The position numbers were made by a program, and so were the translations under genes. Under the pieces are notes generated by a model, which saw nothing but the letters and a program-made list of their open reading frames with translations, was not told the DNA's origin and did no database searches. Positions 1 through 64,000 of a stretch of DNA of 64,000 nt are shown piece by piece (the stretch's first letter is position 1; each line of letters opens with the position of its first letter). Source of the stretch: Bacteroides bouchesdurhonensis (GTDB taxonomy: Bacteria; Bacteroidota; Bacteroidia; Bacteroidales; Bacteroidaceae); contig NZ_LT707006.1 of assembly GCF_900155865.1 (NCBI RefSeq), positions 2,396,577-2,460,576 on the forward strand, given 5' to 3'.

Positions 1-123
1 AATAATTCATCCATAAGCATAAAATTTAAAAGTAAATATTAATAGTCAGACCGAAGTCCTGTTTTATGCCGAATGATTTTGTATTAATCTTCTGGAAAGA
101 ATCTCAATACTTCTCGTCTTTAT

Positions 124-774
124 TTACTCTGCATTATCTTGCAACCATTTCAATCTGCGTTGGTCGGGTAAATGCTTTACTGAAAAATTCTCAAATTTGG
201 CATTAAATCCATTTCCGTCAGGACATGCACCCATAAATCCAACCATAACAGGACAATTGTCCTGTAACCATGCGTTTCGCATCATGATATAGTTTTTATC
301 ATCGAAGGAATAAAATACTTCTACTGCATCCAATCGCCTTACCGCTTTTATCCATATAAACGGAATCGGTTTTTCTAATGTGATCACACTCCAATCGCTT
401 GTCTTATGGGTTACAACTGTACTAAGATTATATTTGCCATCGACAAACTCTATTCCCGCCTTAATATAGTTCTCATGGTCTATACGCAACATCAGTCCCG
501 ATTGGTCAAAGCGGATTTTATAATCGCCCGATATTTTCACCTTCACTTCAAATTCACCGCCATAGGTACTGTAAAGAAAAGGGGCGTCATCAACCGTAAA
601 CCCATAATGGGAAATACGCCAATAATCACTTTGAGGGGTTACATACATGGAAAGGGTATTGTTTTTAATTTCCCATTTCTCCGGCTCGTTGAACCATTGC
701 ATTTTTTCTAAACTCTGCGCCATTACATTGCTTGAAATTAAAATTGTAACAACAAAAAATAATAACTTCTTCAT
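124..774 (-). CDS. DUF1349 family secreted lectin-like protein
   Basis: 216 aa with an N-terminal signal peptide (residues 1-19, ending VMAQ), so it is exported. The body resembles the DUF1349 family, a concanavalin-type beta sandwich often linked to sugar binding; the stretch DQSGLMLRID at about residues 90-99 and the following KAGIEF segment are characteristic. No catalytic residues are evident. It is the last gene of a minus-strand operon (MFS, VOC, HAD, this gene), 10 bases after the HAD stop. Role unknown; sugar or glycan recognition is inferred from the fold only. Confidence 0.75.
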   Translation of the reverse strand: MKKLLFFVVTILISSNVMAQSLEKMQWFNEPEKWEIKNNTLSMYVTPQSDYWRISHYGFTVDDAPFLYSTYGGEFEVKVKISGDYKIRFDQSGLMLRIDHENYIKAGIEFVDGKYNLSTVVTHKTSDWSVITLEKPIPFIWIKAVRRLDAVEVFYSFDDKNYIMMRNAWLQDNCPVMVGFMGACPDGNGFNAKFENFSVKHLPDQRRLKWLQDNAE

Positions 775-784
775 CTACTTGCTT

Positions 785-1402
785 TTATGGATTATTATAC
801 TGTAACACTGCTGACAATTGCCCACGTACATTGACAATATTGTCGAAAAGGATTGCTTTGAAGCCTAACTCTTGCGCCGTTTTTATATTGGCGTGGTTAT
901 CGTCAATGAATACGGATTCTTCAGCATTTAGCTTATGACGGTCAAGTAGCACTTCATAAATGCGTCTGTCAGGCTTAATCAGTTTTTCTTCTCCCGACAC
1001 CACAATGCCATCGAATAGCTGAAAGAAATCGTATTTACGATAAGCTATTTGTATGGTTTCTGCCGACCAGTTTGTTAATCCCCATATACGATAATCATGG
1101 TCTTTCAGTTCACGCAATAGCTTTACACCATCAGGCAAGTCGCTTTTAAGCATATCTTCCCAGTTGTCCCAAAATAGTTGGATGGCATTTCTGTATTCAG
1201 GGTGTTGGGACTGTAAAAACTTTATTCCTTCCGAAAAAGAACGTCCTTTATCCTGCTCCGCATTCCATTCGCTGGTACAAATGTTCGCAAGAAAATACTC
1301 CATTTCGTTTTCATCCCAAAAGAATGTACGGTAGAAATATCTCGGATTCCAGTCCAAAAGCACACCGCCAAAATCAAAAACGATATTCTTTATTTCTTTC
1401 AT
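785..1402 (-). CDS. HAD-superfamily phosphatase (YihX-like)
   Basis: 205 aa cytosolic HAD hydrolase, probably a small-molecule phosphatase. Visible motifs are motif I FDFGGV with nucleophile D10, motif II GLTNWS (T110), motif III LIKPD (K143) and motif IV FIDDNH (D167-D168). The helical cap lies between motifs I and II (about residues 18-85), as in subfamily I proteins such as YihX, which dephosphorylates hexose phosphates. It begins 3 bases after the VOC gene, so the two are co-transcribed. Substrate cannot be told from sequence; a sugar phosphate would suit the neighbouring permease. Confidence 0.85.
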   Translation of the reverse strand: MKEIKNIVFDFGGVLLDWNPRYFYRTFFWDENEMEYFLANICTSEWNAEQDKGRSFSEGIKFLQSQHPEYRNAIQLFWDNWEDMLKSDLPDGVKLLRELKDHDYRIWGLTNWSAETIQIAYRKYDFFQLFDGIVVSGEEKLIKPDRRIYEVLLDRHKLNAEESVFIDDNHANIKTAQELGFKAILFDNIVNVRGQLSAVLQYNNP

Positions 1403-1405
1403 GGC

Positions 1406-1792
1406 TTATCCTGCAATTTCCACGTAATTTCCTTCTGGGTCTAATACCGCACTTTCATAATATCCGTCGCCTGTGGTTCTCGGTTCGCTCGCAATCGTAT
1501 AACCGTCTGCACGCAATCTTTCGGTAAGAGCGTTTACAACATCTTTTCCTCCTACCGAAATAGCAAAATGCGCCAATCCTTTCAAATTACCTCTACTGGC
1601 AGGACTTTTCATGTCCGGAACGTGCATGATTTCAAGGCGTGTTTTATCGTCCCCGAAAGAAAGGAAATAGGATGTAAAATTCCGTTTCATATTTACATAC
1701 TTCTCTCCACAACTCATGCTAAAATACTTCATGTAGAATTGACGAAGCAATTCTAAATCTTCTACCCAAATTGCCAAATGTTCGATTTTCAT
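1406..1792 (-). CDS. VOC-family (glyoxalase/bleomycin-resistance fold) protein
   Basis: 128 aa single vicinal-oxygen-chelate protein. Two beta-alpha-beta-beta-beta modules are visible, with candidate metal ligands H5 (KIEHLAIWV), a Glu in LEIMH, a His in LAHFAISV, and the C-terminal Glu of NYVEIAG. VOC proteins act as glyoxalases, dioxygenases, isomerases or antibiotic-binding proteins; none of these is favoured by the sequence. Its start overlaps the end of the MFS gene by 4 bases (ATGA), so translation is coupled. Confidence 0.85.
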   Translation of the reverse strand: MKIEHLAIWVEDLELLRQFYMKYFSMSCGEKYVNMKRNFTSYFLSFGDDKTRLEIMHVPDMKSPASRGNLKGLAHFAISVGGKDVVNALTERLRADGYTIASEPRTTGDGYYESAVLDPEGNYVEIAG

Positions 1793-2955
1793 ATATTTCT
1801 ATTTTTAATGGTTTGAAATTTCCTTGTAAAAAATACTATTAATATTCCGAATGATGAAGCTATCCCCAAAGCAACCCGTAAATTTGTTGCCTCCGATAAA
1901 AGCCCCATAAGTGGCGGTCCAATCATAAAGCCAACAAAGCTGATAGATGATACGATAGTAATCGCCACGCTGGCAGGAATATTTTGTAATCTTCCCGATT
2001 CACTATAACAAATCGGAACTATGGATGATACCCCTAATCCTATGAGCATAAAGCCTAATGTGGCTACAATCAGGTTCGGGAAAGCTGTCGCAAGCAATAA
2101 ACCAGATGTAATCAGCAGTCCGCAAAACGTCAACACTTTCGGTGCTTGATAGCGATAAACAAACCTGTCTGCAATAAAGCGTCCTAATGTCATTGTCCCC
2201 ATACTGGCAATGTAGCCTAAGCGTATAAATGCTCCTTCGGGTTTGATGACGGTTGCAAAATATACGCTGCTCCAATCGAACATAGTTCCTTCACAGAACA
2301 TTCCCGCGAATCCGATTAACCCCAAGAGTATTAAAGGCAAGTCAAACCGGATAAGCCGCTTACGGCTTTCTCCATCGTTGCTTTTTGCCGTTGAGCTGTC
2401 AGAAATAAGGTTTTTACCTGCTATTAGTGCCATCATTACACTAACCACAGCTATAAAGGCAAAATGTGTAAGAATGGAATATCCGGCTTGAGCCAAAACC
2501 GCACCTACGATACCTCCCAAAAATCCGCCTAAACTCCATAATCCATGAAAGGAAGCCATAATATTCCGTTGGTATAATGCTTCTAATCCGCAAGCCTGTG
2601 TATTAAGGGCGATGTTTACGATATTTGCTGCTGTTCCGAAAAAGAAAAGGACAAGAAATATAGTTCCTGAACCGTTCGGGATAGCTATCAATAGAAGGGC
2701 TATAGCATACAATAGTATAGAGAGTGGCAGTATTTTACGACTGCCGAATTTGGTTACTGCATAACCGGATATAAGCATCATTGATAATTGTCCGGTTGGT
2801 ATGGCAAATAAAATCTTGCCTAAATCGCCATCGGACAGACTTAATGAGGTTTTTATATCCGGTATGCGGCTTGCCCAACTGGCAAATATCAACCCTGCAA
2901 TGAAATAAAAGAAACTTATTGCAATTCGTGACCTTGATAAATTTTTACCTATCAT
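1789..2955 (-). CDS. MFS transporter (YbjJ/FucP-like)
   Basis: 388 aa with about twelve hydrophobic segments, the usual size of a major facilitator permease in the inner membrane. The N-terminal pattern SWASRIPDIKTSL and the TKFGSRKILP loop between helices 2 and 3 fit the YbjJ-type branch. First gene of the four-gene minus-strand operon and divergent from the Crp-like regulator at 3085. Substrate unknown; sugar uptake or efflux of a small toxic compound both fit the HAD and VOC partners. Confidence 0.85.
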   Translation of the reverse strand: MIGKNLSRSRIAISFFYFIAGLIFASWASRIPDIKTSLSLSDGDLGKILFAIPTGQLSMMLISGYAVTKFGSRKILPLSILLYAIALLLIAIPNGSGTIFLVLFFFGTAANIVNIALNTQACGLEALYQRNIMASFHGLWSLGGFLGGIVGAVLAQAGYSILTHFAFIAVVSVMMALIAGKNLISDSSTAKSNDGESRKRLIRFDLPLILLGLIGFAGMFCEGTMFDWSSVYFATVIKPEGAFIRLGYIASMGTMTLGRFIADRFVYRYQAPKVLTFCGLLITSGLLLATAFPNLIVATLGFMLIGLGVSSIVPICYSESGRLQNIPASVAITIVSSISFVGFMIGPPLMGLLSEATNLRVALGIASSFGILIVFFTRKFQTIKNRNI

Positions 2956-2988
2956 CTTGATTTCTTGAAATAATTATCTGGCAACAAA

Positions 2989-3012
2989 ATTAGACATGTA
3001 ACATTAGACATG
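2989..3012. repeat. direct repeat ATTAGACATG, candidate operator
   Basis: ATTAGACATG occurs twice, at 2989-2998 and 3003-3012, with a 14-bp period. It lies between the divergent MFS operon and the Crp/Fnr-like gene. Position suggests a regulator site for the Crp-like protein; this is inference from location only. Confidence 0.35.
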
Positions 3013-3028
3013 AAATGACCTGCGTCAA

Positions 3029-3061
3029 TTTCGTCTATTTCAATAAAAACCAGTATCTTTG
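3029..3061 (+). promoter_or_regulatory. Bacteroidales promoter of the Crp-like gene
   Basis: A perfect -7 box TATCTTTG (3054-3061) is preceded by TTTC at 3029-3032 with 21-bp spacing, matching the TTTG/TAnnTTTG promoter of Bacteroidales. It lies 23 bases before the ATG at 3085. Confidence 0.6.
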
Positions 3062-3084
3062 ATGACATAATAGAATTGTATGCC

Positions 3085-3657
3085 ATGAATGTTATAAAAA
3101 AGATGTTAGATAAATACAATGTGAGCTTTTCCGAAAAATCAATTGAAAAACTTACAACTATACTGGAACGTAAAGAGTACTTGAAAGATGAAATCATTCT
3201 GAATCAGGGACAAATTAGCCGTTATATGTATATTGTTGAGAAAGGAATAATCCGCCAGTTTTACTACAAAGACGGGCGGAATATTACCGAACATTTTTCC
3301 TGTGAAGGAGATATAGCCACATGTCTTGAAAGCCTATTTTTAAAAGAGCCTACCAGATTGCTGGTTGAAGCTATTGAGCCGTCCGTAATATACCTGTTGG
3401 ATTATGCTAAATGGGAAATGCTTTGCGACGAGTATCCTAATGAGTTTAATAAATTGTATCGCCGTATTATGGAATACAAATTAATTGTATCGCAAAGGAA
3501 AGCAGATTCATGGCGCTTTGAAAGTTCCCATGAACGTTATGAACGTTTTTGTCGGGAATTTCCTATTGTTGCCAGACGTGCTTCCATTGCTCATATAGCT
3601 TCTTATCTCTTAATGACACCCGAAACTTTAAGCAGAGTGAGAGCGGGGATTTTGTAA
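3085..3657 (+). CDS. Crp/Fnr-family transcriptional regulator
   Basis: 190 aa from the ATG at 3085; the frame can be extended 9 bases to a TTG at 3076, but the ATG is better placed after the promoter. Residues about 25-120 form a cyclic-nucleotide-binding-type beta barrel (KDEIILNQGQISRYMYIVEKG), without the Cys cluster of Fnr. The C-terminal Crp helix-turn-helix is IAHIASYLLMTPETLSRVR. Divergent from the MFS/VOC/HAD/DUF1349 operon, so probably its regulator. Effector unknown. Confidence 0.85.
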   Translation: MNVIKKMLDKYNVSFSEKSIEKLTTILERKEYLKDEIILNQGQISRYMYIVEKGIIRQFYYKDGRNITEHFSCEGDIATCLESLFLKEPTRLLVEAIEPSVIYLLDYAKWEMLCDEYPNEFNKLYRRIMEYKLIVSQRKADSWRFESSHERYERFCREFPIVARRASIAHIASYLLMTPETLSRVRAGIL

Positions 3658-3813
3658 TTGTGAAATTTATTATATCTTTGCATAAGTTATTTGAAGTAGT
3701 GGAAAAATACAGTAGAACAAAGAAGTTCACTTGTTTCTAAGTCATTACCTATTGTCTATTTTGAGTTAGATAAATCTTTGTTTTATAGAAGAATATAAAA
3801 TTATCTCATTTTC

Positions 3814-4119
3814 TTAATGAATATCTACATCCGGTTCCCATGTACCATTATAGGTAAATCCTATATTGTCTACATGGTTACCAGTACTTTGCAAAGTACC
3901 AGGAGCATTTCCCTTATAATTTACTACGTATAATCCGATCTTGTCCTGATTTTCATATCCATAATCTGTAGCACGGGAACTTGCAGTAATTCCACAGTTT
4001 AATGTAATAGGAATCGGATCTGCAGGTTTCTCTTGATCTTTTACATGTTCTTCTTCCCCTGAAGAACATGCACTTGTTGCCATTAACAGGCAACCAATAA
4101 CCCAATGGTGTGTTTTCAT
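3814..4119 (-). pseudogene. fimbrillin-family lipoprotein, N-terminal fragment
   Basis: About 101 aa from the ATG at 4117-4119. A lipoprotein signal is visible (GCLLMATSACSSGEE), followed by the ITASSRATDYGYENQDKIGLYV segment (in pieces: ITASSRATDY, then GYENQDKIGLYVV) typical of the start of fimbrillin or Mfa-like pilus subunits. These proteins are normally about 300 residues or more; here the frame stops after FTYNGTWEPDVDIH and no continuation is seen downstream. A truncated relic, possibly secreted but unlikely to assemble into a pilus. Confidence 0.65.
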
Positions 4120-4213
4120 CCTTGTTTGCTTTTGTTGATTATATGCTACAAAGATAAACACTCATTTGAAAGAAAACAAGTTCATAATGGTTCATAAAAA
4201 AAGGAGATGAACC

Positions 4214-5545
4214 TTAGATTTTCTTCTTCTGCCAGTTTCCTTTTTTCATATACATATAACAGAATAAAAGCGTAAATATGCCATACACACTTTCCGTTGT
4301 CCAAGAAAAAGCAACGTCCATGCGTAGATAGAGTATAAAATAGGTAGCATAAACCATATAGATTGCTAATACTACGAGCTCCATTGCTAATGCTGTGCGA
4401 GTATTTCCTGTACCTGATACTGATTGGAAATATACATTAGCGGGTACTAGAACCAGGTATGCACAACATAACACCCACAAGGATGGTATGGAAGCTTCCC
4501 TTAAATCGGGCATATCTGTATAGATACTCAGAATCAGATTAGGGAACAAGCAGAAAATAATTAGTATCGGTAAAACAAAAGTATATCCGATGCGGATATG
4601 TTGCCGGATAGTTCCACGTACACAGTCTTGCTCTCCCGCACCGATCAGGTTGCTTACCAAAGAACCACAGGTCGCGGCAAAAGCCATTGCAATCATGAAC
4701 GGAATACCAGATACATTACGGATGATATTTGCAATTGCCAAAGAACGTTCGCCCAGATGTTCTACGAAAAGGAAGAACATGAACCAGGTAGATAGAGAAA
4801 CGAAGTTCTGAATCATTGTCCAAACGGATACATTTAGAATTCGCTTTAATGTCTGTTTCTGGAACTTAGGCAGGATATTCAGTGCATACTTCTTACAGTC
4901 AATTCTCTTCCATGTATAAATAATGAAGAAAATAACAGATACAAGTTCGGACAATGAAGAACCAATAGCTGCACCTGCTATACCTAGTTGTGGGAAACCA
5001 AATTTACCAAAAATCAGGATATAGTTGAAAACTACGTTTGATAAGACCATTACTATCGAGTTCAAAGTCAGCGTTTTGGTTTGTGTTGTCCCTACAAAGA
5101 ATGCCCGGAACATTACCATTACAAAAGAAAAGAAGAATCCGTAAATACGCCAGTTAATATAACTCGAAGCCGCATCGTAAATATGTTCCGAAGATATAAT
5201 ACTCTTTAATATATGGGGTGAGAATATTCGTGAAATCGTAAATAAGATAGCAGCCATCACTAAAAGGAAATAGATACCCTGATAAAATATCGGTCCGATT
5301 TCTTTGTAGCTTCCTTCTCCATTACGCCGCGCGATTAATATTTGTGCTCCGATACTAAAGCCGAATGCCATCATGAAAATGGCAAGGTAATAAACACCTG
5401 CAATGGCAGATGCTCCTAGTTCAATTTCACCTACACGTCCCAGAAAAGCGGTATCTGTCATACCGATCAACTGTTCCATGATCAAACTGATCAGGATTGG
5501 GTAGGAGATTGTCCATATTTGTTTATACGTATATTTTGTTTTCAT
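4214..5545 (-). CDS. MATE-family efflux transporter
   Basis: 443 aa, about twelve membrane segments in two related halves, the normal size for MATE (NorM/DinF-like) cation-drug antiporters of the inner membrane. The start MKTKYTYKQIWTISYPILI with LIMEQLIGMTDTAFLG is typical of the first helix. Downstream of yidC on the same strand, but a stem-loop (5575-5609) separates the two, so it probably has its own transcript. Substrate not deducible. Confidence 0.9.
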   Translation of the reverse strand: MKTKYTYKQIWTISYPILISLIMEQLIGMTDTAFLGRVGEIELGASAIAGVYYLAIFMMAFGFSIGAQILIARRNGEGSYKEIGPIFYQGIYFLLVMAAILFTISRIFSPHILKSIISSEHIYDAASSYINWRIYGFFFSFVMVMFRAFFVGTTQTKTLTLNSIVMVLSNVVFNYILIFGKFGFPQLGIAGAAIGSSLSELVSVIFFIIYTWKRIDCKKYALNILPKFQKQTLKRILNVSVWTMIQNFVSLSTWFMFFLFVEHLGERSLAIANIIRNVSGIPFMIAMAFAATCGSLVSNLIGAGEQDCVRGTIRQHIRIGYTFVLPILIIFCLFPNLILSIYTDMPDLREASIPSLWVLCCAYLVLVPANVYFQSVSGTGNTRTALAMELVVLAIYMVYATYFILYLRMDVAFSWTTESVYGIFTLLFCYMYMKKGNWQKKKI

Positions 5546-5574
5546 AAAAAAGTTTTTAAATGTGTTTTTAGCGA

Positions 5575-5609
5575 AAGAAAGCCGGACAAACCTTATGGCT
5601 GCCCGGCTT
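5575..5609 (-). terminator. rho-independent terminator after yidC
   Basis: The inverted repeat AAGCCGGACA (5579-5588) / TGCCCGGCTT (5600-5609) pairs except for one mismatch and, read on the minus strand, is followed by TTTCTTT. It lies between the yidC stop and the MATE start. Confidence 0.75.
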
Positions 5610-5639
5610 CCTCAGAATATGTTTTCGGAAATAAATTCC

Positions 5640-7490
5640 TTATCTTTTATTCTGTTTTTGCTGCTGTAATTGTTCCTGTTGCTTTTGCATAGCTTCCAGA
5701 CGTGCAGCAAATCCGGTCTTTTTCATTTGTTTAGGGTCTTTCTTTTTGGCTTCCAAAATTGCCAACAATTTAGTTTCATCCGTTGTTTTGCGCAGTAGAA
5801 TCATAGTTCCCACACTAATCAACGTTGATATGAAATAATAATAGTTCAATCCGGAAGGATAGTCATTCAACACGAACAAGAACATTATCGGCATCAAATA
5901 CATCATCCATTTCATAGCTGCCATTTGCGGTTGTGCTCCATTATCCTGCATAGACATCGTGTATTTTGTATTCAGAATGTTGGTTATCGTCATCAGCAAA
6001 CAGAATAAGCTAAGGTGGTTACCCAAGAACGGAATGTTGAATGGGAATGTAATGAACGCATCGTAGGTCGAAAGGTCATCTGCCCATAAGAAGCTCTGCT
6101 GGCGAAGTTCGATTGCACTTGGTACGAACATAAACAATGCCATCAAAATAGGGAACTGTAACAACATTGGCAAACAACCACCCATCGGACTTACACCGTA
6201 CTGGCTATATAAGCTCATCACTTCTTGTTGTTTCTTCATTGCATCTTCCTGCTTCGGATATTTTTTGCTGATTTCATCAATCTTCGGTTTCAGTACACGC
6301 ATCTTTGCAGATGACATATAAGTTTTCCAAGTAGCCGGATAAACCACAACTTTCACTATGATTGTCAGTATCAGCAATACGATACCCATGCTTAATCCCC
6401 AGCCGGATAACCAGTCGAATATATTGATGGTGATAAACTGGTTAATCCAGCGAATCAATGGCCATCCCAAATATACCAGTCTGGAAAGTTCCCATTTCTC
6501 ATCACGTCCCTTATCCAATGCTTTTAGTGTCTTGTAGTGGTTCGGTCCGAAGTAGAAATACATTTCCGTCGGTTGCTTTCCTGCCGGATCGAAGAAAGTA
6601 CTCATGTCCGCAGAATAATCTTTGATATATCCGCTTCCTTGTTGTTCCATTTTCGATTTAACGGAAACCTTGTTGAAATCCTGATCAGCAATGAATACAG
6701 AAGAGAAGAACTGGTTTTTGAAAGCTACCCAATCAATCGGCGTACTTTCCAGATTCTTTTCATCATCTTTTGCAGCCGACAAATTATCTACATTATCACC
6801 TTTTACCTTATAAGTCAGTTCAGCAAGACGATTTTCATAAGTGAATCCCTTTTCCAATTGGCGTGCACGTTGTGTCCAGTCGATATCAATATAATTCGTA
6901 TTGACCAATTTATCCGCCATACCTGTTGCTTTGATTTCAAAGTTCATCAGGTAACTGTTTGGTTTCAATGTATAGATAAAATCGATATAGCTGGCACTAT
7001 CAGCAGCTAATCGCATTGTTACACTACTATCAGTCTTGTTTACTGCTTCGAAATAACAATCTTTAGTCTGGATAGCTCCCTGTTTATTATAGAAATTGAA
7101 ATTCATTGAAGCATCATCGCCATCGAACAAAACGACCGGAGTCTTTTTATCTTGAGACATATAATCCTTCAACATTGCAGAGTAGACACGTCCACCTTTT
7201 GTAGAGAATGTTATTTGTGCTACATTATTCTGGATGATAATCTTTGAATCGGTTCCATGCATTGTATTGAAGAACAGAGAAGAAGAGTCCGCTTGTACAG
7301 CTGTCTTTTCATGGGCCAGTGCAGCCTCTGTTTTCGCTTTCAGTGCTTCTGCTTGCTGTTGGACCAAGGTTATAGAATCATAGTACTTCTGTTGTGCAGC
7401 AATCTCCTCTTTACTTGGGCGGCTGAAAAAACTGAATCCTACCAATAATATACCTATTAAAACGAAACCGGTGATGGTGTTTTTATCCAT
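5640..7490 (-). CDS. yidC: YidC membrane protein insertase
   Basis: 616 aa. N-terminal membrane helix (residues about 5-22), a coiled and charged linker, a large periplasmic beta-sandwich domain (about 80-350), then the conserved C-terminal five-helix insertase core beginning [19 protein letters not shown], and a Lys/Gln-rich basic tail. It inserts inner-membrane proteins, alone or with SecYEG. The hallmark hydrophilic hairpin between the first two core helices ([20 protein letters not shown]) is intact. Lies 57 bases after pyrG on the same strand, so probably co-transcribed with it. Confidence 0.98.
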
Positions 7491-7547
7491 TCTTTGTTAT
7501 TTTTGAATTATAAATTTCTGAATTACGATATTGTGTATTATCACATT

Positions 7548-9185
<1,638 letters not shown>

Positions 9186-9218
9186 TTACTTAGTAGTCTT
9201 TTACGAACTTAAAAACCG

Positions 9219-9226
9219 CAAAATTA
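9219..9226 (-). promoter_or_regulatory. -7 box for pyrG-yidC
   Basis: On the minus strand the sequence reads TAATTTTG, a perfect TAnnTTTG, 58 bases upstream of the pyrG start. No convincing -33 TTTG is visible at normal spacing. Confidence 0.5.
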
Positions 9227-9320
9227 TAAAAAAAAGAGGAAGTATATCGATTTTCGTTCCAACAAATTTATTAAAAAATGCAATTTTAAAAGAATCCTAT
9301 GATTTCTGAACAAAATAATG

Positions 9321-9328
9321 TAGATTTG
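9321..9328 (+). promoter_or_regulatory. -7 box for the DUF3078 gene
   Basis: TAGATTTG, a perfect TAnnTTTG, lies 19 bases before the ATG at 9348. The -33 region is weak. Confidence 0.55.
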
Positions 9329-9347
9329 CAACAAATATAAGAATTTT

Positions 9348-10787
9348 ATGAGAGGCAAATTTGTTTTATTAGCAGCTTTAATGATGAGCTTTACTGCATC
9401 GCTTATGGCGCAGACAGAGAAGCAACCTACCATAGCAGCGACAGCTAAGGTAGTGGAAGCAGATACGCTTTCTACGTTTTTACAGAAATATTTGATGTTG
9501 CGCTTAAATATGTCCGGTGATACCCCTAAATTGGATACTGTATCCTTCTTATATAATAAGTATATTGGTCAGCTGGATTATTTGAATGATCCGTCTGTAC
9601 CACCGCGTTATATTCGGCGCGATCCGGATTATTATCGTCTGTTCACTCTGCCGGCTTATTATGATGATCCGATAAAGCAATATTCCACGATGGATTGGAA
9701 GCCCGCACAATTTGATTCTTTACCTAAAAATCTGACACCTGCGGCACTTTTACCGTACGACACTTCTCCATTTACAAAGGGTGAACGGACTAAAGTGATG
9801 GTCAATGAAGCATTGATGGGGCTTTATCTCAATCATCCTGAGTTAATCGTTACTACGGAAGATAAGATAAAGAGCAGGACCCCATTTCGTGAAGAAGCAA
9901 AACCCGAAATAGCACCTAAAGCAAGGGTACTTGAATTGTTCCAGCCGGAAGAAATGAATGCGAACGTCGGTAAGGCAAAAATGAAACTCAACAAACCTAA
10001 TTGGTGGGTAACCGGTGGTAACGGTTCTTTGCAAATCACTCAGAATCACATTTCAGAGAATTGGTATAAAGGGGGAGAAAGTAACTTCTCGGGATTGGCT
10101 ACTCTGTTTTTGAAAGCGAACTATAATGATAATGAAAAAATTCTTTTCGAAAACCAGATGGAAGCCAAGCTTGGTATAACTTCTACTCCATCTGATAAAT
10201 TTCATAATTATTTGGTTACAACGGATCAGTTTCGACTATACAATAAGCTAGGCTTGAGAGCTATTAAAAATTGGTATTATACAATTTCTTCAGAGTTTAA
10301 GACTCAGTTTTGCAATGGTTATAAAGCTAATAACGAAACTCTTGTTTCTGCCTTTATGGCTCCTGCTGATCTTGCTGTCAGTATTGGTATGGATTATAAG
10401 TTAAACAAAAAGAAATTTAATCTTTCTGTTTTTATGGCTCCTTTAACGTATAATTTGCGTTATGTCGGTAACTCGGAGGTAAATGAGACTTCATTTGGTA
10501 TTGAAAAAGGTAAGCGCTCAATAAATAGTTTCGGTGCTCAAGTGCAGCCTACGTTCAATTGGAGAATTATTGCTCCAGTTTCTTTTGAGTCTCGTTTAAA
10601 CTATCTGACGAACTATGAGTGGGTACGTATTGAATGGGAAAATACATTCAACTTTGTATTGAATCGTTATTTTTCTACTAAACTATACATTCATGTCCGT
10701 TATGATGATACTTCGAAACCTAAAGATGACCAAAGTTATTTTCAGTTGAAAGAGCTGCTTAGCTTTGGTATCAATTATAACTGGTAA
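9348..10787 (+). CDS. DUF3078 outer-membrane protein
   Basis: 479 aa with a signal peptide ([22 protein letters not shown]). The C-terminal half from [21 protein letters not shown] is the DUF3078 domain of Bacteroidetes, rich in alternating aromatic/polar strands ([23 protein letters not shown]) as in an outer-membrane beta barrel. The N-terminal 200 residues have no recognisable domain. Function unknown across the family; the barrel is inferred from composition. Confidence 0.8.
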
Positions 10788-10854
10788 TAGAAACTGTTTG
10801 TTCATAAATTCATTAGATCTCGGATAATACTTGTTTGAGTGTATTACACTAAAG

Positions 10855-10942
10855 TTGTGCCACCCTATTGGCACAATTGTGCCAAAGAGATGAAACGACT
10901 GTGCCACTAGGATGGCACAGCTGTGCCAATAAGGTGGCGCAG
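10855..10942. repeat. four tandem 22-bp palindromes (TGTGCCA-N6-TGGCACA)
   Basis: Four back-to-back 22-bp units at 10855-10876, 10877-10898, 10899-10920 and 10921-10942. Units 1 and 3 are perfect palindromes (TTGTGCCA-N6-TGGCACAA and CTGTGCCA-N6-TGGCACAG), unit 4 has one change (TGGCGCAG), and unit 2 has lost its right arm. They lie about 70 bases after the DUF3078 stop. They could be stacked protein-binding sites or a structured RNA end; there is no T tract. Confidence 0.85.
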
Positions 10943-11043
10943 ACTCCCAGTGTAGGACTGCATGTAATTGAGAGTTATTTTTTATTCCCATAATTTGCTG
11001 TTATTAAAAAGAGTGTTAAATATGGTTATGCGCCGCTTTACCT

Positions 11044-11270
11044 AAATTGGGTATAATTTTGGGGTAGCATTGGGAACTCCTAAGCTGAAGATATTTATGA
11101 GCCGCATGAAGCTATATCTGAAAGGGGGCGTCGGATTCGCTTTTAAGTTTTATAGTGGTATGGATGTGAAACGTGGTCCAAAGTGGATGGTAAAGATACA
11201 TCGTGAATGGATTGTGTATACGTTGCCAAAGATTCTTTATGAAGAATGGAGAAGAAAATGTAGGCAGTAA
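11044..11270 (+). pseudogene. WecG/TagA/CpsF glycosyltransferase, C-terminal fragment
   Basis: The frame 11044-11270 reads IGYNFGVALGTPKLKIFMS and then GGVGFAFKFYSGMDVKRGPK and WMVKIHREWIVYTL, matching the end of WecG/TagA/CpsF enzymes (LGxPKQE, GxGxxFxFxSGxxKRAPKWM, LEWLYRL). These enzymes are normally about 240 residues and add N-acetylmannosaminuronate or related sugars in surface polysaccharide synthesis. Only about the last 75 residues remain, with a stop codon just upstream and no ATG. A relic of a polysaccharide locus. Confidence 0.75.
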
Positions 11271-11373
11271 AGGATTTGTGACGGAAACAATTCCAATTAT
11301 ATGCTTGGATTCCAACATTTTTCTGTTTACCTTTGTTCTCATGAAAGAAAATATAAAAGAAGGGGACGAACTT

Positions 11374-12300
11374 ATGGCAAGTAATTATATTCGTTTCGAT
11401 TGGGCTATGAAACGCTTATTGCGTAATAAAGCCAATTTCGGAGTGCTGGAAGGATTTCTGACAACGCTTCTAAATGAAACTATTGTAATCCAGAAATTAT
11501 TGGAGAGTGAAAGTAATCAGGAGGAAGAGTTTGATAAATATAACCGTGTGGATATACTCGCGGAGAACTCAAAAGGTGAGCTTATTTTGATAGAGGTTCA
11601 AAACAATAATGAATATGCGTATTTTCAACGAATGTTGTTCGGGACTTCTAAACTTGTGACTGAGTACATTAATCGTGGGGAAGGATATGAAAAGGTGCGT
11701 AAAGTATATAGCGTTAATATCGTATATTTCTCTTTAGGAAATGGAAAGGATGTAGTGTATCATGGTAAGACGGAATTTCGAGGTATCCACCAGGGAGATA
11801 TTTTGGAATTGACTCCTTTTCAGAAACAGACTTTTAAAGTGGATGCTGTTAGTCAACTTTATCCAGAGTATTATATCCTGAAAGTCAATGATTTTAACCA
11901 GATAGCTAAAAGTCCGTTAGAGGAATGGATCTATTATCTTAATACGGGAGATATCCCTGATAGTGCTACTGCTCCCGGCTTGACGGAAGCACGCGAACGT
12001 TTGAAATTAGATCGGATGACTAAGGATGAATTGAATGCTTATTATCGGCATCTGGACAATATTGTGATTCTTCGTGATAATATTTATACCGAACGTGCGG
12101 AAGGCCGTATGGAAGGCCGTATGGAAGGTCGTGCGGAAGGTCGTATGGAGGGTCTTGTGGAAGGTCGTAAGGAAGGTCAGGCTGAAGGACGTTTAGAAGA
12201 AAAAAAAACGAGTGCATCTAAGATGAAGTCTTTGAATATTCCTTTTGATACTATTTCGCAAATAACAGGTTTGACGATAGAAGAAATAAAGAAATTGTAA
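11374..12300 (+). CDS. Rpn-family recombination-promoting nuclease / putative PD-(D/E)XK transposase
   Basis: 308 aa from the ATG at 11374 (an upstream ATG at 11341 would add 11 residues). The start YIRFDWAMKRLLRNKANFGV and the nuclease core VDILAENSKGELILIEVQNN (D, then E-x-Q) are typical of the large Bacteroides group of Rpn/PD-(D/E)XK proteins related to E. coli RpnA, DNA endonucleases that promote RecA-independent recombination. The C-terminus carries repeats of EGRMEGR type encoded by a 12-bp direct repeat (about 12099-12190), as is usual for the family. It stands alone. No terminal inverted repeats were found. Confidence 0.85.
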   Translation: MASNYIRFDWAMKRLLRNKANFGVLEGFLTTLLNETIVIQKLLESESNQEEEFDKYNRVDILAENSKGELILIEVQNNNEYAYFQRMLFGTSKLVTEYINRGEGYEKVRKVYSVNIVYFSLGNGKDVVYHGKTEFRGIHQGDILELTPFQKQTFKVDAVSQLYPEYYILKVNDFNQIAKSPLEEWIYYLNTGDIPDSATAPGLTEARERLKLDRMTKDELNAYYRHLDNIVILRDNIYTERAEGRMEGRMEGRAEGRMEGLVEGRKEGQAEGRLEEKKTSASKMKSLNIPFDTISQITGLTIEEIKKL

Positions 12301-12580
12301 AATACGAAACAAGAAAACATGTTTGAAAGATGTACGTTGCTGTACTCATATTCAAAACTTTGTCGATGAACTGAAAAACTGTTATTGGAAGATAAGTCTG
12401 TCAATATTGAATGATGAGGGGATGATAAAGAGGAGGATAGTGGAGTATCAACGGATCCAACTTTGTAAAATAAATAGTTTAGTTGAACATGAAATGAATG
12501 TATGAAGAATACGTGAAGTATTATATTGAAAGTGATTATTGCAGTGACAAGTATATAGCTAGATTGCTTGGAATACAAAT
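12301..12580. other. intergenic stretch without recognised gene
   Basis: Between the Rpn-type gene and the small promoter-terminator unit at 12583-12669. A 60-codon frame (12323-12505) is present but has no recognisable family, signal or start context, and its composition is that of non-coding sequence here. Confidence 0.5.
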
Positions 12581-12582
12581 AG

Positions 12583-12669
12583 TATCTTTGTAAATATATA
12601 GTTGGTAAAAATGAATAAATCATAGTATGAGGTTATCTCGGTGTTAAATTCGAGATAACCTCATTTTTA
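12583..12669 (+). ncRNA. candidate short RNA: promoter box followed by strong hairpin
   Basis: A perfect -7 box TATCTTTG (12583-12590) is followed only about 40 bases later by a perfect hairpin, TGAGGTTATCTCG (12628-12640) / CGAGATAACCTCA (12651-12663), and TTTTTA. No sensible ORF fits between (only a 4-codon MNKS). This could make a roughly 70-nt RNA, or be simply the terminator of the upstream gene beside a chance -7 box. The -33 element is weak. Confidence 0.35.
12627..12669 (+). terminator. strong hairpin terminator
   Basis: 13-bp perfect stem with a 10-base loop followed by TTTTTA, between the Rpn-type gene and the tail-sheath gene. It insulates the sheath gene from upstream transcription. 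Confidence 0.85.
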
Positions 12670-12789
12670 TTGAAAAATTGATTGGATAGCTCATTGATCA
12701 TATTTGATTAAAAGTTTGTTTTTGTTGAAATGAATTCTTTAATTTGCACGCAGATCGTTTCTTAAATGAAATAAAAATATAATATTTAT

Positions 12790-14283
12790 ATGGGAATAAT
12801 GAATACACTAGGCGTTTATGTTGCTGAAGATAACGTCTATCCTAATTCTGCTGTAGCAGTTGCTACGGCAATACCTGCTTTCATTGGCTATACTGAGAAA
12901 ATGGTTAATGGTAATGAATCGTTGCTGAATAAACCTGTTAAAATTGATTCGATGTCTGAGTTCCATTCTTATTTCGGTGGTGCTCCGATGCCAATGTTTA
13001 CTTTGGCAAATATTGAAGATGATCAGAAGTTGTTTTTGGAATGCGGCAGTCAAAAAATTATAGTAAAGCGAACGGATATACCTTTTATATTATATTACCA
13101 AATGCAGATGTTTTACAGCAATGGCGGTGGACCTTGTTATATCGTTTCTATTGGCGACTATACTGTCGATAAATTAGACGTGAATGCATTTAAGAAAGGT
13201 GTTGATGCACTTTTGAAAGTACAAGAACCTACTATGGTACTTTGCCCTGATGCAGTAAATATGACCGATAGAGATTCGTATTACGACTTACAGCGGTCAA
13301 TGTTATACCATTGTGGTAATCAGATGCGTAATCGTATAACTATTTTAGATGTATTTGAGGGTTATAAGGATAGAAAAGATCCGTCTGGTGATGTTATTGA
13401 TGAATTTAGAAATAAAATAGGAAATTCAAATTTAAATTATGGGGTGGCATATTATCCTTGGATAAATACATCGGTTGTTACTGAAAGTGATCTTTCATTG
13501 TTGAATATAGATGCTGATGCTTTGAAAATCGTTTTAGAAGAGGAACTTGCTTCGTTGGACACTCAAAGAAGAAAGATTAATAAAAAACTGGTTGAAAAGA
13601 TAAATAAACAGATGAGTGTAGCTAAAAGAAGTATGCTTCATACTATGCTGTTGGAGAATTCTTTGATGTATAGAGAGATATTAAGGGAAATGAGACAAAT
13701 CTTAAATTTGTTACCTCCTTCGGCAGCAATGGCAGGCATATATACAATGGTTGATAGTACATGCGGGGTATGGAAAGCTTCTGCAAATGTTGCTATTAAT
13801 CAGGTGGTTAATCCGTCTGTTAATATTTCTTCGGAGGACCAGATGGATTTAAATGCTCCTTTAACCGGAAAGGCAATTAATGTAATTCGATGTTTTACGG
13901 GAGAAGACGTAAAAGTTTGGGGAGCTCGTACATTAGATGCCAACTCATTAGAGTTGAGTCATATAAATGTATGTCGTACGATGATTATGTTGGAGCAATC
14001 AATAAAGAATGCATTACATTCATTTTCATGTGAACCGAATGATGCTCAAACATGGTTGATTGTTAGATGTATGATTGAAAGTTTCTTAACCGAGATTTGG
14101 AAACATGGAGGTTTGGTAGGGACTGCTCAGGACGAAGCTTTCAAAGTTCATGTTGGGTTAGGTGATACAATGACTAGAGATGATATTTTAGCTGGTATTT
14201 TACGTATAAGAATATTAGTTGCCATAATAAGACCGTCTGAGTTTATTGAGATCGCTTTTTCATACCAAATACAGGAAGGCTGA
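12790..14283 (+). CDS. orphan phage-type tail sheath protein
   Basis: 497 aa, full length for a contractile tail/injection-system sheath. N-terminal GVYVAEDNVYPNSAVAVATA and IPAFIGYTEK match the sheath start. The C-terminal half has LPPSAAMAGIYTMVDSTCGV and WKASANVAINQVV (the conserved PPSGAVAG..GVWKAPAN motif) and ends with RPSEFIEIAFSYQIQ. Sheath proteins polymerise around a tube and contract to drive it through a target membrane. Here no tube, baseplate, spike or ClpV/AAA gene lies nearby: it is flanked by a terminator on each side and then by the Rnf operon. Probably a remnant of a Bacteroides contractile injection locus, or a stand-alone gene. Confidence 0.85.
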   Translation: MGIMNTLGVYVAEDNVYPNSAVAVATAIPAFIGYTEKMVNGNESLLNKPVKIDSMSEFHSYFGGAPMPMFTLANIEDDQKLFLECGSQKIIVKRTDIPFILYYQMQMFYSNGGGPCYIVSIGDYTVDKLDVNAFKKGVDALLKVQEPTMVLCPDAVNMTDRDSYYDLQRSMLYHCGNQMRNRITILDVFEGYKDRKDPSGDVIDEFRNKIGNSNLNYGVAYYPWINTSVVTESDLSLLNIDADALKIVLEEELASLDTQRRKINKKLVEKINKQMSVAKRSMLHTMLLENSLMYREILREMRQILNLLPPSAAMAGIYTMVDSTCGVWKASANVAINQVVNPSVNISSEDQMDLNAPLTGKAINVIRCFTGEDVKVWGARTLDANSLELSHINVCRTMIMLEQSIKNALHSFSCEPNDAQTWLIVRCMIESFLTEIWKHGGLVGTAQDEAFKVHVGLGDTMTRDDILAGILRIRILVAIIRPSEFIEIAFSYQIQEG

Positions 14284-14309
14284 TAGATTATTGGTTTAGA
14301 GTATATTTA

Positions 14310-14356
14310 AAAGAATTCTTACTATGAAATATCAGATAGTAGGAATTCTTTTTTTG
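14310..14356 (+). terminator. rho-independent terminator after the sheath gene
   Basis: Stem AAGAATTCTTACTAT / ATAGTAGGAATTCTT (one mismatch) with a 10-base loop, followed by TTTTT. It ends the sheath transcript before the Rnf operon. Confidence 0.85.
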
Positions 14357-14438
14357 TGCACGATAACGAATACATGGAAAATAATATTTTATATGCAGAA
14401 AAAATACAGTGAATGCTTCGTAGTTAACAAATAATGCT

Positions 14439-14446
14439 TAAATTTG
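14439..14446 (+). promoter_or_regulatory. -7 box of the rseC-rnf operon
   Basis: TAAATTTG, a perfect TAnnTTTG, 28 bases before the ATG at 14475. A degenerate TTCG lies 18 bp upstream at the -33 position. Confidence 0.55.
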
Positions 14447-14474
14447 CCACGATTTGTAATGTTGAGTTTGCAAA

Positions 14475-14897
14475 ATGACTAATACAATAAAGCATCAAGG
14501 TATTGTGGAAAACATACAAGGTTCTCATTTGTCGGTGAGAATCATACAGACGTCGGCTTGCGCAGCATGTAGTGCAAAAGGACATTGTTCTTCGGCGGAT
14601 AGTAAAGATAAGGTAATTGATATTACTGACACTGCGGCATCCTCTTATCAGGTAGGAGAGCAGGTGATGATAATAGGAGAAACTTCTATGGGAATGATGG
14701 CGGTTGTGTTAGCTTTTGTAATACCTTTCGTACTTTTGGTTACTTCCTTATTTATATTTATGGCATGGATGGAGAATGAGCTGTATGCTGCACTTTCTTC
14801 ATTAATAATTCTTATACCTTATTATTTCATTTTGTGGTTGAATAAAGCACGACTGAAACAAAAATTTTCTTTTACTATAAAACCAATAAATATTTAA
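14475..14897 (+). CDS. RseC/SoxR-reducing-system family protein
   Basis: 140 aa. N-terminal cytosolic part with a Cys cluster (CAACSAKGHC) followed by two membrane helices (about 75-120), the architecture of RseC (SoxR iron-sulfur cluster reducer component). In Bacteroidetes it is the first gene of the Rnf operon, 6 bases before rnfB here. Presumed to assist Rnf assembly or redox signalling; exact role unproven. Confidence 0.9.
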   Translation: MTNTIKHQGIVENIQGSHLSVRIIQTSACAACSAKGHCSSADSKDKVIDITDTAASSYQVGEQVMIIGETSMGMMAVVLAFVIPFVLLVTSLFIFMAWMENELYAALSSLIILIPYYFILWLNKARLKQKFSFTIKPINI

Positions 14898-14903
14898 AAC
14901 ACT

Positions 14904-15863
14904 ATGAATTTGATTCTGATTGCAGTAATTTCATTGGGGGCGATAGCACTTGTTTTGGCTGCTATCCTTTATGTCGCTTCCAAGAAATTTGCCGTGTATG
15001 AAGATCCGAGAATTGCTCAGGTAGGTGAGGTGTTACCTCAGGCCAATTGTGGCGGCTGTGGCTATCCCGGTTGTAGCGGATTTGCTGATGCCTGTGTCAA
15101 GGCTGGTTCGTTGGATGGTAAATTTTGTCCGGTGGGTGGACAACCTGTCATGGCGAAAGTTGCCGATATTCTCGGACTGGCGGCTGGTGAAGCTGAACCA
15201 ATGGTAGCGGTAGTAAGATGTAATGGGACCTGTGCTAACCGTCCGCGCATCAATCAGTATGACGGCGCGAAGAGTTGTGCCATTGCTGCTTCATTATATG
15301 GTGGAGAGACTGGTTGTAGCTATGGTTGCCTGGGATGTGGTGACTGTGTGGCTGCTTGTCAGTTTGATGCCATCCATATGAACCCGGAAACAGGGCTTCC
15401 TGAAGTGGATGAAGCGAAGTGTACAGCTTGTGGAGCTTGTGTGAAAGCTTGTCCGAAGTCTATCATTGAAATTCGGCCACAGGGTAAGAAGTCCCGTCGT
15501 GTATACGTACAATGTGTCAATAAAGACAAGGGAGCTGTTGCGCGTAAAGCTTGTACTGTAAGTTGTATCGGATGCGGTAAATGTGTCAAGGTATGTCCGT
15601 TTGAAGCAATTACTTTAGAAAATAATCTGGCTTATATTGATCCGTACAAATGTAAATCATGCCGTAAATGTGAAGAAGTTTGTCCGCAGGGAACCATTAT
15701 TGCTTTGAATTTCCCTCCACGCAAGCCGAAATCAGAGGACGCATCTGCTGCTCCCAAGGTAGCTCTTACTAAAAAGGAAACGGAAGTTCCGGTAGCAGAA
15801 GCTACAAAGGCTGTAGAAACTCTGAAGACTACAGTGGATGAAGCTACAAAAGTAACAGAATAA
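14904..15863 (+). CDS. rnfB: Rnf complex subunit B (ferredoxin-like)
   Basis: 319 aa. N-terminal membrane helix, then the Rnf-specific cluster motif ANCGGCGYPGCSGFADA, followed by four ferredoxin-type CxxCxxCxxxC motifs (CLGCGDCVAAC, CTACGACVKAC, CIGCGKCVKVC, CKSCRKCEEVC). Takes electrons from reduced ferredoxin and passes them to the membrane subunits. The Ala/Lys/Thr-rich tail (about 275-319) is unstructured. Second gene of a seven-gene operon. Confidence 0.97.
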   Translation: MNLILIAVISLGAIALVLAAILYVASKKFAVYEDPRIAQVGEVLPQANCGGCGYPGCSGFADACVKAGSLDGKFCPVGGQPVMAKVADILGLAAGEAEPMVAVVRCNGTCANRPRINQYDGAKSCAIAASLYGGETGCSYGCLGCGDCVAACQFDAIHMNPETGLPEVDEAKCTACGACVKACPKSIIEIRPQGKKSRRVYVQCVNKDKGAVARKACTVSCIGCGKCVKVCPFEAITLENNLAYIDPYKCKSCRKCEEVCPQGTIIALNFPPRKPKSEDASAAPKVALTKKETEVPVAEATKAVETLKTTVDEATKVTE

Positions 15864-15887
15864 TAACAGAATAAAATACAGAATTGT

Positions 15888-17225
15888 ATGTTAAAGACAT
15901 TTTCAATTGGTGGAGTTCATCCACACGAAAATAAATTGTCGGCACATCAACCTATCATCACTGCGGAAGTTCCTGCAAAGGCTGTCATTTTGTTGGGACA
16001 GCACATTGGTGCACCTGCCAAACCGATTGTGGCTAAGGGAGATGTGGTAAAGGTCGGTACTAAAATTGCCGAACCGGCCGGCTTTGTTTCGGCTGCAATT
16101 CACTCTTCAGTCAGTGGTAAAGTAGCTAAGATTGATACAGTAATCGATGCTAGTGGTTATGCCAAACCTGCTATTTATATTGATGTGGAAGGTGATGAAT
16201 GGGAAGAATCGATTGATCGTAGCACAACTCTGGTGAAAGAATGTGACTTCTCGGCAGAAGAAATTGTGAAGAAGATCGCCGAAGCTGGTATCGTAGGTTT
16301 AGGCGGAGCTTGTTTCCCTACTCAGGTAAAACTTTGTCCTCCTCCTTCTTTTAAGGCAGAATGCGTGATCATCAATGCAGTGGAGTGTGAACCCTATCTG
16401 ACTGCCGATCATCAGCTGATGCTGGAACATGCGGAAGAAATTATGGTAGGTGTTTCCATCTTGATGAAAGCCGTAAAGGTAAATAAAGCATTTATCGGAA
16501 TCGAAAATAATAAGCCGGATGCTATTAAGCTGATGACAAAAGTAGCTTCCAGCTATGCCGGTATCGAAGTTGTTCCTTTGCAAGTGAAGTATCCGCAAGG
16601 AGGCGAAAAACAACTGATTGATGCAATTACTAAACGTCAGGTTGCCAGCGGTGCATTACCAATTTCTACAGGAGCGGTTGTACAGAATGTAGGTACTGCG
16701 TTTGCAGTTTATCAAGCAGTACAGAAAAATAAGCCATTGTTCGAACGGGTGATAACAGTGACAGGAAAGTCTGTTGCAAAACCATCCAACTTTTTGGCAC
16801 GTGTGGGTACGCCGATGAGCCAGTTGATTGATGCTTGCGGTGGTTTGCCGGAAGATACGGGAAAGGTAATTGGTGGCGGTCCGATGATGGGTAAGGCATT
16901 GATGAATATTGATGTTCCTACTGCAAAGGGAAGTTCTGGCATTCTAATTATGAATCAGAAGGAAGCAAAACGTGGTGAAGAACAAACTTGCATCCGTTGT
17001 GCAAAATGTGTTAGTGCTTGTCCGATGGGGCTGGAGCCATATTTGCTTGGGGCTTTATCCGAGAATGCCGATTTTGAAAGAATGGAAAAAGAAAGAATCA
17101 TGGATTGTATCGAATGCGGATCTTGCCAGTTCACTTGTCCTGCAAACCGTCCGTTACTTGACTATTGCCGTTTGGGTAAAGGTAAGGTAGGTGCAATGAT
17201 TCGTGCACGTCAGGTTAAAAAATAA
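15888..17225 (+). CDS. rnfC: Rnf complex subunit C (NADH/FMN, 4Fe-4S)
   Basis: 445 aa. N-terminal barrel-sandwich domain, NADH/FMN-binding Rossmann-like core with GLGGACFPTQVK and CEPYLTADH, a SLBB domain, and two C-terminal 4Fe-4S motifs (CIRCAKCVSACP and CIECGSCQFTCP). The cytosolic subunit where NAD+ is reduced. Lies 24 bases after rnfB. Normal length for Bacteroidetes. Confidence 0.98.
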   Translation: MLKTFSIGGVHPHENKLSAHQPIITAEVPAKAVILLGQHIGAPAKPIVAKGDVVKVGTKIAEPAGFVSAAIHSSVSGKVAKIDTVIDASGYAKPAIYIDVEGDEWEESIDRSTTLVKECDFSAEEIVKKIAEAGIVGLGGACFPTQVKLCPPPSFKAECVIINAVECEPYLTADHQLMLEHAEEIMVGVSILMKAVKVNKAFIGIENNKPDAIKLMTKVASSYAGIEVVPLQVKYPQGGEKQLIDAITKRQVASGALPISTGAVVQNVGTAFAVYQAVQKNKPLFERVITVTGKSVAKPSNFLARVGTPMSQLIDACGGLPEDTGKVIGGGPMMGKALMNIDVPTAKGSSGILIMNQKEAKRGEEQTCIRCAKCVSACPMGLEPYLLGALSENADFERMEKERIMDCIECGSCQFTCPANRPLLDYCRLGKGKVGAMIRARQVKK

Positions 17226-17231
17226 CGAATT

Positions 17232-18224
17232 ATGGAAAATAAATTAATAGTATCATTATCACCCCATGTTCATGGTGGAGACAGCGTGCAAAAGAATATG
17301 TATGGCGTGCTGATTGCACTTATACCGGCATTTTTGGTGTCTCTTTATTTCTTCGGACTGGGTGCTCTGATTGTCACGGCTACTTCCGTGGCTGCCTGTT
17401 TGTTCTTTGAATGGGCTATCGTTAAATTCTTGATGAAGAAACCTGCTACAACAATTTGTGATGGTTCTGCTGTAATCACAGGTGTGTTGTTGGCATTCAA
17501 TTTACCTTCCAATCTGCCTATTTGGATTATTATTTTGGGAGCACTGTTCGCTATTGGCGTTGGTAAAATGTCTTTCGGTGGATTAGGTTGTAACCCTTTC
17601 AATCCGGCATTGGCAGGACGTGTGTTCTTGTTGCTCTCTTTTCCGGTACAGATGACAAGTTGGCCGCTAGTTGGACAACTGACTGCATATGCCGATGCTA
17701 CTACTGGAGCTACTCCACTGGCATTAATGAAACAAGCTATTTATGGTGATACCCATGCGTTGAGCCAGCTTCCGGATGCGTTTAGTCTGTTTATCGGACA
17801 GAATGGAGGATGTATCGGAGAGGTAAGTGCATTGGCATTGTTGCTAGGGCTAGTTTATATGCTTTGGAAAAAGATTATCACCTGGCATATTCCCGTATCC
17901 ATTTTGGTCACTGTATTTGTTTTTGCAGGAATCATGCATCTGGCCGATCCGGAGAAGTATGTATCTCCGGTATTGCAACTGCTTTCAGGAGGTCTGATGT
18001 TGGGAGCTGTATTTATGGCAACAGATTATGTGACTTCTCCGATGAGCAAGAAAGGCATGCTGATTTACGGTGTTTGTATTGGTCTGCTGACGGTAATTAT
18101 CCGTTTGTTCGGTGCATATCCTGAAGGTATGTCATTTGCCATCCTGATAATGAATGCGTTTACTCCGCTGATTAATACCTATTGTAAACCTAAACGCTTT
18201 GGGGAGGTAGCGAAGAAGAAATGA
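17232..18224 (+). CDS. rnfD: Rnf complex subunit D
   Basis: 330 aa integral membrane protein with about nine to ten helices. The flavinylation motif is visible as TTGATPLALM, where the Thr carries covalent FMN. Part of the Na+/H+-translocating ferredoxin:NAD+ oxidoreductase. Its end overlaps the start of rnfG by 4 bases. Confidence 0.97.
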   Translation: MENKLIVSLSPHVHGGDSVQKNMYGVLIALIPAFLVSLYFFGLGALIVTATSVAACLFFEWAIVKFLMKKPATTICDGSAVITGVLLAFNLPSNLPIWIIILGALFAIGVGKMSFGGLGCNPFNPALAGRVFLLLSFPVQMTSWPLVGQLTAYADATTGATPLALMKQAIYGDTHALSQLPDAFSLFIGQNGGCIGEVSALALLLGLVYMLWKKIITWHIPVSILVTVFVFAGIMHLADPEKYVSPVLQLLSGGLMLGAVFMATDYVTSPMSKKGMLIYGVCIGLLTVIIRLFGAYPEGMSFAILIMNAFTPLINTYCKPKRFGEVAKKK

Positions 18225-18955
18225 AAAAGTTACAATCATCTTTGAAAAATATGTTGCTGGTACTTACAGGAGTCACTGTTGTCTCTGTTGCATTGCTGGC
18301 GTATGTGAACGAACTTACAATGGGACCCATTGCCGAAGCGAATGCAAAAACGCTGAATGAGGCTTTGAAAAAGGTTCTTCCTGAATTTACCAATAATCCG
18401 GTAGCCGAAAGTGATACAATTTTCAGCGAGAAAGACGGAAAGAAAATTGTGGATTTTATAGTTTATCCGGCAAAGAACGGTGAGAGTCAGGTTGGTACAG
18501 CTGTAGAAGCTAAATCAATGGGATTTGGTGGAGAATTGAAAGTATTGGTAGGATTTGATGCAGAAGGCAAAATATATAATTACTCTTTGCTGGCTCATGC
18601 AGAAACTCCGGGATTGGGTTCTAAAGCTGATAAATGGTTTGGTGCGTATGATCCTGCTAAAGGTGAAAAAGCAATATCACACGACGAGAGCAATAAGTCT
18701 ATCTTGGGCATGAATCCGGGAAAATCTCCGCTGACTGTTAGCAAAGACGGAGGTCAGGTAGATGCTATAACTGCTTCTACTATTACTTCGCGTGCCTTTT
18801 TGAAGGCGGTAAATGCTGCTTATCAGGCTTACAAATCCGGAAACGGCAGTGATGTGAATGGAACAACAGGAGCTTCTCAGAGAGCTGCCGGTACGGATGC
18901 AGCTTCAGGAGCTACTATTAGAGTTGAAACTACTGATTCTGTCAGTGCTAAATAA
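18221..18955 (+). CDS. rnfG: Rnf complex subunit G (FMN-binding)
   Basis: 244 aa. One N-terminal membrane anchor, then a periplasmic FMN-binding domain with the flavinylation motif around DAITASTITSRAFLKAV; the Thr in TAST-T is the expected FMN attachment site. The last 35 residues are Ser/Gly/Thr/Ala-rich and low in complexity, beyond the conserved domain. Electron carrier on the periplasmic face of the complex. Confidence 0.97.
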   Translation: MKKLQSSLKNMLLVLTGVTVVSVALLAYVNELTMGPIAEANAKTLNEALKKVLPEFTNNPVAESDTIFSEKDGKKIVDFIVYPAKNGESQVGTAVEAKSMGFGGELKVLVGFDAEGKIYNYSLLAHAETPGLGSKADKWFGAYDPAKGEKAISHDESNKSILGMNPGKSPLTVSKDGGQVDAITASTITSRAFLKAVNAAYQAYKSGNGSDVNGTTGASQRAAGTDAASGATIRVETTDSVSAK

Positions 18956-18969
18956 GAAAGGAGACAGCT

Positions 18970-19557
18970 ATGAATAACTTTAAAGTAATGATGAACGGGA
19001 TTGTCAAAGAGAATCCTACATTTGTGCTCCTGCTTGGTATGTGTCCTACATTGGGTACTACTTCATCGGCTATCAATGGTATGGGAATGGGACTAGCCAC
19101 TATGTTCGTGTTGATTTGCTCGAATGTGGTAATCTCATCCATAAAGAACCTGATACCGGATATGGTACGTATTCCGGCATTCATTGTGGTAATTGCATCG
19201 TTTGTTACCCTACTTCAGATGATAATGCAGGCTTATGTTCCCGGTTTATATGCTACGCTCGGTCTTTTTATTCCGTTGATCGTAGTAAACTGCATTGTAT
19301 TGGGGCGTGCAGAAGCTTTTGCAGCTAAAAACAACCCGATTGCTTCTATGTTCGATGGTATCGGTATGGGACTTGGTTTTACTATAGCCCTGACTTTGCT
19401 GGGTGCTGTTCGTGAATTTCTCGGAACAGGTAAAATTTTCGATTTGACTATTTTACCCGAAGAATATGGTATGTTGGTATTTGTATTAGCACCGGGTGCT
19501 TTCATCGCTTTAGGATACCTTATTGCCTTGATTAATTGTTTGAAAAAGGATAAATAA
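18970..19557 (+). CDS. rnfE: Rnf complex subunit E
   Basis: 195 aa membrane protein of six helices, homologous to rnfA and to NqrD. Start MNNFKVMMNGIVKENPTFVL is typical, with conserved LGMCPTLGTTSSA. Forms with RnfA the central ion-translocating half of the complex. Lies 14 bases after rnfG. Confidence 0.97.
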   Translation: MNNFKVMMNGIVKENPTFVLLLGMCPTLGTTSSAINGMGMGLATMFVLICSNVVISSIKNLIPDMVRIPAFIVVIASFVTLLQMIMQAYVPGLYATLGLFIPLIVVNCIVLGRAEAFAAKNNPIASMFDGIGMGLGFTIALTLLGAVREFLGTGKIFDLTILPEEYGMLVFVLAPGAFIALGYLIALINCLKKDK

Positions 19558-19565
19558 TTGAAGAA

Positions 19566-20138
19566 ATGGAATATATATTGATATTTATCTCGGCAATCTT
19601 TGTAAACAACATCGTGTTGTCGCAATTCTTAGGTATCTGTCCGTTCTTGGGTGTATCTAAGAAAGTGGAAACAGCTATGGGAATGAGTGCGGCAGTAGCT
19701 TTTGTGCTGACCATTGCAACCATTGTAACGTTCCTGATTCAGAAATTTGTATTGGATGCTTTCGGATTGGCATACTTGCAGACAATTACATTTATATTGG
19801 TAATTGCCGCATTGGTTCAGATGGTGGAAATCATTCTGAAGAAAGTGTCTCCGGCATTATATCAGGCTTTAGGTGTATTCTTGCCATTGATTACAACCAA
19901 CTGCTGTATATTAGGCGTAGCTATTTTGGTTATCCAGAAAGATTATGATTTGTTGACAGGAGTTGTATATGCATTTTCAACAGCAATAGGCTTTGGATTG
20001 GCATTGGTATTATTTGCCGGATTGCGTGAGCAAATGAGTTTAGTGAAAGTTCCAAAAGGAATGCAGGGAACTCCGATAGCCTTGATTACAGCCGGATTGC
20101 TGGCTATGGCGTTCATGGGATTTTCCGGAGTAGTGTGA
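19566..20138 (+). CDS. rnfA: Rnf complex subunit A
   Basis: 190 aa, six membrane helices in inverted pseudo-symmetry with RnfE. Conserved Cys motifs lie in VLSQFLGICPFLGVS and LITTNCCILGV; these Cys residues bind the iron-sulfur centre within the membrane. Last gene of the operon, followed by a terminator. Confidence 0.98.
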   Translation: MEYILIFISAIFVNNIVLSQFLGICPFLGVSKKVETAMGMSAAVAFVLTIATIVTFLIQKFVLDAFGLAYLQTITFILVIAALVQMVEIILKKVSPALYQALGVFLPLITTNCCILGVAILVIQKDYDLLTGVVYAFSTAIGFGLALVLFAGLREQMSLVKVPKGMQGTPIALITAGLLAMAFMGFSGVV

Positions 20139-20162
20139 ATATTTGATAAATAGTTTTAATAG

Positions 20163-20223
20163 AAGAGTTGGAGACCACTTCTGTATGCAAGTATACAGAT
20201 CGTGTGTTCCCGACTCTTTTTTT
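20163..20223 (+). terminator. terminator of the rnf operon
   Basis: Outer arms AGAGTTG and CGACTCT (one G-T pair) followed by TTTTTTT, with an inner hairpin TCTGTAT-N6-ATACAGA. Lies 25 bases after the rnfA stop. Confidence 0.75.
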
Positions 20224-20285
20224 GTTCCTTTTCCCGAATTATTGTTTTATTATTCCCCTGAGGAAAATAAATTTATAGTTGATTA

Positions 20286-20316
20286 TTGCATTCTAAATTT
20301 TATTTCCATACATTTG
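20286..20316 (+). promoter_or_regulatory. promoter of galE
   Basis: -33 TTG (20286-20288), 20-bp spacer, -7 TACATTTG (20309-20316), a perfect TAnnTTTG. The resulting start site lies about 45 bases before the ATG at 20367 and supports that start over the longer upstream frame. Confidence 0.7.
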
Positions 20317-20366
20317 TAGCTCAAACAAATCGGAAACCAAAAGAACTAACCATATTTGTAAAGTTT

Positions 20367-21401
20367 ATGAAAGAAAGAATTTTAGTAACGGGTGGAACCG
20401 GCTATATTGGTTCTCATACTGTTGTGGAGTTACAAAATAGTGGATATGAAGTAATCATCATCGATAATTTGTCAAATTCAAGTGCAGATGTTGTTGATAA
20501 TATAGAGAAAGTATCCGGCATTCGGCCTGCTTTCGAAAAATTAGATTGCCTTGATTTAGCCGGTCTAGACGCCGTATTTACCAAATATAAAGGAATTAAA
20601 GCTATTATTCATTTTGCTGCCAGCAAAGCTGTTGGTGAATCTGTACAAAAGCCGTTGCTTTACTATCGTAATAACTTGGTCTCTTTAATCAACTTACTTG
20701 AACTGATGCCTAAACATGGAGTAGAAGGCATTGTATTCTCTTCTTCCTGTACAGTTTATGGTCAGCCGGACGAACTGCCGGTAACAGAGCAAGCTCCGAT
20801 CAAGAAAGCAGAATCTCCTTACGGAAATACAAAACAGATTAATGAAGAAATTATTCGTGATACAATAACATCCGGAGCTCCGATCAATGCTATCATGTTA
20901 CGCTATTTTAATCCGATTGGTGCACATCCTACAGCTTTGTTAGGTGAACTGCCCAACGGTGTTCCTCAGAACTTGATCCCATACCTCACTCAGACTGCTA
21001 TGGGTATCCGTGAAAAACTGAGTGTATTTGGTGATGATTATAATACTCCTGATGGTTCTTGCATCCGCGACTTTATCAATGTTGTGGATTTGGCTAAGGC
21101 CCATGTGATAGCTATACGTCGTATCCTTGAAAAGAAACAAAAGGCGAAAGCAGAAGTATTCAACATTGGTACAGGACGTGGAGTTTCTGTATTGGAATTG
21201 ATTAATGGCTTTGAAAAGGCTACAGGCGTAAAATTGAATTATGAAATTGTTGGTCGTCGTGCCGGTGATATCGAAAAAGTTTGGGCAAATCCGGATTTTG
21301 CAAATCAGGAATTGGGCTGGAAAGCTGTAGAAACATTGGAGGACACATTACGTTCTGCATGGAACTGGCAGTTGAAACTCCGTGAAAGAGGAATTCAATA
21401 A
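20367..21401 (+). CDS. galE: UDP-glucose 4-epimerase
   Basis: 344 aa from the ATG at 20367; the open frame extends to 20286 but that part overlaps the promoter. Extended short-chain dehydrogenase: NAD-binding VTGGTGYIGSH at the N-terminus, catalytic SSSCTVYG and the Tyr-Lys pair in SPYGNTKQ. Interconverts UDP-glucose and UDP-galactose for glycan synthesis. Full length. Confidence 0.96.
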   Translation: MKERILVTGGTGYIGSHTVVELQNSGYEVIIIDNLSNSSADVVDNIEKVSGIRPAFEKLDCLDLAGLDAVFTKYKGIKAIIHFAASKAVGESVQKPLLYYRNNLVSLINLLELMPKHGVEGIVFSSSCTVYGQPDELPVTEQAPIKKAESPYGNTKQINEEIIRDTITSGAPINAIMLRYFNPIGAHPTALLGELPNGVPQNLIPYLTQTAMGIREKLSVFGDDYNTPDGSCIRDFINVVDLAKAHVIAIRRILEKKQKAKAEVFNIGTGRGVSVLELINGFEKATGVKLNYEIVGRRAGDIEKVWANPDFANQELGWKAVETLEDTLRSAWNWQLKLRERGIQ

Positions 21402-21590
21402 TATTATATAAAATGTTATTTTGATATAACCTTAGACAATTGAAAGAAACTGTTTGTTTAATTCTTTGCAATCCACTCTGACGCTTCTTAGTGTGTATGT
21501 GAATATACCTATTTAGTACATATATCTCCCCGGTATAAACAGGTGATTGCATAGTAGTTTTGTCGTGTTTTATTTTGTGTTTGTGTTGTG

Positions 21591-21626
21591 ACGGTACTAC
21601 GACGGGAGTCGTGGTACCGTTTTTTG
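21591..21626 (+). terminator. terminator after galE
   Basis: Stem ACGGTACTACGAC (21591-21603) / GTCGTGGTACCGT (21608-21620) with a 4-base loop and TTTTTTG. One G-T pair. Separates galE from convergent ispE. Confidence 0.9.
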
Positions 21627-21647
21627 TACATATAGCTGAAAATACTT

Positions 21648-22472
21648 TTATAATCTTCCTGTGTAGCAGAATGTCCCCTCTTTAAAATTGAAATCCGGGA
21701 TACAACATTCAGGTCTGAACAAACCGAACACAGAGGATCCGGAGCCACTCATGGAAGCATAGATAGCCCCTTGGTTGTAAAGTTCTTCTTTGATTTCTCC
21801 AATTATCGGATGTTGTGGAAATACACTGGCTTCAAAATCATTAACGAGTAATTCTTTCCATTCTTCAATCGGCCTTCGGATCACTTCTTTTACCGGAAAT
21901 TCCGGATGATGAGGATGAATTTTAGAAAATGCTTCACGGGTAGATACAAATACATCCGGCTTAATTATGGCAATTTGATATCCTTTTAATGAAAGCGAAA
22001 TAGGAGAAAAAATATTCCCAATGCCCTCAGCGAAGGTTGGCGCATTTTTGATAAAGAAGGCACAGTCAGCTCCTAAGGTAGCTGCATATACTTCCAATTG
22101 ACTTTCAGTCAGTTTCAGCTGATAATACTCATTGAGCAATTTTAGCATAGAGGCAGCGTCTGCCGAACCACCTCCCAATCCTGCTCCTGAAGGAATATGT
22201 TTGTACAAATGAATTTCGATAGGAGGAAGGTGATACTCTTTGTCGAGCAATAAATAAGCTCTGACTACTAAATTATCTTCCGGATTACCGGTTATTTTTA
22301 GTCCATGCTGATATAAAGCGAACTTTTTATTTTCTTGCGAATAAGTATGAATTTCTAACGCATCTTCGAGAGCTACAGGATAAAAAACTGTTTCCAGGTT
22401 GTGATATCCGTCTGGGCGTTTTTCCGTGATAGAAAGTCCGAGGTTTATTTTTGCATTCGGAAAAGTGATCAT
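21648..22472 (-). CDS. ispE: 4-diphosphocytidyl-2-C-methyl-D-erythritol kinase
   Basis: 274 aa GHMP kinase. Phosphorylates the 2-hydroxyl of CDP-ME in the MEP isoprenoid pathway. Substrate-side motif [10 protein letters not shown] at the N-terminus, ATP-binding [17 protein letters not shown], and the C-terminal [10 protein letters not shown] glycine-rich motif are intact. Convergent with galE and divergent from dnaB. Full length. Confidence 0.97.
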
Positions 22473-22575
22473 TTTGTTGATTCATTAAGAGGTTAGTGAT
22501 TCGTTAAATTACCATTGTGTGTGCAAAGTTACTAAAATCTTCATTTTTCCTTATCCATTCTTCGCGATTATGTTT

Positions 22576-22583
22576 TATCTTTG
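22576..22583 (+). promoter_or_regulatory. -7 box of dnaB
   Basis: TATCTTTG, a perfect TAnnTTTG, 22 bases before the ATG at 22606. Its position supports that start rather than the upstream ATG at 22519. Confidence 0.6.
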
Positions 22584-22605
22584 TCATCCCATTAACAAAG
22601 AATTC

Positions 22606-24159
22606 ATGGCTGAGCAAAGAAAAAATACTCGAAATACTAAATCAACCAAAGTACAACCGGTCAATGATTATGGTCGTGTTCAACCTCAGGCACCCGAGCT
22701 GGAAGAAGCTGTTTTAGGTGCTTTGATGATTGAGAAGGATGCGTATTCATTGGTAAGTGAGATACTTCGTCCGGAATCTTTCTATGAACACCGACACCAA
22801 TTAATTTATTCTGCGATAACAGATCTTGCTGTAAACCAGAAGCCGGTGGATATCCTGACGGTAAAAGAGCAGCTTAGTAAACGTGGAGAGCTGGAAGAAG
22901 TGGGAGGTCCTTTCTATATTACTCAGTTGAGCAGTAAGGTGGCTTCTTCGGCACATATCGAATATCATGCCCGGATCATAGCTCAGAAGTCCTTGGCTCG
23001 TGAATTGATCACCTTTACAAGTAACATTCAAAGTAAGGCCTTTGATGAAACACTTGATGTAGACGACTTGATGCAGGAAGCGGAGGGTAAGCTATTTGAG
23101 ATTTCACAGCAGAATATGAAGAAAGATTATACGCAGATCAATCCGGTGATTGATGAAGCTTATAAATTGATACAGAAAGCTGCTGCGCGAACAGATGGTT
23201 TAAGTGGTCTTGAAAGTGGATATACGAAACTTGATAAGATGACTGCCGGTTGGCAGAACTCCGATCTTATTATTATAGCTGCCCGTCCTGCTATGGGTAA
23301 AACAGCTTTTGTGCTTTCCATGGCAAAAAACATAGCGGTAAATTATCGTAATCCGGTAGCGTTGTTCTCTCTTGAAATGAGCAACGTTCAGTTGGTCAAT
23401 CGTTTGATCTCGAACGTTTGTGAGATTCCTAGTGATAAAATCAAGAGTGGACAGTTGGCAACTTATGAGTGGCAGCAGCTCGATTATAAATTAAAAGATT
23501 TACTGGATGCACCTTTATATGTAGATGATACTCCATCTTTGTCAGTATTCGAACTTCGTACCAAAGCGCGTCGTTTGGTTCGTGAACATGGAGTACGAAT
23601 CATTATTATCGACTACCTTCAGTTGATGAATGCTAGTGGTATGGCCTTTGGTAGCCGTCAAGAAGAGGTTAGTACTATATCCCGTTCGTTGAAAGGATTG
23701 GCGAAAGAGCTGAATATTCCTATAATAGCTTTGTCACAGTTGAATCGTGGTGTAGAAAGTCGTGAAGGTATTGACGGTAAACGTCCTCAGTTGAGTGATC
23801 TTCGTGAATCGGGAGCCATCGAGCAGGATGCCGATATGGTATGTTTCATTCATCGTCCGGAATATTATAAAATTTATCAGGATGACCGTGGAAATGACCT
23901 CCGTGGTATGGCGGAAATCGTGATAGCTAAACATCGTAACGGTGCGGTAGGCGAGGTGCTTCTTCGATTCAAAGGAGAATTTACTCGTTTCTCCAATCCG
24001 GAGGATGATATGGTTATTCCTATGCCTGGAGAATCATCGGGAGCTATGTTAGGTTCTAAGGTGAATGCTGGGGCTATGCCTCCACCACCGGCACCGGATT
24101 TTGCTCCACAAACAGATAACCCGTTTGGAACACCTGCTGAGGGACCTCTGCCGTTTTAA
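22606..24159 (+). CDS. dnaB: replicative DNA helicase DnaB
   Basis: 517 aa from the ATG at 22606. N-terminal dimerisation domain (APELEEAVLGALMIEKDAY) and a RecA-type C-terminal motor: Walker A AARPAMGKTAF, Walker B IIIIDYLQLM, and the SDLRESGAIEQDADM motif. The hexameric helicase that unwinds the replication fork. Proline-rich C-terminal tail as in other Bacteroidetes. No intein. Confidence 0.98.
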   Translation: MAEQRKNTRNTKSTKVQPVNDYGRVQPQAPELEEAVLGALMIEKDAYSLVSEILRPESFYEHRHQLIYSAITDLAVNQKPVDILTVKEQLSKRGELEEVGGPFYITQLSSKVASSAHIEYHARIIAQKSLARELITFTSNIQSKAFDETLDVDDLMQEAEGKLFEISQQNMKKDYTQINPVIDEAYKLIQKAAARTDGLSGLESGYTKLDKMTAGWQNSDLIIIAARPAMGKTAFVLSMAKNIAVNYRNPVALFSLEMSNVQLVNRLISNVCEIPSDKIKSGQLATYEWQQLDYKLKDLLDAPLYVDDTPSLSVFELRTKARRLVREHGVRIIIIDYLQLMNASGMAFGSRQEEVSTISRSLKGLAKELNIPIIALSQLNRGVESREGIDGKRPQLSDLRESGAIEQDADMVCFIHRPEYYKIYQDDRGNDLRGMAEIVIAKHRNGAVGEVLLRFKGEFTRFSNPEDDMVIPMPGESSGAMLGSKVNAGAMPPPPAPDFAPQTDNPFGTPAEGPLPF

Positions 24160-24239
24160 AATTTATTTGTACCTTGCGGAATTGAAACTTCGGAGAATGA
24201 TGCAATCTTAGCTTATATTGAGGTCCATATTGTTTTTCT

Positions 24240-25029
24240 TCATCTCTTCCACTTCTTTTGCGGAACGATATCCTTGATGTCCGTCAGAAAGATATTTGTA
24301 GTGTTCATAGAAAGGAGTGGTACTGCCTTAAAGCCCTGAATTGTAATTTCTCTATGTATTTTCCTCAGGTCTTTACCGTGCCTGTATTCATTTTCTACGT
24401 ATGTGTCATATTCATAGTGTCCATTTCGTGTCTTACCTGCGCGGGGAGGCAGGCTGTCATAAGCCATGTACTTTCTGACCGTTTGCCTGGCAATCCTAAG
24501 TTGGGTTGCTATTTTATTTATCTTAAAGCCCTTGGCTTGTAGCTCTTTAACCTCTTCAAACATCACCTGTCGGGAATCAGTTCTAACAGGTTCGTTTTTT
24601 ACTGATTGATTCTCATCTCCTTTTACAAGAGTATGGTAGTCGGCATAGTTTTCAGAAATAACCTTGGTCACACAGTCTGACATGTTTTTTATTAAATGGA
24701 ACCGATCTGCCACTTCCGTAATATCCATACCGGATGAAAATATTTTCAACTGAGTTGTACTCATCTATATTCATTCTGTGTATATCCCGGAGTACAGTAG
24801 TATTACATAAGGGAACTCCCATAGTGCTTATAAGATCTTTAGCCTTTTTGGAGGAGCAGTATACCCCATGTTTGGCGACAAGTATTTCGCACCGCCTTGT
24901 TCTCCTGCGGTAGCGGAATACTTCATTGCCGGGCTGTTTTGCTAAAGTTCTTTTCTTGCATTCTTCATTAAGGCAAAAGAATTTCCGGCTTTCCATATGT
25001 AGGAGCAGGGCTTTTCCTAAAATCGGCAA
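24240..25029 (-). pseudogene. ISL3-family transposase, frameshifted and internally deleted
   Basis: Two overlapping minus-strand frames. The upstream one (24652-25029) has the ISL3 zinc-finger end (FCLNEECKKRTLAKQ) and the RYRRRTRRCE segment. The downstream one (24240-24764) has ADRFHLIKNMSDCVTKVI and a C-terminal helix-turn-helix (KINKIATQLRIARQTVRKYM). The central DDE catalytic part, normally about 200 residues, is missing, and the frame changes near 24715-24764. Inactive. Terminal inverted repeats were not identified with certainty. Confidence 0.8.
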
Positions 25030-25043
25030 ATTATTGCTATAAA

Positions 25044-25076
25044 GTTGCCTAAATTGGAAACTGTTTTTTATCTTTG
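25044..25076 (+). promoter_or_regulatory. promoter and candidate operator of the HTH/DUF3990 locus
   Basis: -33 TTG at 25045-25047, 21-bp spacer, -7 TATCTTTG (25069-25076). An imperfect palindrome, GTTGCC-N6-GGAAAC (25044-25061), sits between the two elements, where an autorepressor such as the XRE protein encoded downstream would block RNA polymerase. The operator call is inference. Confidence 0.5.
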
Positions 25077-25093
25077 CAGAAAAAGAGATAACT

Positions 25094-25522
25094 ATGAATA
25101 TTGAAATTAATAAAATAGGTGCACTGATTCGGGACGAAAGAATGCGTCGTGGGATGACTCAGGAAGAACTTGGGGCAAAAGTCGGTGTAGGCAAGGCACA
25201 GATTTCTAAGATTGAGAGCGGCAAGGGACTGACTATAAAAACAGTCACTAAGGTTCTTGATGCGTTGAACCTATCGGCAAGTGTTCGTTTGGTTAGCTCT
25301 CGTAGCATCGACAAGCGTGTTATCGGTTATATTGTTGCTGTCATTAGCGAATTTGCGGGTGCATATAATATGACTATCCGGGAGGCAAGTAACTATCTGA
25401 ATCGCTATAAGGGATTGGAGTTTCTTATGGAGCACTACGAAGCTGAACATCAGTTGTCGCTGGATGATAGTGTGCAGGATTTGGCTCGTGTGTGCTATAA
25501 TAACGGAGGAGGTGTGTTATGA
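25094..25522 (+). CDS. XRE-family HTH regulator with DUF3791-like C-terminus (antitoxin-like)
   Basis: 142 aa. Residues 6-60 form an XRE/Cro helix-turn-helix (IRDERMRRGMTQEELGAKVG, then KAQISKIESGKG). Residues about 75-135 (VAVISEFAGAYNMTIREASN, YLNRYKGLEFLMEHYE) resemble the DUF3791 fold that accompanies DUF3990 proteins. Ends overlapping the DUF3990 start by 4 bases. Likely the DNA-binding antitoxin and autoregulator of the trio. Confidence 0.75.
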   Translation: MNIEINKIGALIRDERMRRGMTQEELGAKVGVGKAQISKIESGKGLTIKTVTKVLDALNLSASVRLVSSRSIDKRVIGYIVAVISEFAGAYNMTIREASNYLNRYKGLEFLMEHYEAEHQLSLDDSVQDLARVCYNNGGGVL

Positions 25523-25992
25523 AATTATATCACGGTTCTAAGATGGACATAAAAACCATCGATTTTGCTAAATGTAAACCTTATAAGGATTTTGGGCAAG
25601 GATTTTATCTGACTGAGTTAAAGGAGCAGGCTTCCGGAATGGCAAGACGTACCGCTTCCATCTATGGAGGTGAAGCTGTTGTTACTTGTTTTGAATTTGA
25701 TGAGACCGCATTGAACAACCCTTCATTATCCATTAAACGTTTCGAAAAACCGGATGAAGAATGGGCTTTATTTGTGATGGCCAACCGAAGCAGGGAACGG
25801 CAGCATCCGGTTCACGAGTACGATATTGTTATTGGTCCGGTAGCTGATGACACAATTGCAACTTTGTTCCGTAACTTCGACGATGGCATTATTGATTTGC
25901 CTATGTTAGTAAATGGACTTAAGTATAAGAAAATTTCATCTCAGTATTTCTTCCACACACCCAAAGCGGTGATATATCTGAAAGCGTTATGA
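25519..25992 (+). CDS. DUF3990 protein, ADP-ribosyltransferase-like putative toxin
   Basis: 157 aa, no signal peptide. DUF3990 features: LYHGSKMDIKTIDFAKC at the start, KDFGQGFYLTE, WALFVMANR and YDIVIGPVADD. These resemble the ART (ADP-ribosyltransferase) fold, in which LYHGS and GxGFYLT contribute to the NAD pocket. Middle gene of three with 4-base overlaps on both sides, the layout of toxin-antitoxin operons. Toxin activity is inferred from fold and context, not demonstrated here. Confidence 0.75.
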   Translation: MKLYHGSKMDIKTIDFAKCKPYKDFGQGFYLTELKEQASGMARRTASIYGGEAVVTCFEFDETALNNPSLSIKRFEKPDEEWALFVMANRSRERQHPVHEYDIVIGPVADDTIATLFRNFDDGIIDLPMLVNGLKYKKISSQYFFHTPKAVIYLKAL

Positions 25993-26210
25993 ATAAGAAA
26001 GTACAATATCTCGTAGAAGGCATAACCAAAGACATCATCGCTTACTTGATGCAGGATAATAATATGGATTTACTTTCGGCTGTTAACCTGTTCCATAACT
26101 CAGAAACATTTGAGAAACTTTCCGATGAATCCACAGGACTTTATATTGAGAGTTCCGCCTTTGTTTATGAAATACTTAAGTCTGAAATTAAGATGGGGAA
26201 AATATTATAA
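25989..26210 (+). CDS. small DUF3791-like partner protein
   Basis: 73 aa, cytosolic, mostly helical (ITKDIIAYLMQDNNMDLLSA, ESTGLYIESSAFVYEIL). Small proteins of this kind regularly follow DUF3990 genes. Overlaps the DUF3990 stop by 4 bases. Could be the antitoxin or an accessory subunit; which of the two flanking genes neutralises DUF3990 is not decidable from sequence. Confidence 0.65.
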   Translation: MNKKVQYLVEGITKDIIAYLMQDNNMDLLSAVNLFHNSETFEKLSDESTGLYIESSAFVYEILKSEIKMGKIL

Positions 26211-26228
26211 ATTATAAACAGGACTGTC

Positions 26229-27110
26229 ATGGTTATATCTCCAAAAACAATAGAAAAACTACGGAATTTAATAAATGAAGAAACTGAATATCGGTCAGGG
26301 CCAAAACTTGTTGAATTCTTTAATAAATATGGGTTTAAAGAAAGTTACCCCTATGGACGGGGAGGATTTCCTTCGAGGTGGGAATACACAGATATAAAAT
26401 TAAACGCGATAAATGGTTCTCCTAATTTAGAGAAATGTATCAAAGATCTATTTGCTCCGGTCAACTTCATAGAGAGATTCGATGCCTTAGACAAATTTAT
26501 CGGAGAATTTAACCAATATTTAGCGTTTGATGGATGGCAAGTCGTCCGTAAAGGGACTGAGATTACATTTGCAAAATCCACAGGTGTTGATATTGACGCT
26601 GAGATAAAAGCAACGAAAACGGAGAAAGAGACTGTTGATGATTTTCTTACCCAAGGATTTAATGACATATCTATTACTGATTTACCTATCGATGGGTCAT
26701 TAACCACTTTTTTAGAAGTCAGGATAGAAGAAATTAAGAAGTGCCTAAGTGCCAAAGCCTCATTGTCCGTAATTTTTCTTGCAGGCAGCACACTTGAAGG
26801 AATTTTACTTGGAGTCGCATCAAAGAACCCTGCTGCATATAATCAGGCTAAATCTGCTCCTAAAGATAAAGCCACAGGTAGAACCAAGTCATTTAATGAG
26901 TGGACTCTCAATCATTTTATCGACACTTCATGCGAAATTGGATACCTTCGTGAAGATGTGAAGAAATTCAGTCATGCTTTACGAGATTTCAGAAATTATA
27001 TTCATCCTTATCAGCAGATGTAGATAGGTTTTCATCCAGATGAGAATACTGCTAAAATCTGTTTTCAGGTATTAAAAGCCGCCATCTTTCAGATTAAACA
27101 AAAAAGATAA
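26229..27110 (+). pseudogene. abortive-infection family gene (Abi_C domain) interrupted by an amber codon
   Basis: A 264-codon frame (26229-27023) ends with RDFRNYIHPYQQM and TAG at 27021-27023. The same frame then continues for 28 codons (IGFHPDENTAKICFQVLKAA and on) to TAA at 27108, which is the expected C-terminus of the Abi_C family (RNxIHPYQQ...GFxPDxxTAxIC). The gene is therefore full length but for one nonsense codon. Abi_C proteins belong to phage-defence systems. The product may still be made in a form lacking about 28 residues. Confidence 0.75.
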
Positions 27111-27116
27111 TATATT

Positions 27117-27621
27117 ATGAGCAATCTATTTACAAACAGAATGGGGATTTACGTCCCTGCTGCCGAAATAACTATTAGAAATGACGCTCCTGATTCTTTA
27201 AGAAACGATCTGCTCGTTATTATGAAGCAATTTTATGGACTAAAGAAAATCAGAAATGTGGTCTGTGTCGCAACCAAGGAAGCACCAGACCCTAATAATT
27301 GGGGTGAAAATGAATTTATGAATAGTGAAGTGTCCGCTCTGATGATGGATTGTCCTTGGTATAGAATATTTTATCGAAAAAGGTATTGGATGGAAATTAT
27401 CTGACGGACAAATTGAAGTTCGTGGTGATGAAACATTTGAGACGGCTGTATCTGAAATAGAAACCGTTTTAGAAGAAAGAAAATTATCCACATCAAAAAC
27501 AGAAATTAAAGAAGCGATTGTGGATTTATCCAGAAGACTGGTTCTTGAAGTGACAGGTGCAGTTCAACATTCCTTGGCAGCCTTGGAATGTATTTGTAGA
27601 GAAGTGACAGGAAGAGTATAA
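27117..27621 (+). pseudogene. AbiJ-NTD4-like gene, broken by deletion/frameshift
   Basis: Begins 7 bases after the Abi_C frame. First part (27117-27404): MGIYVPAAEITIRNDAPDSL, FYGLKKIRNVVCVATKE, like the AbiJ N-terminal domain 4. After DCPWY the frame shifts: from about 27362 another frame reads EYFIEKGIGWKLSDGQIEVR and runs to TAA at 27621 (AVQHSLAALECICREVTG). The segment between CPWY and EYFIEKG is shorter than I would expect for the family, so an internal deletion is likely. A defence-gene remnant paired with the preceding Abi_C gene. Confidence 0.6.
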
Positions 27622-27626
27622 ACCGT

Positions 27627-27845
27627 TTGAAATGTATTGGTAACTATGTTATTATTCTAGTATATGATTTTGGCGAAAAACGGGTTGCAAAGATGTTGAA
27701 ACTGTGCCGTAAATATTTGAACTGGATACAAAATTCTGTTTTTGAAGGAGAAATATCAGAAGTACGTTTGAAAGAGCTTCTGAATTTAGCAAAAAGCTTT
27801 ATGAATGAATCAGAAGATAGTGTGATTTATGGGGTTTATCGATAA
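27627..27845 (+). pseudogene. cas2: cas2 remnant (CRISPR adaptation nuclease)
   Basis: 72-codon frame reading NYVIILVYDFGEKRVAKMLK, then LCRKYLNWIQNSVFEGEISE and VRLKELLNLAK. This is the Cas2 ferredoxin-like fold with the first-strand Asp (VYD) and the SVFEGE motif, closest in my recollection to the Cas2 of Bacteroides type I-B loci. The last 15-20 residues are missing: after EDSVIYGVYR the frame stops and the 22-bp repeat array begins. No cas1, effector genes or CRISPR array lie nearby. Confidence 0.75.
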
Positions 27846-27861
27846 TAGTATGATTTTTTCC

Positions 27862-28147
27862 AAGGATACAGTTTGTCTAAATGAAACATATATAAGAAGC
27901 TTTCAAAAGATGTACAAGAGTTATCAGAAAGATGTAGAAGAGTTGTATGAAACATATAGGAGAATGATGAGAAAGATGTAATAGACTTGAGCGAAAGAAG
28001 TACTTGAAATTGAGCGGTTGATTTAGTATAATTGTACGGAAAATCTGTAAAAATTAAGCGGTTAATTCGTAGTAATTAAGCGGTAATTTTATAGAAAAAG
28101 AGCGGTTGATTGTAACAAAAGATACGGTGATTTTAATCTATTAGAAG
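27862..28147. repeat. 22-bp tandem repeat array, about 12-13 degenerate units
   Basis: AAAGATGTA or a near match recurs at 27884, 27906, 27928, 27950, 27972 and 27994, then (A/G)CGGTT-like cores recur at 28014, 28036, 28058, 28080, 28102 and 28124: all exactly 22 bp apart. The two halves have drifted to different consensus sequences but keep one register. Units directly abut, so this is not a CRISPR array. A 43-codon frame through it (27850-27981) is a by-product of the repeats. Confidence 0.8.
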
Positions 28148-28305
28148 ATTGTTATTATTCTCTTAAGTGTTTGTTTTAAACATTGGGATGTTTGAAAACA
28201 AACATTGTGGTCTTTTTCTTGAAAAATACGCTTTATTTTGCAAATGAAATCACTTTTGCTTCATGTCATATTTTTCGATATCTCTCTATTTATCAGCGAA
28301 ATAAA

Positions 28306-28449
28306 ATGAACGAAGTGGATATGTTCAAGTATCTAACAGATATTATTAATCGTACGGCTAACTGGCAACCCAATACTCCAATTGAGAAATATAGAGATCT
28401 ATTTCCGGATAGATGGAAAAAAGACAGACTAATGACTAATACCAATTAG
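28306..28449 (+). pseudogene. IS66-type transposase C-terminal fragment
   Basis: 47 codons: FKYLTDIINRTANWQPNTPI and EKYRDLFPDRWKK resemble the extreme C-terminus of Bacteroides IS66-family transposases, which end with a similar ...LLPDRWK motif. The catalytic part is absent. The assignment rests on this short motif only. Confidence 0.45.
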
Positions 28450-28700
28450 TCGTTTTTTAGAGTTAAAATGTAGAATCGTAGAGACGCTTACCTACACTGA
28501 AAAGTATTAAGAAAAGATTCTTCATTATATTAAACTGTAGCATAAATAGATATACAAAAACATGAAGCTGAAGCAATGTCGTTTGCAAATGCAAAACTTA
28601 CTTTAAATCCAGATTATACAAAGTATTAATTTTGATTAGACTCACATTATTTTGTAGCAAATTCTTTTTGCAGTTCTATTCTAATTTTATTAAATACCCC
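28450..28700. other. AT-rich stretch with no recognised gene
   Basis: Nothing convincing is visible between the IS66-like fragment and the propeller remnant. A short open stretch ending ANAKLTLNPDYTKY at 28629 has no start codon and no family. Confidence 0.5.
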
Positions 28701-28714
28701 GATAAATATCCCCG

Positions 28715-29286
28715 ATGCAATAAACCAATTGGTACCGTTTAGATAACGGTAGTTATATAATGAATGGCCTAATTTCAGGAGAAGGAAAAGAATATCTCTT
28801 ATATAAGGATGGGGAATATACTGATTTTGGAGAGTATATAACAGATGATTATCTGGACGATATAGAACTTGCAGTTTTTAATTATAAATTAACTGCAGGT
28901 TTAAAAGGTAAAGAAGTGATTTTGGATTTTTATTTATATCGTAATTTGATTCGACAATATAATATTTACGGTGATTTACTCAAAGAAATATGCTTGGGAG
29001 GTATTGAAAAAAGAGGAAATACATTTGATGGAATTATTGACGGTAGCATTCAACCGTATAGAGGAAATGTTTTTGCTACTAATGATGAAGTGTATTCATT
29101 TTATTATGAACATGTAACAAATCATCAATTACATAATGAAAAAGATAAAGTGATTCCGGAGTTGCAAATTTGGATTTGGGAAGGATATAGTTACTTAGAA
29201 GAATTCGTTTTAATAGACCATTTCGTAAATTTACAGTTACCAATAATAAACTATATGCTTACGATAGTTATCAACTTCTTGTATAG
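28715..29286 (+). pseudogene. TolB-like 6-bladed propeller protein, 5'-truncated and frameshifted
   Basis: Longest frame 28760-29314 (184 codons; open back to about 28715). It looks like the middle and end of a TolB_like propeller (PF15869 type): YLLYKDGEYTDFGEYITDDY, AGLKGKEVILDFYLYRNLI, FATNDEVYSFYYEH, PELQIWIWEGYSYLEEFVLI. After LIDHF a one-base shift near 29222 restores the expected C-terminus (RKFTVTNNKLYAYDSYQLLV, stop at 29284). The lipoprotein N-terminus and the first third are missing. First, decayed cassette of the propeller/peptide locus. Confidence 0.6.
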
Positions 29287-29319
29287 GTTCTATGATAGAA
29301 TAGAATTATTTTAAATCCT

Positions 29320-29411
29320 CAATGAAATGAGGTATTTTGAATAAAAGAGATAGGTGGTCGCAAATGGTCACCTATTTTTGGAGGTATCTAAGTGGTTGTT
29401 TCTTACTTTTG
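29320..29411 (+). promoter_or_regulatory. control module copy a (TGGTC direct repeat plus promoter)
   Basis: Box CAATGAAATG (29320), TGGTC at 29355-29359 and 29365-29369 (10-bp period, middle GCAAA), TTTG at 29377-29380, -7 TACTTTTG at 29404-29411 (perfect TAnnTTTG, spacer 23). Here the repeat is flanked by ATAGGTG...CACCTAT. No gene starts near it; the next gene, the ToxR-like regulator, begins 345 bases downstream. Confidence 0.7.
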
Positions 29412-29692
29412 TTTGACAAATATTCATGTTTAAGGATTTGGTTTCATAGATATGATTAAAATAATGTGTATTTACACCTTTGATAATAATGTTATTATAA
29501 AATAGTTCTTATTGAAATTAATCGATGTGAAGTCTCAAAGTGTTGCGGCTTGAAATAAAGCTATAGTAAAAAGTGAAATTAGCTTGTTTCTTAATTTACA
29601 TTATTGAATAGTTAAATACATTATTTGTATTGACTCTAATTTACTGAGTATGATTTATAATATCCGGTAAGTTGGGTTTTTGTTTGATAGTA

Positions 29693-29726
29693 TTTGAGTG
29701 AAATCAATTACTAAGTGTTATCTTTG
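29693..29726 (+). promoter_or_regulatory. promoter of the ToxR-like regulator gene
   Basis: -33 TTTG (29693-29696), 22-bp spacer, -7 TATCTTTG (29719-29726). The start codon follows 29 bases later. This promoter lacks the TGGTC repeat, so the regulator may have basal expression in addition to a possible long transcript from module a. Confidence 0.65.
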
Positions 29727-29755
29727 CGGTACAAATAGCGTAATTTTAGAACATT

Positions 29756-30799
29756 ATGAAACATACGAAAATTATTCTGTTATCTGTAATAATCTGTATA
29801 GGAGGGATTTTCTTCTTTAGTATCGGCAGAATTACTTATGAATCTAAGAAGTCTCAGACTAAGGAAAAGGCAAGAGAAGCATTTTTTAAGGCATTAGAAC
29901 AGGAATTAAAAGGTAGAAATTCTGATAGTAACAATTTGTTCTTTTTTGATATAAAACCGACTTTAAATGCAAATATTCCAGATTCTGTTTGTATTCAGGA
30001 TTCAGTTGGAAAACACTGGTATAGATTAGATCCTAAAAAGCATTTTATGAATATAACTGATGATGTAAATTTACGTTTTATGCATTCTATAACATTTGAT
30101 AAAAATCCGATTATTCTTGATTCATTAAATAATATTTGGAAGAAATATTTATTGAAATCTGATATTTCTCTTAAGTCTGCATTGTGTCTTTCAGTTACAG
30201 GCAGAGATGGTGAGATTAACTCAAAAATGACCTCTCATAGTGAATGGTGTAATTCTTATAATCTGATGTTTACTACTTATATAGGTTATGCCTGTGAAAT
30301 TGAGATAATAGGTTATCTTGATTATTCTTTGTGGCACATATGGCACATGATATACAAAGAAATTTTATTAGATTTACTGCTATATCTTGTTATGGTATAT
30401 GGTCTTTATAAGATTTCTATCATTATTATTATGAAGATAAAAGTGATGAGACAAAAGGAAATTATAATAGTACAGGGAGTAACCAATACTCCTGCTCGTT
30501 CTTATATGTTACATGATAAAATTATATTTTATGCAGAATTGCAAATAATAGAGAAGGAGGATGGGACACAAGAGAAACTTCAACATCAGACTAGTTTCTT
30601 ATTAGAGTTGTTTTTAAAGGCAAAAGATGATGGATATGTTTTAGAGGATAAAATTATTAAGGATAATTTGTGGCCTGACGGAAGTGGTAATCATGTTCGA
30701 CTTCATAAAGCTGTGGGACGACTACGTTCTTGCATTCATAAAATAGATTCTTCATTGGATATAAATAGGTGTGGAAGTGCATATCAATTACTCATATAG
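29756..30799 (+). CDS. transmembrane ToxR-like winged-helix regulator
   Basis: 347 aa. Membrane helix at residues about 7-25, a periplasmic domain (about 30-195) with two Cys (ALCLSV, EWCNSY) and no known fold, a second membrane helix (about 203-228), then a cytosolic C-terminal OmpR/ToxR-type winged helix (about 250-347) with LEDKIIKDNLWPDGSGNHVR, LHKAVGRLRSCIHKI and a terminal GSAYQLLI wing. There is no receiver or kinase domain, so it is a one-component membrane-bound activator. Its place at the head of the peptide locus and the 10-bp TGGTC direct repeats make it the best candidate to control them. Its ligand is unknown. Confidence 0.8.
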   Translation: MKHTKIILLSVIICIGGIFFFSIGRITYESKKSQTKEKAREAFFKALEQELKGRNSDSNNLFFFDIKPTLNANIPDSVCIQDSVGKHWYRLDPKKHFMNITDDVNLRFMHSITFDKNPIILDSLNNIWKKYLLKSDISLKSALCLSVTGRDGEINSKMTSHSEWCNSYNLMFTTYIGYACEIEIIGYLDYSLWHIWHMIYKEILLDLLLYLVMVYGLYKISIIIIMKIKVMRQKEIIIVQGVTNTPARSYMLHDKIIFYAELQIIEKEDGTQEKLQHQTSFLLELFLKAKDDGYVLEDKIIKDNLWPDGSGNHVRLHKAVGRLRSCIHKIDSSLDINRCGSAYQLLI

Positions 30800-30833
30800 T
30801 AATTTTTGTTTCATTCATCATGATAATAATAAT

Positions 30834-30924
30834 CGATGAAATCGCTATTTTTTTTCAAAAAAATAGCTGGTCCGAAATGGTCAGACTTTTTTCTTTGCAT
30901 TCTATTCTTTGTTTTTTATTTTTG
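30834..30924 (+). promoter_or_regulatory. control module copy b, upstream of NVEALA peptide 1
   Basis: CGATGAA box (30834), TGGTC at 30868-30872 and 30878-30882 in TGGTCCGAAATGGTCAG, -33 TTTG (30894-30897), 19-bp spacer, -7 TATTTTTG (30917-30924, perfect). The ATG at 30946 follows about 15 bases after the expected start site. The repeat ends 9 bases before the -33 box, an activator position. Confidence 0.8.
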
Positions 30925-30945
30925 CCCCATCATTTAATTTTATAG

Positions 30946-31188
30946 ATGAAAAATAATATGAAAAAACTGATTATTTTTATTATTTTCTTATGTGTTATTG
31001 CTGTTTGGACAACTAAAAGGTTTCACAAAGATGACATGAATCCATTAATTTTGAATAATGTGGAGGCTATAGCTAGTGATGAGAGTCCTAATATTGGGAG
31101 GTGTTATGGACAAGGCTCTATAGATTGTCCCGCGGGTAATCGTAAAGTTGAATATGTTGGTATTGGATACAGTCTTGAAATACAATAA
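30946..31188 (+). CDS. NVEALA-family exported peptide 1
   Basis: 80 aa (76 if the ATG at 30958 is used). Hydrophobic export signal (KKLIIFIIFLCVIAVW), then LNNVEAIA, the NVEALA motif of PF14055-type proteins, followed by a polar tail of about 37 residues with two Cys (RCYGQGSIDCPAG). The A-x-A at the end of the motif resembles a signal-peptidase site, so the tail is probably released or surface-exposed. Overlaps the start of the propeller gene, so the two are co-transcribed from module b. Confidence 0.85.
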   Translation: MKNNMKKLIIFIIFLCVIAVWTTKRFHKDDMNPLILNNVEAIASDESPNIGRCYGQGSIDCPAGNRKVEYVGIGYSLEIQ

Positions 31189-32233
31189 TATAAGTCTTTT
31201 ATTCCTTTTATTTTTAATTTCGTGTGGTACGAATAAGAAAGAATATGCAGAGAATGTATATCCTTATTCTAACTTTCCACAAGAAAAAGAAATTAAAGGA
31301 GAAGTCATAGAACTTGACTCTGTACTGCTTCGTTATCCATTCAGGATACATGTAGAGGGGGATAAGGTCATTATCATGGATTTACATGGTCCTGATTATT
31401 ATGGCCATCTATTTAAATATCCTAATTTTGAATATTTATGTTCCTTTGGAAAGCATGGTGACTCACCTACAGATATGCTTTCTATGGAAAATGTCCGGTT
31501 TGGTGAACATGCTGTGTGGACATTAGATGCAAATAAGAAAGAATTAACTAGGTTGGGGTTTTCTCCATCCTGTGATTCACTTCTTCGAGATGAAACGGTG
31601 ACATTGGATGGAGATTTATTAAGACCTCTTGAATTTGCTATATATAATGATACTACTTTCATTATTCCAGACTATTTAGGTGAAAAACGTTTATGTTGGG
31701 TTCATCGTAATGGAAGACTTATAAATAAGATAGGTGAAATACCGTCAGCTAATAAAGAGGCATTGCAAGATGCACGACCTGCTTTGGCTCAAGCATGGCG
31801 AAGTTTCTTGGATTATAATCCTAATAATGGCGTATTAGCAGCTGTTACTCAATTGGGAGAAGTCGTAGAAGTCTATAATTTAAAAGATACTACTCATATT
31901 GTTCGTATAGGTGAACATGGTGAACCTGAATTTCAAGTATCAGGTGGGTATGGAATACCTACAGGAATTATGGGATTTAGTGATGTACAAGTGACAGATA
32001 GTGCTATCTATACAGTATTTAGTGGTACTACTTTTAAAGAAATAGCAAGGAGTAGTGGTGCTTTGCCTAGTGGAGGAAAGTATATATATGTATTTACTCT
32101 TAAGGGAGAACCATTATGTAAATATATACTTGATCATTATATATCTGGTATTTGGGTTGATGAGATTAATAAAACAATAATCGCAACAGATGTAAATAAT
32201 GACCAACCAATAGTGAAATTTCGCTTTGGTTAA
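31154..32233 (+). CDS. TolB-like 6-bladed propeller lipoprotein
   Basis: 359 aa from the ATG at 31154; TTG codons at 31148 and 31175 are alternatives, the last giving the neatest lipoprotein signal (LLFLLFLISCGTNKKE, lipid Cys in ISC). The rest fits the TolB_like propeller family (PF15869): YPFRIHVEGDKVIIMDLHG, YLCSFGKHGDSPTDML, NNGVLAAVTQLGEVVEVYN, IYVFTLKGEPLCKYILD. Function of the family is unknown; binding of a peptide or sugar at the cell surface is plausible. The start lies inside NVEALA peptide 1. Confidence 0.85.
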   Translation: MLVLDTVLKYNNISLLFLLFLISCGTNKKEYAENVYPYSNFPQEKEIKGEVIELDSVLLRYPFRIHVEGDKVIIMDLHGPDYYGHLFKYPNFEYLCSFGKHGDSPTDMLSMENVRFGEHAVWTLDANKKELTRLGFSPSCDSLLRDETVTLDGDLLRPLEFAIYNDTTFIIPDYLGEKRLCWVHRNGRLINKIGEIPSANKEALQDARPALAQAWRSFLDYNPNNGVLAAVTQLGEVVEVYNLKDTTHIVRIGEHGEPEFQVSGGYGIPTGIMGFSDVQVTDSAIYTVFSGTTFKEIARSSGALPSGGKYIYVFTLKGEPLCKYILDHYISGIWVDEINKTIIATDVNNDQPIVKFRFG

Positions 32234-32271
32234 GAGTAGTAGATAATTAACTGGGTTTTTGAAAGGAGCAT

Positions 32272-32325
32272 AATGATGAGTCATGGGTGTTGCCGGATCT
32301 ATTTCACACTGTTGGCTCCTTTTTA
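32272..32325 (+). terminator. terminator after the first propeller gene
   Basis: Arms AAAGGAGC (32272-32279) and GCTCCTTT (32315-32322) pair perfectly across a long loop and are followed by TTT. Related in shape to the structure at 34834-34915. Confidence 0.6.
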
Positions 32326-32501
32326 AAGCATTGTAAATAACATGAAAATACTGATGTATAATGTTTGTCTTTTACATTAAAGTGATTGATAACTATTTAT
32401 ACATTCTAATTAAGAAAGTGGAATAAAAAAGGGTAGCTACGTGCTGCTTCCGGTGAAATGATATAAACGGAAACTTCATTGTTTAATTTAATTTTTTTTA
32501 T

Positions 32502-32771
32502 ATGAAACTCATATTAAAACTTACTTTTATAATAGGGCTGGCTCTATTTGCATTATTTAATGTATTTAATGCGAGAAATATTGATAGGATTTGTGATTTA
32601 ACTCTTTATAATGTTGAGTCATATGCAAATCCTGAAGATGAAAAAGTTTGTAAATGGAAAGTGATTGATTGTCCTGGAATTGGAACTGGAGATTATGAAG
32701 CATGTTTGGAAAATGGGGATGGTAATAATTGTTCCTGTGGTTCAGTAACAAGAGAATGTCCTAAAGACTAG
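32502..32771 (+). CDS. NVEALA-family exported peptide 2 (six Cys)
   Basis: 89 aa. N-terminal hydrophobic signal (KLTFIIGLALFALFNVF), then the variant motif LYNVESYA, and a 46-residue acidic tail with six Cys (EKVCKWKVIDC, YEACLENGDG, NNCSCGSVTRECPKD). The Cys density suggests disulfides in an exported product. A stem-loop separates it from the next propeller gene. No TGGTC control module lies directly upstream; the promoter was not identified. Confidence 0.8.
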   Translation: MKLILKLTFIIGLALFALFNVFNARNIDRICDLTLYNVESYANPEDEKVCKWKVIDCPGIGTGDYEACLENGDGNNCSCGSVTRECPKD

Positions 32772-32792
32772 GCAAGTTTGAAAGTCCTTATA

Positions 32793-32847
32793 AACATAGA
32801 AATATGATATGGAATATTAATGTTTGTATCATTATTTCTATGTTTTC
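32793..32847 (+). terminator. stem-loop between peptide 2 and its propeller gene
   Basis: AACATAGAAATATGATA (32793-32809) pairs with TATCATTATTTCTATGTT (32827-32844, one bulge), followed by TTC. It ends 19 bases before the propeller ATG. Likely a partial terminator or RNA-stability element that lets the peptide be made in excess over the lipoprotein. Confidence 0.65.
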
Positions 32848-32865
32848 TTAATTTAAAATTATATT

Positions 32866-33990
32866 ATGAAGATAAAATATTTCTTGTTATTGGTGGTTTT
32901 TGTAATGTCGTGTACTAATACTGAAACAGAGTTTACTTCTATTGTCGATGATAAATCTATAAAAATAGAAGAGGATAAAACATTAATGTCATCAGTTGTG
33001 AAAATTGACAATATTATTCCTCTTGAAACAACCGATTCTTGTTTGATAGGTCAGATTGATAAAATAGTAAAAAAGAATGGAAATATATATGTAAAATCAA
33101 CAAATAAATCTCTATTTTCTTTTTCAGAGACGGGTAAGTTTTTATGTAGCATAGGGAATTTGGGAATAGGTCCTGAAGAATATTCCATAATTTTGGATTT
33201 TGATGTAGATACAGAAAATGTTTATGTTTTGACTACTCAAAAGATACAGATCTATTCTTTATCTGGTAAATTTGTTAAGTCAATACCTTTAACATTTAAT
33301 GCTTCTGGTTTCCATGTTTTAGATGGTTGTATATTATTATTTGTTTTAGGTGATAATTACGTAATACATATTGTTGATTTAGATGGAAATACGATACAAA
33401 AAACATTAAAAAGAAATCAAGCTTTAAGGTTATGTAAGACTATTCCTTTTGTGAGTTATACTAATAAATATTTGTTGTTTGCTCAGGGACGCTCTAATGA
33501 TATATTAACATATGATGTTGAAAAAAAGAGTTTTGGTAATATGACTTACTTCTCATCTTCTGATAATTTGTCTATACAGGATGAGAACTCATTTTTAGAA
33601 TCTAATATTGGTAAAAGAATGAGACTTAATAATTATAAAACCTATTTTGATGGTCTCTCTTCTTCTGAAGAATATGTTTACTTTGCTTCAATTGATGATA
33701 ATAAAGTCGTTTTATGGATTAAAGATCTTACTTCGCAGAAAGTTAATGCATACTTATTTTCTTCTTTAGTAAATGATTTGACTTTTGTTAGTGCAGATTC
33801 TTTCTTTTATGATAATATAAAAAGTGAAAAATCTTTTTTGTCTTATGTGATGCCTTATCAAATAGTCGAAGGATTGGAAAAAAATATAAGCTATGCTAAT
33901 ACTGATTATTATTTAGAAATGCAAAAAGTAATAGAAAGTTTAGATGTTGAAGAAGCTAACCCTATTATTATCGAATATAATTTTAAATGA
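32866..33990 (+). CDS. 6-bladed beta-propeller lipoprotein (DUF5128-like)
   Basis: 374 aa with a lipoprotein signal (FLLLVVFVMSCTNTE, lipid Cys16). The N-terminal strand KIDNIIPLETTDSCLIGQID and the repeats IYSLSGKFVKSI, GNLGIGPEEYS and HIVDLDGNTIQKTL are typical of the Bacteroidetes 6-bladed propeller family. It ends NPIIIEYNFK, overlapping the start of the thioredoxin-like gene by 4 bases. Partner of peptide 2. Confidence 0.85.
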   Translation: MKIKYFLLLVVFVMSCTNTETEFTSIVDDKSIKIEEDKTLMSSVVKIDNIIPLETTDSCLIGQIDKIVKKNGNIYVKSTNKSLFSFSETGKFLCSIGNLGIGPEEYSIILDFDVDTENVYVLTTQKIQIYSLSGKFVKSIPLTFNASGFHVLDGCILLFVLGDNYVIHIVDLDGNTIQKTLKRNQALRLCKTIPFVSYTNKYLLFAQGRSNDILTYDVEKKSFGNMTYFSSSDNLSIQDENSFLESNIGKRMRLNNYKTYFDGLSSSEEYVYFASIDDNKVVLWIKDLTSQKVNAYLFSSLVNDLTFVSADSFFYDNIKSEKSFLSYVMPYQIVEGLEKNISYANTDYYLEMQKVIESLDVEEANPIIIEYNFK

Positions 33991-34562
33991 AAAACTGGTT
34001 TTATATATCATTGATAATTATTTCATTAGTAATTGTTATACAAACTTCTGTTATTAAATATAAGCTTGAAGATCAGGTTTGGAAATTAAATTCAGCATTC
34101 CTAGAAAATAAATTTAGATTATCAGATATTACAGAAAATCAACTTTTAGCTTTAAATACTGAAGGCTTCTCTTTATCTGATTCTATTAGAAAAATTATTC
34201 CTGATAATGCGTGTGTATTACGATTACATACCGGAGTTTGTTTGAGTTGTTATGCAGAGAATCTATTAAGATTAAAAAAAATGTTAGATAGCCAGAAGAA
34301 AATAAAGCTATTTGTACTTGGTTCTTATAGTTTTGAAGCAACATTAAAAGAAGAGTTGTCTGCAATTAATTGCAGGAATGTTGAGTTTGTAAATATTTCA
34401 ACTTTAGAAATAATTCCAGCTGATGAATCTGGACAACCATATTTGTTTGTTTTGAACGAAAATGGTCTAATAAATAATTTGTTTTTTTGTCAAAAGGCAG
34501 AATATGATTCCCTTGAAGGATTTTTGCATTCTATTGAAAGAATTAATGGATCTCAAAAATAG
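33987..34562 (+). CDS. membrane-anchored thioredoxin-like protein
   Basis: 191 aa. One N-terminal membrane helix (FYISLIIISLVIVIQT), then a periplasmic domain with LRLHTGVCLSCYAENLLRL, where C85-x-x-C88 stands at the position of a thioredoxin active site, and LFVLNENGLINNLFF near the end. Looks like a short TlpA-type redox protein without DUF1573. Translationally coupled to the preceding propeller (ATGA overlap). Could form or reduce disulfides in the Cys-rich peptide; inference. Confidence 0.7.
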   Translation: MKNWFYISLIIISLVIVIQTSVIKYKLEDQVWKLNSAFLENKFRLSDITENQLLALNTEGFSLSDSIRKIIPDNACVLRLHTGVCLSCYAENLLRLKKMLDSQKKIKLFVLGSYSFEATLKEELSAINCRNVEFVNISTLEIIPADESGQPYLFVLNENGLINNLFFCQKAEYDSLEGFLHSIERINGSQK

Positions 34563-34658
34563 TTTGTTATGGGTATAAAAATAGTTTTTGGATATAGATA
34601 GATGGCATATTTCATAGATATAGTATAAGTATATTAATTTATAGTTATTTAAATATGT

Positions 34659-34749
34659 CGATGAAATGGGGGATTTTTAGATAAAAAGCGTTTGGTCCGA
34701 ATTGGTCAGGCTTATTCTTTGGTATTCGTAATTTTATCCCCTAAATTTG
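34659..34749 (+). promoter_or_regulatory. control module copy c (orphan)
   Basis: CGATGAAATG (34659-34668), TGGTC at 34693-34697 and 34703-34707 (middle CGAAT, followed by AG), -33 TTTG (34718-34721), 20-bp spacer, -7 TAAATTTG (34742-34749, perfect). No ORF follows; a structured terminator-like element lies at 34834-34915. Confidence 0.8.
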
Positions 34750-34756
34750 CATTCAT

Positions 34757-34917
34757 AGAAGATATGATATTCGTATAATTTAATTTCTGAGGGTATATTG
34801 AAAATTGTAAATTCTATAATTTTTTAGTTTTTTAAAGAAAAGGGGGCTGTTTGTTACCATTGATTGGGAAAGTAATGGTAGTATTCAGTTTGCTCCTTTT
34901 CTTTTGTAATTACTCCA
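34757..34917 (+). ncRNA. candidate small RNA or remnant leader from module c
   Basis: A transcript from module c would start near 34757 and meet a strong structure: AAAGAAAAGG.. (34834) pairs with ..CCTTTTCTTT (ending 34915), enclosing TACCATT-N12-AATGGTA. No reading frame longer than a few codons lies between. Either a regulated RNA of about 160 nt or what is left of a deleted peptide cassette. Confidence 0.35.
34834..34917 (+). terminator. long stem-loop, terminator-like
   Basis: Outer arms AAAGAAAAGGGGGC and GCTCCTTTTCTTT (bulged) with an inner perfect 7-bp hairpin TACCATT/AATGGTA, followed by TG. The outer arms resemble the structure after the first propeller gene. Confidence 0.55.
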
Positions 34918-35088
34918 CATATGTAATATACAAACAGGAGAGAAATGCAGTTGTTATATTAAATACTTTAAGAGGATGAGTATCTACAGTTTGTAATTGA
35001 AAAGAGTTTTAGGGTAGACGGTCTATCAAAAACTTGTTCGACTACGAGGGAAAATGCAATAAAATCCGGAAAATATTCGAAGAAAGGA

Positions 35089-35179
35089 CGATGAAAAGGA
35101 GATTTTCATCTATAAATATGGTTGGTCCGAAATGGTCAGCAACATTATTTTGCATTTTCGTTTTTATCCCCTACTTTTA
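35089..35179 (+). promoter_or_regulatory. control module copy d
   Basis: CGATGAAAAG (35089), TGGTCCGAAATGGTCAG (35123-35139), -33 TTTG (35149-35152), 19-bp spacer, -7 TACTTTTA (35172-35179, last base off consensus). The repeat is flanked by GTTG...CAAC. The next gene begins about 370 bases downstream at 35550. Confidence 0.8.
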
Positions 35180-35189
35180 CCACTGAAAA

Positions 35190-35549
35190 AATTAAAAGTC
35201 GTTGAAGTATAGATATTGCAAGAAGGATAATTATTAAATCTGATATTGTATTATGTGGTAAAAGTGTAATTCAGTTATATAATGGATGAAGCTACAAAAA
35301 TAAAAATATTAATGATCTCAATCTAAATTTCATGTGAACTAAAAAAGAGTATTAATATGATTAAAAAAGATACAGAATGATTACTTGTTTAAATCTTACT
35401 GGATTATTGGTATCACCTGTTCCAGTATCCTTATGAGAAAGGTAGAAAATAAATATAAAAAAGAGAAGTGAAAAGAATCAGACTTTATTTAAAAATAAAT
35501 CAAATTTTTTTTCTTCTCTTTTTGGGATTGCCAAATATTATGCTTTTAT
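35190..35549. other. AT-rich leader without recognised gene
   Basis: Between module d and the broken propeller gene. By analogy with other cassettes a peptide gene would be expected here, but only short broken frames are visible; no NVEALA motif is readable. Confidence 0.5.
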
Positions 35550-36587
35550 ATGAAAACAAATATATGTATATTTATTCTTGTTTGTCTTTTAGCTAGCTGC
35601 CAAGAAAAAAAGAAAGATAATCTTCAAGTACCTGTGAAAGAAATGGTGTGTGAATGCCAGAAAGAAATACAATGCTGTGATTCAGTGGAAATTTCTCAGG
35701 TTTTTCGTTTATATCATTGGAAGATTATGGATGATAAAATTGTTTTTTGTTCTAATAATTTAGATGATTTTATTTCTGTCTATTCTTATCCTCAACTAAA
35801 ATTCCTATATAGTTTTGGGAAAACAGGTCAAGGACCCGGTGAATTTGTTACAAAAAATTAGGGGAATAATAAAGAACCCGGTTTTATTACTTTATATGAT
35901 ATAATGAAAAGTTCTTTATACAAATATAAAATTGAAAATAGTGAGTTTGCTTTAGAATGTAAATATTCGCTACTTAAAGATGACGATAATCTTTGCAGAC
36001 CGTTTACAAAAATTATTCAAATGAATGATTCTGTTTTCATTATGAAAGAAGATGGAAGAGATACAAAACTCCATTTAGCTAATTTGAGGAATCAACAAGA
36101 TTATGATACTTACCAGTGCACGCTTAGAGAGCAATGTGCACTTAGGAAAGGAGAAAGTGTATCATATACTGCTTTTAACTACGATTTTGATGTAATAGGA
36201 AATCATATTTTGTTAGCTTATAATTATATAGATAGATTAGAATTATTACATTTAAATGAAGGAAATAAGATAGTACCACAGCTTATTCTAGGCTCGGATG
36301 AAGATCAAATGGATTCGCCTGATCCTGATCTAAAATGTTATTTTCTAGATATAGGTTCATATGATAACTTATTTTTGTGTTTAAAGACTAAAAATGGAGT
36401 AGAGGAAGAAGGTAATGTCATCTGTATTTTTGATATAGATGGTAATTATAAGTCTCAAATTATATTAGATCAATGTGTGAGTTCAATTGATATCGATAAA
36501 ATGGGAACCCTTGTTGCTTATAAAGAAAAGGTTGATTCGTCTACATTTTATCGTTATAATTTGAAAAAGATACTTAATGACATATAA
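35550..36587 (+). pseudogene. 6-bladed propeller lipoprotein gene with an in-frame amber codon
   Basis: First part 35550-35861: lipoprotein signal (FILVCLLASCQEKKKD) and SYPQLKFLYSFGKTGQGPGE. TAG at 35859-35861 follows FVTKN, then the same frame continues GNNKEPGFITLYDIMKSSLY to the stop at 36585. Together 345 codons, full length for the TolB_like family. A single nonsense change separates the halves. It would give only a short lipoprotein unless the amber codon is read through. Confidence 0.75.
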
Positions 36588-36654
36588 GATCAGGTTACGT
36601 TCGATTTGTAGATATTAATCCGGAAAAGATATATTAGATATTGATGAGAAAAAG

Positions 36655-38664
36655 ATGGTAAAACGGTATGGATTTCATATTGTTTTTGTAGTATTGCTAA
36701 TCGTGTTGGGATGGCAAATTATGGATTTATTGACAACTGAAAAGGTTGAACCAATATCTCCATTGGAAGTTTCTTTGCAGTTGGCCGGTGATAATAGATA
36801 TGAATTGGAGAAAGTACTTCGTTATTACCAAAAAAATCCGTCTGATAGTCTGAAATATAAGGCAGCTTGTTTCTTGATTGAGAATTTACCTTATTATAAG
36901 TATTCTACCGGAGAACAACTGGAGAACTATAAAATGTATTACGTCTGGTTGAAAACTTATCCCAAAAGGGCACCGGAGGAGATTGCTGATTCTGTGAAAA
37001 AGGTATTTGGACCGATTGGACAACTGGAAAAAAAATGTGATGTAATGGAAGTTGATTCCGCTTATTTGTGTAATAATATAGAATGGGCATTTAAAGTATG
37101 GCAGGAGCAGCCTTGGAACAAGCATGTGACATTTGATGCTTTTTGTGAATATATATTGCCGTATCGTATTGATGATGAACCTTTGACTTATTGGCGTGAA
37201 GAGTACTATGAGAAATATAATCCATTGCTTGATTCATTGCGTATGTCAGATAAGTTGGATAAGGAGAATCCCATTGTTGCTGCAAACTATTTGATTAGTA
37301 GGTTACCGGATAAATTTCGGCGTAACTCTACAGTTGCTCCATATCCTTTTGGACATATAGGACCGAAATTTGTTCCTAATATGACGGGCACTTGTCGGGA
37401 TCGTACCGATTTTGGAATGTACCTGCTTCGGGCTTTGGGTATTCCTTGTGCAATAGATTTTATTTTAGGGTGTGATCTTGCAAATGCAGGGCATTTTTGG
37501 CTGACAGCATGGGATCAGAATGGGAGAGATTGTAAAACGGAGTTTCCGGGTTCTTTTGTGTATACTTGTAAGGATGATTGGTACAATAATGACGATGCGG
37601 TAAAAGTCTATCGTTCTACGTTTAGTGTAAATAGAGAGTTATACAATGAGATGGCCGAGCTCACTCTTGATCTATATCCTTTTTGGAAGCTTCCGAAGTT
37701 TAAAGATGTGACTTATTCTTATGCCCGGTATTATATGGGGCAACTACGAATACCATCGTCTAAAATAGATAAGGATAAAGCAAAAGGAAAAATAGCCTAT
37801 TTATGTATTACCGATCGTGACAGATGGGTGCCGGTGGATTGGACAGAATATGACGCGAACAAATTGGAATTTAGAGATATTAGAAAAGGAGCAGTCCTGC
37901 GTGTCGGCACTTATGAAAAAGGGAAACTATCTTTTATCACTGATCCTTTCTATATAGATAGGATGAGCAATAAGTTACATTTTTATTCGTGTGAGGATGA
38001 AACGGAAGATGTAGTGCTATATGCAAAGTTCCCAATTGAAAAGGAGAATTTATTTAGGGAACGATTAATTGGTGGTGTGTTTGAGGGCAGCAACAAGGCT
38101 GATTTTTCAGAAAAAGATACTTTGTTTATGATTCAAAGTAAACCTAACCGGATGTATACATCTGTAAAAAGTTGGAGTAACAAGAAATATAGATATATAA
38201 GATATTACGGATATAAAAAGACACATTGCCAGATTGCTGAGATTGCTTTTTATAATGTGAACGATACTGTTCCGTTGAAAGGGAATCCTATAGGTACTAG
38301 TGGCTGCTATCAACAAGATGGCAGCCATGAATATCCTAACGCTTTTGACGGGCAAACTTGGACATGTTTTGATTATTTGGAAGAAGATGGTGGTTGGACT
38401 GGTTTGGACCTGGGTGAACCAATGCAAGTGGATAGGATTGTTTATACTCCAGCAAATCGGGATAATTACATTCGTCCCGATGATATGTTTGAATTATCTT
38501 ATTGTGATGGTGACTGGAAATCGGCTGGTAAAATAAAGGCAACTACGGATTCTCTTGTTTATCGGAATGTTCCTCGAAATGCGGTTTTGTTATTGCGTAA
38601 TCTCACACGTGGGGTTCAGGAAAGAATTTTTGTATATGAAAATGGTCGTCAGGCATGGAAATAA
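36655..38664 (+). CDS. transglutaminase-like protein with C-terminal discoidin-like domain
   Basis: 669 aa. N-terminal membrane anchor (FHIVFVVLLIVLGWQIMDLL). Residues about 215-300 form a transglutaminase core: GTCRDRTDFGMYLLRALGIP with Cys247, and AGHFWLTAWDQNG with His280. A beta-rich middle follows, then a discoidin (F5/8 type C)-like domain (about 540-669: YPNAFDGQTWTCFDY, GWTGLDLGEPMQVDRIVYTP). Such proteins act as peptidases, cross-linkers or amidases in the envelope. Overlaps the glutaminase-like gene by 10 bases. Role in peptide maturation or tethering is inferred from context. Confidence 0.8.
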   Translation: MVKRYGFHIVFVVLLIVLGWQIMDLLTTEKVEPISPLEVSLQLAGDNRYELEKVLRYYQKNPSDSLKYKAACFLIENLPYYKYSTGEQLENYKMYYVWLKTYPKRAPEEIADSVKKVFGPIGQLEKKCDVMEVDSAYLCNNIEWAFKVWQEQPWNKHVTFDAFCEYILPYRIDDEPLTYWREEYYEKYNPLLDSLRMSDKLDKENPIVAANYLISRLPDKFRRNSTVAPYPFGHIGPKFVPNMTGTCRDRTDFGMYLLRALGIPCAIDFILGCDLANAGHFWLTAWDQNGRDCKTEFPGSFVYTCKDDWYNNDDAVKVYRSTFSVNRELYNEMAELTLDLYPFWKLPKFKDVTYSYARYYMGQLRIPSSKIDKDKAKGKIAYLCITDRDRWVPVDWTEYDANKLEFRDIRKGAVLRVGTYEKGKLSFITDPFYIDRMSNKLHFYSCEDETEDVVLYAKFPIEKENLFRERLIGGVFEGSNKADFSEKDTLFMIQSKPNRMYTSVKSWSNKKYRYIRYYGYKKTHCQIAEIAFYNVNDTVPLKGNPIGTSGCYQQDGSHEYPNAFDGQTWTCFDYLEEDGGWTGLDLGEPMQVDRIVYTPANRDNYIRPDDMFELSYCDGDWKSAGKIKATTDSLVYRNVPRNAVLLLRNLTRGVQERIFVYENGRQAWK

Positions 38665-40580
38665 AAAGAATGACATATTATAATGGCAAATTGCTAATGA
38701 TATTTGTATATATCATTGGTTTGCTGACTACCTGTGATTCGTCGGAGCGCATTGAGGTATTAAGAAATGATATATATCCGTCTCGTCATATATTGGTTCC
38801 TTTGGCTCCGACTTTCTCGGTTGAAGTGGCTGGAGATACGTTGTATCATCAATATTTGCATGTGTTTAAAGGAAAGGATTTTCCATTAATGGGTATTTTG
38901 TATGTGGATGGTAAAGGATATCGTTTCATGGGAGGAGACTCATTGCGTATCCGGGCTCTAGCTCCTTTGGCAGGAGATAGCTGTGGATGGAAAGGAAAAT
39001 ATTTCTTTTTGCGTCCAGAAGAAGGTTGGAATAAGGTGGGATATGATGATAGCAAGTGGCAGGAAGGGAGTGCTGCTTTTGGAACTGAAGGACTTTGGTA
39101 TGCTACGAATACTATTTGGAGTGTTGATAATATTTATCTTCGTAGGCATGTAACCTTAAATAAAGAGGCGTTGGGCAACCACAAATTGTATATTCGGTTT
39201 CTATGCGATGATATTGCCACTATTTTCTGCAATGGTGATGAAGTGGTACATTCCAACTATACAAACAAGTCAGTTGGGTGTAGGCAACTACCTGATACGA
39301 TTGTAGATAAAATAAAAGAAGGAGATAATTTGCTTGCTGCTCATTGTTATAATATTTCGAGTAATGCGTTGCTGGATTATGGATTGTATATAGAGAATAA
39401 GGAGTATATAGATGTTGATACTGCATTCTTTAAATCTGTAGATATACAGGCAACTCAAACACATTATTCTTTTCAATGTGGGGATGTGGAGCTTCAACTT
39501 AGTTTTGTTGCACCTTCCTTATTACAGGACCAGGAGTATATGGGATGTCCGGTGGGATTTCTTTCTTATCGGATAGTGTCTACGGACGGTCAGCAACATG
39601 ATGTTGATATTTCGTTCGATATGGATATGGAATGGATGTTTGATCGAGTGAAAATAAAAGAGTCTGTAGAAAAAGATTGGAGAATAATACAGGGAGACAG
39701 TCTGTATGTGGCGGTAAAAGCGGAAGATGTACAGTCTGTATGTAAGGATGGTCGTATTATCCTGACGCAGAAGAATATGATGCGTAAAGGTGCGGATAGT
39801 GGTGTAGTGCTTTTGGGATATGAGGAAGGAGAGGTTTTACAATATTTTGGTGAGAATTTACCTTATTATTGGCAGAGAAATAAAAATGCGAGTATAAAAG
39901 AGGTCTTGAGGAATATAGGGGACAATTATCAGACATTGCAAAGGAAGTGTGATGAAACAGATATGTATTACTCGCAGAAGTTATCTCTGGAAAAGGGTAA
40001 AATAAAGGCTGAGAAGATGTTTCCATATTATCGAAACTTTCTCGCGACGCGTAGACTTTCGGTGGCTCCGGATGGTGAATTGTTATGCTATAGTAATATA
40101 GTGGGTAGAGTAAGAGATGCTTTTGATAGTTTTCCTTATCTGATGTTTTATGAACGTATGGATTGGATGAAAGGCACATTGAAACCTGTTTTTGATTTTT
40201 GTGAGAATGGTCATTGGGTTAAGCAATTTCCTCCTTTTGATATTGGATTCTTTCCGATTGCTATTCATCAGGAGAGTGTCAATGATTATGGGATCGAAAT
40301 GGCAACCAATATGTTGATGATGACTTTGGCTATAGTGAAGACGGATGGAACTTTTGATTATGCGGAGAAACATTGGAGACATATATCTCAATGGGGAAAT
40401 TATTTGGAAAAAATGGTGAAGAAACAGCAAGAACTTATGGCTGAGCAACGGAAAGATTCTGTTAAACAGCAAGAAACTTCTGCAGTGGAACAGATACCTG
40501 CAGCACATAAAGAAGAGGTTAAGGCTATTTTAGGTTTAAAAGCGTATCAGGAACTGATAGAATTACAAAAGCAACGATGA
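38655..40580 (+). CDS. GtaA-like glutaminase family lipoprotein (DUF5127/DUF4965), C-terminally short
   Basis: 641 aa with a lipoprotein-like signal (MIFVYIIGLLTTCDSSE). An N-terminal jelly-roll segment (WNKVGYDDSKWQEGSAAFGT) as in Bacteroides glutaminases is followed by a DUF5127-like region (QATQTHYSFQCGDVELQLSF) and a DUF4965-like region (CYSNIVGRVRDAFDSFPYLM, PPFDIGFFPIA). Family members such as Aspergillus GtaA are about 700-850 residues and end in DUF1793; here the end is replaced by a Gln/Lys/Glu-rich helix (about 595-641). The next gene overlaps by 4 bases. Activity uncertain. Confidence 0.75.
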   Translation: MEIKRMTYYNGKLLMIFVYIIGLLTTCDSSERIEVLRNDIYPSRHILVPLAPTFSVEVAGDTLYHQYLHVFKGKDFPLMGILYVDGKGYRFMGGDSLRIRALAPLAGDSCGWKGKYFFLRPEEGWNKVGYDDSKWQEGSAAFGTEGLWYATNTIWSVDNIYLRRHVTLNKEALGNHKLYIRFLCDDIATIFCNGDEVVHSNYTNKSVGCRQLPDTIVDKIKEGDNLLAAHCYNISSNALLDYGLYIENKEYIDVDTAFFKSVDIQATQTHYSFQCGDVELQLSFVAPSLLQDQEYMGCPVGFLSYRIVSTDGQQHDVDISFDMDMEWMFDRVKIKESVEKDWRIIQGDSLYVAVKAEDVQSVCKDGRIILTQKNMMRKGADSGVVLLGYEEGEVLQYFGENLPYYWQRNKNASIKEVLRNIGDNYQTLQRKCDETDMYYSQKLSLEKGKIKAEKMFPYYRNFLATRRLSVAPDGELLCYSNIVGRVRDAFDSFPYLMFYERMDWMKGTLKPVFDFCENGHWVKQFPPFDIGFFPIAIHQESVNDYGIEMATNMLMMTLAIVKTDGTFDYAEKHWRHISQWGNYLEKMVKKQQELMAEQRKDSVKQQETSAVEQIPAAHKEEVKAILGLKAYQELIELQKQR

Positions 40581-41461
40581 ATATAGGAATGAATCGCATA
40601 AAGAAGTGGCTAAATACTGTCCTGAATATTGTATTCTGGGGGATTTGTTCTTGTGTTATATTGTTTCTGCTTCAACTTTTTTGTTTTGCATCCTTCAAGA
40701 TTCCTTCGGATTCAATGGAGCCTACTTTGCTAGATGGTGATTATATTCTAGTAAATAAGTTGGTGCATGGAGCCCGATTATTTGATGTGTTTGCTGCATT
40801 GAGAAATGAGGAGGTACCAATTTACCGGCTTCCGGGTTTTGGAGATTTGAAGCGTAATGATGTGATAGTCTTTAACTTCCCTTACCGGAAAGAATGGAGT
40901 TGCATTCGAATGGACATCATGCGTTTTTTTGTGAAGCGTTGCATTGCACTTCCCGGAGATACACTGGAAATAAGAAACGGACTGTATGCAATACGTGGTT
41001 GTAATGAGATATTGGGAAATAGAGAGGCTCAAATCGAACTTGCCGATTTGGAGAATCCCGAGGAATGGGGAATTGTGACAAAGACTTTCCCTAATGACAA
41101 GCATTTGGACTGGAATATCCGGGAATTTGGACCACTGCCCATTCCTAAAAGAGGACAATCTGTATTACTTAATGATACTAGTTATCTTCTGTATAGGCAA
41201 TTGATTGGCTGGGAACAGAAGAAAAAGTTGCGTTTCAAGAATGGGAACGTTTTATTGGGTGATAGTGTAGTACATCAATATCGGTTTATGAAGAACTATT
41301 ATTTTGTATCTGGTGATAAGATGGCTAACTCTAAGGATTCTCGTTATTGGGGGATGTTACCGGAAGAGTATATTGTCGGAAAAGTGACTCGTATTTGGTA
41401 CTCAAAGAATAAGAATACAGATAAAACGCGTTGGGAACGGATAATGAAGAGAATTGAGTAA
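40577..41461 (+). CDS. signal peptidase I (S26 family), locus-specific
   Basis: 294 aa. One N-terminal membrane helix, then KIPSDSMEPTLLDGDYILVN with catalytic Ser46, and FFVKRCIALPGDTLEI with general base Lys120; the late box VSGDKMANSKDSRYWG is also present. A complete Ser/Lys signal peptidase. Its place at the end of a translationally coupled operon with transglutaminase and glutaminase genes, rather than a housekeeping context, suggests a dedicated processing enzyme, with the NVEALA precursors as obvious candidates. Confidence 0.9.
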   Translation: MNIGMNRIKKWLNTVLNIVFWGICSCVILFLLQLFCFASFKIPSDSMEPTLLDGDYILVNKLVHGARLFDVFAALRNEEVPIYRLPGFGDLKRNDVIVFNFPYRKEWSCIRMDIMRFFVKRCIALPGDTLEIRNGLYAIRGCNEILGNREAQIELADLENPEEWGIVTKTFPNDKHLDWNIREFGPLPIPKRGQSVLLNDTSYLLYRQLIGWEQKKKLRFKNGNVLLGDSVVHQYRFMKNYYFVSGDKMANSKDSRYWGMLPEEYIVGKVTRIWYSKNKNTDKTRWERIMKRIE

Positions 41462-41485
41462 GAAAATACAGATATAGCTAGGTAA

Positions 41486-41836
41486 ACTATTTGTCTATAT
41501 AAGGAAAGAATAAGAAAAGGGTGTTTCTTAAAAGCCAAAGGATTAATAAATGGAATTGCTCGTGGTGAAGGATTTCCTGAGGATCCAAATAAAGGTGAGA
41601 ATTTAGGTGAATTAAAGTATGAAAGAAGAAGTGAGACACAATTTTATAATTATGAATATTATGAAATTCCTGATAAAAAAATAAATGGTGAACAAGTGTA
41701 TATAGCTTATAAAACTCCTGTCACCCAAGTTATTTGTAAAGGGCATGGTAGTGTAGCTTGCTATGAAGGTATTTACCATGGAATGTCAGAGTTTATTGGA
41801 GAAGTAAAAGAAAGTGACAAAAATAATAATTACTAA
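41486..41836 (+). pseudogene. NVEALA-type peptide, C-terminal remnant without a start
   Basis: Open frame of 116 codons with no ATG/GTG/TTG start at its head. It reads INGIARGEGFPEDPNKGENL, later YNYEYYEIPDKKINGEQVYI and VTQVICKGHGSVACYEGIYH. The IARGEGFPEDPN segment sits where NVEALA is followed by its polar tail, and the two-Cys C-x-GxGSxxC pattern matches peptide 1 (CYGQGSIDC). The signal sequence has been lost, probably when the preceding operon was placed here. It lies directly before a propeller gene. Confidence 0.5.
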
Positions 41837-41848
41837 ATATAGATAATA

Positions 41849-42997
41849 ATGAAATGTTTTTTGTATATATTATGTTTTATCCTTTTTATAAGTTGTAAGA
41901 ATGGACAATTAGAGGATAGTATTTATAATGTGGAAATATTGACATTTAAAGAAACAGCTGGTGTGTTGGAAGATACTACTTTTTTTAAGTCAATGTTTAT
42001 GGTACCATTGGAAATAAATAATTCAGCATTAATTGCTAGGATTAATCGTATATATATGGCTAATGATACTCTTTTTATCCTTGATACTAATTATCGAAGT
42101 ATTACTATTTTTAATAAAGAGGGGAAATATATAAATTCAATTCAAAACTTAGGAGTAGGTCCTAAAGAATATGTTGATTTAGGAGATATTTGTTTAGATA
42201 GTAAAAATAAGGAACTGTTAGTTTTGTGTACGCGCCCTTCTAAATTGCAATTCTATAATTATCAAGGTGAATTCTTAAGAGAGAAAGGATTAGGGGATAA
42301 ATATTACTCTTATGTGGCTGCAGATGGTCAATATATTTATTTACAAGATGATACAAATGTGAATAAAAGTAATAAAGAAGTAGATATTTATGACCAGCAT
42401 TTAAATTTTATATCAGGTACATTAGATCATGGAGAGGTCTTTAAAAATAAAGATTTTCATACGGTAAATCATTTTGGACATGGAAATACTATGACTCAAA
42501 ATTCATTCATTTATATTGCAAGAGAATTTGATAATATAATATATGAAGCGCGAGAGGGAAAGGTATATCCTAAATATCAGTTAGATTTTAAAGAACATAG
42601 TTTGCCAAAAGAATTATTAAATAGTAAAATGAAACCTTTTGATTTTTTGGATTTTTGTAAAAAGAAGCAATATGTTATCTCTTTGAAAGAAATAGTTGAA
42701 GTTGGTGGAAAAATACTATTTGTAACTAATATTGGTATTTTTATTTGTGATAAGCAAAGTGGAGACATGATTCAATATACTTTCATGTTGGATACAATGT
42801 CGGGAATGGGAAGTAGTGATATACAGGTTATTGGAAATACTAATAAAATTGCAATGATTTGGTCTGTTAATAGCTTGAAGCGAATGACAGAGATGGTTGC
42901 TAAATATTCAAATTCTAAAATTAATTTGGATTTTATTAAGAGAATAAATGCAATGGATGAGGAAGATAACCCTGTTTTATTTATTTATGAGTTTTGA
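41849..42997 (+). CDS. 6-bladed beta-propeller lipoprotein (DUF5128-like)
   Basis: 382 aa, lipoprotein signal (LYILCFILFISCKNGQ, lipid Cys16). Characteristic segments: KSMFMVPLEINNSALIARIN, SIQNLGVGPKEYVDLGDI and LQFYNYQGEFLREKGLGD. Same family as the propeller at 32866, with the usual terminal (E)EDNPVLFIYEF. It follows the peptide remnant by 12 bases, completing a cassette. No recognisable catalytic residues. Confidence 0.85.
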   Translation: MKCFLYILCFILFISCKNGQLEDSIYNVEILTFKETAGVLEDTTFFKSMFMVPLEINNSALIARINRIYMANDTLFILDTNYRSITIFNKEGKYINSIQNLGVGPKEYVDLGDICLDSKNKELLVLCTRPSKLQFYNYQGEFLREKGLGDKYYSYVAADGQYIYLQDDTNVNKSNKEVDIYDQHLNFISGTLDHGEVFKNKDFHTVNHFGHGNTMTQNSFIYIAREFDNIIYEAREGKVYPKYQLDFKEHSLPKELLNSKMKPFDFLDFCKKKQYVISLKEIVEVGGKILFVTNIGIFICDKQSGDMIQYTFMLDTMSGMGSSDIQVIGNTNKIAMIWSVNSLKRMTEMVAKYSNSKINLDFIKRINAMDEEDNPVLFIYEF

Positions 42998-43277
42998 TTT
43001 TTCTATTTTGTAAATAACCATGAAAATGGATTTTTGTTAGATTTGGTACAGGATCATTTTTTGAATGCAATTAATTCTGTTTTTATTAATTTTGGAACTG
43101 TCCTGTTTTTTTTGATCTATTTGTCATGGATGCAAAGAAAATCTGGTTGTACTGAATTTGACGCGTGAACTAGGTTTATGTGTAAATCGTCAAACAGTGG
43201 TGGATATTCTATCAAAGACTCATTTGAATTATAGTGGAGCTAAATGTAAATCAGTCCAATTATAATTAGAAATACCA
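42998..43277. other. intergenic stretch without recognised gene
   Basis: Between the propeller stop and module e. Contains short decayed frames only; no signal, RNA gene or repeat was recognised apart from the control module that follows. Confidence 0.5.
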
Positions 43278-43368
43278 TGATCAAAAGGGCATTAAGGAAT
43301 AAAAATATTCTTGGTCCGAAATAGTCAGCCAATTTTTTTTGTAATTCAGCTTTAATAGCCTACTTTCG
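43278..43368 (+). promoter_or_regulatory. control module copy e, upstream of the DUF1573/thioredoxin-like gene
   Basis: TGATCAAAAG box (43278), TGGTC (43312-43316) and TAGTC (43322-43326) in TGGTCCGAAATAGTCAG, -33 TTTG (43338-43341), 19-bp spacer, -7 TACTTTCG (43361-43368, one mismatch). Flanked by TTGG...CCAA followed by a T tract. Confidence 0.75.
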
Positions 43369-43497
43369 CCACCGATAAAAATATAGGGATTGTTGAGGTT
43401 TGAATCTTGAAAAGAGATGGAACTAATATGGGATTGTATTTAGGAGATCATTGCTAATAATGAACTGAAAATGCATTTAATGATAATGAAACAAATG

Positions 43498-44361
43498 ATG
43501 AAATATAGTATTCTATTATTGTTATTCTTTTTATTTTCTTGTAGTGATAGTAAAAAGAAAAATATAGCATCCATATTGAAGGAATGGGAGCATAAGGAAA
43601 TATTGTTTCCCTGTAATCCGATATTCTCGATACAAGGAAAAGATACGGTTGCTTATCCGAAGGGAGGTGAGTATAAAGTATTCTCTTATGTCGATTCAAT
43701 GGGATGTATAAGCTGTAAGCTAAAATTGGATGAATGGCAGAAGTTTATAACCGATGTTGATTCTTTATGTCCTAATACTGTACAGTTTTTATTTTACTTT
43801 AATCCCAAAAAACGAAGCGAAATTTGTCGAATTTTGCAATTTGATAAGTTTAAATATCCGGTTTGTATAGATGAACAGGATTCTATTAATAAATTAAATC
43901 ATTTTTCTTCGGAAACAATGTTTCAGACTTTTTTGTTAGATAGGGAGAATAAAGTGATTGCTGTTGGCAATCCGATACATAATTCAAAAGTGAAAGAGCT
44001 TTATTTAAGTGTTATTTTAGGCAAGGAATCTTCTAATGAGTCAGATAACCAGCCTCAGACAACTGCTAAGTTATCTGAGGCTCAATTGAATCTTGGAGAA
44101 TTTCCATGGAAAGAGAAACAAAGACAGGATATTCTGATCACAAATACGGGAGATAATCCCTTAGCGATAAATGAAGTGGTTACGTCTTGTGGATGTACGA
44201 CGGTGGAATATGATAAACAGCCTGTTTTGCCTGGTAAATCGATACCAATTAAAGTATACTATCAAGCGGGATATCCGGAGCATTTTAATAAAACAATTAC
44301 GGTGCACTGTAATGCAAAGAATGCTCCATTTATGATAAAGATTAGTGGAGACGCTAAATAA
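43498..44361 (+). CDS. thioredoxin-like lipoprotein with C-terminal DUF1573 domain
   Basis: 287 aa from the ATG at 43498, giving a clean lipoprotein signal (SILLLLFFLFSCSDSKKK). Residues about 25-180 are TlpA/thioredoxin-like with DSMGCISCKLKLDEWQKF (C70-x-x-C73), and about 195-287 are a DUF1573 domain (FLG-type strand, then INEVVTSCGCTTVEYDKQPV and LPGKSIPIKVYYQAG). DUF1573 is an Ig-like domain of Bacteroidetes envelope proteins. This is the intact model for three decayed relatives at 48352, 49937 and 51412. Confidence 0.8.
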   Translation: MKYSILLLLFFLFSCSDSKKKNIASILKEWEHKEILFPCNPIFSIQGKDTVAYPKGGEYKVFSYVDSMGCISCKLKLDEWQKFITDVDSLCPNTVQFLFYFNPKKRSEICRILQFDKFKYPVCIDEQDSINKLNHFSSETMFQTFLLDRENKVIAVGNPIHNSKVKELYLSVILGKESSNESDNQPQTTAKLSEAQLNLGEFPWKEKQRQDILITNTGDNPLAINEVVTSCGCTTVEYDKQPVLPGKSIPIKVYYQAGYPEHFNKTITVHCNAKNAPFMIKISGDAK

Positions 44362-44418
44362 TATAGTAAGTTTACATGATTATTATAGGAAAACAACCAT
44401 AAACCTTAGCTATAGATT

Positions 44419-46101
44419 ATGAAAGAGAGAATATATTATGTGAATACTAGTTGGATTAAATTGAGAGTCATTGTTAGTCTAATAGTATTCGTAGGAGTGA
44501 TCTCATTTCTGGGAGTAGTCTTAATTTCTCCAGATCATTTTGATACGGGAGAAATGGCATCTCAGAAAATGTGGCTTAGCCGAATGGCTGTTGTGTTTGC
44601 GGTATGTTCTCTTTTTTCTCTCAGTATTAATGATAAAAAAGAAGATCGATTTTATCATTCAGTTATTTGGAGTCTTATTTTATTAGGAGGTGTTGAAGCT
44701 ATATGGGGGTTGGGGCAGATATATGGGCAAGTGGCGTCTCACCATTCATTATTTGCATTAACCGGGTCTTTTTATAACCCAGGACCTTATTCCGGTTATT
44801 TAGCAATGGTGTTTCCCGTTTGTTTAGGTGAATGGTTGTTGTTGAAAGAGAAAGCAAATCGGGAATGGATTGAACAGGGAAAATATTATATAAGTTCAGG
44901 AGTATTACTATTGATCTTTTGTGTTTTGCCGGCTGGTATGAGCCGTTCTGCTTGGTTGGCAACTATAGTTTCCGGTTTGTGGATATATGGAATGCATTAT
45001 TCATGGGGAACTCGTTTGAGGAAGATGATAAAAAGGTATAAGAAAAGGGTGTTTCCGGTTGCTGCAATTGGGGGAGTAATAATAGCAGCCTCCGGTTATG
45101 CTCTTTTCTTTTTAAAAGCTGACTCGGCTAGTGGACGTTTATTGATGTGGAAGGTTACCAGTATGGCTATCACCGAGAGACCATTAACTGGATATGGTTC
45201 GGATGGATTTGTTCACGCATATGGAATGGCCCAGGAAAAATATTTTGCCAATGCAAACTACTCGGAGACTGAAGAGTGGGTAGCAGGGAGTCCGGAATAT
45301 GCTTTTAATGAGTATTTGCAAGTTGCCGTTGAACATGGTATTCCTTTCTTATTGGCTGTATTATCGATAATAGGTTTTAGTCTTTGGAAAGGAGTTACTG
45401 AAAAACGCATTAGCACTTGTGGAGGTATTATTTCCGTTATGATATTTGCATTTTTTTCTTATCCTATACAAATACCGGGGTTTGCAGTAGCATTTTATTT
45501 TTTGTTAGCAGCATGTGTTGTGGGACGTTCACGTTTCTATATGCTATTATTTACCGTTATGATTACTCTATGGGGGACTTTTTATTGGAATCATAATTGG
45601 TATGATGCTTGTAAAAAATGGTCTAGTTGTAAAATGCTTTATAATATAGGTGCTTATAGATCAGCGAAAGAAGGGTATGAGTCATTGTATTCGGATTTGA
45701 ATAGTCATGGTACTTTTCTTTTTGAATATGGGCATTGCTTGCATAAATTACAGGATTATGATAATTCAACCAAAGTGCTGAAAGAGGCTATAGAATATTG
45801 TAATGATCCGATGATATTAAATATAATCGGGAAAAATTACCAGGCAATAGGCGAATATGGAGAAGCAGAGGAATGGTTGATACGTTCTACACATCGACTG
45901 CCAAATCGTATCTATCCTTATTATCTGTTGGCTAAGCTGTATGCAGAACCGGAATACAGACAATTGGAAAAACTGAAACGTACGGCGGAAATAGTGCTGA
46001 CGAAGGAGCCTAAAGTTCAGTCTACAGCAGTGAAGGAGATGCGGGAAGAGGTTAAGAAACTGGTAGTTTCACTGAATGGTAATGGGAGCGGTAGTAATTA
46101 A
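44419..46101 (+). CDS. O-antigen-ligase-like membrane protein with TPR tail
   Basis: 560 aa. About ten membrane helices (residues 15-400) including the Wzy_C/WaaL-type loop (GSFYNPGPYSGYLAMVFPVC, MSRSAWLATIVSG, ASGRLLMWKV, RPLTGYGSDGFVHAY), then a tail of tetratricopeptide repeats (about 415-550: EYGHCLHKLQDYDNSTKVLK, NYQAIGEYGEAEEWLIRSTH). This superfamily polymerises or transfers lipid-linked glycans, including O-linked protein glycosylation. It is 58 bases after the DUF1573 gene under module e. In this locus protein or peptide glycosylation is a reasonable guess, not proven. Confidence 0.8.
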   Translation: MKERIYYVNTSWIKLRVIVSLIVFVGVISFLGVVLISPDHFDTGEMASQKMWLSRMAVVFAVCSLFSLSINDKKEDRFYHSVIWSLILLGGVEAIWGLGQIYGQVASHHSLFALTGSFYNPGPYSGYLAMVFPVCLGEWLLLKEKANREWIEQGKYYISSGVLLLIFCVLPAGMSRSAWLATIVSGLWIYGMHYSWGTRLRKMIKRYKKRVFPVAAIGGVIIAASGYALFFLKADSASGRLLMWKVTSMAITERPLTGYGSDGFVHAYGMAQEKYFANANYSETEEWVAGSPEYAFNEYLQVAVEHGIPFLLAVLSIIGFSLWKGVTEKRISTCGGIISVMIFAFFSYPIQIPGFAVAFYFLLAACVVGRSRFYMLLFTVMITLWGTFYWNHNWYDACKKWSSCKMLYNIGAYRSAKEGYESLYSDLNSHGTFLFEYGHCLHKLQDYDNSTKVLKEAIEYCNDPMILNIIGKNYQAIGEYGEAEEWLIRSTHRLPNRIYPYYLLAKLYAEPEYRQLEKLKRTAEIVLTKEPKVQSTAVKEMREEVKKLVVSLNGNGSGSN

Positions 46102-46171
46102 GTTTTTTCCCTCAATATTATCTTCCGAGATGATTCAGATAGATGAATGATCTAATCGTAATAAATCATAA

Positions 46172-46383
46172 AAATCTGAATCTATATAATGATGGTTCGG
46201 AAGAAGGAAATGTCTTATGTATATTTGATATAGATGGTAGTTTTAAGTAACAGATTACGTTAGATCAAAATGTAAGCTCAATTGCTATTGATAAAGTTGG
46301 GACTCATGTTGCATAAAAGAGAAAAATGATGGGACTATACTTTATCGTTATAAGTTGAACGGAATTTTAGATAATATGAAATA
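46172..46383 (+). pseudogene. propeller gene 3' fragment (copy of the 36.4-36.6 kb end)
   Basis: Reads EEGNVLCIFDIDGSFK, stop, QITLDQNVSSIAIDKVGTHV and ends near 46383; it matches the last 60 codons of the broken propeller gene at 35550-36587 (EEGNVICIFDIDGNYKSQII, LDQCVSSIDIDKMGTLVAYK). Contains TAA and frameshift changes. A non-functional partial duplicate. Confidence 0.7.
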
Positions 46384-46431
46384 GATGAGTGAAGCTAACT
46401 GGGTTTTGATAATAATTTAATCAGGGCATAC

Positions 46432-46504
46432 GGGAAATTATTGTTTCTTAATAATCCAATATATTCAACACAAGGAAATATGGTTATTTGTCCAATGTGG
46501 GGTA
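46432..46504. repeat. 73-bp exact direct repeat, copy 1
   Basis: 46432-46504 is identical to 50012-50084. It encodes part of the thioredoxin-like N-terminus (KLLFLNNPIYSTQGNMV). The copies are 3.58 kb apart in the same orientation and bracket one whole cassette, so recombination between them could delete or duplicate it. Confidence 0.85.
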
Positions 46505-46759
46505 GACTATCTTAATTTGTTTAATGATCAGCTAATATTATGGTATTAGTATAAGCTGAAAGAGAATTATAATTATGTTAAAAAGGAACAAGGTGATGAC
46601 TGTTAATTTTGCCAGATTAATGGCATTATCTGCTCCTAAATACCGAAAAAGGAGATGCCCCAAGATAGGAATAGTATTGAATTGTAGCAAATCTATTTTG
46701 CTTTCGCTGAAATGATAAATGCGGATTGATTATTTTATTATTAAGTAAAAAGTAGAAAA
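46505..46759. other. intergenic stretch upstream of peptide 3
   Basis: No gene recognised. A promoter for the NVEALA gene at 46760 must lie here, but no perfect -7 TAnnTTTG and no TGGTC direct repeat is visible. Confidence 0.5.
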
Positions 46760-47101
46760 ATGAAAAAGTTTGTTTTTATCTCTATTGTAGCAGTGGTAGC
46801 TTTAATCATGGGATATAATGTTTATATAAGTCATGGGATAAATTGTTTATCAGATATAGTATTGGCTAACGTTGAAGCATTGGCGAATAGTGAAAGTGGA
46901 AGTGATAAAACAACCTGGCAAGAAGGAGACAAAACCATTGTTTCAACATCATCACCTGGTTGGACATTCGATCTTAAATTGAATGTTTGGTTATTTGAAG
47001 GAAAAGTTTCAAACAGCACGCCTCCGTCGATAGAAACTGTGAAAATAAAATGCTGTAGACTTAAGGGTCCTTTGGCTAGTTGTTCTTACGAAGAGTGCTA
47101 A
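46760..47101 (+). CDS. NVEALA-family exported peptide 3
   Basis: 113 aa. Signal FVFISIVAVVALIMGYNVYI, then the canonical LANVEALA motif (residues about 35-42) and a tail of about 70 residues ending KIKCCRLKGPLASCSYEEC with four Cys close together. The most typical NVEALA protein in the window. Followed by a perfect stem-loop and a propeller gene 68 bases downstream. Confidence 0.85.
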   Translation: MKKFVFISIVAVVALIMGYNVYISHGINCLSDIVLANVEALANSESGSDKTTWQEGDKTIVSTSSPGWTFDLKLNVWLFEGKVSNSTPPSIETVKIKCCRLKGPLASCSYEEC

Positions 47102-47112
47102 ATTAGCTAACA

Positions 47113-47153
47113 GAATTGAATGTGGGTATCATAAAGTACCCCACACTCAATTC
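47113..47153 (+). terminator. stem-loop between peptide 3 and its propeller gene
   Basis: GAATTGAATGTGGGTA (47113-47128) pairs with TACCCCACACTCAATTC (47137-47153), one bulged base, loop of 8. It is followed by ATTATTATC rather than a run of T, so it may attenuate or protect the peptide mRNA end rather than fully terminate. Confidence 0.65.
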
Positions 47154-47168
47154 ATTATTATCATAAAG

Positions 47169-48308
47169 ATGAAAAAATATATTTTTATTTTGGCAGCATT
47201 TGCTTTGATTATTTGTGCGTGCTCTTCTCCTCAAAGAGGAATGGATTCTCCTGTTTGTACTGTTAAATTAGATGTAAGTAATAGTGCGGAACTAGATTTT
47301 AATAAATGTTTTGACTCAGTAAGATATGTCGCATTGGAGACAACCAAGGAAGCACTTATTGGCGAAATTACTAAAATATATGTTACTAATGAACATATAA
47401 TTATCTTTGATCAAAAATCGATGGAAATTTTTTTATTTGGTATTGATGGGAAATTTACTCGGAAGATTGGCAAGAAAGGTGAGGGTCCGGATGAATATAT
47501 GTTTATAAATGATATTCAATATGATAAAGAAAATATGTTAATATTTGCGCATGAAAGATTTAGAAATCGCATATACACTTATGATTTGTCTGGGAATTTG
47601 GTAGATAAGACTCAGAAATCATTAATATCATTCAATTCTTTTTTTAAAACAGAAGAAGGTTTCTGGGTGTATAGCTGTTTTAGTGATGAGAACAAAGAAC
47701 ATTATAATCTGACACTCTTAACTTCGGATATGCAAAGTGTTAGGAAACAATTTTTCCCTCAGAAAGAATTTGTAAATGTGACATTTTCACCAACTTTTAT
47801 GAATGATGAAAATAGAAGGCTATTTTTTTATTATCCATCAAGTAATATCATCTATGAAATCTCAGGTACAGATGTTATTCCTTATCTTCAAGCAGATTTT
47901 GGTGATAAGACAATGCCATATGATAAAATTATTGAAATGGAAAACAAAGAAGAGTATGACAAATTGCTTTCCGGTAAAGCTTATTTGGGAGATATAAATA
48001 GGTGTTTTGCAAATCAAGATAGAATATTTTTCTCGTTTATGGAAAGCGGATTAGGCATAGTACATTCTTATAATTGTTTCTATAATATTAAATCGAAAGA
48101 AGGGCATGTGTTTAATAATCCTTTTATGTTATCGGTAAAATATCCTGTTTCGACACAACTATTGTATTCTACAGATACTATGTTGGTATATCCGGTTTAT
48201 CCATCTATATTTACTGATGATAGTTTGGCAGAATTGAGTAAGTCTCTGTCTACTGATATACAATTTGATTCTAATGTAATTTTGGCAATTTGTTCTTTAA
48301 AAGAGTAG
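47169..48308 (+). CDS. 6-bladed beta-propeller lipoprotein (DUF5128-like)
   Basis: 379 aa, lipoprotein signal (IFILAAFALIICACSSPQ). Typical segments: DSVRYVALETTKEALIGEIT, GIDGKFTRKIGKKGEGPDEY, MFINDIQYDKENMLIFAHER and GYNCFYNIKS-like blades near the end. Same family as the proteins at 32866, 41849 and 50240. Partner of peptide 3. Ligand unknown. Confidence 0.88.
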   Translation: MKKYIFILAAFALIICACSSPQRGMDSPVCTVKLDVSNSAELDFNKCFDSVRYVALETTKEALIGEITKIYVTNEHIIIFDQKSMEIFLFGIDGKFTRKIGKKGEGPDEYMFINDIQYDKENMLIFAHERFRNRIYTYDLSGNLVDKTQKSLISFNSFFKTEEGFWVYSCFSDENKEHYNLTLLTSDMQSVRKQFFPQKEFVNVTFSPTFMNDENRRLFFYYPSSNIIYEISGTDVIPYLQADFGDKTMPYDKIIEMENKEEYDKLLSGKAYLGDINRCFANQDRIFFSFMESGLGIVHSYNCFYNIKSKEGHVFNNPFMLSVKYPVSTQLLYSTDTMLVYPVYPSIFTDDSLAELSKSLSTDIQFDSNVILAICSLKE

Positions 48309-48351
48309 TAATTTTTTTGAATCATAAATGTGACTACTATATTTTGATAAA

Positions 48352-48944
48352 ATGAGAAATTGCTATTGGAATTCTAGGAAGATACTGATCCTTCTGATAT
48401 TAATATTGATGGTGCCTATATATTGTATTATTGATAAAAAAGGCGAAGATAATATAACAGTATTAGTGGTTAATGGCTGGATTGGACGAGAAATTAAGAT
48501 ACCAAATAATTTTCAGCGCAATTTACTGAGGGCAGATACAGGAATGAAAGTGGATTCAGAATTGATTAATTTAGAATATAGAATATTATTATACGTGGCT
48601 TCTGTTGGTTGTATGACTTGTAAATTGCACTTGCAGAAATGGGGTAAATTGATAAGGGAATTTGAGTAGGCATCTTTAAATAAACTTTCTTTTTTATTTT
48701 TTTTCCATCAGAAGAATAAAAAAGAGGTACGTTTACTATTAAAACGTGAGAATTTTAATTACCCTGTTATTATAGATGTTAAAAATGAAATAAATCAATT
48801 AAATAATTTTTCAACACAATCGGAATTTCAATGTTTTTTATTGGATAAAAACAATAAAGTTTTATTAGTAGGCAATCCAGTAAAAAATATAAAAATAAGG
48901 AATTTGTATTTGAAAACTATATTGAGTAGGGAAATGAAGGCTAG
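48352..48944 (+). pseudogene. thioredoxin-like/DUF1573 gene with amber codon, cut by an ISAs1 relic
   Basis: 48352-48669 encodes a membrane anchor (ILILLILILMVPIYCII) and ASVGCMTCKLHLQKWGKLI (CxxC). TAG at 48667-48669 follows REFE; the same frame goes on (FLFFFHQKNKKEVRLLLKRE, FLLDKNNKVLLVGNPVKNIK) and aligns with the intact relative at 43498. The homology stops at 48944, where CAGGG of the IS relic begins, so the DUF1573 part is gone. Two independent lesions. Confidence 0.75.
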
Positions 48945-49555
48945 CAGGGATGAGCAACAAAGTATGTTAACCAGAGCTTTGTTTCCTTATCATTCTTTAA
49001 AATAGAGAGTGCCATTTTCGTTACTGCCGAAAAATTTCTAGCCGCATTCTTGACCTTCTTGCTATCGTCTTCCCTAAAGGTAACATCCAACTGCCAATGT
49101 AGATTATTTTCAATAGACCAGTGTTGCCTGATAGCCGACGAGATTTCTTCCGGGTTTGTATTATCCAATGAAGTTATATAATACCTGTTTTCTTGAGTAC
49201 GTTCTCCCGTCGACATTATTATTCTTTCAGATTTCACACCTATAATTGACTTCAATCCTACAAATTTATTTTTGAACATGCTCTCCATGATAGAACCGTA
49301 AGTGACTACAGTACATATTCTTTTTTCAAGCCTACCATGTCCTGTACTTTCGGAGATATGCCGGGTAACTCTATTAAAGATAACATCTCTGTTTTCATAA
49401 CCATCAATGATTTCATTACTTTTATCGTCCTCCCACGTTTCCGCACCACAAATAACACCCACTAGACTGACGAACATGATAGTACCCACACTATGATGTT
49501 TACAACGATCAATGCGATGATCATGAATACCAATACAAAAAGTCGCTAAATCCAT
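48941..49555 (-). pseudogene. ISAs1-family transposase with internal deletion
   Basis: 204 codons. The N-terminal part (DHRIDRCKHHSVGTIMFVSL, VICGAETWED) is joined to the C-terminal part (ESTGHGRLEKRICTVVTYGS, IRQHWSIENNLHWQLDVTFR, EDDSKKVKNAARNFSAV). ISAs1 transposases are normally about 370 residues; about 160 residues of the catalytic core between ENRDVIFNRVTRH and ISESTGHG are missing. Not active by itself. Confidence 0.8.
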
Positions 49556-49629
49556 ATTTTTCTCATAAAGGTAAATATTAATAAGTTAGAAAAAGAATTG
49601 TAGAGAAGATTTATAATGCGTACGCCCTG
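48945..49629. mobile_element. ISAs1-family relic element
   Basis: Bounded by CAGGG (48945-48949) and CCCTG (49625-49629) in inverted orientation, the terminal bases usual for ISAs1 elements. Interrupts the thioredoxin-like gene. No clear target duplication is seen. About 685 bp against a normal 1.3 kb, owing to the internal deletion. Confidence 0.6.
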
Positions 49630-49744
49630 TAATTTAATTAACTAGAAAAATAAAGAAACCTTATTCGGTGGAAGAACTATAAAAAGATGTTTGATTGTAA
49701 AGAGACTAAATGTTATTATGTCTTATGTTGATAAAATAAATAGT

Positions 49745-49835
49745 CATCAAGGGGGTATTTTTATAAAAAAAACACCTTTGGTCCGAAATGGTCAGCCAAA
49801 ATACTTTGCGATTCCGCATTTATTGCCTACTTTTA
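49745..49835 (+). promoter_or_regulatory. control module copy f
   Basis: TGGTCCGAAATGGTCAG at 49779-49795, -33 TTTG (49805-49808), 19-bp spacer, -7 TACTTTTA (49828-49835). The upstream box is degenerate (CATCAAGGGG). The repeat is flanked by TTTGG...CCAAA. It drives the chimeric fragment at 49937 and the propeller at 50240. Confidence 0.78.
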
Positions 49836-49936
49836 TCAACGAAATGATACAGAAATCATAAGAATCTGAATCTATAAGAAGAGGAAGAGAATAAAAACAT
49901 ATAGGGCAGTGACGAAACAAATGATGAATATATATT

Positions 49937-50179
49937 ATGTTATTTCTTTTATTCTCTTACAGAGAAAGTAGAAGGGAGAATAAGCACCTATATTGGAAGA
50001 ATGTTAGTATTGGGAAATTATTGTTTCTTAATAATCCAATATATTCAACACAAGGAAATATGGTTATTTGTCCAATGTGGGGTATGGGCGGTGACTGTTA
50101 TATAGCTGGGCTTATTCGTTATGATGATTGTAGATTTAGTGGCTATATGCATGACAAATGTCTCACTCCTTGTGATTAA
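49937..50179 (+). pseudogene. chimeric fragment: thioredoxin-like N-terminus fused to a Cys-rich peptide tail
   Basis: 80-codon frame. The first half (KHLYWKNVSIGKLLFLNNPI, YSTQGN) matches the EWEHKEILFPCNPIFSIQGK region of the intact gene at 43498. The second half (PMWGMGGDCYIAGLIRYDDC, RFSGYMHDKCLTPCD) has four Cys spaced like an NVEALA tail and no thioredoxin homology. It looks like a deletion joining two cassette genes; the signal peptide is out of frame upstream. Could be translated, but export is doubtful. Confidence 0.5.
50012..50084. repeat. 73-bp exact direct repeat, copy 2
   Basis: Identical to 46432-46504, same orientation. See that entry for the consequence. Confidence 0.85.
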
Positions 50180-50197
50180 ATAGTTTGATTATTGTAT

Positions 50198-50219
50198 GAG
50201 GCTGTGTAACCACAGCCTC
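50198..50219 (+). terminator. stem-loop before the 50240 propeller gene
   Basis: GAGGCTGTG-TAAC-CACAGCCTC, a perfect 9-bp stem with a 4-base loop, 21 bases before the propeller ATG. Same position as the stem-loops at 32793 and 47113. Confidence 0.65.
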
Positions 50220-50239
50220 TCTTGAAAAATAAAAAAAAT

Positions 50240-51415
50240 ATGAAGAAAATAAGTATAATAATATTGCCGATTATAGTTTGTGCATGTATGGCAAATAATA
50301 GAAATGAAATACCTGATGGTATCGAGATAATACCGGTAGAAGTAAATAAGTTATCTGAAAATACTTCTTCTTTTTTAGAAAAAATAGAGCTTGTACCTTT
50401 AGAAACGAACGATTCTTCTTTGCTTTTTAAGTGTAATAAAGTCATTTATGATAAAGTAACGAACATATATGCCATTTATACTAGTGATCAACTTGTATAT
50501 ACATTTTCAGGAAATGGAACTTATATTGATAATTCAAAGAGGATGAAGGGGCAAGGAGCTGAAGATTACAGTATGGTATTGGATATTAAATTAAATCCTT
50601 ACTTAAAAGGCATTGATATGTTAAATCCTTATGGAACAATATATACTTATAGTCCGACATTTGAACTTTTGTCTAAAAGAAAATATAAATCAGAGTTTCC
50701 TGTAGATTATTTGATGGCACTAGATTCTAATAATTATGTTTTTATCCATCCTTTTATGTGGACCGATCAAGAAGTTACATTTATAAATCTAGAAGATCAG
50801 CAGGTGACCAATGCTAACTATAAAGGAACTATTTCTGAAAATACGATGGCACATGATTGTTTTTATAATGTAGGTGATTGTTTTTATTTTGTACCGTTGG
50901 GACTTAATTATTATTTTTATCAGATAAATACTGAAGAAAAGAAACTTGTGCCGATTATGTATCTTGATTTTGGGGATTATGAAGTAAAAACGAATGGTTT
51001 GCCAGGACGAGCAACAGGAGAGAGAACTAACTTGGATATGGATAAAAGTGAAATATCAAGAGAGGTAAGAGAACGGTATCAGTTTTTGAAAAAATCCAAT
51101 AATATTTTACCTTTACTTAAATTTTTTAATGATGATTATGTGTATGTCTATTTGGCTAAAACTGATAGAGGTTATGGTAGTCATTTCATTTATAACAGAA
51201 AGAAAAAAGAAGGATATCTATTGAAAGGAGAAAAGCCTTTTTTAATGTATCCTAGTTTTGCTATAGTAGATAACGTATTACTCGCTATTTGTCGTCAGCC
51301 TGATTTGGTTCCCAGATTTGTAGATCGTAATTTTATGTCTCCAGAAGAAATACGAAAAATGGAACAATTGAAAGAAGATGATAATCCTGTAATATTGAAA
51401 TACTATTTGAAATGA
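50240..51415 (+). CDS. 6-bladed beta-propeller lipoprotein (DUF5128-like)
   Basis: 391 aa from the ATG at 50240 (a TTG at 50222 would add 6 residues). Lipoprotein signal ISIIILPIIVCACMANN. Family segments: FLEKIELVPLETNDSSLLFK, YTFSGNGTYIDNSKRMKGQG, FLKKSNNILPLLKFFNDDYV and the terminal EDDNPVILKYYLK. The TGA overlaps the ATG of a thioredoxin-like remnant (ATGA), so the cassette order propeller then thioredoxin is kept here too. Confidence 0.87.
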   Translation: MKKISIIILPIIVCACMANNRNEIPDGIEIIPVEVNKLSENTSSFLEKIELVPLETNDSSLLFKCNKVIYDKVTNIYAIYTSDQLVYTFSGNGTYIDNSKRMKGQGAEDYSMVLDIKLNPYLKGIDMLNPYGTIYTYSPTFELLSKRKYKSEFPVDYLMALDSNNYVFIHPFMWTDQEVTFINLEDQQVTNANYKGTISENTMAHDCFYNVGDCFYFVPLGLNYYFYQINTEEKKLVPIMYLDFGDYEVKTNGLPGRATGERTNLDMDKSEISREVRERYQFLKKSNNILPLLKFFNDDYVYVYLAKTDRGYGSHFIYNRKKKEGYLLKGEKPFLMYPSFAIVDNVLLAICRQPDLVPRFVDRNFMSPEEIRKMEQLKEDDNPVILKYYLK

Positions 51416-51696
51416 TAATACGTTTTATGAGTTTGCTAATTACTGTTATTTTGTTGTTATCTTGCAAAGAATCTAACAGGATAGGGTAACTCGCTTAATT
51501 AATGAATGGAAAAACTATTCATTTTCCTGATAATATGTACCTTACGTCATATGGTAATGATTCGGTTCAAATGAGGTTAGGAAAAGAATCATCTTACTAT
51601 ACTATTTTAACTGAACATTTTGATAAAACCGTGACAATCTATTGTAATGCAAAAGACTCTTCCTTGCATTTAAAGGTTACAGGCAATGCAAAGTAA
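51412..51696 (+). pseudogene. thioredoxin-like/DUF1573 gene, collapsed by deletion and frameshift
   Basis: 51412-51489 encodes a lipoprotein signal (FMSLLITVILLLSCKESNRI) and stops at TAA. In another frame 51502-51696 reads NGKTIHFPDNMYLTSYGNDS (the N-terminal strand of the family), then jumps to HFDKTVTIYCNAKDSSLHLK and VTGNAK, which match the last 25 residues of the DUF1573 protein at 43498 (FNKTITVHCNAKNAPFMIKI). The CxxC domain and most of DUF1573 are deleted. Confidence 0.7.
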
Positions 51697-51859
51697 TGGC
51701 TGATAAAACGGTATTATGATAAAATGCTATGAATTTCATTTTGACCATTGTGCTTGGGGCAAATGACGGCGTTATCAATCACGAAGAAAGAAGAGCTAAT
51801 ATTTATATTATAGGCTTTCTTGTGGGAACGATAAAACGAAGAAAGGATTGTAAAATTTT

Positions 51860-51951
51860 CGATGAAATGGACCATTTTAGAAAAAAAACAAGGTTGGTCA
51901 TAAATAGTCAGCAAAATTTGCTTGTTTCTAATTACAAATTTGTTACCTTTA
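51860..51951 (+). promoter_or_regulatory. control module copy g, upstream of the RND export operon
   Basis: CGATGAAATG (51860-51869), TGGTC (51895-51899) and TAGTC (51905-51909) followed by AG, -33 TTTG (51917-51920), -7 TACCTTTA (51944-51951, spacer 23). The repeat half-sites and the box are kept although the middle is ATAAA. The HlyD ATG lies 40 bases downstream. It links exporter and peptide cassettes. Confidence 0.7.
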
Positions 51952-51990
51952 TATTTGAATTTTAGTCTATATGATATAATAAAATAAAAA

Positions 51991-53097
51991 ATGATGAAAA
52001 AACACAAGTGTAAGTGGGTACTGCTTTTTCTTGCCTTAAGCATTATTACAGCATGTTCCGATAAAAAAGAATCGTCTGAAAATAAGGATAATAAAGAAGA
52101 TGGCATTTCTACTATTCTCTCCGATGCCCAAAGTGAAGTAACTGTGCAAGTCCTGCAGAAGCAAGGTTTTAATCATGAACTTGTAAGTAATGGTAAGGTA
52201 AGTTCTCGAGATAAGGCGGAATTACGTTTTGAAAGTAATGAAGTCATTGCACATATTTATGTCAAGAATGGTGATCGGGTACAGAAAGGTCAGAAATTGG
52301 CGGAACTGGACAAATTTCGTTTGGAAAATAAGCTGTCACAAGCTGAAAATTCACTGATGAAAGCGGAACTTGAGCTGAAAGATGTTCTCATTGGTCAGGG
52401 GTATAATGTGGACGAATTGGATAAGGTTCCGGCAGATGTCATGAAGCTGGCTAAAGTAAAGAGTGGATATGACCAGACTAAGTCTCAATACGCATTGGCT
52501 AAAAGAGAAAATGAACATGCTACATTGGTAGCTCCGTTTGATGGAATGATAGCCAATCTATTTGCCAAACCTTTTAACCTTGCGAATACTTCGGAAACAT
52601 TTTGTACACTGATTGATACTAAAGGAATGGAAGTAGAGTTTACGGTATTGGAAAGCGAACTTTCTTTGATTCAAAAAGGAGACAAGGTAGTGATTACTCC
52701 GTATGCGGGAGGTGGTGCTTTCGAAGGTAGCGTTTCTGAAATCAATCCATTAGTGGATAGCAATGGGATGGTAAAGGTGAAAGCAAGTGTAAATGGTCAA
52801 GGCAAACTTTTCAGTGGCATGAATGTTCGTGTAAGTGTTCGCCGTTCTTTAGGTGAGCAGTTGGTAATTCCTAAAACTGCAGTTGTGTTGCGTTCCGGCA
52901 GGCAAGTCGTCTTTACTCTGGAGTCAGGACAGGCGAAATGGAATTACGTGGATACCGGACTGGAAAACGCAACAGAATGTATCGTATCCGATCGGTCGCA
53001 GAGTGGAGTGACGGACGGGTTGCTGGCGGGAGATACAGTCATTGTTACCGGAAATCTGAATCTGGCGCATGAAGCACCGGTGAATGTGATATGGTAA
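51991..53097 (+). CDS. RND/HlyD-type periplasmic adaptor lipoprotein
   Basis: 368 aa. Lipoprotein signal (FLALSIITACSDKKES). Membrane-fusion-protein layout: lipoyl halves IAHIYVKNGDRVQKGQKLAE and ATLVAPFDGMIANLF around a short helical hairpin (about 105-150), then beta-barrel and membrane-proximal domains (INPLVDSNGMVKVKASVNGQ, GMNVRVSVRRSLGEQLVIPK). Bridges the inner-membrane RND pumps to the TolC-like channel encoded downstream. First gene of a four-gene operon under module g. Confidence 0.93.
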   Translation: MMKKHKCKWVLLFLALSIITACSDKKESSENKDNKEDGISTILSDAQSEVTVQVLQKQGFNHELVSNGKVSSRDKAELRFESNEVIAHIYVKNGDRVQKGQKLAELDKFRLENKLSQAENSLMKAELELKDVLIGQGYNVDELDKVPADVMKLAKVKSGYDQTKSQYALAKRENEHATLVAPFDGMIANLFAKPFNLANTSETFCTLIDTKGMEVEFTVLESELSLIQKGDKVVITPYAGGGAFEGSVSEINPLVDSNGMVKVKASVNGQGKLFSGMNVRVSVRRSLGEQLVIPKTAVVLRSGRQVVFTLESGQAKWNYVDTGLENATECIVSDRSQSGVTDGLLAGDTVIVTGNLNLAHEAPVNVIW

Positions 53098-53130
53098 GAT
53101 GACGAACCGAGAACGATAAATACTGAAAAC

Positions 53131-56100
53131 ATGATAAAATTTTTGATACATCGTCCTATTGCCGTATTGATGGCTTTTACAGCTTGCTTTATTATTGGTT
53201 GCGTGACGTATTCTACTTTACCTATATCTCTGTTGCCGGATATCGCCATACCGGAAATTACCGTGCAGGTTTCAGCATCCAATACTTCGGCGCGTGAGTT
53301 GGAAAACACTTTGGTTAAGCCATTAAGGCAACAGTTACTTCAGGTATCTTCATTGAAGGATATTCGTAGTGAATCTCGGGATGGTGCCGGCATCATCCGT
53401 TTGTCCTATGAATATGGAACTAATACAGATTTAGCTTTTATTGAGGTGAATGAAAAGATCGATGCCGCAATGAATTATCTTCCTAAGGAAGCGGAACGGC
53501 CGAAAGTAGTAAAAGCCAGTGCAACGGATATTCCTGTTTTCTATCTGAACCTCACTTTGAAGAATGACAATTCTTATAACCCAACTGACCAACGGGCGTT
53601 TCTTCAAATGTGTGAATTTGCTGAAACGGTTATCAAACGCCGTATAGAACAGTTGCCCGAAGTTGCTATGGTCGATGTGACCGGATTGCTTGAACAACAA
53701 GTACAGATTGTTCCTGATCGGGATAAACTTGCTATCATGGATATTTCTATTGAAGATATTGAATCTGCCTTATCTTCCAATAATGTGGAGCCAGGTAGTA
53801 TGAAGGTGCGTGATGGTTATTATGAATATAACATTAAATTCTCTACGTTGCTTCGTACTTCGGAAGATGTGGAAAATATTTATTTGAAGAAAGGAGATCG
53901 AATTATCCAATTGAAAGATTTCTGCCGTATTAATATTATTCCTGTCAAAGAAAAAGGTGTTTCTCTGTCAGACGGGAAGCGTGCAGTGACATTGGCTGTT
54001 ATCAAACAAGCGGATGAGAATATGGATAAGATGAAGGATGCTTTGGTCAAAACAATGAATAGTTTTAAAAAAATGTATCCGGATATAGAGTTCAGTATTA
54101 GCCGTAACCAGACGGAATTGCTGGATTTTACAATTTCCAATCTTCAGCAAAATCTTTCTTTAGGTTTTTTATTTATTTGTATTGTCGCTATCCTATTTTT
54201 GGGAGATGTGAAATCTCCACTGGTTATCGGAATTAGTATGGTGGTATCTATTGTCATTAGTTTTGTGTTCTTTTATCTTTGTGGTATGTCTCTCAATATC
54301 ATATCACTTGCCGGACTCATTTTGGCACTGGGTATGATGATTGACAGTTCGATTATTGTGACGGAGAATATTTCACAATATCGTGAAAGAGGGTATTCAT
54401 TGCGTCGCGCTTGTATAGCTGGAACCAGTGAAGTGATAACTCCGATGCTTAGCTCTTCTCTGACTACCATTGCGGTATTTGCACCGTTGATCTTCATGAG
54501 CGGCATAGCCGGAGCTATCTTTTTCGATCAGGCTTTTTCGGTAACCGTTGGTTTAATGGTCTCTTATTTTACTGGAATTATGTTGCTTCCGGTGCTCTAT
54601 ATGTTGGTTTATCGCACCAGTATCACTACCCGAAAATGGAAATGGCTTTCTTTTAAGTTTAATAACCCGATTAAAGACCATACTTTAGACCATTTTTATG
54701 ACACTGGTGTGAATTGGGTATTTGAACATAAGACTTTTAGTGTAATATTTTGTATTGTTTCCATCCCCCTTTGTGTTTTCTTTTTTTTCTTTATTGATAA
54801 AGAACGGATGCCTGAGATTGAGCAGACAGAACTGATTGCCCGCATCGACTGGAATGAGAATATCCATGTAGACGAAAATCAGCGTCGTGTAGATGCCTTG
54901 TTTCGTGCAGTGGAAGGAAAAGCTACCGAGCATACTGCTTCTATCGGACAGCAGGATTTTATTCTGAAGCGTGACAGAGAACTTTCTTCTTCTGAAGCGG
55001 AAGTCTATTTCAAGGCTAAAACTGTAAAAGACATCATTGCTCTGCAAGAGGAAGTGTATCAAAGGATAAAGTCGGATTATCCGTTAGCGGTAGTCTCCTT
55101 TTCACCTCCTGAAACTATCTTCGAAAAGTTATTTGTCACAGGTGAACCGGATGTAGTAGCAGAGTTTTATGCCCGCAACAAAAATCATGCACCGGAGCCG
55201 GGGACGTTGCGCAAGATGGAAAAGAATCTGGCGAAACAAACAGGAGTGGAGCCTACTAGTATCGCTTTCGAAAACCAGTTGAATTTGACAATCAGCAAAG
55301 AAAAATTATTGCTCTATAAAGTATCATATAATGAACTTTACCGGGTTTTGAAAACTGCTTTCAGAGAAAATAGTGTCAATATGTTACATTCTTATCAACA
55401 ATATCTGCCGATTACTATTGCCGGAGAAGAGAAAACGGTAAACGAGGTTTTGCATGAGACGTTGGTACAAACACAACCGGATTCAAAAGGATATTCTAGC
55501 TATATTCCTTTGTGGGAATTGGTGAACGTGACTCCGTCCGAGGATTTAAAAACGATTACTTCCGGTCGTAACGGAGAGTTTGTTCCTTTTGACTTTTACA
55601 AGGTGGGAGACGTTAAAACTTTCATGAAGGAGGTTAAGCAAATGGCAGATAAGAGTGGGGAGTGGGATATAGGTTTTTCCGGTGGTATATTTTCTAATCA
55701 GAAAATGTTGGATGAACTGGTCGTGATCTTATTTATTTCGCTTTTGCTAATGTATTTTATACTTGCAGCTCAATTTGAGAGTTTCTTGCAACCATTGCTT
55801 GTGCTGGCTGAGATTCCTATCGATGTCGCTTTTGCATTATTGTTACTTTGGTTGTGCGGTCATACTTTGAATCTGATGTCGGCTATCGGATTAATTGTGA
55901 CCTGTGGTATTGTAATCAACGACTCTATTCTGAAGCTGGATGCTATCAATGAGCTACGTAAAGCGGGGATACCTCTGATTGAAGCGATACATGAGGCAGG
56001 GCGCAGACGTTTGCGGCCAATCATTATGACTTCACTGACTACGATTTTTGCTATGGTTCCTTTGCTTTTTTCTTTCGATATGGGTTCGGAATTACAGAAA

Positions 56101-56205
56101 CCTCTTTCTATCGCCATGATCGGAACGATGACTGTAGGAACGGCCGTGAGTTTGTTTATTATTCCTTTGCTATATTGGTTTATTTATCGCAAAAAACAAA
56201 ATTGA
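53131..56205 (+). CDS. RND transporter permease 1
   Basis: 1024 aa, AcrB-type. Twelve membrane helices in two halves with large periplasmic loops; helix 4 carries GLILALGMMIDSSIIVTENI with an Asp at the usual proton-relay position, and the second half IVTCGIVINDSILKLDAINE. Proton-driven export of small molecules or peptides out of the periplasm. Follows hlyD by 33 bases. Substrate not deducible from sequence. Confidence 0.95.
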   Translation: MIKFLIHRPIAVLMAFTACFIIGCVTYSTLPISLLPDIAIPEITVQVSASNTSARELENTLVKPLRQQLLQVSSLKDIRSESRDGAGIIRLSYEYGTNTDLAFIEVNEKIDAAMNYLPKEAERPKVVKASATDIPVFYLNLTLKNDNSYNPTDQRAFLQMCEFAETVIKRRIEQLPEVAMVDVTGLLEQQVQIVPDRDKLAIMDISIEDIESALSSNNVEPGSMKVRDGYYEYNIKFSTLLRTSEDVENIYLKKGDRIIQLKDFCRINIIPVKEKGVSLSDGKRAVTLAVIKQADENMDKMKDALVKTMNSFKKMYPDIEFSISRNQTELLDFTISNLQQNLSLGFLFICIVAILFLGDVKSPLVIGISMVVSIVISFVFFYLCGMSLNIISLAGLILALGMMIDSSIIVTENISQYRERGYSLRRACIAGTSEVITPMLSSSLTTIAVFAPLIFMSGIAGAIFFDQAFSVTVGLMVSYFTGIMLLPVLYMLVYRTSITTRKWKWLSFKFNNPIKDHTLDHFYDTGVNWVFEHKTFSVIFCIVSIPLCVFFFFFIDKERMPEIEQTELIARIDWNENIHVDENQRRVDALFRAVEGKATEHTASIGQQDFILKRDRELSSSEAEVYFKAKTVKDIIALQEEVYQRIKSDYPLAVVSFSPPETIFEKLFVTGEPDVVAEFYARNKNHAPEPGTLRKMEKNLAKQTGVEPTSIAFENQLNLTISKEKLLLYKVSYNELYRVLKTAFRENSVNMLHSYQQYLPITIAGEEKTVNEVLHETLVQTQPDSKGYSSYIPLWELVNVTPSEDLKTITSGRNGEFVPFDFYKVGDVKTFMKEVKQMADKSGEWDIGFSGGIFSNQKMLDELVVILFISLLLMYFILAAQFESFLQPLLVLAEIPIDVAFALLLLWLCGHTLNLMSAIGLIVTCGIVINDSILKLDAINELRKAGIPLIEAIHEAGRRRLRPIIMTSLTTIFAMVPLLFSFDMGSELQKPLSIAMIGTMTVGTAVSLFIIPLLYWFIYRKKQN

Positions 56206-56207
56206 AC

Positions 56208-57707
56208 ATGAAGAAAATATATAATTACCTGATAGCTGCAGTCTTCTTTTGTACTCCATTTGTTACTGTAGATGCACAACAATCAGTTGTGTTGGACCTG
56301 AACCGTACGATTGAACTGGCAAATGACAGTTCACTGGAAGCCTTTCGCACTCAAAATATGTATTTTTCCGGTTATTGGGAATACCGTACTTACCAAGCGA
56401 ACCGCTTACCGAGTCTGACAATGAATCTGACTCCTGCCCAATATAACCGGGATATAACGAAACGTTATGATTCGCAATCTAATCTTGACGTATATCGTAC
56501 TCAACAATCTTATTATGCTTACGGTGGTCTATCTGTGAAACAGAATTTTGATTTGACGGGCGGTACTTTTTATCTGGAATCGAACTTGACGTATATGCGT
56601 AACTTCGGAGATAGTAAGACGACCCAATTTACCAGTGTTCCTATCCGAATTGGATATTCACAAAGCTTGCTGGGGTATAATGCCTTTAAATGGGAACGTA
56701 AGATTGAACCGTTGAAATATGAACGTGTGAAAAAAGAGTTTCTCTATAATGTGGAGAAAGTATCTGAGAAAGCTACCTCTTATTTCTTTTCTTTAGCAAT
56801 GGCACAGGCTGAATATGACCTGGCAAAAGAAAATATGGTTTCCAGCGATACTCTTTATCGCATTGGTGAACAACGGTATAAGATTGCGGCTATTTCTCAG
56901 GCTGATTTGCTAACTTTGAAACTTGATCGCGTGAATGCAGAAAATTCATTGAAAAATAAAGCGATCGACCTGAAACGTGCCATGTTTGCATTAGCTTCTT
57001 TTTTGAATCTGGATAAAAATACGCAAATTAAATTGGAACTTCCATCTCATCTTAATGATTTGCAGATTCCTGTAGATTTAGCGTTGCAATGGGGAAGAAG
57101 TAATAATCCGCAACTGCTGGAACTGAAACAGAATATTTTGGAAGCAGAACGAAGTGTGGATAAGACTAAAAAGGAATCACGTTTTAATGCAAGTGTCAAT
57201 GCTAGTATCGGTTTTAATCAAGTAGCGGAAACTTTTGGTGATGTATATTATAAGCCCATGCAACAAGATCTGGTGTCTGTAAGTGTTTCTATTCCTTTGA
57301 TTGACTGGGGAGTGAGAAAAGGAAAATTTAATATGGCACAGAATAATCTGAATGTTGTGAAAATCTCTTCCCGTCAGAATGAGATCAGTATTGAAGAGGA
57401 AGTTATCATGACTGTGAATGATTTCAATATTCAGGAACAACTGATTAGCAGTGCAGAAGAGGCATTAGATTTGGCGGTATTGGCATATGATCAGACTCGC
57501 CAGCGTTTCATAATTGGAAAGGCGGATATTAACAGTCTGACTCTTTCGCAAAACCGTCAGCAACAGGCACAACGTAATTACATTTCTGCATTGCAGGAGT
57601 ATTGGATGAATTATTATAAGATCCGGCGACTTACTTTGTTTGATTTTGCTACCGGGGTTTCACTTTCCGACCGATTTGATTTTAATGGGGGAAATATAGT
57701 TAAATAA
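56208..57707 (+). CDS. TolC-family outer-membrane efflux protein
   Basis: 499 aa from the ATG at 56208, 2 bases after the RND stop; the longer frame from 56175 lies inside the RND gene. Signal peptide ends about VTVDAQQ. Two outer-membrane efflux repeats with long helices (YDLAKENMVSSDTLYRIGEQ, LDLAVLAYDQTRQRFIIGKA, DINSLTLSQNRQQQAQRNYI). Forms the outer-membrane channel of the tripartite exporter. Confidence 0.93.
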   Translation: MKKIYNYLIAAVFFCTPFVTVDAQQSVVLDLNRTIELANDSSLEAFRTQNMYFSGYWEYRTYQANRLPSLTMNLTPAQYNRDITKRYDSQSNLDVYRTQQSYYAYGGLSVKQNFDLTGGTFYLESNLTYMRNFGDSKTTQFTSVPIRIGYSQSLLGYNAFKWERKIEPLKYERVKKEFLYNVEKVSEKATSYFFSLAMAQAEYDLAKENMVSSDTLYRIGEQRYKIAAISQADLLTLKLDRVNAENSLKNKAIDLKRAMFALASFLNLDKNTQIKLELPSHLNDLQIPVDLALQWGRSNNPQLLELKQNILEAERSVDKTKKESRFNASVNASIGFNQVAETFGDVYYKPMQQDLVSVSVSIPLIDWGVRKGKFNMAQNNLNVVKISSRQNEISIEEEVIMTVNDFNIQEQLISSAEEALDLAVLAYDQTRQRFIIGKADINSLTLSQNRQQQAQRNYISALQEYWMNYYKIRRLTLFDFATGVSLSDRFDFNGGNIVK

Positions 57708-57724
57708 ACAATGAAGAATTAAGA

Positions 57725-60700
57725 ATGAAGAAGTTACCGGAGAAACATAATGGCCTGAAAGTATCTGCTTTTACTCTGATTGTTGCTTTTATTTGTGTGG
57801 CATTGGTTGGGCTTACGCTTATTCCGTTGCTTCCGGTGAAGCTGAACCCTTCACGAACTTCACCCGGTTTCTCCGTATCGTTCAATATGTCCGGAGCTTC
57901 CTCTCGTGTAGTGGAAATGGAAGCTACCAGTAAACTAGAAGCGATGCTTGCTCGGGTCAGAGGGGTAAAAAGTATATCTTCTACTTCTGGAAACGGGTGG
58001 GGAAGAGTGAATGTGGGGCTAGATAAACATACTAATGTAGAAATGGCGCGTTTTGAGGCGTCCACTATTATTCGCCAGACTTGGCCTGAATTACCTAAAG
58101 AGGTAAACTATCCTACTATTCAGATGAGTGGTGTGGGAGAGAGGAGCCAGGGACCTTTTATCTCGTTCACTATTAATGCGCCTTCTACACCGATTCTTAT
58201 CCAGCAGTATGCAGATGAGCATATAAAACCGAGATTATCGCAGATAGCCGGTGTCTATAAAGTGAATCTTAATGGAGCTACTCCTATGGAATGGAGGTTG
58301 GAGTATGATAGTGAGCAATTACGTAGTTTGGGAGTGTCGGTAGATGATATTCGACAGGCGGTCAGTTTGCATTATCGAAAAGAATTTATGGGTACCTCGG
58401 ATGTTGAACATGTTGGTGGAGGAAAAGAATGGATTCGTTTGGCATTAGTTCCGGAAAAAGGTAACCGGCTCTTTGATCCTGCGGATATTTCGATAGCGAT
58501 TAAAGATGGTAAGATGATTGGTTTGAATGAACTGGTAAAAGTCACACGTGAAGAAGAAGAACCACAAAGTTACTATCGTATTAACGGACTGAATTCTATT
58601 TATTTATCATTGGTGGCTGAAGAGACGGCTAACCAGTTGGAATTGAGTAAACAGGTAGAGGCGGTTATGGAAGAGATTCATGAATTTCTTCCCGCCGGGT
58701 ATGAGATACACATGAGTTATAATGCAACGGAATATATTAAGGAAGAATTGAGTAAAATTTATTTGCGTACTGGAATGACGGTGCTTATTCTTCTCTTTTT
58801 TGTACTGTTGATTACTTGGCGACCTAAATATTTGTTTCTGATCGTTGTAAGTCTGACTGTTAATATGGCAATCGCTGTAATTTTCTATTATCTGTTCGGG
58901 TTGGAGATGCAACTTTATTCGCTGGCAGGTATCACCATTTCTTTGAACTTGGTGATTGACAATACGATTGTGATGAGTGACCATTATCTAAGACACAGGA
59001 ATTTAAAAGCTTTCTTGTCTGTGTTGGCTGCTACGCTAACTACTATGGGTGCTTTAGTGGTTATCTTCTTTCTTGATGAAAAAATACGTCTGAATCTACA
59101 GGATTTTGCAGCAGTGGTTATTATTAATCTGGGGGTATCTTTATTAATCGCTTTATTCTTTGTTCCTTCTTTAATAGAGAAGATTGGGCTGAAAAGAAAA
59201 GGTAGAAAAAAAGAGATCGGGGGCAGATGGCAGAGATTAATGAACCGTAACTGGTTACGAAGTCTCAGACAGATAATGAAACGGATACCTGTTTATTTCT
59301 CCCGTTTTTATATGTGGCTGATACGGATTCTTTGCCGTTGGCGCGTTGCAGTCTGTCTGTTGCTTTTGTTTGCGTTCGGATTTCCGGTATTTTTGCTTCC
59401 CGAACGCATGAAAGGAGAAGATAAGGTGGCTGATATCTACAATCGGACGATAGGAACACCCACTTATAAGGAGAAGGTGAAACCTATAGTAGATAAAGTA
59501 TTGGGTGGCAGCTTACGGCTGTTTGTTCAGAAAGTATATGAAGGTAGTTACTTTACCCGCAATGATGAGGTGGTGCTATATGCTAATGCAACTTTGCCAA
59601 ATGGAAGTACATTAGAACAAATGAATACATTGATAAAGCGTATGGAAGCTTATCTGAGTAATTTTAATGAAATTAAGCAGTTTCATACCTCTGTACATAA
59701 TGCCCGGCGGGCTTCTATCAGTATTAATTTTACGAAGGAACATCAACATAGTGGTTTTCCTTATACATTGAAAGCGAATATCATCAGTAAAGCACTCCAA
59801 TTGGGAGGTGGTAGCTGGAATGTGTATGGTCTCCAAGATCAGGGCTTTAGTAATGATGTACGTGAAAATGCCGGTTCATTCCGAATAAAAATGTATGGTT
59901 ATAATTATGACGAACTTTACTTTTGGGCAGAAAAAATGAAAGAAAAATTATTATCCCACCGCCGTATAAAGGAAGTCACTATTGGTTCTGCATTTTCTAA
60001 TTGGAAAGACGACTATAAGGAGTTCTATTTTGACTTGGATAAAAAGAGAATGGCAGAAGAAGGAGTAAATGCTCAGACTCTTTTTGCAGCTATTCGTCCT
60101 CTTTATGGTCGTAATATGGAGATTGGCTCGGTCTTGACACAAGATGGAGTAGAAAAAATCAAATTATCTTCTCGTCAGTCAGAAGAGCGAGATGTTTGGG
60201 CGATGCAATATTTTCCGGTTCGTGCCGGACGCCGGGATTATAAATTATCTGACCTGGCAAGGGTTGAGAAAGGGCAGATGCCGCAGGAAGTGGCCAAAGA
60301 GAACCAACAATATCGTTTGTGCCTGCAATATGAATATATTGGTGCTTCTGAGCAAGGATACAGAATATTAGATAAAGATTTGGAGGAATTTAAAGAAATT
60401 CTTCCCATGGGGTATTCTGCTAAGTCAGAAAGACCAAATTGGTCTTGGGGATCGAGTGGGGTAAATAAGCAATACCGTTTATTACTAATTGTGGTTGCCA
60501 TTATTTTTATGATTACCAGTATTTTGTTTAATTCATTGAAACAACCCTTAGCCATTATTTTTGTGATTCCGGTTTCTTATATTGGGGTGTTCCTCACTTT
60601 TTATTGGTTTAAGTTGAATTTTGACCAGGGAGGTTTTGCTTCATTTGTGTTGCTTTGCGGTATTACGGTGAATGCGAGTATTTATATTTTGAATGAGTAT

Positions 60701-60964
60701 AATGCACTGCGACGACGTTTCCCACATCTTTCTTCACTTCGTGCCTATGTGAAGGCTTGGAATATTAAAATTATCCCTATTTTTCTGACAGTTATTTCTA
60801 CTATTCTAGGATTTATTCCTTTTATGGTAGGGACTGAAAAAGAGGGATTTTGGTTTCCGCTGGCGGCGGGAACGATCGGAGGATTGATTATGTCAATGAT
60901 TGGTGTTTTCATCTTGTTGCCGGTACTTGCGTTAAAAAAGAAAGATATTATAAATAGAAGATGA
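57725..60964 (+). CDS. RND transporter permease 2
   Basis: 1079 aa, AcrB-type and only distantly related to permease 1. Helix 4 reads ITISLNLVIDNTIVMSDHYL; one Asp remains (VIDN) where AcrB has an Asp-Asp pair. A second permease beside the first under a single adaptor and channel suggests a heteromeric pump, like the MdtBC arrangement, or two alternative pumps sharing them. Starts 17 bases after the tolC stop. Last gene of the operon. Confidence 0.93.
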   Translation: MKKLPEKHNGLKVSAFTLIVAFICVALVGLTLIPLLPVKLNPSRTSPGFSVSFNMSGASSRVVEMEATSKLEAMLARVRGVKSISSTSGNGWGRVNVGLDKHTNVEMARFEASTIIRQTWPELPKEVNYPTIQMSGVGERSQGPFISFTINAPSTPILIQQYADEHIKPRLSQIAGVYKVNLNGATPMEWRLEYDSEQLRSLGVSVDDIRQAVSLHYRKEFMGTSDVEHVGGGKEWIRLALVPEKGNRLFDPADISIAIKDGKMIGLNELVKVTREEEEPQSYYRINGLNSIYLSLVAEETANQLELSKQVEAVMEEIHEFLPAGYEIHMSYNATEYIKEELSKIYLRTGMTVLILLFFVLLITWRPKYLFLIVVSLTVNMAIAVIFYYLFGLEMQLYSLAGITISLNLVIDNTIVMSDHYLRHRNLKAFLSVLAATLTTMGALVVIFFLDEKIRLNLQDFAAVVIINLGVSLLIALFFVPSLIEKIGLKRKGRKKEIGGRWQRLMNRNWLRSLRQIMKRIPVYFSRFYMWLIRILCRWRVAVCLLLLFAFGFPVFLLPERMKGEDKVADIYNRTIGTPTYKEKVKPIVDKVLGGSLRLFVQKVYEGSYFTRNDEVVLYANATLPNGSTLEQMNTLIKRMEAYLSNFNEIKQFHTSVHNARRASISINFTKEHQHSGFPYTLKANIISKALQLGGGSWNVYGLQDQGFSNDVRENAGSFRIKMYGYNYDELYFWAEKMKEKLLSHRRIKEVTIGSAFSNWKDDYKEFYFDLDKKRMAEEGVNAQTLFAAIRPLYGRNMEIGSVLTQDGVEKIKLSSRQSEERDVWAMQYFPVRAGRRDYKLSDLARVEKGQMPQEVAKENQQYRLCLQYEYIGASEQGYRILDKDLEEFKEILPMGYSAKSERPNWSWGSSGVNKQYRLLLIVVAIIFMITSILFNSLKQPLAIIFVIPVSYIGVFLTFYWFKLNFDQGGFASFVLLCGITVNASIYILNEYNALRRRFPHLSSLRAYVKAWNIKIIPIFLTVISTILGFIPFMVGTEKEGFWFPLAAGTIGGLIMSMIGVFILLPVLALKKKDIINRR

Positions 60965-61205
60965 AGGTATAACTTATTCAAATAGTTTTAAACAGATTGG
61001 TTTGTAATAATGGGTATATATACTTTAATTGATGACAAATTGAAATTTAGGTTATTGTTTGATGTATATATTTATGTGTTATGAAAAAATGACTGTCTTT
61101 ACATATCTGAGTATTTGGTTGTGTTATGTGTTAGAAGTATGGCATAGGATAACTCTCTTTTGCAATTTTCTTTCAAATCCTTCACTACCAACCAAAAAAT
61201 CTTAT
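60965..61205. other. intergenic stretch before pheT
   Basis: AT-rich, no gene and no convincing terminator hairpin recognised. The pheT promoter is at its right edge. Confidence 0.5.
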
Positions 61206-61213
61206 TAACTTTG
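61206..61213 (+). promoter_or_regulatory. -7 box of pheT
   Basis: TAACTTTG, a perfect TAnnTTTG, 35 bases before the ATG at 61249. The -33 element is weak. Confidence 0.55.
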
Positions 61214-61248
61214 CGAATCTTTTTGAGAAACAATAAAAACTTAATTAT

Positions 61249-63711
61249 ATGAATATCTCTTATAACTGGCTGAAAGAGTATGTCAATTTCGACCTGACGC
61301 CTGATGAAACGGCTGCTGCACTTACTTCTATCGGCTTGGAAACAGGTGGGGTGGAAGAAGTACAAACTATTAAAGGTGGTTTGGAAGGACTAGTGATCGG
61401 TGAAGTGTTGACATGTGTTGAACATCCTAATTCGGATCATTTGCACGTCACTACTGTTAATCTGGGAGACGGTGAACCGGTTCAGATTGTTTGCGGGGCT
61501 CCCAATGTTGCTGCCGGACAGAAAGTCGTAGTTGCTACTTTAGGCACAAAGCTCTATGATGGTGATGAATGTTTTACGATTAAGAAATCAAAAATCCGTG
61601 GTGTAGAATCTATTGGTATGATCTGTGCGGAAGATGAGATTGGTATTGGAACCGATCACGCAGGAATTATTGTATTGCCAGCTGATGTTATTCCGGGTAC
61701 ACTTGCTAAGGATTATTATAATATTAAAAGTGATTATATACTTGAAGTAGATATTACTCCCAATCGTGCTGATGCGTGTTCACATTATGGTGTAGCTCGT
61801 GACTTGTATGCTTTTCTTGTTCAGAATGGTAAACAAGCTACGTTGCAACGTCCGTCGGTAGATGCCTTCAAAGTGGATAACCATGACTTGGATATTGAGG
61901 TGAAAGTAGAGAATAGTGAAGCATGTCCTCATTATGCAGGAGTGACTGTGAAAGGTGTGACAGTAAAGGAAAGTCCGGAATGGTTGCAAAATAAACTCCG
62001 CCTTATTGGTCTGCGTCCTATTAATAATGTGGTAGATATTACTAATTATATTGTTCATGCTTTTGGCCAACCATTACACTGTTTTGACGCAGGAAAGATT
62101 AAAGGTAATGAAGTCATTGTAAAGACAATGCCTGAAGGTACTTCATTCGTAACATTGGACGGAGTAGAACGTAAGCTGAACGAATGTGATTTGATGATCT
62201 GTAATAAGGAAGAAGCCATGTGCATAGCCGGTGTTTTCGGTGGGCTTGATTCTGGTTCTACAGAAACAACTACTGACGTATTTATTGAAAGTGCTTATTT
62301 TCATCCAACATGGGTGCGCAAAACAGCTCGTCGTCATGGATTAAATACAGATGCGTCTTTCCGTTTTGAACGTGGCATTGATCCGAATAGTCTTATCTAC
62401 TGTTTGAAGTTAGCTGCTTTGATGGTAAAAGAGTTAGCCGGTGGTACAATTTCTTCTGAAATTAAAGATGTATGTGCTGCTCCTGCTCAGGACTTTGTAG
62501 TAGAACTTGCTTATGAAAAAGTACATACATTGGTTGGTAAAGTGATTCCGGTAGAGACAATTAAAAGTATTGTGACTAGCTTGGAAATGAAAATAATCAA
62601 TGAAACAGCTGAAGGACTAACTTTGGCTGTGCCTCCTTATCGTGTGGATGTACAACGTGATTGCGACGTGATAGAAGACATTCTTCGTATTTACGGATAT
62701 AATAATGTAGAGATTCCAACTACATTGAAGTCTAGCCTTACCACAAAAGGAGAGCATGATAAGTCAAATAAATTGCAGAACCTGATTGCTGAACAGTTAG
62801 TTGGATGCGGATTTAATGAAATATTGAATAATTCGCTGACTCGTGCTGCCTATTATGATGGACTGGAAACTTATCCTTCCAATCATCTGGTCATGTTGAT
62901 GAACCCGTTGAGTGCAGATCTGAATGGTATGCGTCAAACATTATTATTTGGTGGATTGGAAAGTATTGCTCATAATGCTAATCGTAAGAATGCTGATTTG
63001 AAATTCTTTGAATTTGGTAATTGTTATCATTTCGATGCGGACAAGAGGAATCCGGAAAAAGTATTAGCTGCGTATTCAGAAGATTATCATTTGGGATTAT
63101 GGGTTACAGGAAAGAAGATTTCAAATTCATGGGTACATCCAGATGAAAATTCATCTGTATTTGAGTTGAAAGCTTATGTTGAAAATATACTGAAACGTTT
63201 GGGATTAGATTTACACAATTTGGTAGTCGGTAATTTGACAGACGATATTTATGCTACTGCACTTTCTGTAAATACCAAAGGGGGAAAACGTCTTGCTTCT
63301 TTCGGTATCATTACTAAGAAATTGTTGAAAGTATTTGATGTTGATAATGAAGTGTATTATGCTGATCTGAATTGGAGTGAATTATTGAAGGCGATCCGTT
63401 CGGTGAAAGTCAGCTATAAAGAGATCTCTAAATTCCCAGCTGTGAAACGTGATCTGGCATTGTTAATTGACAAGAACATACAGTTTGTTGAAATCGAAAA
63501 GATTGCTTATGAGACAGAGAAGAAGCTGTTGAAAGAAGTAGAACTCTTTGACGTATATGAAGGTAAGAATCTGGAAGCTGGAAAGAAATCGTATGCAGTC
63601 AGCTTCTTACTTCAAGATGAAAGCCAGACTTTGAACGACAAGATGATCGATAAGATTATGTCGAAACTGGTGAAAAATCTGGAAGATAAACTGAATGCAA
63701 AATTAAGATAA
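61249..63711 (+). CDS. pheT: phenylalanine--tRNA ligase beta subunit
   Basis: 820 aa, full length. Begins MNISYNWLKEYVNFDLTPDE. Contains the EMAP/tRNA-binding domain (about 40-150), B3/4 editing domain (NPIINNVVDITNYIV-type segment RPINNVVDITNYIVH), B5 domain (about 400-480), the catalytic-like core and the C-terminal anticodon-binding FDX-ACB domain (SKFPAVKRDLALLIDKNIQF). Charges tRNA-Phe together with PheS, which is not in the window. Convergent with nothing; the YebC-family gene follows at 35 bases. Confidence 0.98.
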   Translation: MNISYNWLKEYVNFDLTPDETAAALTSIGLETGGVEEVQTIKGGLEGLVIGEVLTCVEHPNSDHLHVTTVNLGDGEPVQIVCGAPNVAAGQKVVVATLGTKLYDGDECFTIKKSKIRGVESIGMICAEDEIGIGTDHAGIIVLPADVIPGTLAKDYYNIKSDYILEVDITPNRADACSHYGVARDLYAFLVQNGKQATLQRPSVDAFKVDNHDLDIEVKVENSEACPHYAGVTVKGVTVKESPEWLQNKLRLIGLRPINNVVDITNYIVHAFGQPLHCFDAGKIKGNEVIVKTMPEGTSFVTLDGVERKLNECDLMICNKEEAMCIAGVFGGLDSGSTETTTDVFIESAYFHPTWVRKTARRHGLNTDASFRFERGIDPNSLIYCLKLAALMVKELAGGTISSEIKDVCAAPAQDFVVELAYEKVHTLVGKVIPVETIKSIVTSLEMKIINETAEGLTLAVPPYRVDVQRDCDVIEDILRIYGYNNVEIPTTLKSSLTTKGEHDKSNKLQNLIAEQLVGCGFNEILNNSLTRAAYYDGLETYPSNHLVMLMNPLSADLNGMRQTLLFGGLESIAHNANRKNADLKFFEFGNCYHFDADKRNPEKVLAAYSEDYHLGLWVTGKKISNSWVHPDENSSVFELKAYVENILKRLGLDLHNLVVGNLTDDIYATALSVNTKGGKRLASFGIITKKLLKVFDVDNEVYYADLNWSELLKAIRSVKVSYKEISKFPAVKRDLALLIDKNIQFVEIEKIAYETEKKLLKEVELFDVYEGKNLEAGKKSYAVSFLLQDESQTLNDKMIDKIMSKLVKNLEDKLNAKLR

Positions 63712-63746
63712 TACTAAAATAAATCATATAATAAAAATATAAACCA

Positions 63747-64000
63747 ATGGGAAGAGCATTTGAATATAGAAAAGCCGCTAAGCTGAAAAGATGGGGCCAT
63801 ATGGCTCGTACATTTACAAAAATAGGTAAACAGATTGCTATTGCTGTAAAAGCTGGTGGTCCGGAACCGGAAAACAATCCTACTCTGCGTGCAATTATCG
63901 CGAATGCAAAACGTGAGAATATGCCGAAAGATAATATCGATCGTGCTATTAAGAACGCAATGGGTAAAGATCAGAGTGACTACAAGGGTATGACTTATGA
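63747..64000 (+). CDS. YebC/PmpR family protein, 5' part (runs off the window)
   Basis: The first 84 codons are present: [56 protein letters not shown]. This is the N-terminal domain of YebC/TACO1-type proteins, known as transcription regulators or as factors for translation of proline stretches. The end lies beyond the window. Confidence 0.95.

Follow-up and report, generated by a model that had tools for sequence, protein, structure and literature searches.

Repeated modules in Bacteroides bouchesdurhonensis as putative promoters and operators of a membrane-anchored regulator whose gene adjoins one for an NVEALA peptide

Seven copies of a short module lie on the forward strand of a 64,000-nucleotide stretch of the Bacteroides bouchesdurhonensis genome (contig NZ_LT707006.1, positions 2,396,577 to 2,460,576; hereafter the window), and they raise the question of what the modules do and which protein reads them. 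We consider it about 80% probable that they are sigma-ABfr-type promoters, each with an operator read by a membrane-anchored regulator, the product of the 29756 gene, and that this regulator is one of a family of regulator-peptide pairs.

A preliminary description of the window had reported the seven modules and their common layout, and a check of the letters found all of them, each on the plus strand. From the start of the box to the end of the -7, five copies span 91 bp (30834, 34659, 35089, 43278 and 49745) and two span 92 bp (29320 and 51860), as had been described. The shared CGATGAAAT-like box is degenerate in 43278 and 49745. The TGGTC-N5-TGGTC repeat is strict in five of the seven, the second half-site reading TAGTC in 43278 and 51860, and the string TGGTCCGAAATGGTCAG, which had been given as the usual form, occurs exactly in only three (30834, 35089 and 49745). 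The -7 form TAnnTTT(G/A) is departed from in the 43278 copy, which reads TACTTTCG. The TTTG-like -33 was judged by eye. Every copy has a sigma-ABfr-type -7, scoring 8-10 of 10, and the distance to it from the last base of the repeat is always exactly 32 bp. This fixed spacing, absent from the preliminary description, is the sharpest regularity of the modules. The core TGGTCNNAAATGGTCA, with up to two mismatches allowed, has seven matches in the window, every one at a module, compared with a mean of 0.51 and a maximum of 3 in 100 dinucleotide shuffles. A scan of the window for exact 7/7 repeats returned 0 sites, because the window repeats match at 6/7 positions or less.

Module 1 (29320..29411, +; box CAATGAAATG, repeat TGGTCGCAAATGGTCAC at 29355, -7 TACTTTTG) lies some 400 bp ahead of the gene for the regulator and contains a predicted 13-bp hairpin followed by a T tract. 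Its repeat recurs in locus L209, 394 bp before a regulator gene, and in L116, where the regulator is about 1.7 kb away and the gap is 30 bp. A separate, regulator-proximal -7-like element, TATCTTTG (29719..29726, +), was read by eye, and similar elements were seen, also by eye, just ahead of the start in orthologous loci. Module 2 (30834..30924, +; box CGATGAAATC, repeat at 30868, -7 TATTTTTG) is the putative promoter of the adjacent NVEALA peptide gene P0002 (30946..31188, +; Pfam PF14055, E 3.1e-10), the presumed target. This gene scores 40.1 bits and a second one at 46760 scores 36.9, the curated cut-off being 27; NVEALA genes have nine matches in this genome. The 3' end of the peptide gene is overlapped by a gene for a TolB-like propeller protein (31148..32233, +; PF15869, E 2.1e-73). 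The repeat of module 5 (43278..43368, +; repeat at 43312) stands 159 bp before an ORF for a DUF1573 protein with a thioredoxin-like N-terminal part (43471..44361, +; PF07610, E 1.4e-27, and a weak NCBIfam thiol-disulfide match), and that of module 7 (51860..51951, +; repeat at 51895, -7 TACCTTTA) stands 96 bp before the start of an HlyD-like RND efflux adaptor (51991..53097, +), with an ACR_tran gene next at 53131.

The earlier assignment of the modules to a peptide gene, thioredoxin-like genes and the RND exporter stands for these cases, but the copies at 34659, 35089 and 49745 have no obvious intact target. No ORF of at least 45 aa was found within 600 bp of module 3 (34659..34749, +; repeat at 34693, -7 TAAATTTG); a propeller-gene fragment lies 427 bp from module 4 (35089..35179, +; repeat at 35123, -7 TACTTTTA); and module 6 (49745..49835, +; repeat at 49779, -7 again TACTTTTA) precedes a degenerate 80-aa ORF, by eye a decayed relative of the 43471 gene. 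The RND exporter has its own module at 51860, but among ten other genomes that carry an orthologue of the regulator and an adaptor the copy is absent from nine and kept in one, G248 (1 of 11 adaptor loci). Control of the exporter as a conserved feature is rejected outside this closest relative. In G248 two copies have spacings of 30 and 31 bp rather than 32. No adaptor match was found in G159, and G149, which has other regulators of the family, carries an independent TTGTCAG repeat before its adaptor.

In the 5.3-Mb genome the perfect core occurs at the seven window sites and at one other, ahead of a DUF1573-like gene, and all eight have the -7 at 32 bp, which bears out a regulon motif rather than noise. 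The core alone is unspecific: when one mismatch is allowed it matches 39 sites in the genome, and a reversed control matches 52. Scoring of the -7 covered 30 of these 39 matches: nine, namely all eight perfect ones and L022, score at least 7 at exactly 32 bp, and the remaining 21 score 6 or less; three of the other nine matches were read separately. The genome scan also found full layouts with imperfect cores ahead of glycosyltransferase-like ORFs. An exact core in G057, from another genus, has no -7 there, and 21-bp tandem arrays of TGGTCNGAAATGGTCAG (G159, G162, G232, G236, G238 and G251) were rejected as operator arrays, being inside an MnmA-like coding gene (family assigned by eye). The box CGATGAAATSGNNNTTTTT occurs ten times in the genome, against three for its reversed control; two sites are inside coding genes and eight are at module-type promoters, including sites beside two paralogous regulators with other repeats.

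The product of the 29756 gene (P0001; 29756..30799, +) has a predicted topology of a transmembrane (TM) helix, a periplasmic domain (residues ~27-191), a second TM helix and a C-terminal winged helix (249-346). In its structural model (pLDDT 89) helices 2-55 and 192-236 flank an alpha/beta domain; the hydrophobic segments were located by eye. The preliminary description had taken it for a winged-helix regulator of the OmpR/PhoB/ToxR type, and profile and fold matches to ToxR, CadC, PhoB and KdpE agree with this. Against PDB profiles the winged helix matches ToxR at E 1.9e-8 and CadC at 7.3e-8; its structural Z scores are 13.4 for CadC, 12.8 for ToxR-DNA (rmsd 2.2, 96 aligned) and 11.6 for PhoB-pho box; and its top Foldseek match is ToxR-DNA (E 4.5e-3, probability 1.00). 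Trans_reg_C is matched at E <=0.1 by 63 of 70 family members. P0001 itself has no Pfam match at 0.01 and a sole match at 0.1, to DUF2130 (0.054), and Foldseek gave no PDB match with E <0.001. No receiver domain was found in P0001 (Pfam at 0.1), the N terminus of which is modelled as a long helix, or among the 25 of 35 families listed in a Pfam tally of the 70 members. The models point to a two-TM membrane protein with a ToxR/CadC/PhoB-like C-terminal winged helix. The sensor domain alone gave a single match among PDB sequences up to E 5, a SNARE at 0.21; its best Foldseek E is 0.13, and its best Z of 5.4 (KinD sensor, 95 aligned, rmsd 3.6) is within noise. It may still have a known fold.

The evidence that we regard as decisive comes from comparing the sequences of homologous loci. 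An NVEALA-type ORF lies within 700 nt downstream of 61 of the 78 regulator homologues, at a median of 151 nt from the stop, and a peptide ORF in reach is missing for the other 17. Ahead of the peptide ATG, 32 of the 61 loci have an exact 7-mer direct repeat of period 10, where 20 shuffles gave a mean of 1.05 and a largest value of 5, and other periods occur in at most 5 of the 61. Such a repeat is found in 4 of 78 control regions upstream of the regulator start and in 0 of 61 inside coding sequence. One is also present in 19 of 35 loci that had not been inspected beforehand, and in 13 of 23 nonredundant ones (other periods, at most 2). Among the 53 loci scored, those with a -7 near enough, 39 match at 6 or 7 of 7 repeat positions (shuffled mean 3.6) and 14 have a poor repeat; 8 further loci could not be scored. 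In the 40 loci with at least five matching positions the spacing is 32 bp in 25 and 33 bp in 10. Repeats of the GGTC or TGTCC type are kept in 10 of 11 readable close orthologues, the window's own counted, while both paralogues of this genome have other repeats, likewise 32 bp before the -7 (L046; L048 by eye). The neighbouring promoter in the 61 loci tends to carry a 10-bp-period repeat that differs from one regulator to another, in favour of the earlier suggestion that the 29756 protein would bind the repeat. An order-wide search of 295 genomes at E 1e-20 found matches in two, the window's own and G576. The three loci of G576, inspected by eye over ~500-600 nt downstream, showed neither an NVEALA ORF nor a clear 10-bp repeat, so that the rule can be regarded as established within the genus alone; locus L044, from another genus of the family, does have an NVEALA ORF, together with an exact repeat of period 10.

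The distance between sites tracks that between regulators (Mantel r 0.40-0.43, p 0.0002, n 37). Four of 74 regulators (L086, L168, L182 and L047) are not part of the alignment A3. Partial Mantel values are 0.05 (p 0.26) for site and recognition helix given the sensor, 0.12 (p 0.07) for site and winged helix given the sensor, and 0.21 (p 0.009) for site and sensor given the winged helix. Covariation of half-site and recognition helix was non-significant after accounting for the sensor or the rest of the winged helix, and common descent of neighbours explains much of the covariation. This non-significant result leaves room for promoters at which a protein other than P0001, either a response regulator or a soluble winged-helix protein, binds the repeat; sites of the OmpR/PhoB class in general are typically direct repeats with a period close to one helical turn. 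Such a factor is unlikely: in the tested loci, only genomes that have a P0001 orthologue show the repeat with a -7 at 31-33 bp (0 of 20 testable near-matches elsewhere), and the repeat adjoins the regulator gene in 10 of the 11 readable orthologous loci mentioned above and differs beside both paralogues. It is less likely still that the modules are remnants of duplication or of mobile elements, their promoter regions having been carried along when paralogous gene clusters were copied, under no common regulator. The cluster is rich in duplicated and degenerate ORFs, with an exact 73-bp repeat (46432/50012) and a transposase-like remnant at 48941-49555, and of three glycosyltransferase-like ORFs that follow a module, two are cut short, at 75 and 73 aa. 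Yet the flanks vary while the repeat and the 32-bp spacing persist, the targets come from unrelated families (peptide, DUF1573, glycosyltransferase, RND), and in other species the layout recurs, in other letters, next to regulators with 20-35% identity.

The preliminary description had itself named a terminator role as a rival. In such a role, repeat and flanks would form a hairpin followed by a T run that ends transcripts of upstream genes. Among 26 copies picked by hand from the TGGTC group, strong folds of -13 to -16 kcal/mol exist in a minority (29355, L198:1896, L124, L129, L123, L055:1501, L054 and L033), several of which come after a regulator gene and others not. In L082 a perfect hairpin, ACCGATGAAATCGGT, precedes a T-rich stretch that lies in the box, although a terminator hairpin of this kind does not fit most copies. 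In the 26 copies own flanks fold slightly better together than swapped ones (-10.5 vs -9.7; p 0.035 by permutation), whereas a looser test on 41 sites gave p 0.056. Folding is strong in one of the seven modules of the window and weak in the other six (-5.1 to -7.9 kcal/mol), and a terminator requires neither a -7 at exactly 32 bp nor a regulator-dependent 10-bp repeat. Termination as the general role is improbable; in a minority of copies it may be a function additional to that of a promoter.

Promoters read by the 29756 regulator would resemble several known systems. Like ToxR, CadC and TcpP, P0001 is by its model a one-component, inner-membrane protein with a periplasmic sensor and an OmpR-type winged helix, and ToxR and CadC are among its best structural matches. 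In the ToxR type, however, a cytoplasmic winged helix is N-terminal, followed by one TM segment and a periplasmic C-terminal part, whereas in P0001 the order is TM, periplasmic domain, TM and C-terminal winged helix; the regulator would thus function in the manner of ToxR, yet it is not classed with the ToxR-like proteins. The half-site NKGTCAG beside an NVEALA peptide gene also differs from ToxR, CadC and TcpP. PhoB and OmpR likewise have a winged helix, and direct repeats in tandem ahead of their promoters; they have an N-terminal receiver domain and a pho-box period of 11 bp, while P0001 shows no receiver and its putative operator repeat has a period of 10. The 10-bp period ahead of promoters of the P0001 family is also that of the proposed ToxR box, TNAAA-N5-TNAAA (PMC8517210). 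Bacteroides sigma-ABfr promoters have -33 TTTG and -7 TAnnTTTG (PMC7366714); the modules share this -7 type and a TTTG-like -33, and add a putative operator upstream, with its constant spacing of 32 bp to the -7, as well as the CGATGAAAT box seen in this genome. A survey of transmembrane transcription regulators, membrane-bound DNA-binding proteins, reports their enrichment in Bacteroidia and finds about 72% of those in Bacteroides to be hybrids with two-component domains (PMC10269533), unlike P0001, which shows none; NVEALA peptides are not mentioned in the available portion of that survey. The word NVEALA was absent from the open literature searched, in which matches to PF14055 appear to concern malaria or enzyme models, and the accessible text of PMC10352776 does not mention the propeller, DUF1573 or TolB.

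When the layout, the spacing, the family-wide 10-bp repeat, the peptide-gene neighbourhood and the predicted fold, all obtained by computation, are put together, a mechanism can be outlined; in it we infer binding by the adjacent regulator, activation and the sensing of a signal. The module would be a sigma-ABfr-type promoter, with -33 TTTG and -7 TAnnTTTG, and the operator of the 29756 regulator would lie at a fixed 32 bp from the -7. The operator would consist of two 7-bp half-sites, with the family consensus N-K-G-T-C-A-G, spaced by exactly 10 bp, or one helical turn, so that two winged-helix domains could dock head to tail on one face of the DNA just upstream of RNA polymerase, where they would most likely activate transcription. 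The regulator would work from the inner membrane, its periplasmic domain sensing a signal and its C-terminal winged helix reading the repeat. Its first target would be the adjacent operon of the NVEALA peptide and TolB-like propeller; in this lineage the operator would also stand ahead of DUF1573/thioredoxin-like genes, glycosyltransferase-like genes and the RND exporter. The regulators are best read as a large, uncharacterised family, found mostly in this genus, in which each member usually appears beside a small peptide gene with its own version of the repeat.

The signal might, quite tentatively, be the NVEALA peptide itself. A secreted two-cysteine peptide, its leader cut at the NVEALA motif, would be sensed by the periplasmic domain of the neighbouring regulator, which would then activate the peptide operon through its private 10-bp repeat. 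Peptide distance tracks regulator distance (r 0.34-0.62), and the peptide core gives partial values of 0.19 for the sensor and 0.12 for the winged helix (n 47), a small sensor excess; such covariation is no proof of ligand pairing. If the speculation holds, a genome with several pairs would possess several insulated peptide channels, a Gram-negative counterpart of the peptide pheromone circuits of Gram-positive bacteria in which one protein replaces the two-component pair.

The NVEALA peptide genes of unknown function that are carried by genomes of this genus gain a candidate regulator from this analysis. The operator rule, two NKGTCAG-like half-sites 10 bp apart and 32-33 bp before a -7, would be readable from sequence and may allow regulons to be predicted where data are lacking. 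As the repeat differs among paralogous pairs, these form a natural series on the insulation of one-component membrane regulators, and the regulator-peptide pairs may offer a way to ask whether peptide signalling exists in these gut bacteria.

The seven control elements of the window (modules 1-7) all contain an A/T tract, a direct repeat of the TGGTC-N5-TGGTC type (the core), a -33-like TTTG and a -7 element, as established by direct reading and alignment. The preliminary description had assigned them a single layout including an upstream box, which is clear in five modules and degenerate in two; its observation is otherwise correct, and the lengths it gave (91 bp in five, 92 bp in two) were confirmed by measurement. 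The window holds seven cores, compared to 0.51 in shuffled sequence. With one mismatch allowed, a loose form of the core matches the 5.3 Mb genome 39 times and its reversed control 52 times; taken by itself, the core is therefore unspecific. When 30 of these matches were scored for a -7 element exactly 32 bp past the repeat, all eight perfect cores and locus L022 reached the cut-off of at least 7 of 10; the remaining 21 scored 6 or less. It is the core together with a promoter at fixed spacing that makes the motif specific.

Outside the window, which spans C1:2396577-2460576, the full layout is found before a DUF1573-like gene (C1:5222779) and before three glycosyltransferase-like ORFs, two truncated (C1:3056480, 75 aa; C1:5068346, 73 aa) and one intact (C1:5060629, 242 aa, PF04488). 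A weaker repeat at C1:4382838 lies 185 bp before an NVEALA peptide gene, with a -7-like CATTTTTG at 31 bp. At locus L207 a module is followed by a PF04488 glycosyltransferase gene and then a small ORF (L207:1697-2425 and L207:2498-2737), the latter with a GG-leader-like stretch, STLKDKEMNALRGG, and no Pfam match; three paralogous loci carry the module. The window itself contains duplicated sequence among degenerate propeller and DUF1573 genes, namely an exact 73-bp duplication (46432-46504 and 50012-50084) and a 120-nt repeat of 80% identity (36404/46199), as well as a transposase-like remnant (48941-49555).

If the modules are promoters bound by a winged helix of the OmpR/PhoB/ToxR type, as had been proposed, every peptide promoter is expected to have a direct repeat whose period is close to one helical turn. 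Exact 7-mer repeats with periods of 6 to 21 were therefore sought in the 160 nt upstream of each peptide ATG. A period of 10 occurs in 32 of 61 loci, compared with a mean of 1.05 and a maximum of 5 in shuffles; each of the other periods occurs in 5 loci at most. Applied upstream of the regulator start, the same count finds 4 of 78; within coding sequence it finds 0 of 61. Because some loci had been inspected beforehand, the count was repeated on 35 fresh ones, 19 of which have the period-10 repeat. Removal of proteins at least 80% identical to inspected ones or to each other left 23 loci, with 13 such repeats and at most 2 at any other period. Among 40 loci whose half-sites match at 5 or more of the 7 positions, the distance from the end of the second half-site to the -7 is 32 bp in 25 and 33 bp in 10 (gap searched over 31-33, then shifted by up to 2); with gaps of 27-36 allowed, the figures are 21 and 10 of 53. 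The half-site consensus is N-K-G-T-C-A-G, positions 1, 2 and 5 being the most variable. The winged-helix interpretation holds up in this genus-wide comparison. In some distant members (L089, L098, L163, L140) the direct repeat downstream of the regulator is accompanied, about 30-53 bp further upstream, by a complete reverse-complement copy of itself, the inverted pair matching at 16-17 of 17 letters, and at all 17 in the first three.

The rival proposal is that the modules are terminators. Strong hairpins with a T-rich run occur in a minority of copies, both behind regulator genes and elsewhere, and folding is weak in six of the seven window modules, module 1 having a 13-bp stem. Some copies may therefore additionally end an upstream transcript. 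The CGATGAAAT box, with 8 of its 10 genome matches at module-type promoters, accompanies different repeats and is thus not part of the regulator's code. Repeated elements of the CCCGATGAAAT / ATTTCATCGGG type, resembling this box by eye, sit downstream of two distant regulator homologues in a genome of another family (G576; L210, L212; reverse strand).

At a cut-off of 0.01, no Pfam entry matches the candidate regulator P0001 (29756-30799). Its family profile matches the winged helices of ToxR, PhoB-type proteins, KdpE and CadC (E about 2e-8 to 7e-8), and 63 of 70 family members match Trans_reg_C at up to 0.1. In the AlphaFold2 model (pLDDT 89.4) two long helices, the first at the N terminus, flank an alpha/beta domain, and a winged helix forms the C terminus; this domain order is opposite to that of ToxR and CadC. 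The top Foldseek match is ToxR bound to DNA, with no match below E 0.001; VIA-align Z scores are 13.4 for CadC, 12.8 for ToxR-DNA and 11.6 for PhoB-DNA. Reading by eye shows a separate -7-like TATCTTTG about 30 nt upstream of the start of the P0001 gene, and similar elements in orthologues. The gene therefore does not require module 1, at a distance of about 400 bp, as a promoter, though autoregulation is possible. A 64% identical regulator occurs in a Bacteroides sp. MAG. At L209:4001-8863, also from a Bacteroides sp. MAG, four regulator copies stand in tandem, one of them broken, with modules at 7414 and 8933.

The repeat changes with the regulator. Beside the two paralogues in the window's own genome (loci L046 and L048) the repeats are TAGATAG/TGGATAG and, by eye, TTGTTAG/TTGTTAG, both lacking TGGTC and both ending 32 bp before the -7. 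Of 11 close orthologues with a readable site, counting that of the window, 10 keep repeats containing GGTC or TGTCC; the exception, L087, has GGTTAG. Taking one near-match per genome, a -7 lies at 31-33 bp in 4 of 8 genomes with an orthologue vs none of 20 testable genomes without. In the other four, the near-match is a 21-bp repeat within a coding gene. This repeat, TGGTCNGAAATGGTCAGACA, stands beside GTCGATGAAAAGGGGAATTTTAT in a gene that by eye is MnmA-like (L108:1650-1770, L109, L110, L111, L112, L113), and its copy number differs among species; the likeness of the two sequences to a module's repeat and box is apparently coincidence. Repeats diverge in step with their regulators (Mantel r 0.40 against the winged helix and 0.43 against the periplasmic sensor, p 0.0002). 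As the recognition-helix-specific share is not significant in these Mantel tests and the sensor retains a partial correlation (0.21, p 0.009; winged helix 0.12, p 0.07), the comparison establishes co-divergence of neighbouring regulator and repeat, but not base-by-residue recognition.

Judged by their promoter repeats, the constant predicted targets are the NVEALA promoters adjoining the regulators. G200 carries five sites, each with the exact 32-bp spacing, ahead of genes for NVEALA-like peptides and, judging by eye, lipoproteins. In G248 the genes behind modules further include DUF1573, glycosyltransferase and RND adaptor genes, and two of the copies stand at 30 and 31 bp instead of 32. Among ten other orthologue-bearing genomes (11 adaptor loci) only G248 keeps the RND adaptor module, so that the RND link has probably been added recently. 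An RND adaptor promoter in G149 (L239), a genome carrying other regulators of the family, has a different repeat, TTGTCAGTTTTTGTCAG, which begins 141 bp before the adaptor start and lies 33 bp before TACTTTTG.

Searches with P0001 alone found homologues in 41 of 119 genomes from the genus, and in 4 of 151 in a family-wide sample, two of the four being in this genus. The family profile matches 133 of 149 genomes of the genus at 1e-8, many of the weaker hits, among the matches listed, spanning the C-terminal part only; at 1e-20 it matches 2 of 295 genomes across the order, one being the window's own. Of 78 distinct regulators, 61 are followed by an NVEALA-type ORF no more than 700 nt downstream. 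Past the motif, every one of these 61 peptides has two or more cysteines, and 59 have DCP. The peptide cluster of the window includes a signal peptidase S26-like gene (40577-41461, PF10502), whose product is a candidate NVEALA-processing enzyme. In the open-access literature no paper on NVEALA was found, and the part of it that was searched yielded no description of the regulator-peptide pairs. The larger novelty is that these membrane regulator-peptide pairs form a family, with predicted operators that change with the regulator.
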